A program made the translations under genes and the position numbers. This document shows positions 1-21,974 of a DNA stretch of 21,974 nt, one piece after another. This DNA is from JBFMHD01 sp040752395 [NCBI: Candidatus Hydrogenedentota bacterium] (GTDB taxonomy: Bacteria; JBFMHD01), in assembly GCA_040752395.1 (NCBI GenBank), contig JBFMHD010000013.1:1-21974 (forward strand), read 5' to 3'. Numbering within the stretch: position 1 is the first letter of the stretch; each line of letters opens with the position of its first letter. The notes beneath the pieces were generated by a model, which was not told the origin of the DNA, ran no database searches, and saw only the letters and a program-made list of their open reading frames with translations.

Positions 1-2
1 CA

Positions 3-119
3 TATCTTATATTCACTGACAAACTTGAAGAAATATTTAAAGAAATGAATTATAAAGAGAGAGACGTAAGTTTAACACACACTGATACTTGCGCTCAAGC
101 AGTAGTTGTGTTTATTTAG
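3..119 (+). CDS. acpS: C-terminal end of probable holo-[acyl-carrier-protein] synthase (partial)
   Basis: An open frame enters from the left edge and ends at TAG 117-119, giving the last 38 residues of a protein that starts outside the window. The end reads VSLTHTDTCAQAVVVFI. It resembles the C-terminus of AcpS-type phosphopantetheinyl transferases, where a beta strand of the form VSLSHT is followed by a small-residue strand ending the protein. AcpS transfers 4'-phosphopantetheine from CoA to apo-ACP in fatty acid synthesis. In many bacteria acpS lies directly before an nnr/yjeF gene, as here, which supports the call. The stop codon lies inside the left arm of an inverted repeat (117-186), so the repeat may have shaped the end of the gene. 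With only 38 residues visible, the family call is tentative. Confidence 0.55.
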   Translation, partial: YLIFTDKLEEIFKEMNYKERDVSLTHTDTCAQAVVVFI

Positions 120-186
120 AAGCAAGAGGCACAAAGGCACAAAGGATGAAAAACCAGTTGTTTGTTTATCTTGCTTCTTGCTTCTA
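117..186. repeat. Inverted repeat between acpS and nnr, arms of 11 bp
   Basis: TAGAAGCAAGA at 117-127 is the exact reverse complement of TCTTGCTTCTA at 176-186. The arms are opposite-strand pieces of the same TTGCYTC repeat family found elsewhere in the window. The left arm contains the stop codon of the upstream gene. The 48-base spacer contains CACAAAGGATGAAAAAC, which recurs on the minus strand just upstream of repeat copy B (about 10417-10433). A hairpin is possible but the loop is long and no T-run follows, so it is not called a terminator. Confidence 0.7.
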
Positions 187-223
187 CTTGATATCATTAG
201 AGTTACAATGTTTTTCAGAGGAG
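166..223 (+). repeat. Dispersed repeat cassette, copy A (leader of nnr)
   Basis: This stretch holds two TTGCTTC heptamers and then a block running from TACTTGATAT to the Shine-Dalgarno sequence. From 176 to 216 it differs from copies B (10201-10343, minus) and C (15577-15718) at a single base (C at 195, T in the others). With copy C the match extends through AGAGGAG to 223. Copies B and C carry four heptamers where this one has two, so the array varies by whole 7-bp units. The cassette ends 5 bases before the nnr ATG. Confidence 0.85.
217..223 (+). promoter_or_regulatory. Ribosome binding site of nnr, supplied by repeat copy A
   Basis: AGAGGAG lies 5 bases before ATG 229. It decides the start of nnr, because the longer open frame from 106 would translate the repeat into a low-complexity Cys/Leu-rich leader with no counterpart in the family. 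TACAAT at 204-209 could be a -10 box, but no convincing -35 hexamer stands at the right distance. Confidence 0.8.
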
Positions 224-228
224 TGAAT

Positions 229-1758
229 ATGAAAATAGTAAATCAAGAACAGATGAAAGAGATTGATAGAAAAACCATAGAAGAGATTAAGATACCCTCT
301 CTTATCTTAATGGAGAATGCTGCAAATAATACTGTTCTTGCTGCTGAAGAAATGCTTGGAAATCTTAATAGAAAAAAAATAGGTATTTTTTGCGGCACTG
401 GGAATAACGGCGGAGATGGTATGGCTGTTAGTAGAATCCTTTTAACAAGAAAAGCTGAGCCCTATATCTATATAATTGGTGATATTGATAAAATAACAGA
501 TGATGCTAAAATCCAGTTTGAAATAATTAAAAATTTAGAAATCCCTTTTGTAAATATCAAAGACAAAGCAGATCTAATAAAATCAAAAAATAACTGGGAT
601 TTGGTTATTGACGCGATACTCGGCACAGGAAGTAAAGGCGAGTTGAGGGGGATATACAGGGATACAGTAATATGGCTAAATTCTTTAAATAAACCGATAC
701 TTTCCATTGATATCCCGACAGGTGTTGAACCTGATACTGGTAAAGTTTATACTGATGCTATTCGTGCTACACGAACAATAACTTTTGGGCTGCCAAAAAT
801 AGGCAATGTATTTTATCCAGGAACAGTCTTTACAGGTGCGCTTAATGTTGTTGATATTGGTTTTCCTTCCAAGTTTTTACAGGATGAAAATATTAAACTT
901 AATCTTTTATTATTAGAGGAGGTAAGAAATCTATTACCATCATATCCTGAAAATATTTCAAAAGATAATCGAGGTCGCACCTTGATTATTGGTGGTGGCC
1001 AAGGTATGGCAGGCGCTGTGGTTCTTGCAGCACAAGCAGCTTTAAAAATAGGTGCAGGTGTTGTATATACCTATACCGGAAAAGGATCGCATAAAATAGT
1101 TGCTAATAATTCTATCGAGAGTGTTAATTTTGAATGTGAAGAAGATTATTTAACAAATAAGGATGTGGAAAAGATTAAGGGAATAGCTGTACGATGTAAA
1201 TCAGTTGCCATAGGACCCGGGCTCTCGCTTGAACCACAGACAAAGAATGCTTTTTTTAGAATACTTAAAGAGGTTAAAACAAAATTTGTTATAGATGCTG
1301 ATGGGATTAATATTTTGAAAGATAATATTGAGATTTTAAATGAGATACCCTATTCTATTTTAACGCCACATTTAAAAGAATTTGCGCGATTGACTGATAT
1401 AAACGAAAAAGAGATATTAACCAATGCTCTTTCTATCGGTGAAGAGTTTGCTAAAAAGTGGAATATTATACTTCTTTTAAAAGGATTCAGGTCTATTATA
1501 TTTTTACCTGATACTCAGAAGTTTATTTTACCTGTGGGAAACATCTCTCTTGCAACAGCAGGCAGTGGGGATGTATTGACTGGTATTATCTGCGGGTTAC
1601 TTGCTATGACAGAAAACCCGATGAAATCAGCTCTTGCAGGTTCTTTTATTCATGGTTTTATCGGTGATATGTTAAAAGCAGAGATCGGAGATACAGGTGC
1701 AACAAGTATTGACATTTTAAAGAACATCCCGCTTGCCATAAAGAAGATAAAAGTATGA
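229..1758 (+). CDS. nnr: Bifunctional NAD(P)H-hydrate repair enzyme (epimerase plus ADP-dependent dehydratase)
   Basis: This 509-residue protein has the two-domain Nnr/YjeF architecture. The N-terminal domain (about 1-215) is the NAD(P)HX epimerase, with the GNNGGDG signature near residue 60 and the VIDAILGTG and SIDIPTGVEPDTG segments. The C-terminal domain (about 230-509) is the ADP-dependent (S)-NAD(P)HX dehydratase, a ribokinase-like fold. It shows TLIIGGGQGMAGA, AIGPGLSL, VIDADGINIL, LTPHLKEFARL and the late ATAGSGDVLTG catalytic loop. Together they restore hydrated NADH and NADPH damaged by heat or GAPDH side reactions, in the cytosol. The length is normal. Its stop overlaps the nadA start by 4 bases (ATGA), so repair and synthesis of NAD are probably translated together. 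Its leader is a dispersed repeat. The family call is firm; linkage to NAD synthesis is inferred from context. Confidence 0.95.
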   Translation: MKIVNQEQMKEIDRKTIEEIKIPSLILMENAANNTVLAAEEMLGNLNRKKIGIFCGTGNNGGDGMAVSRILLTRKAEPYIYIIGDIDKITDDAKIQFEIIKNLEIPFVNIKDKADLIKSKNNWDLVIDAILGTGSKGELRGIYRDTVIWLNSLNKPILSIDIPTGVEPDTGKVYTDAIRATRTITFGLPKIGNVFYPGTVFTGALNVVDIGFPSKFLQDENIKLNLLLLEEVRNLLPSYPENISKDNRGRTLIIGGGQGMAGAVVLAAQAALKIGAGVVYTYTGKGSHKIVANNSIESVNFECEEDYLTNKDVEKIKGIAVRCKSVAIGPGLSLEPQTKNAFFRILKEVKTKFVIDADGINILKDNIEILNEIPYSILTPHLKEFARLTDINEKEILTNALSIGEEFAKKWNIILLLKGFRSIIFLPDTQKFILPVGNISLATAGSGDVLTGIICGLLAMTENPMKSALAGSFIHGFIGDMLKAEIGDTGATSIDILKNIPLAIKKIKV

Positions 1759-2696
1759 AGAATATAACAACCGAGCTTATTAAAGAGATTAAATACTGGA
1801 AAGATAAGAGGAATGCGGTTATTCTCGCACACAATTATCAGCGACAGGAGGTTCAGGAGATATCTGATTTCTGTGGTGATTCCTTGGCGCTCGCATTTAA
1901 AGCAAGAGAAGCAGATAAAGGTGTAATTGTTTTATGCGGCGTACATTTTATGGCTGAAGCCGCAGCTATATTAAATCCTGACAAAACCGTACTATTACCT
2001 GAACTTGAAGCAGGCTGCCCGCTTGCTAATATGGCTCCTGTTGAGAAAGTAAAAGAATGGAAAAAAAGATATCCTGATGCAAAAATGATCGCGTACATAA
2101 ATACGCTGGCAGATGTTAAAGCGTTATCTGATATTGTATGCACATCATCTAATGCGTGTAAAATAGTTAATTCTTTAGGAAGAGATGAGCAGATATTATT
2201 TGTTCCTGATAAAAATCTCGGCCATTGGGTCTCAAAACAGACCGGTAGAGATTTGATTTTATATAATGGTTATTGCATAACACATTATTTTTTAACCCGT
2301 GAGGAAGTATCTATCACAAAAAATAGATACAAAAAGGCAAAATTTGTAGCACATCCAGAATGCAGACCCGAAGTTCTTGAACTTGCAGATTATGTCGGAA
2401 GTACAAGCCAGATTATTGAATATTGTACAAAAACAGATTTTAAAGAATATATAATAGGTACTGAGGAAGGGGTAGTAAACACTTTAATAAAGTGGAATCC
2501 AGAAAAGCGGTTTTATTTAGGTTCAAAATTTTTAGTCTGTCTTAATATGAAAATAATAACGTTAAAGAGTATCCTTGATAGTTTAATAGAGATGAGATAC
2601 AGGATTACAGTTGAAAAAAATATAGAAGAAAAGTCAAAGCGTGCTTTAGATAAAATGTTAGAGATAAGCAAAGCCGTTCCTCAACCTCAACCTTAA
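1755..2696 (+). CDS. nadA: Quinolinate synthase A
   Basis: This 313-residue protein condenses iminoaspartate (from NadB) with dihydroxyacetone phosphate to give quinolinate, using a [4Fe-4S] cluster. Three cysteines with family-like spacing are the expected cluster ligands: C88 (EAGCPLAN), C174 (NGYCITH) and C262 (FLVCLNMK). Other conserved active-site positions are H26 and Y28 (AHNYQ), Y114 and N116 (YINT), SSNA near 131-134, and H200 and E202 (AHPEC). Start ATG 1755 overlaps the nnr stop. The length is close to other short-form NadA proteins. The tail AVPQPQP is odd: its codons form a CCTCAA-type short repeat continuing into the repeat-rich intergenic region, so the last residues are probably not conserved. 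nadC, the next pathway step, is not in the window. Confidence 0.97.
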   Translation: MKNITTELIKEIKYWKDKRNAVILAHNYQRQEVQEISDFCGDSLALAFKAREADKGVIVLCGVHFMAEAAAILNPDKTVLLPELEAGCPLANMAPVEKVKEWKKRYPDAKMIAYINTLADVKALSDIVCTSSNACKIVNSLGRDEQILFVPDKNLGHWVSKQTGRDLILYNGYCITHYFLTREEVSITKNRYKKAKFVAHPECRPEVLELADYVGSTSQIIEYCTKTDFKEYIIGTEEGVVNTLIKWNPEKRFYLGSKFLVCLNMKIITLKSILDSLIEMRYRITVEKNIEEKSKRALDKMLEISKAVPQPQP

Positions 2697-2709
2697 CCTT
2701 TACCTTTTC

Positions 2710-2803
2710 TTTCTTTTCCGTTATCTTGCTTCTTGCTTCTTGCTTCTTTCGTTATCTTTCTTTTCCGTTATCTTGCTTCTTGCTTCTTGCTTCTTTCGTT
2801 ATC
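2710..2803 (+). repeat. Perfect 47-bp tandem duplication with TTGCTTC heptamers, upstream of nadB
   Basis: Two identical 47-bp units lie at 2710-2756 and 2757-2803. Each begins TTTCTTTTCCGTTATC, contains three consecutive TTGCTTC heptamers, and ends TTTCGTTATC. The internal part CCGTTATCTTGCTTCTTG is also present in dispersed copies B and C, so this is a locally amplified fragment of the same family. It occupies most of the nadA-nadB gap, with its T-rich strand in the coding direction of nadB. Confidence 0.9.
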
Positions 2804-2820
2804 TTATATAGGATGTGGAC

Positions 2821-2825
2821 AGGAA
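2821..2825 (+). promoter_or_regulatory. Ribosome binding site that decides the nadB start
   Basis: AGGAA sits 7 bases before ATG 2833. An in-frame GTG at 2815 would add six residues, but it has an AGGA only one base away, too close to act as a Shine-Dalgarno sequence. ATG 2833 is therefore preferred. Confidence 0.65.
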
Positions 2826-2832
2826 TACTATT

Positions 2833-4449
2833 ATGAGGATAGAAGAGTTAAGAGTAGATTATTTAGTGCTCGGGAGCGGTATAGCCGGATTAACATTCGC
2901 TTTAAAGGTTGCTTCTAAAGGGAGATGCCTTATAGTAACCAAGAAAGAGGATAAAGAAGCTAATACAAACTATGCACAGGGCGGTATAGCCTGTGTGATA
3001 GATCCTGAGGATACTTTTGCAAGTCATATAGGGGATACTATGAAAGCAGGTGGTGGTTTGTGTAAACGCGAGGCTGTTGAAATACTTGTTAAAGAGGGGC
3101 CAGAGAGAGTTAAAGAGCTGGTAGATATGGGTGCAGAATTTGAAACATATAAAGATAGAGATGGTAGAAAGTTATTACGATTAAGTCGAGAAGGTGGCCA
3201 CTCGGCACGTAGAATAGTTTTCTCTAAAGATACAACAGGCCAGGAAATAGAACGGATACTTTTGGAAGAAATTTATGATAAAAATGTCGAGATACTTGAG
3301 AATCATCCTGTAATAAAATTAATCTCTGATAGGAACCAGATTTATGGTGCCTGGCTATTTAACAAACGTCAGGGCAAACTGTTAAAAGTCATATCAGGGT
3401 GTATAATGCTTGCAACTGGTGGTGCAGGCAGATTGTTTCTATATACTACAAACCCTGCGGTTGCAACAGGTGAGGGTTTGATTTTAGCATATAAAGCAGG
3501 TGCTATACTTAAAAATCTTGAGTTCATACAGTTTCATCCCACAGCATTGTATCGATCCGAGTCTAAATTTACAGATGAGCGAGTTTTTCTTATTACTGAA
3601 GCTGTAAGGGGTGAGGGTGGAATATTAAAAAATTCTAAAAACCAGACATTTATGGATTTTCATCCGTTAAAAAATCTTGCACCCAGAGATATTGTCGCAA
3701 GAGAGATTGATAAACAGATTAAAGAAACAGGTCATCCCTGCGTATATCTTGATATCTCGCATCTTGATAAAAGATTTATTATAGAAAGATTCCCTAATAT
3801 TTATAAAACCTGTCTTGAAATAGGGATTGATATAACAAAAGAAGCAATCCCTGTTATACCAGCAGCTCATTATTTCTGTGGTGGTGTAGAGACAGATTTA
3901 TGGGGTCGAACCAATATAAGAGGGTTATATGCCTCAGGTGAGGTTGCTTATACGGGTGTCCATGGCGCTAACCGTCTTGCAAGCAATTCTCTCTTAGAAG
4001 CCCTGGTATTCAGTCATCGCGCAGCACTTGATGCTATTAATACCCAATTTGAAGTTAATACTAAAAGCGAAATATATAATGACATATCAGAGATACCAAA
4101 GGGTGTTCATATTTGTGGTCTGTGGTCACACTATCAAATGATCATAAAAAAAACTATGTTGGAAAACGTATCTATTGTGAGGAACGATAAAGACCTGCAG
4201 CAAGCATTAAAAAAAGTTAAAGATTTTGGCTCTTCAATAAAAGAACTATACAATAATTCATTTTTACAGGTTGATGGATTAGAGACACTTGGCATAGCTT
4301 TACTCAGTGAACTGGTCATAAAATCTGCATTATTAAGAAAAGAGAGCAGGGGTGTACATTATAATATTGATTATCCGTCTCTTTCAAAAAAACTTTATGA
4401 AACCTGTATAGATTTAAATCATCCTGATGGTTACATAAATGAGATTTAA
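2833..4449 (+). CDS. nadB: L-aspartate oxidase
   Basis: This 538-residue flavoprotein oxidises L-aspartate to iminoaspartate, the substrate of NadA, and belongs to the succinate dehydrogenase/fumarate reductase flavoprotein family. Visible motifs, numbered from ATG 2833, are the FAD Rossmann loop LGSGIAGL near 13-20, TNYAQGGIA near 45-53, REGGHSARR near 119-127, LATGGAGRL near 193-201, FHPTAL near 234-239, APRDIVAR near 283-290 and HGANRLASNSLLE near 377-389. The C-terminal helical domain ends with the SRGVHYN and DYPS segments usual for NadB. The length is normal. It lies downstream of nadA across a repeat-filled gap of about 135 bases and overlaps the next gene by 11 bases. The call is firm. 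Confidence 0.96.
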   Translation: MRIEELRVDYLVLGSGIAGLTFALKVASKGRCLIVTKKEDKEANTNYAQGGIACVIDPEDTFASHIGDTMKAGGGLCKREAVEILVKEGPERVKELVDMGAEFETYKDRDGRKLLRLSREGGHSARRIVFSKDTTGQEIERILLEEIYDKNVEILENHPVIKLISDRNQIYGAWLFNKRQGKLLKVISGCIMLATGGAGRLFLYTTNPAVATGEGLILAYKAGAILKNLEFIQFHPTALYRSESKFTDERVFLITEAVRGEGGILKNSKNQTFMDFHPLKNLAPRDIVAREIDKQIKETGHPCVYLDISHLDKRFIIERFPNIYKTCLEIGIDITKEAIPVIPAAHYFCGGVETDLWGRTNIRGLYASGEVAYTGVHGANRLASNSLLEALVFSHRAALDAINTQFEVNTKSEIYNDISEIPKGVHICGLWSHYQMIIKKTMLENVSIVRNDKDLQQALKKVKDFGSSIKELYNNSFLQVDGLETLGIALLSELVIKSALLRKESRGVHYNIDYPSLSKKLYETCIDLNHPDGYINEI

Positions 4450-5347
4450 ATTTATTTATATTTTGCTTATCTCAACATCGAGGTTTTACCATTTTGGGAA
4501 AACCGCCTGTCTTTGGCAGTGGATTCGAGCGTTGTGGCTGTTTATATTTTTTATTTGTTATGCTAATATCTCGTTTGCAGATGGTACTTATTATGATTCT
4601 ACACCTTTAACAGTTTATACAAGACTTAAAGAGAGAAAGTATCATTCTGAGCAGGACCCGCTTTATAAAACAGCTATGGTCTGGATGCCGACAGCTTTAA
4701 CCGTAGGTAGTGAGGAGAATAAACTTGGATTTGATGTAGGTGGTCAGTATTTATGGGGTAATTTAATAAAAAAGACCAGGTTCGGGAGAGATGATCTAAC
4801 ACCGCTTGATATCTGGTATATTTTTGCTGATGCTAAATACAGTTTTTTCCCTGAGGGAGAGCATAATCCTATGCTTGCTTGCGGATATACTGTAGGATAT
4901 TCTATTGGCAAGGTAAAGCCCACGCTTATTGAAGCATTACAGAAGCCTGATGTTGATGGTGAGGTTTTAACCAATACTTATATTGTATTTACAAAACGCT
5001 GGGATGAGAAACGGACTTTTGGTACACATCTTGGTTATAATCACGGCGATATGAACAGGTTAATAGCTGCTTTAAATGAAGACATTTATATTGATGAAGG
5101 TGGTGCGATATTTTTGGGGGTGACAAAGCAATTTAAAAAAGGAAGACAGCTAAAATTTGAGTGGATCATACCTGTGGGTGAGGATGAAACGCCCATAGTT
5201 ATGAACACATTTTTAAGTGGTCTCTTTGGGTTCAGGCTTTCTTTTTTGAAATATGATACAGGTTATGCGATAGCAGCAGGAGGCGGATTTCGGTTACCTT
5301 TCTGGCCAAGAATCTCAGCTGGGTGGGGAACACCAGAAACAAAATGA
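4439..5347 (+). CDS. Putative exported, beta-barrel-like protein of unknown function
   Basis: I do not recognise the family of this 302-residue protein. The N-terminus carries a hydrophobic stretch (about 33-46, LWLFIFFICYANISFA) that ends in a plausible signal peptidase site after SFA, so export is likely. The mature part is rich in aromatic and Gly residues with many short alternating strands, such as GFDVGGQYLWGN, YIFADAKYSF, GTHLGYNHG and AIAAGGGFRLPF, as in outer-membrane barrels. It ends with Trp-Gly-rich sequence. The export region is unusually long: a first hydrophobic patch (4-12) is separated from the second by a polar, aromatic segment (13-31) whose DNA contains two small inverted repeats. 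The gene overlaps nadB by 11 bases and uvrA by 4, so it is co-translated with both; neither suggests its job. Confidence 0.6.
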   Translation: MRFKFIYILLISTSRFYHFGKTACLWQWIRALWLFIFFICYANISFADGTYYDSTPLTVYTRLKERKYHSEQDPLYKTAMVWMPTALTVGSEENKLGFDVGGQYLWGNLIKKTRFGRDDLTPLDIWYIFADAKYSFFPEGEHNPMLACGYTVGYSIGKVKPTLIEALQKPDVDGEVLTNTYIVFTKRWDEKRTFGTHLGYNHGDMNRLIAALNEDIYIDEGGAIFLGVTKQFKKGRQLKFEWIIPVGEDETPIVMNTFLSGLFGFRLSFLKYDTGYAIAAGGGFRLPFWPRISAGWGTPETK

Positions 5348-8160
5348 GATTTATAAAAATTACTGGTGCAAGAGAGCATAATTTAAAAAATATTAATCTG
5401 ACGTTACCACGGGATAAATTTATTGTTATCACAGGTTTATCAGGCAGCGGAAAATCAAGCCTTGCTTTTGATACAATCTATGCAGAGGGTCAGAGAAGAT
5501 ATGTAGAATCTTTATCTACGTATGCCCGGCAGTTTATTGGAATAATGGAAAAGCCTGATGTAGATTTAATTGAGGGTCTATCTCCTGCGATAAGCATAGA
5601 ACAGAAAACTACAAGTAAGAATCCGCGTTCCACCGTCGGCACAATAACAGAGATTTATGATTACTTAAGACTACTTTATGCGAGAACAGGCACACCATAC
5701 TGCTATAAATGTGGGCGTGAGATAAAACGGCAGAGTGCTACACAGATTATAGATGCTGTTTTTAAACTGCCGGAAAACTCTTTAATAATGATATTATCTC
5801 CTGTTGTCCGTGGCAAGAAGGGTGAACATAGAAAAATTATAGAGAAACTTTTAAAAGATGGTTTTGTAAAAGTAAGAATTGATCAAGAAATAAAACGCAT
5901 CGATGAAGAACCAGTGCAACTTGATAAAAATAAACCCCATACAATCGAGGTAGTTATCGATAGAATAAAACTTAAACACGCTGATAATACTCGTAAAAGG
6001 TTAGCTGATTCGATTGAGACCGGATTACGATATGGTGATGGGTTAATCATTATTGAGAGTGATGGAAAGTCCGAAGTTTATAGTGAGAAGCTTGCATGCA
6101 CCGAATGTGGCATCAGTATCGAAGAAATGTCGCCAAGAATGTTCTCATTTAATAGTCCGTACGGTGCCTGCCCATCGTGTACAGGACTTGGTACCAAACT
6201 TGAGGTTGATACAACAAAATTTCTAAGAGACCCGCGTAGAACAATAGCAAATGGCGCTCTCATTGATACGATGGGGATAGATTCATTTGTAAGATATTAT
6301 GTCTATTCGCTTAGCCGAATTATCGGTTTCAGTCTTGATATCCCATTTATGCATTTACAGGAAGATATAAAAAAATTAATATTTTATGGCTGTAATAAAG
6401 GACCGATAAGAATAAACCGGGGAAAAGAAATAACAGAATACTATATACCTTTTGATTATGAGGGTCTTGTAGGACTTATTGAACGCAGATATAGATACTC
6501 TGAATCAGAATATGCCAGGGATAGATATCTTGAGACGTTTATGCGTGTGAAGTTGTGTAAGGAGTGCGCCGGGAAAAGACTAAGAAAAGAGAGTCTCGCT
6601 GTTAAATTAAATAATAAATCTATAATAGATATATCAGATATGACGGTTATAGAATTAAAGGAATTTTTTGGAACCATAGAGTTTGATAACTCAAAAAAAA
6701 TTATCGCAAAACCGATACTAAAAGAGATAAACGAGAGATTACAATTTTTGATGAATGTCGGACTTGATTATCTGACATTATCAAGGACCGCTTCAACTCT
6801 TTCAGGTGGTGAATCCCAGCGTATTCGGCTTGCTACACAAATCGGCTCAGCTCTTATGGGCGTTTTATACATACTTGATGAGCCAACCATAGGTTTACAT
6901 CCAAGAGATACAAAAAAACTGCTCGATACTTTAATGAGATTACGAGATTTAGGTAACACCCTGATAATTATTGAGCATGATAAAGACACTATCGAGGCCG
7001 CAGATTTTGTTGTGGATTTAGGGCCCGGAGCAGGTATCTCGGGAGGTGAAGTGGTATATGCAGGCAATGTTTCGGCACTTAAAACTTGTGAAAAATCTTT
7101 AACAGGTCAATATCTTTCGGGCATTAAAAAAATCGAGGTTCCGGAAATAAGACGGAAATTTCAGGGGATGACGGTTAATCTTTATGGCGCTAGAACAAAT
7201 AATTTAAAAAACATAACTGTTGAGTTCCCACTGGGTCTGTTTATTTGTATAACAGGGGTTTCAGGTTCGGGTAAAAGTTCTTTGATTAATGATACGCTTT
7301 ACCCTGCTTTGATTAATAAATTGAATGGGAATAAACAGAAGAGCGAATTGTATGATGATGTTACAGGTATAGAGTATATTGACAAAATTATTAATATCGA
7401 TCAATCGCCGATAGGAAGGACTCCTCGCTCGAATCCAGCTACATATACTAAAGTTTTTAACTATATCCGTGAATTGTTTTCGCGACTGCCTGATTCCAGA
7501 GCACGCGGGTATCAGCCCGGAAGATTCAGTTTCAATGTTAAAGGTGGTAGATGTGAAGCCTGTGCCGGTGACGGCATAATAAAGATTGAGATGCATTTTT
7601 TACCAGATGTATACATCCCCTGTGAAGTCTGCAGGAGTAAACGCTACAACCTGGAAACACTTGAGATAAGATACAGAGATAAAAATATTTATGATATCCT
7701 TCAAATGACAGTAGATGAAGCATTAGAATTTTTTAAAAACATACCACAGATAAAAAATAAAATGAAAACTCTCTCAGAGGTTGGACTTGGATATATAACA
7801 CTCGGACATCCTGCCCCTGCACTCTCCGGTGGTGAGGCACAACGTGTAAAATTAGCAGCTGAGCTTTCTAAAAGACCCACAGGAAAAACAATCTATCTAC
7901 TCGACGAACCTACTACTGGTTTACATTTTGATGATGTAAAGAATCTTTTAAGGGTGTTACATAAATTAGTTGATTATGGCAGCACAGTTATTGTTATAGA
8001 ACACAATCTTGAGGTAATAAAAACAGCTGACTGGCTTATAGATCTGGGGCCTGGTGGCGGTGTAAATGGTGGCAGAGTCATTGCCGCGGGTCCACCCGAA
8101 ATCGTTGCCTGTAATTTAGCATCAGAGACAGGTAAATTCCTGAAAAAAAGTCTTGTGTAA
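5344..8160 (+). CDS. uvrA: Excinuclease ABC subunit A
   Basis: This 938-residue protein is the damage-recognition ATPase of nucleotide excision repair, which acts as a dimer with UvrB in the cytosol. It has two ABC modules: Walker A GLSGSGKS at 31-38 and GVSGSGKS at 638-645, signature LSGGESQR at 486 and LSGGEAQR at 827, with Walker B LDEPTIGLH and LDEPTTGLH. Zinc-binding cysteine pairs are present: CYKC at 120-123, CTEC and CPSC flanking the UvrB-binding region, and CEAC with CEVC 19 residues apart in module two. The early motif YARQFIGIMEKPDVDLIEGL is typical. ATG 5344 overlaps the previous stop (ATGA); an in-frame GTG at 5323 would lie inside the upstream gene and is not favoured. The length matches the family. 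The call is firm. Confidence 0.98.
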   Translation: MRFIKITGAREHNLKNINLTLPRDKFIVITGLSGSGKSSLAFDTIYAEGQRRYVESLSTYARQFIGIMEKPDVDLIEGLSPAISIEQKTTSKNPRSTVGTITEIYDYLRLLYARTGTPYCYKCGREIKRQSATQIIDAVFKLPENSLIMILSPVVRGKKGEHRKIIEKLLKDGFVKVRIDQEIKRIDEEPVQLDKNKPHTIEVVIDRIKLKHADNTRKRLADSIETGLRYGDGLIIIESDGKSEVYSEKLACTECGISIEEMSPRMFSFNSPYGACPSCTGLGTKLEVDTTKFLRDPRRTIANGALIDTMGIDSFVRYYVYSLSRIIGFSLDIPFMHLQEDIKKLIFYGCNKGPIRINRGKEITEYYIPFDYEGLVGLIERRYRYSESEYARDRYLETFMRVKLCKECAGKRLRKESLAVKLNNKSIIDISDMTVIELKEFFGTIEFDNSKKIIAKPILKEINERLQFLMNVGLDYLTLSRTASTLSGGESQRIRLATQIGSALMGVLYILDEPTIGLHPRDTKKLLDTLMRLRDLGNTLIIIEHDKDTIEAADFVVDLGPGAGISGGEVVYAGNVSALKTCEKSLTGQYLSGIKKIEVPEIRRKFQGMTVNLYGARTNNLKNITVEFPLGLFICITGVSGSGKSSLINDTLYPALINKLNGNKQKSELYDDVTGIEYIDKIINIDQSPIGRTPRSNPATYTKVFNYIRELFSRLPDSRARGYQPGRFSFNVKGGRCEACAGDGIIKIEMHFLPDVYIPCEVCRSKRYNLETLEIRYRDKNIYDILQMTVDEALEFFKNIPQIKNKMKTLSEVGLGYITLGHPAPALSGGEAQRVKLAAELSKRPTGKTIYLLDEPTTGLHFDDVKNLLRVLHKLVDYGSTVIVIEHNLEVIKTADWLIDLGPGGGVNGGRVIAAGPPEIVACNLASETGKFLKKSLV

Positions 8161-8227
8161 CAACAGTAGACTATGGGTATCACATGTTAGACTTAAAAGA
8201 AGAAAATGGCCAGAGGCAAAATTGTAT

Positions 8228-8950
8228 ATGAATGAAAAGAAGATTAATATCAGCGTTTTTTTCCCTGCTTATAATGATGAGGGCACCATCGCAAGTCTAA
8301 TAGTTAAATCTATCTTAACTTTGAATAGTTGCGATAAAGTTGATAAATATGAGATAATTGTTGTTGATGATGCAAGCCCGGATAATTTAAACAATATTGT
8401 GGATTTCTTTTGTAAGATGTATCCTGATACCGTTCGTCTTGTAAGACACTCTGAAAACAGAGGCTATGGCGGAGCTTTGATATCAGGTTTTAAACAGGCT
8501 CGATATGACCATGTATTTTATACAGATGGCGACGGACAATATGATGTCTGCGAAATGAAACTGCTCATTGATAAAGCTTTTGAATATGATTTAGTTAATG
8601 GTTATAAAATAAAAAGACACGACCCGATTCATAGAATTATCATTGGCTATCTTTATAACTTATTTGTGAAAATAGTTTTTAACATAAAATTAAGAGATGT
8701 GGATTGCGATTTCAGATTACTTAAGAAAAGTATCTTTGATAAGATAGAGTTACATTACACAAGTGGTGTTATCTGTGTTGAACTGATAAAAAAGATAGAG
8801 ATGAGTGGTTTTAAGATTGCAGAAGTCCCGGTTCATCATTATTTTCGTGCACTCGGACATTCACAATTCTTTAATTTTACGAGATTATTTAAAGTATTTA
8901 TAACCTTAATTAAATTATGGTTCGAAATTTTTATAGATAAAACGAGATGA
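8228..8950 (+). CDS. GT2 family glycosyltransferase (polyprenyl-phosphate sugar synthase type)
   Basis: This 240-residue GT-A fold enzyme resembles DPM1-like synthases that load a sugar from a nucleotide donor onto polyprenyl phosphate. Motifs are the opening strand SVFFPAYNDEGTI (9-21), IIVVDDASPDN (43-53), ENRGYGGAL near 76-84, the DxD-containing TDGDGQYD (99-106), and DVDCDFRLLKK (157-167), which takes the place of the usual acceptor-site motif. There is no long C-terminal membrane pair, so it is cytosolic or peripheral. ATG 8228 is chosen because family similarity begins there, with AGAGG 11 bases upstream; the open frame runs back to 8153 without recognisable sequence. It follows uvrA by 67 bases and overlaps the convergent next gene by 36 bases at the 3' ends. 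It may feed lipid-linked sugar to the membrane glycosyltransferase encoded opposite; that is inference. Confidence 0.88.
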   Translation: MNEKKINISVFFPAYNDEGTIASLIVKSILTLNSCDKVDKYEIIVVDDASPDNLNNIVDFFCKMYPDTVRLVRHSENRGYGGALISGFKQARYDHVFYTDGDGQYDVCEMKLLIDKAFEYDLVNGYKIKRHDPIHRIIIGYLYNLFVKIVFNIKLRDVDCDFRLLKKSIFDKIELHYTSGVICVELIKKIEMSGFKIAEVPVHHYFRALGHSQFFNFTRLFKVFITLIKLWFEIFIDKTR

Positions 8951-10195
8951 TGAATGCTGGACTAATATCCCATAGAGTAAGATTATCCCGTATAATTTTG
9001 AACCATAAATTAAAGATAATGGACCATACATAATTATATCTATACCTTGACCCGTATATTCCATCCCGAGAAGCATAAGTGAAATGACATAAAATACAGC
9101 TAAATATTTTGAGCGTTTCTCTAAGATATACGGCAATAAAACAAGATAGGGGATTAATAAAAAGAGGAAGTGTAACTCAGTAACAAAATGCGAGATAAGA
9201 AGCATACCTGTTATAGTCAAACCAAATTCTAATTTTATATCCTGCTCTTTTCTTTTAATACAAATAAAAGCAATTATAAAAACAATAAAAGCAGAGAATA
9301 AGGTCTGAATTACTCCGAGCATTCTTTGTGTTGTTTGGAGAATGACATTCGGGAACGGCCTATCAGAGACGAGCCTTGCTATGAAACTACCAAACGAATG
9401 ATTCCCCCACCAGGAAGAAAACCCAAAGCTCCCAATGTGATTATATAACATTTTGAATTGATTTACGATAGTTTCAGACGGCAGATATAAAAGTGGTAAT
9501 AAAATTAATATTATAATCGTAACAAAACTTGTTATAACTATTAAAAATCGTCTTCTTAGAATAAAATATACAATGAATATTAAAGGCGTTAACAGAAATA
9601 AAAAATTTATACCCAAAAATATGCCGGCTAAAATATCCCTTTTATAATATGCAAAATACAGGATCGCTATAAAACAGAGCAGGATAATAGTATCAAAATG
9701 GCCGAGCTCGAATACCCTGAGTATGGAGTTATAATTTGTGAAAATGAGGATAGCTATTGTTAAAGCGATAGGATCTTTTAAGTTTAAAAAATTGATTAAC
9801 CATATAGCAGATACAAAAATAAGTATCAGCTGAATGCATAACCATAAAGTTGAGCCTATTTTATAAGGAAGAAAAGTCAGCGGAATCATAATACTATATA
9901 GCACAGGAAACTTATGAAGAAAGAAACCCTCGTCTTTATATGGTGGCCGGGTAATATATGAAGCATCCCCGAGAAATAACTTTTGTTTATCATTGTCAGT
10001 ATAATCAATGCCTTTACGAATAAGATAAGCAGGGAATAAAAGCTGCTGAAAATCAAAATATTCATAAGCTCGAAGCCCGGCAATCCCAATCTGTGCAGTT
10101 CTGTAAAAGAATTTAAAAAACGCAAAACATAAAAGAATAATGATTAAAAATTTTAATGCAAAATCTTTTTTATTATAAGTATCAATATTATCCAT
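8915..10195 (-). CDS. Polytopic membrane glycosyltransferase, GT87/DUF2029-like
   Basis: This 426-residue protein is almost wholly hydrophobic, with about ten predicted membrane spans. A soluble loop after the first span (FDFQQLLFPAYLIRKGIDY and PPYKDEGFFLHKFPVLYSI) is followed by FLPYKIGSTLWL. ELGHFDTIILLCF and AGIFLGINFLFLLTPLIF are arranged like the GQ-n-l and lgla-KP segments of GT87/DUF2029 mannosyltransferases, though the usual Lys-Pro is not conserved. Such enzymes use polyprenyl-phosphate sugars on the outer face of the inner membrane. The start at 10195 is supported by GGGAGGA 5 bases upstream, which is the end of dispersed repeat copy B. Its 3' end overlaps the convergent GT2 gene. 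Family assignment is moderate; a membrane glycosyltransferase is likely. Confidence 0.65.
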   Translation of the reverse strand: MDNIDTYNKKDFALKFLIIILLCFAFFKFFYRTAQIGIAGLRAYEYFDFQQLLFPAYLIRKGIDYTDNDKQKLFLGDASYITRPPYKDEGFFLHKFPVLYSIMIPLTFLPYKIGSTLWLCIQLILIFVSAIWLINFLNLKDPIALTIAILIFTNYNSILRVFELGHFDTIILLCFIAILYFAYYKRDILAGIFLGINFLFLLTPLIFIVYFILRRRFLIVITSFVTIIILILLPLLYLPSETIVNQFKMLYNHIGSFGFSSWWGNHSFGSFIARLVSDRPFPNVILQTTQRMLGVIQTLFSAFIVFIIAFICIKRKEQDIKLEFGLTITGMLLISHFVTELHFLFLLIPYLVLLPYILEKRSKYLAVFYVISLMLLGMEYTGQGIDIIMYGPLSLIYGSKLYGIILLYGILVQHSSSRFIYKNFEP

Positions 10196-10200
10196 TTGTA

Positions 10201-10343
10201 TCCTCCCTCGAAAAACATTGTAACTCTAATAATATCAAGTAGAAGCAAGAGGCAAGAGGCAAGAAGCAAGATAACGGAAGAAGTGAGAGGTGTCAGGACA
10301 GGCTACAGACTACAGCCAGCTGGAGCCAAAAGCCCAAAGCCTG
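10201..10343 (-). repeat. Dispersed repeat cassette, copy B (leader of the GT87-like gene)
   Basis: Read on the minus strand from 10343 to 10201, this element contains CCAGCTGG, GTAGCCTGTCCTGACACC, CCGTTATC, four TTGCYTC heptamers, TACTTGATATTATTAGAG, TTACAATGTTTTTC and finally GGGAGGA. The 97 bases at 10210-10306 are identical to 15614-15710 (copy C). Over the full shared length I count five substitutions, all in the distal part. It ends 5 bases before the start codon of the minus-strand gene at 10195 and supplies its Shine-Dalgarno sequence. Beyond 10343 the similarity to copy C stops and other short-word arrays begin. Confidence 0.9.
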
Positions 10344-10374
10344 CTGAAAAGTCTTGAGTCTCGAGTCCTGTTTT

Positions 10375-10402
10375 GACTCACGACTTGCGACTTGTGACTC
10401 TT
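10375..10402. repeat. Degenerate heptanucleotide array (GACTYNY)4
   Basis: Four consecutive 7-bp units read GACTCAC, GACTTGC, GACTTGT and GACTCTT. Just upstream (10355-10368) two related units in the opposite sense (TTGAGTC, TCGAGTC) make an imperfect inverted arrangement around a short T-rich spacer. The array lies between repeat copy B and the truncated membrane gene. No coding frame crosses it. Confidence 0.75.
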
Positions 10403-10449
10403 TTCATATCATCTTTAGTTTTTCATCCTTTGTGTAGAGCGCAAAAACA

Positions 10450-10489
10450 CAATAACGCAATAACGCAATAACCCAATAACCCAATAGTG
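10450..10489. repeat. Octanucleotide tandem array (CAATAACS)n between TGTAGAGC direct repeats
   Basis: Five 8-bp units run CAATAACG twice, CAATAACC twice, then a degenerate CAATAGTG. The array is bracketed by TGTAGAGC at 10433-10440 and again at 10488-10495. It lies about 45 bases past the end of the truncated membrane protein, whose downstream sequence has apparently been replaced by repeats. There are no CRISPR-like spacers. Confidence 0.8.
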
Positions 10490-10533
10490 TAGAGCACAAT
10501 CCGCGCTCATGACAACTCATTTATAAAATATAA

Positions 10534-11064
10534 TTATGTAACTATAGTTAAATAAATAATTAAGAATATAAGTAAGAAACTGAAAGGGATTCTACTCTCA
10601 CCAGTTGCAAATGAGAAAAAATAAGTACCAAACCCGGCAAACAATATGGTTTTAAGTCTCTGGCCGGAATTAATAGGATAAAAAGATAATATTCTGTTTA
10701 ATATTACAAGACAAAGAGATGAGCAGGGTATAGATATAAAAATTATCGATAAAAGATTTAAATACATTAATTTATTGAGGTAAGGCAAAAGACTGATAAA
10801 TGGTTTAGAAATAAAGTATAATGGGACAAGAAAAATAATGCTGCCATGTGAATGACCACAATAAAATCCGCCTTTATAAAAAGAGACCTCGCAATAACCA
10901 TATAAATCAGGCCGTTGTAGAACAAATGAATGATTATCAACGATAGAAATAGATAGATCAAGCAGATTAAACCAGCCACCATTTATCTGAGCAGGTCTTA
11001 TAAAAAATAAAAATATTAGATATGAAAAAAGAAAGATCGTAATATCAACTCTTAGATGTTTCAT
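10534..11064 (-). CDS. Polytopic membrane protein, probably the N-terminal fragment of a membrane glycosyltransferase
   Basis: This 176-residue protein has an N-terminal membrane span (9-25), a loop with WFNLLDLSISIVDNHSF, then KGGFYCGHSHGSIIFLVPLY, followed by further spans and FGTYFFSFATGES. This order (lumenal loop, G-x-x-S/H-x-x-G-x-x-x-x-x-x-P-x-Y, then FGT near a span) resembles the first third of large bacterial membrane glycosyltransferases of the GT39/GT83 type, which run to 400-500 residues or more. Here the frame ends soon after the FGT segment, and a repeat-rich stretch follows within about 40 bases; no continuation is visible in the other frames. I therefore suspect C-terminal truncation, although a short intact protein cannot be excluded. 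Its start overlaps the end of the aminotransferase gene by 20 bases, suggesting translational coupling. Confidence 0.5.
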   Translation of the reverse strand: MKHLRVDITIFLFSYLIFLFFIRPAQINGGWFNLLDLSISIVDNHSFVLQRPDLYGYCEVSFYKGGFYCGHSHGSIIFLVPLYFISKPFISLLPYLNKLMYLNLLSIIFISIPCSSLCLVILNRILSFYPINSGQRLKTILFAGFGTYFFSFATGESRIPFSFLLIFLIIYLTIVT

Positions 11065-12163
11065 AGAAACTCTTTATAGATTTAATAATATAATTTAATT
11101 CAAGTTCACTTAGAAATGGGCTTATTGGTAGTGATACGATATTATTTACCACAGCCTCTGTTACTTTTAAAGAAGATATAATTTTATATCTATTTTTAAA
11201 TGGGGGCTGTTTATGGAGCGGTAGAGGATAATGGATAAATACCTGTATCTTCTTACTTTTCATATATTCAATGAATTTATCACGGTCTTTTACTCTGGCT
11301 ACAAGGAGATGATACACAGGTTTACAGGAAGAGATGTAATCTAAAAAATCAATGTAATCTTTTAATGAGGTTCTATATCTATTTGCGATTTTTATCCTTA
11401 ATTTATTCAGGTAATTAAGTTTCTTTAATTTAACCCGAAGTATCGCGGCCTGCAATTCATCGAGTCTTGAGTTTTGGCCTGTAATAGTTGAATAGTATCT
11501 ATCAGGTTGACCATAATTCCGTAATAATTTTAGTCTTTCCATAAATCTTTTGTCATTGGTTAGTATCATACCGCCATCACCATAACACCCTAAATTTTTT
11601 GTGGGATAAAAACTAAAAGATGCAGCTTTTGAGATTTGACCCGGATATATACCATCTCTTTTTGAGCCATGAGCCTGGGCAGCATCTTCTATTACAGGGA
11701 TATTATAGCCATCTGCTATCTCAATTATTTTTCTCATATCAGCCATAGCACCGTATAAATGCACAGGAATAATCGCTTTTGTTTTTTTAGTAATTAATTT
11801 TTTTAATTCAATTGGATTCATTAACAGGTCATTCTCATTTACATCACAAAAAACAGGTGTTGCACCAGCATTAAGTATAGCCATACCAGTGGGTATAGCT
11901 GTATTTGCAGGTGTTATAACCTCGTCTTTTGCTTTAACCCCAAGCGCTTTTAGACATAATTCAAGGCCATCTGTACAGTTGGCTACCCCAATGCCGTATT
12001 TTACTTTATGAAACGAACTGAATTCTTCCTCAAATTTTTGCAATTCATAACCAAGTATATAGTTTCCTTTTTTAAGTACTTTTTTAATACAATTATTAAT
12101 ATCTTTTTTGAAAAAATTATATTCTCTAATAAGGTTAGTAAAAGTTATCATATAGTAATTCAT
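11045..12163 (-). CDS. DegT/DnrJ/EryC1/StrS-family sugar aminotransferase
   Basis: This 372-residue PLP enzyme should transfer an amino group from glutamate to a nucleotide-linked keto-sugar, making an amino sugar for surface glycan. Motifs are GNYILGYELQKFEEEF near 33-48, GVANCTDGLELCLKA near 59-73, EVITPANTAIPT near 81-92, VHLYGAMADM (134-143), VIEDAAQAHG (157-166, with the PLP-contacting Asp), SFYPTKNLGCYGDGG (184-198, with Lys189 as the Schiff-base lysine) and NSRLDELQAA. The length is normal. It is most like the QdtB/FdtB/ArnB branch, but the exact substrate cannot be read from sequence. A second in-frame Met lies four codons in, and no strong Shine-Dalgarno sequence supports either. The first gene of its minus-strand run, it lies downstream of a repeat-rich gap. 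Confidence 0.92.
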   Translation of the reverse strand: MNYYMITFTNLIREYNFFKKDINNCIKKVLKKGNYILGYELQKFEEEFSSFHKVKYGIGVANCTDGLELCLKALGVKAKDEVITPANTAIPTGMAILNAGATPVFCDVNENDLLMNPIELKKLITKKTKAIIPVHLYGAMADMRKIIEIADGYNIPVIEDAAQAHGSKRDGIYPGQISKAASFSFYPTKNLGCYGDGGMILTNDKRFMERLKLLRNYGQPDRYYSTITGQNSRLDELQAAILRVKLKKLNYLNKLRIKIANRYRTSLKDYIDFLDYISSCKPVYHLLVARVKDRDKFIEYMKSKKIQVFIHYPLPLHKQPPFKNRYKIISSLKVTEAVVNNIVSLPISPFLSELELNYIIKSIKSFYETSKS

Positions 12164-12200
12164 CAGTCTTCTGTTAGTTTTCGGTTATCCAAAAGATGAA

Positions 12201-12283
12201 GGATGAAGTGCTGAAGAACGTTTATCAGCGCTTCAGCCATTAGCACTTCAGCACTGGTGTCTTTCTTGCTTCTTGCCTCTTAA
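12201..12283. repeat. GCTGAAG-type inverted/tandem repeat plus TTGCYTC fragment
   Basis: AGTGCTGAAG at 12207-12216 and CTTCAGCACT at 12246-12255 are exact inverted 10-mers, and a third related unit, CGCTTCAGC, lies between them. On the minus strand the stretch reads as two degenerate 15-bp units beginning GCTGAAG. Immediately to the right, TTGCTTC and TTGCCTC (about 12263-12276) show the heptamer words of the dispersed cassette, but without its Shine-Dalgarno block. It lies upstream of both the aminotransferase (minus) and, more distantly, the epimerase gene (plus). Confidence 0.7.
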
Positions 12284-12360
12284 TTCCACCCATAACTGAT
12301 GGGATACATAATATAAGCATTAAATTTTAAATAATTGCAAGTTGAAATATTTTGCAATTC

Positions 12361-12396
12361 AGACATTAGACTTCAGACTCCTGGACATCAGACTTT
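12361..12396. repeat. Degenerate heptanucleotide array (AGACNYY)
   Basis: Units AGACATT, AGACTTC, AGACTCC and TGGACAT follow in register, then after one extra base AGACTTT. This is a third unrelated 7-bp word array in the window. Confidence 0.65.
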
Positions 12397-12670
12397 TTTG
12401 TGTAATCTCTGGCAATTCCATTAAGTCTGGTGTTTGATCTCTATGGTCTTGTGTCACACAATAACCACTTTTATTTTTTGTAATTTCAATATAATCAATA
12501 TAATGTAAAAAGGGTCACAAGAGCCATTCTTTAGACTTTAGAGATGTTAAAAAACATATCGAATTAAAAAATGGCGTTGAAACACATATAAGAAAAATGA
12601 GGAAAGGACTGACTTTGTAATGGCTTTATTTGATACGGAATATATTAATAGATCATTATAAAAGAGTTAA
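12397..12670. other. Intergenic stretch with no recognised gene
   Basis: No convincing coding sequence is present. A 38-codon open stretch ending at TAA 12618-12620 on the plus strand has a protein-like composition but no start codon and no recognisable family; it may be a remnant. No tRNA-like fold or strong terminator is apparent. Confidence 0.5.
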
Positions 12671-12723
12671 GTTGTATGTTCCCAATTATTAAATTTAATA
12701 TTATACAAATTTTCACATACAAC
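12671..12723. repeat. 9-bp inverted repeat upstream of the epimerase gene
   Basis: GTTGTATGT at 12671-12679 pairs exactly with ACATACAAC at 12715-12723. The 35-base spacer is AT-rich and contains a second near-palindrome (TTATTAAATTTAATAT). It could be an operator or a structured remnant; no T-run follows on either strand that would make a clear terminator. Confidence 0.5.
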
Positions 12724-12794
12724 AGTTACTTTTAACCTCACAAAAGTGCGGTTATAATATTTACCAGTCGTTCCATTATAATTGCAAGTTAATA

Positions 12795-12824
12795 TTGACT
12801 CTCAAATTAAAAGATGATTATATT
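12795..12824 (+). promoter_or_regulatory. Sigma-70-like promoter of the epimerase gene, apparently giving a leaderless mRNA
   Basis: TTGACT (12795-12800) and TATATT (12819-12824) are 18 bases apart, the best promoter match I see in the window. The start codon ATG 12830 lies six bases after the -10 box, where transcription would begin. There is no Shine-Dalgarno sequence before the ATG, which agrees with a leaderless transcript. A lone TATAAT at 12753-12758 is an alternative -10 without a good -35. Confidence 0.5.
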
Positions 12825-12829
12825 AAGCT

Positions 12830-13825
12830 ATGAATAAAATGAAACAATTCTGGTATAAAAAGAATGTTCTTGTAACAGGCGGAGCAGGGTTTATAGGTAG
12901 TAACCTTTGTATTGAGCTTGTTCGACTTGGAGCAAAAGTTACAGTTGTAGATTCACTTTTGCCTGATTATGGCGGGAATTTGTTTAACTTAAAGCCTGTT
13001 ATTAATAAAATTCATCTAAATATAGCTGATATTCGGGATAAATATAGTCTGATTTATCTTGTAAAAAATAAAGACTTTATTTTTAATCTCGCAGGTCAGG
13101 TAAGTCATATCGATAGTATGACCGATCCTGTAACAGACCTTGAAATAAATTGTACAAGTCAGCTTGTTTTATTAGAAACAGTAAGAAAAATAAACCAGCA
13201 AGTCAAAATAATATATGCAAGCACAAGACAATTATATGGTAAACCACTCTTTCTACCTGTTAGTGAAACACACCCCAATTATCCAGTTGATATTAACGGA
13301 ATCAATATGCTTGCCGCTGAACAGTATCATATGCTTTATAATGATATTTACGGGATAAAATGTGTTTCAATCAGGATGACAAATACGTATGGACCAAGAC
13401 AATTGATGAAACACAGTCGTCAGGGGTTTGTGCCGTCTTTTATTAGATTAGCATTAGAGTCCAAAGAGATTTGTATTTATGAACCGGGGACTCAAAAACG
13501 GGATTTTAATTATGTATCTGATGCTGTTAGTGCCTTGCTATTAGCAGGCAGTCTTGAAAAATCCTATGGCAAAATTTATAATCTCGGTCATCATAAGTAT
13601 TATTCTCTAATAGAATTTACAGAATTATTAATTAAAATACTTGGTAAAGGTAAGTATAGAATAGTTAAATGGCCCAGGGGTAGAAAGAAGATAGACATAG
13701 GTGATTATTATGGAGATTATTCACGGATAAAGAGAGAGTTGGGATGGGAGCCGAAAGTTTCGCTTGAACAAGGGTTGAGACGAACAGTTGCGTTTTACAG
13801 GAAATATAAAAAATATTACTGGTGA
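12830..13825 (+). CDS. Extended SDR NAD-dependent sugar epimerase/dehydratase with atypical active site
   Basis: This 331-residue protein has a clear Rossmann start, LVTGGAGFIGSNL (14-26), with Asp41 after the second strand, which favours NAD(H). It also has FNLAGQVSH near 85-93, a YASTRQLYGKP segment (129-139), RMTNTYGPRQ, and RDFNYVSDAVSALLLA in the C-terminal sugar-binding part. In most extended SDRs the catalytic motif is YxxxK. Here the aligned stretch is DINGINMLAAEQY (154-166), with Asn156 where Tyr should be and Met160 where Lys should be. From memory, a subfamily with STRQ-Y and VNGINK keeps the Lys but not the Tyr; loss of both would be more unusual. It may be inactive, use another mechanism, or act structurally. 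Neighbouring sugar genes point to nucleotide-sugar or glycan synthesis. The Met at 12839 is an alternative start. Confidence 0.88.
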   Translation: MNKMKQFWYKKNVLVTGGAGFIGSNLCIELVRLGAKVTVVDSLLPDYGGNLFNLKPVINKIHLNIADIRDKYSLIYLVKNKDFIFNLAGQVSHIDSMTDPVTDLEINCTSQLVLLETVRKINQQVKIIYASTRQLYGKPLFLPVSETHPNYPVDINGINMLAAEQYHMLYNDIYGIKCVSIRMTNTYGPRQLMKHSRQGFVPSFIRLALESKEICIYEPGTQKRDFNYVSDAVSALLLAGSLEKSYGKIYNLGHHKYYSLIEFTELLIKILGKGKYRIVKWPRGRKKIDIGDYYGDYSRIKRELGWEPKVSLEQGLRRTVAFYRKYKKYYW

Positions 13826-13961
13826 AGTTGATAAATGGCAAAATCAAATGATTAATTAGGAAGAGAAGAGACAGAGGGAGTACAAAACAGAAAATTATTT
13901 GACAAATATCGGGTTTTTGCATATCGTTAGAGTATTAAAAATAATACGGCGAAAAATTAAA

Positions 13962-14384
13962 ATGGGTAAAATAAATGTAAGAATAGAGTTAATTAATTAT
14001 CAGGATATGATTGCGTTTAATCTGGGAATAAAAAAAGAAAATGAAATACGTAAATTTATTGTTAACGATGCTTTAGTTGATTCTGGTGCAACAATGCTAA
14101 TGGTTCCTCAAAAAATAGTTAAACAACTTGGGCTTCAAAGAAGAGAAAGTATTCTGGTAAAAGATGCTAATGGTGGTTCTATAAATAGAGATATCTACGG
14201 TGATATATGGCTAAAAATATTGAATAATGAGGGCGTTTTTGAATGCATAGAGATACCTGATAATGTCCCTCTATTAGTGGGACAAATTCCGCTTGAAAGA
14301 TTTGATCTTGTTGTAGATTGCACAAACCAGAAATTAGTAGTAAACCCCAACCACCCCGAAGGACCAACTTTATTAGCATATTAG
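13962..14384 (+). CDS. Clan AA retropepsin-like aspartic protease
   Basis: This 140-residue single-domain protein carries the aspartic protease signature ALVDSGATMLMVP (37-49), with Asp40 as the catalytic residue. A later PLLVGQIPLERFDLVVD (103-119) matches the hydrophobic-hydrophobic-Gly element of retropepsins. The tail LVVNPNHPEGPTLLAY is typical, from memory, of a bacterial clan AA family of about 120-140 residues. One domain means it should work as a homodimer; substrates of the family are largely unknown. The open frame extends back to a TTG at 13899, but ATG 13962, two codons before family-like sequence, is preferred; neither has a good Shine-Dalgarno sequence. It follows the epimerase gene by 136 bases. 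No partner gene of obvious relevance is adjacent. Confidence 0.85.
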   Translation: MGKINVRIELINYQDMIAFNLGIKKENEIRKFIVNDALVDSGATMLMVPQKIVKQLGLQRRESILVKDANGGSINRDIYGDIWLKILNNEGVFECIEIPDNVPLLVGQIPLERFDLVVDCTNQKLVVNPNHPEGPTLLAY

Positions 14385-14446
14385 TATACTGATCTCCTGA
14401 AACGTGAGACACAGAAAAAGGCAAGGTAATTATATTCTATGAATAT

Positions 14447-14466
14447 TAGTGAGGGACTTCAGTCCC
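14447..14466 (+). repeat. REP-like palindromic element, forward member of an inverted pair
   Basis: TAGTGA is followed by GGGACT, a TC loop and AGTCCC, a perfect 6-bp stem. A second element with the same header and geometry but a different stem sequence lies on the minus strand at 14512-14531. The two face each other across 45 bases. Confidence 0.75.
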
Positions 14467-14511
14467 GTAAAATAATTCATTGATAGTTTTATAATTAAAG
14501 AACCAAAAGAC

Positions 14512-14531
14512 GCACCTAAAGGTGCTCACTA
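14512..14531 (-). repeat. REP-like palindromic element, reverse member of an inverted pair
   Basis: On the minus strand this reads TAGTGA, GCACCT, a TT loop and AGGTGC. The header is identical to the forward element and the stem and loop lengths are the same, but the stem bases differ. This is the layout of paired REP/BIME units that are mobilised by RAYT (TnpA-REP) proteins. A GTAG tetranucleotide precedes the stem here (GTAGTGA). No RAYT gene is in the window. The T-run at about 14535-14540 is too far from the stem to be a normal intrinsic terminator. Confidence 0.75.
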
Positions 14532-14690
14532 CAATTTTTTCACACCTTCTGATTGGATACAGCTGCCTTAACATTTTCTTGCTATTTTTTAATTATCATT
14601 ATATTTTCAATTTTTACATATTTTTTATGAATTTCTATCTTGTATTTTCTGCTTAACTATATAAGTTTAGGCTAAAAAGGTTATAATATA

Positions 14691-15455
14691 ATGAATAATA
14701 AAGAGAATAACTTAATGCTTAAAAATGAATATAAAATAATGTATGATGCCGAAAATACACATTGGTGGTATATTGGATTAAGGTATTGGTTAAAAAAAGT
14801 ATTATCAAAATTTATTAATAAAAACTCGATTATCCTTGATGCAGGTTGCGGAACTGGAGCCAATATGTATTTATGTAAATCATTATCTTATGATCTTTAT
14901 GGAGTTGATTTATCTGAAGAAGCACTAAAATTAACTCAGAATCGCGGGATTGAAAAAAAAAGATTATGTTGTGCCTCTGTTGATAAACTACCATTTAAAT
15001 CAGAATGTTTCGACTCTGTGATTAGCATGGATGTATTATGTATTCTTGATGAAAAACAAGAAAAGTCAACATTGTTAGAGTTTATAAGAGTATTAAAAAA
15101 AGAGGGGATTCTAATCTTAAATTTACCTGCTTTTAGTTGGTTAGAGGGCGAACATGATCAGGCGGTTTCCACTAAACATCGATATATAATTAATGATATT
15201 AAAGATAAATTAGAATCACTACAATTTAAAATAATCCGTTCAGAATATCGCTACCTCTTATTCCTTCCAGTATTATTTATAGTAAGATTAATCAGGTTTA
15301 AAAAGAAGGATAAAACAAGAGCCAGGTCTGATCTAACAGTTAATTGTAGAATAATAAATTTCTTTTTCAAAATTATTGTCTATTTAGATGAATTTATAGG
15401 CAACAATATATCTCGGCCATTTGGAACGTCGGTTAGCATTGTTGCTCAAAAATAA
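14691..15455 (+). CDS. Class I SAM-dependent methyltransferase (Methyltransf_11 type)
   Basis: This 254-residue protein has motif I ILDAGCGTGANM (48-59), the acidic end of strand 2 in YGVDLSEEAL (70-79), and the post-I segment ASVDKLPFKSECFDSVISMDVL that usually contacts the adenine. The N-terminal EYKIMYDAENTHWWYIGLR, with its paired Trp, is common in methyltransferases found beside GT2 enzymes in glycan and lipid loci. The C-terminal FLPVLFIVRLIRF could sit in the membrane surface, and the end FGTSVSIVAQK is typical. The acceptor is unknown; a sugar or polyprenyl lipid is plausible from context. The gap of 306 bases upstream holds the REP-like pair; AAAGG at about 14675-14679 is a possible Shine-Dalgarno sequence. 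It is the last plus-strand gene before the restriction module. Confidence 0.88.
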   Translation: MNNKENNLMLKNEYKIMYDAENTHWWYIGLRYWLKKVLSKFINKNSIILDAGCGTGANMYLCKSLSYDLYGVDLSEEALKLTQNRGIEKKRLCCASVDKLPFKSECFDSVISMDVLCILDEKQEKSTLLEFIRVLKKEGILILNLPAFSWLEGEHDQAVSTKHRYIINDIKDKLESLQFKIIRSEYRYLLFLPVLFIVRLIRFKKKDKTRARSDLTVNCRIINFFFKIIVYLDEFIGNNISRPFGTSVSIVAQK

Positions 15456-15576
15456 ATTTTTGTGTTGTTTTTCGCTTATTAACAATAAATTATACCAGAT
15501 CAAATTTCTTGAAAGTTTTAGGAATGGCTATTATAAGCTTATACGGATATTCTGTCATAAGATGATATGTTGGCTT

Positions 15577-15718
15577 CAGGCTCCGGGCTTTTGTCTCCAG
15601 CCGGCTGTAGTCCGTAGCCTGTCCTGACACCTCTCACTTCTTCCGTTATCTTGCTTCTTGCCTCTTGCCTCTTGCTTCTACTTGATATTATTAGAGTTAC
15701 AATGTTTTTCAGAGGAGG
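15577..15718 (+). repeat. Dispersed repeat cassette, copy C (no gene follows it)
   Basis: This copy runs from CAGGCTCCGGG through CAGCCGGCTG (a 10-bp palindrome), GTAGCCTGTCCTGACACC, CCGTTATC, four TTGCYTC heptamers and the TACTTGATATTATTAGAG block to AGAGGAGG. Bases 15614-15710 are identical to the reverse complement of 10210-10306. Unlike copies A and B, the Shine-Dalgarno end is not followed by a start codon on its own strand. It directly abuts base 15719, the last base of the stop codon of the minus-strand res gene. Confidence 0.9.
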
Positions 15719-18700
15719 TTAATCAAGGGTTGCAAATAGTCTTTCCGGCCAATCTGTCTCCAAGAATAAAACATTCTGGTTTATATATTCATCTTTTGAA
15801 GGGGGAGATGTCCTTCCTTCTATCAACTTCTCGTATGGGGTTTTGGAAAGTATAAAAGATTCTAAAACTACATTTTCCTTGCCGAGTTTTCGTTCTAATT
15901 GCTTAAGGTCATCTTTAAGTTTTATTTTCTCCTGATCTAACTCTTTTTCATGCTCTAATCCTTTTGGGTCAATGAAGACCATTCTCTGATTTTTGTTATC
16001 TTTAATCCACATGATAAAATCAGGATAAAAACCACTCAGATTGAAGAACCCTACACCGGACCCTGGGTAATTTCTTAAAAGATATATCTCAATACCTGAA
16101 AATTTATCCTTATTCCTTTTTAAGTAATCCCTTAAATCTGAAACAAATTCTTTCTCGCTTTCTACAAGACCTGCAGGGGATATCTTATCTATTTTCTTAC
16201 TTTGCAGTAAAACGGGTATATATAGATGTTTGTCGAAATAAATCCGGGGTAATGTTTTAGTATCTTCTTTGATAAGTTTATTTAAGTCTTTTGCCAACTT
16301 TTTGATTTCTTCAATAAGTTTTTTTTCTCTTTTATCAATCTGAAGGGTGTAACTGTACTTATCTCCTGGTTTTTCAAAAGCAAAAAGCGTCAATTGTTTC
16401 CCCACGGTATCGTAGCGCAAGTTTTCTGTCTCAAAATGCTTTGCATATTTTCTATAGAACAGGTCGATATATTTTTTAACAACCAGAATGGCGATATCTT
16501 CTAATCGTAGGACATCATCTTGAGTGTTTACTTCCAGAATCTCATGCAATGCCAAAATTTTATATCTATCCGATAAAAGCAAATCCTTTAATCTCTCTCT
16601 TTCCAAAACCAAATTCCAATATCCTTTTACAATTCTAAAATCGCAAATCTCTTCCCACATTTTCTCCCAGTCAAATAAATCTATTATATCTTCTGTCATC
16701 CGCATCTCTTGGACTTCTGTTCTAATTTGCTCTATCTTGATGCCTTCTTCTTTTCTTTCTTTAGCTAGATATGTTGATATTTTTGGTAAAAGGTCTATCG
16801 TGAGATAAATTCTGTCATCAAGTTCTAATCTTAGAATTTCCTCTTCTTCAAATCTCTTTTTCTCGTCTTTTGTGAGTGTCAAAAGACTTTTCCACTTTTT
16901 CTCATGTTGCGGTGTGACCGGTATTTCAATTGGTTCAAATTCTACCTCTTCTTTACTAATCGCTTCTAAAAACTTGCTCAGATAATCGGCCTTAATACTG
17001 TAAATATTGAGCATCTCTAAAAATTGAACCAAACTTTTGTCCTCACTCCTCTTAAGGGACATTCCTTTGCCTTTCAGTCTCACTCCTCTTCCAAATAACT
17101 GAATAATCTGCGGGCCCTGTCCTCTGCCTATGTTTAGCAGTCCCATGGAAGACACCCGCCAGGTGTCCCATCCTTCGATGAACTTCTTTGAACCGATTAG
17201 AATATTCACAGGTGAACCTTCCCCTTTAATGGTATCAAAAAGAGAACCAGATACTGCATCTTGGGAAACTGTTATTCCTTTTTTCTCTAATTGTTTCTTA
17301 AACCCAGAAACATCACCGATATTTATAACTCCAAAATAGTCATTCTCTCCTATTTTTAAGCCAAATTCTCCCTCTGCGTTCTTTAGCTCATATATACCAA
17401 AAACCCCTTTTCCTGCAAAAATTTTCTTATATAGATCATCAAATTCAACTCTTCTTTTCTTGAGGTATTCAAATTTATTCTTAAACACCTCTTCATTATT
17501 TTCGTCTTTGAGTCCAGTATTGCCATTTAAAATCTCTTCTGCCTTTTTATGAACCCATGTGATATCCTGCATTACGCTTCTTATAAATTCCACAATCTGA
17601 ATAACATCTGATCCCTCTTCTTTGCCAGTAACTGTTGTGCCAACAAAAATCCAAAGAGGCTTTTCAAGGTTATGGTCTTTTGCCAGATGTTGATTCTCTT
17701 CATATACCAAAAGTTGTTCATAAAAAGATAGAAGATTGGCTACGAACATTGTCTCTTGAAAGTTGCGCTCGCTTATCTTTGCCTGTTTAACATTGAGAAC
17801 TGAGAAATCTTTGCCATAGCCGTCCAGATAAAAGTATTTATATGAATAATCAAAGACAATTGATTTGGCATACTCCTCAAGGGTCTCCTTGTTTCTTTCA
17901 CTCAAAATTTGTCCAAAGGTAGCGCTGTATTCAAATACAAATCCATCTTGAGCAAGTTTATTCCTTAATTTTGCCCATTTTTGCTCCTCTGATCTTTTTC
18001 CTTTATGCCCCTCATCTACAAAAACAAGATTCCTTCCTTCAAATACTCCAACCGGGAGAGTTACACCACCGCCCTTTTTCTCCTCTACAAATTTCGTCAT
18101 TTCTATAACCAGAACTTGTTTTTCATCTCTGAACGTACCGTGGCTGCTCAATCCGCCTTCATAAAGTTTGCAAGAGAGCCCGCTTTTCTGTAATTCCTCA
18201 AAGTGCTGTTTTGAAAGCCCTTCATTTGGAGTAATTAAAATGATATTATCTGGAGAAAATAATTTGTAGTGGAAGAATTGGTGGTAGTTTATATGTGTAA
18301 TCAGAGTCTTTCCAGAACCTGTCGCCATCCAGAAGGCAATCTTCTTCAAATTGTCTTCATTGAATTTTTCTATAAGGTCAATATCTTGCTCTTGCTTGTA
18401 GGTTTCCAAAAATTCGTTTAGTTCATACAAAAATTCAATCTTTCTATTTTTTAGATTATCCAGAACAATCTCTGTCCAAAGCACTGCCAGGTATTGAAAA
18501 TATTTCAAGGAAACAGGTTCACGTTTATAGTTAATCTTCTTCACATAACTTTGAATATTCTCATCGTATCTAAGGAGAATCTCCTCTGAAAGAATATCTT
18601 TTCGTAGCCCTTCAAAAGATGAACGAAGGATATTTACAAAATAACTTCTTCCATCGCTATCGACAGTAATCGGTGCGTCTTTAAGTTTTTCCTGTAAATC

Positions 18701-18769
18701 TTTGAAATCACTCACTCCAAAGAGTGAAAGCAAATATTTATTTAAGACAAGATATTTTTCTATATTCAT
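15719..18769 (-). CDS. res: Type III-like restriction endonuclease, Res subunit (helicase-nuclease)
   Basis: This 1016-residue protein has an SF2 helicase core and a C-terminal nuclease. Motif I is AFWMATGSGKTL (145-156), motif II VDEGH (251-255, DEGH instead of DEAH), motif III YSATFGQ (281-287), motif V GSKKFIEGWDTWRVSS (526-541) and motif VI QIIQLFGRGVR (554-564), all typical of type III Res proteins. The PD-(D/E)xK nuclease is visible as PDFIMWI with P916-D917 and FIDPK with D934 and K936. With Mod it should form a complex that cuts unmethylated DNA after ATP-driven communication between sites. The start lies 3 bases after the mod stop, so the two are co-translated; GGGG just upstream is a weak Shine-Dalgarno sequence. 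The gene appears intact, and its stop codon abuts repeat copy C. Confidence 0.93.
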   Translation of the reverse strand: MNIEKYLVLNKYLLSLFGVSDFKDLQEKLKDAPITVDSDGRSYFVNILRSSFEGLRKDILSEEILLRYDENIQSYVKKINYKREPVSLKYFQYLAVLWTEIVLDNLKNRKIEFLYELNEFLETYKQEQDIDLIEKFNEDNLKKIAFWMATGSGKTLITHINYHQFFHYKLFSPDNIILITPNEGLSKQHFEELQKSGLSCKLYEGGLSSHGTFRDEKQVLVIEMTKFVEEKKGGGVTLPVGVFEGRNLVFVDEGHKGKRSEEQKWAKLRNKLAQDGFVFEYSATFGQILSERNKETLEEYAKSIVFDYSYKYFYLDGYGKDFSVLNVKQAKISERNFQETMFVANLLSFYEQLLVYEENQHLAKDHNLEKPLWIFVGTTVTGKEEGSDVIQIVEFIRSVMQDITWVHKKAEEILNGNTGLKDENNEEVFKNKFEYLKKRRVEFDDLYKKIFAGKGVFGIYELKNAEGEFGLKIGENDYFGVINIGDVSGFKKQLEKKGITVSQDAVSGSLFDTIKGEGSPVNILIGSKKFIEGWDTWRVSSMGLLNIGRGQGPQIIQLFGRGVRLKGKGMSLKRSEDKSLVQFLEMLNIYSIKADYLSKFLEAISKEEVEFEPIEIPVTPQHEKKWKSLLTLTKDEKKRFEEEEILRLELDDRIYLTIDLLPKISTYLAKERKEEGIKIEQIRTEVQEMRMTEDIIDLFDWEKMWEEICDFRIVKGYWNLVLERERLKDLLLSDRYKILALHEILEVNTQDDVLRLEDIAILVVKKYIDLFYRKYAKHFETENLRYDTVGKQLTLFAFEKPGDKYSYTLQIDKREKKLIEEIKKLAKDLNKLIKEDTKTLPRIYFDKHLYIPVLLQSKKIDKISPAGLVESEKEFVSDLRDYLKRNKDKFSGIEIYLLRNYPGSGVGFFNLSGFYPDFIMWIKDNKNQRMVFIDPKGLEHEKELDQEKIKLKDDLKQLERKLGKENVVLESFILSKTPYEKLIEGRTSPPSKDEYINQNVLFLETDWPERLFATLD

Positions 18770-18772
18770 GGT

Positions 18773-21700
18773 TTACCCCATTAATCTCTTAAATTCACCC
18801 TCAATATATCGAATTTCTACCGGATGTTCTCTCAATTTTGGAGTCAAGATACTTTGTCCATTTACATAGACAATATGCGGTCTCCAAGGTTCAAGTTCTT
18901 CAATGATAAATTCTTTATCCTTCTTAAAATCATTTTCAGTCCATTTATCCTCATGTTCCCGCCAGACAATAGCTATATTTTTTCCCTCTTTTTCACCAAG
19001 GATAAACAAGTATTTTCTTCCGTTGTCTCTCACCTTTACCTTTTTGACCTTTAATCCTAAAAGATAGTTAAATGTCTCTGGTATATCCACAACTATCTCC
19101 TGTGGCTCGCCCACCTCTTCAAGATTGACTTTTAGTTTATAAGAGAAAGGTTTTTTGAGATGTTCAATATTCAGTAAATATGGATTTTCTCTGGTTTCGT
19201 AATCGATGAAGTACTTAAGGAGATAATCATCACCAAATTTTAATTCTGCCTGTTTGTTTGGAGTAAGTTCAATGTTATCCAGCGTGTCTTCGTATTGTTC
19301 TAAGATTTGGTATTTGAAAAATCCACCTGCCGTTTTTTCATTGTATTTTTCTTTTACATCTTTTTCTTTTGATATACCTGATTTATCATAAGCCAAAACC
19401 TTTTTCATCCTTGGTAAAACCACAGTCCAGAAATGCTCGCCCATTTCTACACCAAGCCATTTTCTCTTGAGTTTATGTGCTACTGCGATAGTTGTGCCAG
19501 AACCAAGGAAGAAGTCCATAACTACATTGCCTTCGTTAGAAGTAGATTCTATTACACGCTTTAACAGGATTTCAGAGTTTTCGGTAGGGAAGTTCCATTG
19601 CCTTGCGTAACCCTCTAAATCAGTCCAATTATTATGTGATATATTCTTAATAGGAGGTACCCAATATTTAATGGTATTCCCTTCTTTCTTAAGAAAATTT
19701 AATTTCATTTCTGTTTTAATCCAAAATTCTTCGAGTGTTTTACCTATACTTTCAAATTCTTCGGCATATATTTCATAATTCCTAATTGCCTTTAAGCTTT
19801 CCTCTTTTTTCCACATCCAACTACATCCTTCTTCTGGCACAACACCAAGCAGTTCATATCTATTTTCAGTCCTATCATAAAAAGTTTTGAAGTCTTTCCA
19901 ATAAGATTCTCTCTTTTCTGGAGTTATCCCCTTTTTTAGATTTTCAAAAATAGAAAAAGGATATTTGGAATACCAAAAGAGGTTATCGTAAATTTGGCTA
20001 AAATTTTGCGGCCTTGCTGGAGGTGCGTAAAGATAGAATGCGGTTTTTGTTTTTCCTACCATTATTTCATTCCTAAAATTCTCTTCACCAAAAATCTCAT
20101 TCATCAAAAGTCTGACAAACATATTCCCATTATAATCGCATCTGACAAAAATGCTTCCTCTGTCATTGAGAAGAGACTTTGCAAGCCATAATCTATTCTC
20201 TAAACAACTTACCCATGTAGAATCCTTATATTTCACATTGTAAAGATAATCTGCATCCTGTTCTTTGTTAAACGGTGGGTCAATATAAATCGTTTGTACT
20301 TTTTCTTTATACTTGCCCAAAAGCAAATTCAAAGCCTGATAGTTTTCGCTTTTTATAAGCAAGCCATCTAAAAGCTCATCTAAATCTGCATTCTCAGTGA
20401 GTTTCTCAAGCAGTCGTTCCTTGAATTCTTGACTAAAGTATCTGGTATCAATCGGTAGTTTTTTCTTTTTCAGTTCTTCTTTTGTTTTTGATGCCTCAAA
20501 TCCTAACTCTTTCCATTCTTTATTCTGTTCTTTGTTATTCCAGATTTCATCATGAAACTCTTCTGGCACTCGGTCAGTAGTAATCACATATTCAGTCTTT
20601 AATACAAACTTCTTTTTCTCCCATAACCTCTTCTGGAAATCCTCAATCTGTGAAAGAAAATCAATTATATCTTCTCCAATCTCCCGAACTATTTTAGCAC
20701 GTGTGATATGTTTGTCCAAAAATCTCTCTTTTCCCAATGTCTCGATTGATAAGACTTCTGCCTTGATAAAATAATCCAATTGTTCGGACAGAAATTTCTT
20801 GAGGTTTTTGTGAATGAAGTAGTCTTTAGTGTTTTTGGTGGTAAATCTATTGAGTTGATATAGCAAAAGAGGTTTTTCATTTTTGTATTCCTTACCTAAT
20901 CGTGCTTTCAATTCAATATCCTTAACGTCCTTTAAAACTTCCTCATAAGACCTCTGGTTGATTTTCTCCTGTTTAGAAGTATTGCTACCGCCCTCTACCT
21001 GATAACTTTTAACCTCTCTCTCGCTCAACTCTCTGTATTGAAAGTGGATAATCAGAGTTTTGTTATCCCCCTCACACTTGCCATCTCCTACAAGGGGAGA
21101 GGGAATTTCTTCTACCGGATTCTCATCATCAAAAATAAAAAACCTTTCCTTTGTGGCTTTCTTTGACCCTAATTCTTCTTTTGCAGAAACAATGCGAAAG
21201 ATTATTTTGTAATCATTGGCTTTGAATGTATAATCCCGGAAAAGAAGCCCAGTTTTTGTGTAGTATTGCTCACTGTTTGCCCAGTAAAGTTTAACTTCTT
21301 CGCCATTATATGGAATGGCATATTTATGCCCTTTAATTGAATAGCGATACTGAGGAAAAAAATCGCCTTCTTCATAAAATCGAGAGAAGAAGCTATAAAG
21401 ATCATTGAATACCTGGAGCTTGATTTCATCAATAGTTTCGGCTTCATCTTTTTGTGCTTTTAGAGAGAGATAATCTCTGCCAAGAGGCGTATCTTTAAAC
21501 TGTTCTTTAAGTTCATCGGTCGGAGTAAAAGCCTCTGTTCCTAAACTCTGAATGATCTTCTCCTTTGCCTCCTTAAATTTCTGACTAATATTGATTAGCC
21601 TTTCATCCTTATGTTTTGCGAAAGCAGATTCGACCTTATGGACAAGGTCTTCTTCAATAAACTTTCTAATCTGGTCTCGTTTATAGTTTAAAATCCGATA

Positions 21701-21778
21701 AATCCCGAAATCCAAATCCGATGTCTCAAACTGGAAAAGCCCTTTTACTAAGTCTTGAAATTTTTCAATAGTATCCAT
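18773..21778 (-). CDS. mod: Type III-like DNA adenine methyltransferase, Mod subunit, with long N-terminal extension
   Basis: This 1001-residue protein has beta-class amino-methyltransferase motifs: motif IV TIYIDPPFN (496-504) comes first, and motif I VMDFFLGSGTTIAVA (753-767) follows about 250 residues later. The stretch between them should hold the target recognition region. Classic Mod proteins such as EcoP1I and EcoP15I are about 645 residues. Here roughly 440 residues precede the catalytic core, beginning LFQFETSDLDFGIYRILNY, and about 200 follow, ending in a conserved-looking LEPWRPHIVYVNG segment. From memory this long form is a recurrent partner of DEAD/DEAH-type Res proteins in environmental genomes. 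Residues 226-239 are encoded by a palindromic repeat captured in frame. GAGGT lies 4 bases before ATG 21778. Function as the modification and specificity subunit is confident; the role of the extension is unknown. Confidence 0.92.
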   Translation of the reverse strand: MDTIEKFQDLVKGLFQFETSDLDFGIYRILNYKRDQIRKFIEEDLVHKVESAFAKHKDERLINISQKFKEAKEKIIQSLGTEAFTPTDELKEQFKDTPLGRDYLSLKAQKDEAETIDEIKLQVFNDLYSFFSRFYEEGDFFPQYRYSIKGHKYAIPYNGEEVKLYWANSEQYYTKTGLLFRDYTFKANDYKIIFRIVSAKEELGSKKATKERFFIFDDENPVEEIPSPLVGDGKCEGDNKTLIIHFQYRELSEREVKSYQVEGGSNTSKQEKINQRSYEEVLKDVKDIELKARLGKEYKNEKPLLLYQLNRFTTKNTKDYFIHKNLKKFLSEQLDYFIKAEVLSIETLGKERFLDKHITRAKIVREIGEDIIDFLSQIEDFQKRLWEKKKFVLKTEYVITTDRVPEEFHDEIWNNKEQNKEWKELGFEASKTKEELKKKKLPIDTRYFSQEFKERLLEKLTENADLDELLDGLLIKSENYQALNLLLGKYKEKVQTIYIDPPFNKEQDADYLYNVKYKDSTWVSCLENRLWLAKSLLNDRGSIFVRCDYNGNMFVRLLMNEIFGEENFRNEIMVGKTKTAFYLYAPPARPQNFSQIYDNLFWYSKYPFSIFENLKKGITPEKRESYWKDFKTFYDRTENRYELLGVVPEEGCSWMWKKEESLKAIRNYEIYAEEFESIGKTLEEFWIKTEMKLNFLKKEGNTIKYWVPPIKNISHNNWTDLEGYARQWNFPTENSEILLKRVIESTSNEGNVVMDFFLGSGTTIAVAHKLKRKWLGVEMGEHFWTVVLPRMKKVLAYDKSGISKEKDVKEKYNEKTAGGFFKYQILEQYEDTLDNIELTPNKQAELKFGDDYLLKYFIDYETRENPYLLNIEHLKKPFSYKLKVNLEEVGEPQEIVVDIPETFNYLLGLKVKKVKVRDNGRKYLFILGEKEGKNIAIVWREHEDKWTENDFKKDKEFIIEELEPWRPHIVYVNGQSILTPKLREHPVEIRYIEGEFKRLMG
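21066..21104 (-). repeat. Palindromic repeat captured in frame inside mod
   Basis: On the minus strand it begins TCCCTCTCCCCTTG and ends GTGTGAGGGGGA, encoding PSPLVGDGKCEGD. It resembles the widespread bacterial repeat of CCCTCTCCC and GGGAGAGGG arms followed by GTGAGGG, which when translated commonly gives PSPLVGEG (recalled, not searched). The right arm has drifted (GGAGATGG). It sits between two structured segments of the N-terminal extension (FFIFDDENPVEE and TLIIHFQYRE), consistent with insertion into a surface loop without breaking the frame. Confidence 0.6.
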
Positions 21779-21798
21779 AATTACCTCACTTATTTACT

Positions 21799-21974
21799 TC
21801 ACCTTTTTCTCGTAGCAGAAGGTTCCATATTTTGCAAGACCCTTTCTAGAGACTCTTCACTTATCCACGTATCTATTACATCTTTTTTAAACCGCCACTG
21901 ACCAGCGATTTATTTATGAAAACGCCTAAGTCTGAAAGCTTTTTCAAAAGATTTTGCGTCAAGAAACTTCTTTC
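21799..21974 (-). pseudogene. Broken excisionase-type (HTH_17) DNA-binding protein upstream of mod, partial
   Basis: On the minus strand the frame from 21909 to the stop at 21799-21801 encodes IAGQWRFKKDVIDTWI and a short tail. This is the C-terminal half of the MerR/excisionase-like HTH_17 domain, whose hallmark is (G)xQWRFxxxxIDxWI. A TAA at 21910-21912 interrupts it immediately upstream. The adjoining sequence in another frame (SFLTQNLLKKLSDLGVFINK) could be the displaced first half, so a frameshift is suspected. The gene runs to the window edge, so its true start is unseen. It ends 20 bases before mod. Small HTH proteins often precede restriction-modification genes and may control them; this one seems inactivated unless the break is a sequencing error. 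Confidence 0.55.

Follow-up and report, generated by a model that had tools for sequence, protein, structure and literature searches.

We identified three copies of a non-coding repeat, with both orientations represented, within a window of 21,974 bases, which is the whole stretch of DNA that was analysed. This dispersed repeat is real and modular, and it carries a ribosome binding site: each copy closes with a block that terminates in a Shine-Dalgarno (SD) sequence. The explanation that we favour, with modest confidence, is a lineage-specific, dispersed, non-coding repeat of the spacers that brings its own ribosome binding site and was copied together with array-rich spacer DNA. The repeat is ordinary in kind; its end is unusual. 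The features are collected in Table 1.

Table 1. Coordinates of the repeat copies, their parts and the adjoining genes in the window.
Feature	Coordinates	Strand	Remarks
Copy 1, short version	120..223	+	5' word 138-154, array 169-185, 3' block 184-223
Copy 2, long version	10202..10434	-	5' words 10434-10405, 3' block 10242-10203
Copy 2, middle	10404-10344; 10271-10241	-	61-nt insert of GAGTC/GACTC-type words; array
Copy 2, core common with copy 3	10343-10199	-	
Copy 3	15559..15718	+	5' word 15559-15569, core common with copy 2 from 15577
Copy 3, array, 3' block and SD	15649-15679; 15678-15717	+	SD GAGGAGG
3' block	184-223 (+); 10203-10242 (-); 15678-15717 (+)	+/-	40 nt, SD-terminated
17-nt word of copies 1 and 2	138-154 (+); 10418-10434 (-)	+/-	
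11-nt word of copies 2 and 3	10405-10415 (-); 15559-15569 (+)	+/-	
SD AGGAG	219..223	+	5 nt before nnr ATG at 229
SD GGAGG	10202..10206	-	6 nt before GT87 ATG (10195-10193)
nnr, bifunctional NAD(P)H-hydrate repair enzyme	229..1758	+	downstream of copy 1
GT87-family membrane glycosyltransferase	8915..10195	-	downstream of copy 2; PF09594, E 1.3e-24
nadA-nadB spacer	2697..2805	+	47-bp tandem unit containing TTCCGTTATCTTGCTTCTTGC, an array module also present in copies 2 and 3; 3' block absent
Type III restriction res subunit	15719..18769	-	convergent to copy 3; stop codon 15721-15719
41-codon TTG frame	15730..15855	+	11 nt after GGAGG of copy 3; antisense to res 3' end

We compared the copies pairwise. 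The 3' block of copy 3 was matched at 39 of 40 positions by copy 1 and at 37 of 40 by copy 2, and copies 1 and 2 agreed with each other at 36 of 40. The next-best ungapped place for this block on either strand of the window reached 24 of 40. Its letters are CTACTTGATAT(T/C)ATTAGAGTTACAATGTTTTTC, followed by AGAGGAG or GAGGGAG. Copies 2 and 3, which are mutually inverted and 5233 nt apart, were identical at 136 of 145 positions, and copy 3 equalled copy 1 at all 24 bases of GAGTTACAATGTTTTTCAGAGGAG. These comparisons confirmed the positions and orientations that the first-pass annotation had given for three copies, together with its claim that the similarity ends after the SD sequence.

The unit is longer than first thought, because the copies also share words at their 5' ends, which keep their order and orientation across the copies. 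Among 3000 pairs of first-order Markov sequences, with one sequence of 50 nt and one of 290 nt per pair, shared words reached 14 nt at most; the 17-mer common to copies 1 and 2 is therefore not due to chance. The 11-mer of copies 2 and 3 is, taken alone, weaker evidence, since 28 of the 3000 pairs shared a word of at least 11 nt. Thus, the copies annotated earlier stood, but the 5' limit assigned to them did not, as the unit begins further upstream. The middle of the repeat differs from copy to copy: copy 1 has a short array of TTGCYTC heptamers alone, copy 3 has the long core, and copy 2 has the core plus 61 nt. The array comprises 2.4 units in copy 1 and 4.4 units in copies 2 and 3. In all three copies, the final heptamer is followed by GGAG at a distance of 35 nt, and a unique block lies between them.

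The heptamer array had been described as a shared mark of the copies. It is present in all three of them, but it is not specific to the repeat family, as TTGCYTC arrays without the 3' block also lie at 2724-2795 and 12263-12281. There are two instances of TTCCGTTATCTTGCTTCTTGC in the nadA-nadB spacer, and TCTTGCTTCTTGCCTCTT occurs in the divergent spacer after 12163. More generally, arrays of 7- and 8-nt units abound in the spacers of the window. With gene limits that we set ourselves, TRF tracts with a score of at least 30 covered 386 of 2220 spacer bases versus 222 of 19,754 other bases. An exact 30-nt array pattern matched three viral contigs, the surroundings of which share no 3' block; in one of these contigs, 14 perfect units on the other strand abut a GGAGG that precedes a TetR_N-domain gene.

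Two heptamer systems can be set beside these arrays. According to the accessible part of a study of marine Beggiatoaceae (MacGregor 2015, PMC4679880), TAACTGA heptamers form spacer arrays that mostly point towards start codons and lie near them, with no gene-function pattern, and a translational role was proposed for them. In that system, the array lies over the place where the SD would be expected, and an SD is present in about 10% of the repeat-bearing spacers. The present repeat is similar in having heptamer arrays in spacers. Unlike the TAACTGA arrays as described in that text, its array stops 35 nt before GGAG and does not lie on the ribosome-binding position. The GGGAATC-type heptameric repeats of Xanthomonas and Nostoc (PMC4692102) are likewise degenerate 7-nt spacer arrays, located near open reading frame ends; however, they are G-rich and of another sequence, and the excerpt of that paper describes no attached SD block.

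The genes behind copies 1 and 2 are unrelated, as had been annotated, with Pfam assignments of YjeF_N/Carb_kinase and GT87, respectively. The gap of 5 bases claimed for both start codons held for nnr and proved to be 6 nt for the glycosyltransferase gene. Among 14 starts surveyed, at least five consecutive letters of AGGAGGT occurred at 4 to 13 nt in three (nnr, GT87 and mod), and at least four in six (nnr, GT87, mod, nadB, GT2 and mt). The three strongest SDs are those of nnr, GT87 and mod; two of them are therefore repeat-borne. Under random placement in spacers, 99 of 4440 positions (0.022 per copy) lie 3 to 13 nt from a start codon, which gives a P of 0.0015 for at least two of the three copies at a start codon, with gene starts of our own choosing and a statistic computed after the pattern was seen. 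On the assumption that one copy was the source, P is about 0.044 for at least one of the other two. This placement statistic is only suggestive. The earlier view that the end of the repeat provides the SD of two unrelated genes is supported; copy 3 has no recognised gene behind it. On the side against the explanation that we favour, we note that there are only three copies on one contig, that one of the three is without such a gene, that neither inverted ends nor target duplications mark an insertion, and that the searches described below gave no relative of the block.

Copy 3 stops 1 nt short of the codon that terminates res on the opposite strand. Neither ATG nor GTG was found in the 83 bases that follow the copy, and no frame of at least 80 amino acids starts near its end. 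The sole Pfam match of the 41-codon TTG frame at 15730 was below the cut-off (E 0.057). Antisense to res, a start codon stands 4 to 13 nt ahead at 769 of 2348 positions, and a start with at least 41 codons at 85 of 2348. Judged from these counts, the frame is probably not a gene; its presence makes the absence of a gene behind copy 3 a weaker claim. Because copy 3 keeps the SD letters without a recognised gene, the SD is most likely a part of the repeat itself. We also considered whether res is truncated by copy 3 and rejected this, as the C terminus of Res is of the usual length. Matches over at least 80% of Res came from 24 plasmid records; in the three whose ends were inspected, the homologues, measured from the end of the match, were 26 residues longer, 2 residues longer and 1 residue shorter than the present protein. 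Each of these three homologues adjoins a DNA methyltransferase gene, as in the window. A scan with the Mod protein gave no relative.

The location of copy 3 between convergent genes bears on a second reading, which we regard as possible, if on the doubtful side, namely, that of a parasitic or neutral spacer repeat that multiplies where it is harmless and has no regulatory role as such. The G+A-rich 3' end would then be kept by descent, and copies near start codons would survive only where an SD remains; to this part we give the same limited credence. The abundance of 7- and 8-nt arrays in the spacers of the window agrees with a neutral repeat, as do the BOX, RUP and SPRITE elements of Streptococcus pneumoniae, which the accessible part of Croucher 2011 (PMC3049150) reports as over-represented between convergent genes and probably parasitic. 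Those elements, as far as that text goes, are small, modular, interspersed spacer repeats like ours and are likewise situated in part ahead of genes and in part between convergent ones; unlike ours, which folds no better than shuffled sequence, they form extensive secondary structures. Two of the three copies at SD distance from an ATG, and an SD block kept in copy 3, argue the other way, although a young neutral repeat would fit both observations too.

Copy 1 occupies the whole spacer between the upstream stop codon (117-119) and the SD of nnr. A 38-residue peptide ending at position 116 had no Pfam match. Its four NCBIfam matches, all weak and well short of the cut-offs (E 0.025 to 0.099), are to the C-terminal portion of models for holo-ACP synthase or phosphopantetheinyl transferase; the gene end upstream of copy 1 is a probable acpS. 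Among three nnr relatives with flanks inspected, acpS lies upstream in one (L012, the best nnr match in the plasmid collection) and not in the others (L011 and L013). Copy 1, which sits in an acpS-nnr-nadA run, may lie inside an older co-directional acpS-nnr pair and need not start transcription.

Putative mobile promoters are highly similar sequences found upstream of non-homologous genes in one genome. They and promoter propagation were reportedly treated by Matus-Garcia et al. in 2012 and by van Passel et al. in 2014. The present repeat resembles them: it is short, non-coding and nearly identical in front of genes that are not homologous, and no transposase was seen; the two copies that precede nnr and the GT87 gene agree at 36 of 40 positions. 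It is unlike them in that the common signal is an SD at a near-fixed distance, with no recognisable promoter, and in that one of the three copies does not precede a recognised gene. PMC8049555 and PMC9944727 cite work on putative mobile promoters and promoter propagation, and repeats that act as mobile promoters appear in PMC8049555 as a described class.

This class lends some plausibility to a mobile cassette of promoter and ribosome binding site, with TACAAT as its -10-like element, a short-leadered mRNA starting before the SD and shared transcriptional control, a reading that we consider improbable. TACAAT, one base off TATAAT, ends 10 nt before GGAG in all three copies. However, with a sigma-70 consensus that may not be that of the host, none of the three copies showed a sigma-70-like pair within its 3' block. 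The scan of the three regions gave 0, 5 and 2 sites versus shuffle means of 1.1, 1.3 and 1.0. The sole own-strand pair inside the repeat, CTGACA-17-TATCTT (9/12), lies upstream of the block in copies 2 and 3 and was not found for copy 1.

Alternatively, the CU-rich TTGCYTC array could pair with the GA-rich SD, so that slippage of the array tunes translation. The array does vary in length (2.4 versus 4.4 units), and in the minimum-energy folds of the three copies, the SD region pairs with the array or with bases close to it. Even so, such a switch is highly improbable: fold energies over six stretches were no better than those of shuffles (z of -0.11 to 0.98), and array-SD duplex energies equalled those of shuffled arrays (fractions of 0.48, 0.40 and 0.56), so that any CU-rich tract would serve. 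On these fold and duplex energies, we rejected a structured or SD-sequestering leader. An Rfam-type leader was rejected with no Rfam match at the gathering threshold in the window, and a tRNA-derived element was rejected as well. In our reading, the 3' block and its SD form a translation initiation region with only weak structure.

The first-pass annotation had proposed a mobile or recombining leader cassette that may place its genes under common translational, perhaps transcriptional, control. The transposase type of mobility is unsupported: complementary runs between the 30-nt ends extended to 4 nt at most in each copy, a length attained by 311 to 445 of 500 shuffles, which indicates no terminal inverted repeats, and the 20-nt flanks had longest common runs of 3 to 4 nt, attained by 410 to 498 of 500, which indicates no target-site duplication, with both tests depending on where the 5' end was set. 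A miniature inverted-repeat element (MITE) or another transposase-mobilised element likewise lacks support, as inverted ends and target duplications were lacking at these ends. Because several spacers share arrays, and inverted ends and target duplications are absent, recombination or template switching is favoured over transposition. A further reading, that of a non-autonomous recombining 5'-leader cassette whose fixed SD end gives unrelated genes a common, stronger translation initiation region and whose arrays supply the homology for recombination, we judge rather unlikely. That reading supposes a genome in which many genes show little SD.

We then turn to sequences outside the window. The core pattern had four matches in genome_contigs (84,980 species), none with repeat-like 60-nt flanks by eye; these loci, in Euryarchaeota, Saprospiraceae, Bacillus and Pelagibacteraceae, look like chance matches. 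The core had no match in IMG/VR, and pieces of the 3' block, the array with its 5' flank and the core of copies 2 and 3 had none in the viral contigs. Searched against plasmids (8 records) and phages (15 records, of which 10 were listed), the 145-bp core gave short pieces with a query coverage of at most 28%, most with E values of 0.1 to 5. The best of these matches, to Vibrio harveyi (E 0.003), fell within the array. Matches in the 3' block (two in plasmids and at least five in phages; 25 to 29 nt, 90 to 93% identity, E 1 to 5) are taken as chance. As no relative was found, the repeat would come from an unsampled lineage or diverge fast. The best-ranked literature matches, from a search that mostly leaves out subscription papers, held no account of the present repeat or of any dispersed repeat that closes with a constant SD.

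According to the model that we favour, the copies would belong to a small family of modular repeats of about 100 to 230 bp, with a constant 3' end made of a 40-bp AT-rich block and a strong SD. They would spread by intergenic-to-intergenic copying of spacer DNA, through recombination or template switching, and the short heptamer arrays that fill the spacers may assist this copying. A copy that lands just before a start codon would become the translation initiation region of that gene, where the pyrimidine-rich array and the AT-rich block may keep the SD free of strong structure. The 3' block would not determine transcription, at any rate not for copy 1 in the acpS-nnr-nadA run.

Promoter-spreading repeats have already been described; a repeat with a fixed ribosome-binding-site end would offer genes a way to acquire translation signals through the copying of spacers and not through point mutation.

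A pairing of acpS with nnr is present in NZ_CP061968.1 (L012), the 27-kb record that gave the best plasmid-collection match of the window's nnr and is labelled a Klebsiella pneumoniae plasmid. Its Nnr is 37% identical to that of the window, compared to about 30% for other Klebsiella records among the matches listed, and the Klebsiella label of this record may be wrong.

Degenerate 7- and 8-nt arrays of several kinds were found clustered in spacers of the window. A further short-unit tract spans the end of nadA, where it encodes the terminal PQPQP, and continues into the nadA-nadB spacer as a 47-bp tandem pair; thus, arrays reach the end of a coding region. In L007, one of three viral-collection contigs matched by the array alone, the array abuts a GGAGG that precedes a gene with a TetR_N domain.

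Coordinates and composition of the features described here
Feature	Location	Composition
Short-unit tract	window 2679-2805	
Spacer arrays	window 10381-10486, 12225-12395	CGACTTG, CGCAATAA, TCAGCACT, TTCAGAC
Segment between copies 2 and 3	window 10344-15576	aminotransferase, epimerase-like and methyltransferase genes
Promoter-like pair	window 15558-15530 (-)	ATGACA-17-TATAAT, 11/12
Array in L007	L007 909-1020	GAAGCAA x14, all units perfect

The promoter-like pair reads leftward, antisense to the methyltransferase gene, and starts just outside the 5' word of repeat copy 3, an 11-nt word that is also found in copy 2. Since copies 2 and 3 flank the 5.2-kb segment as inverted arms, homologous inversion of this segment between them is possible in principle.
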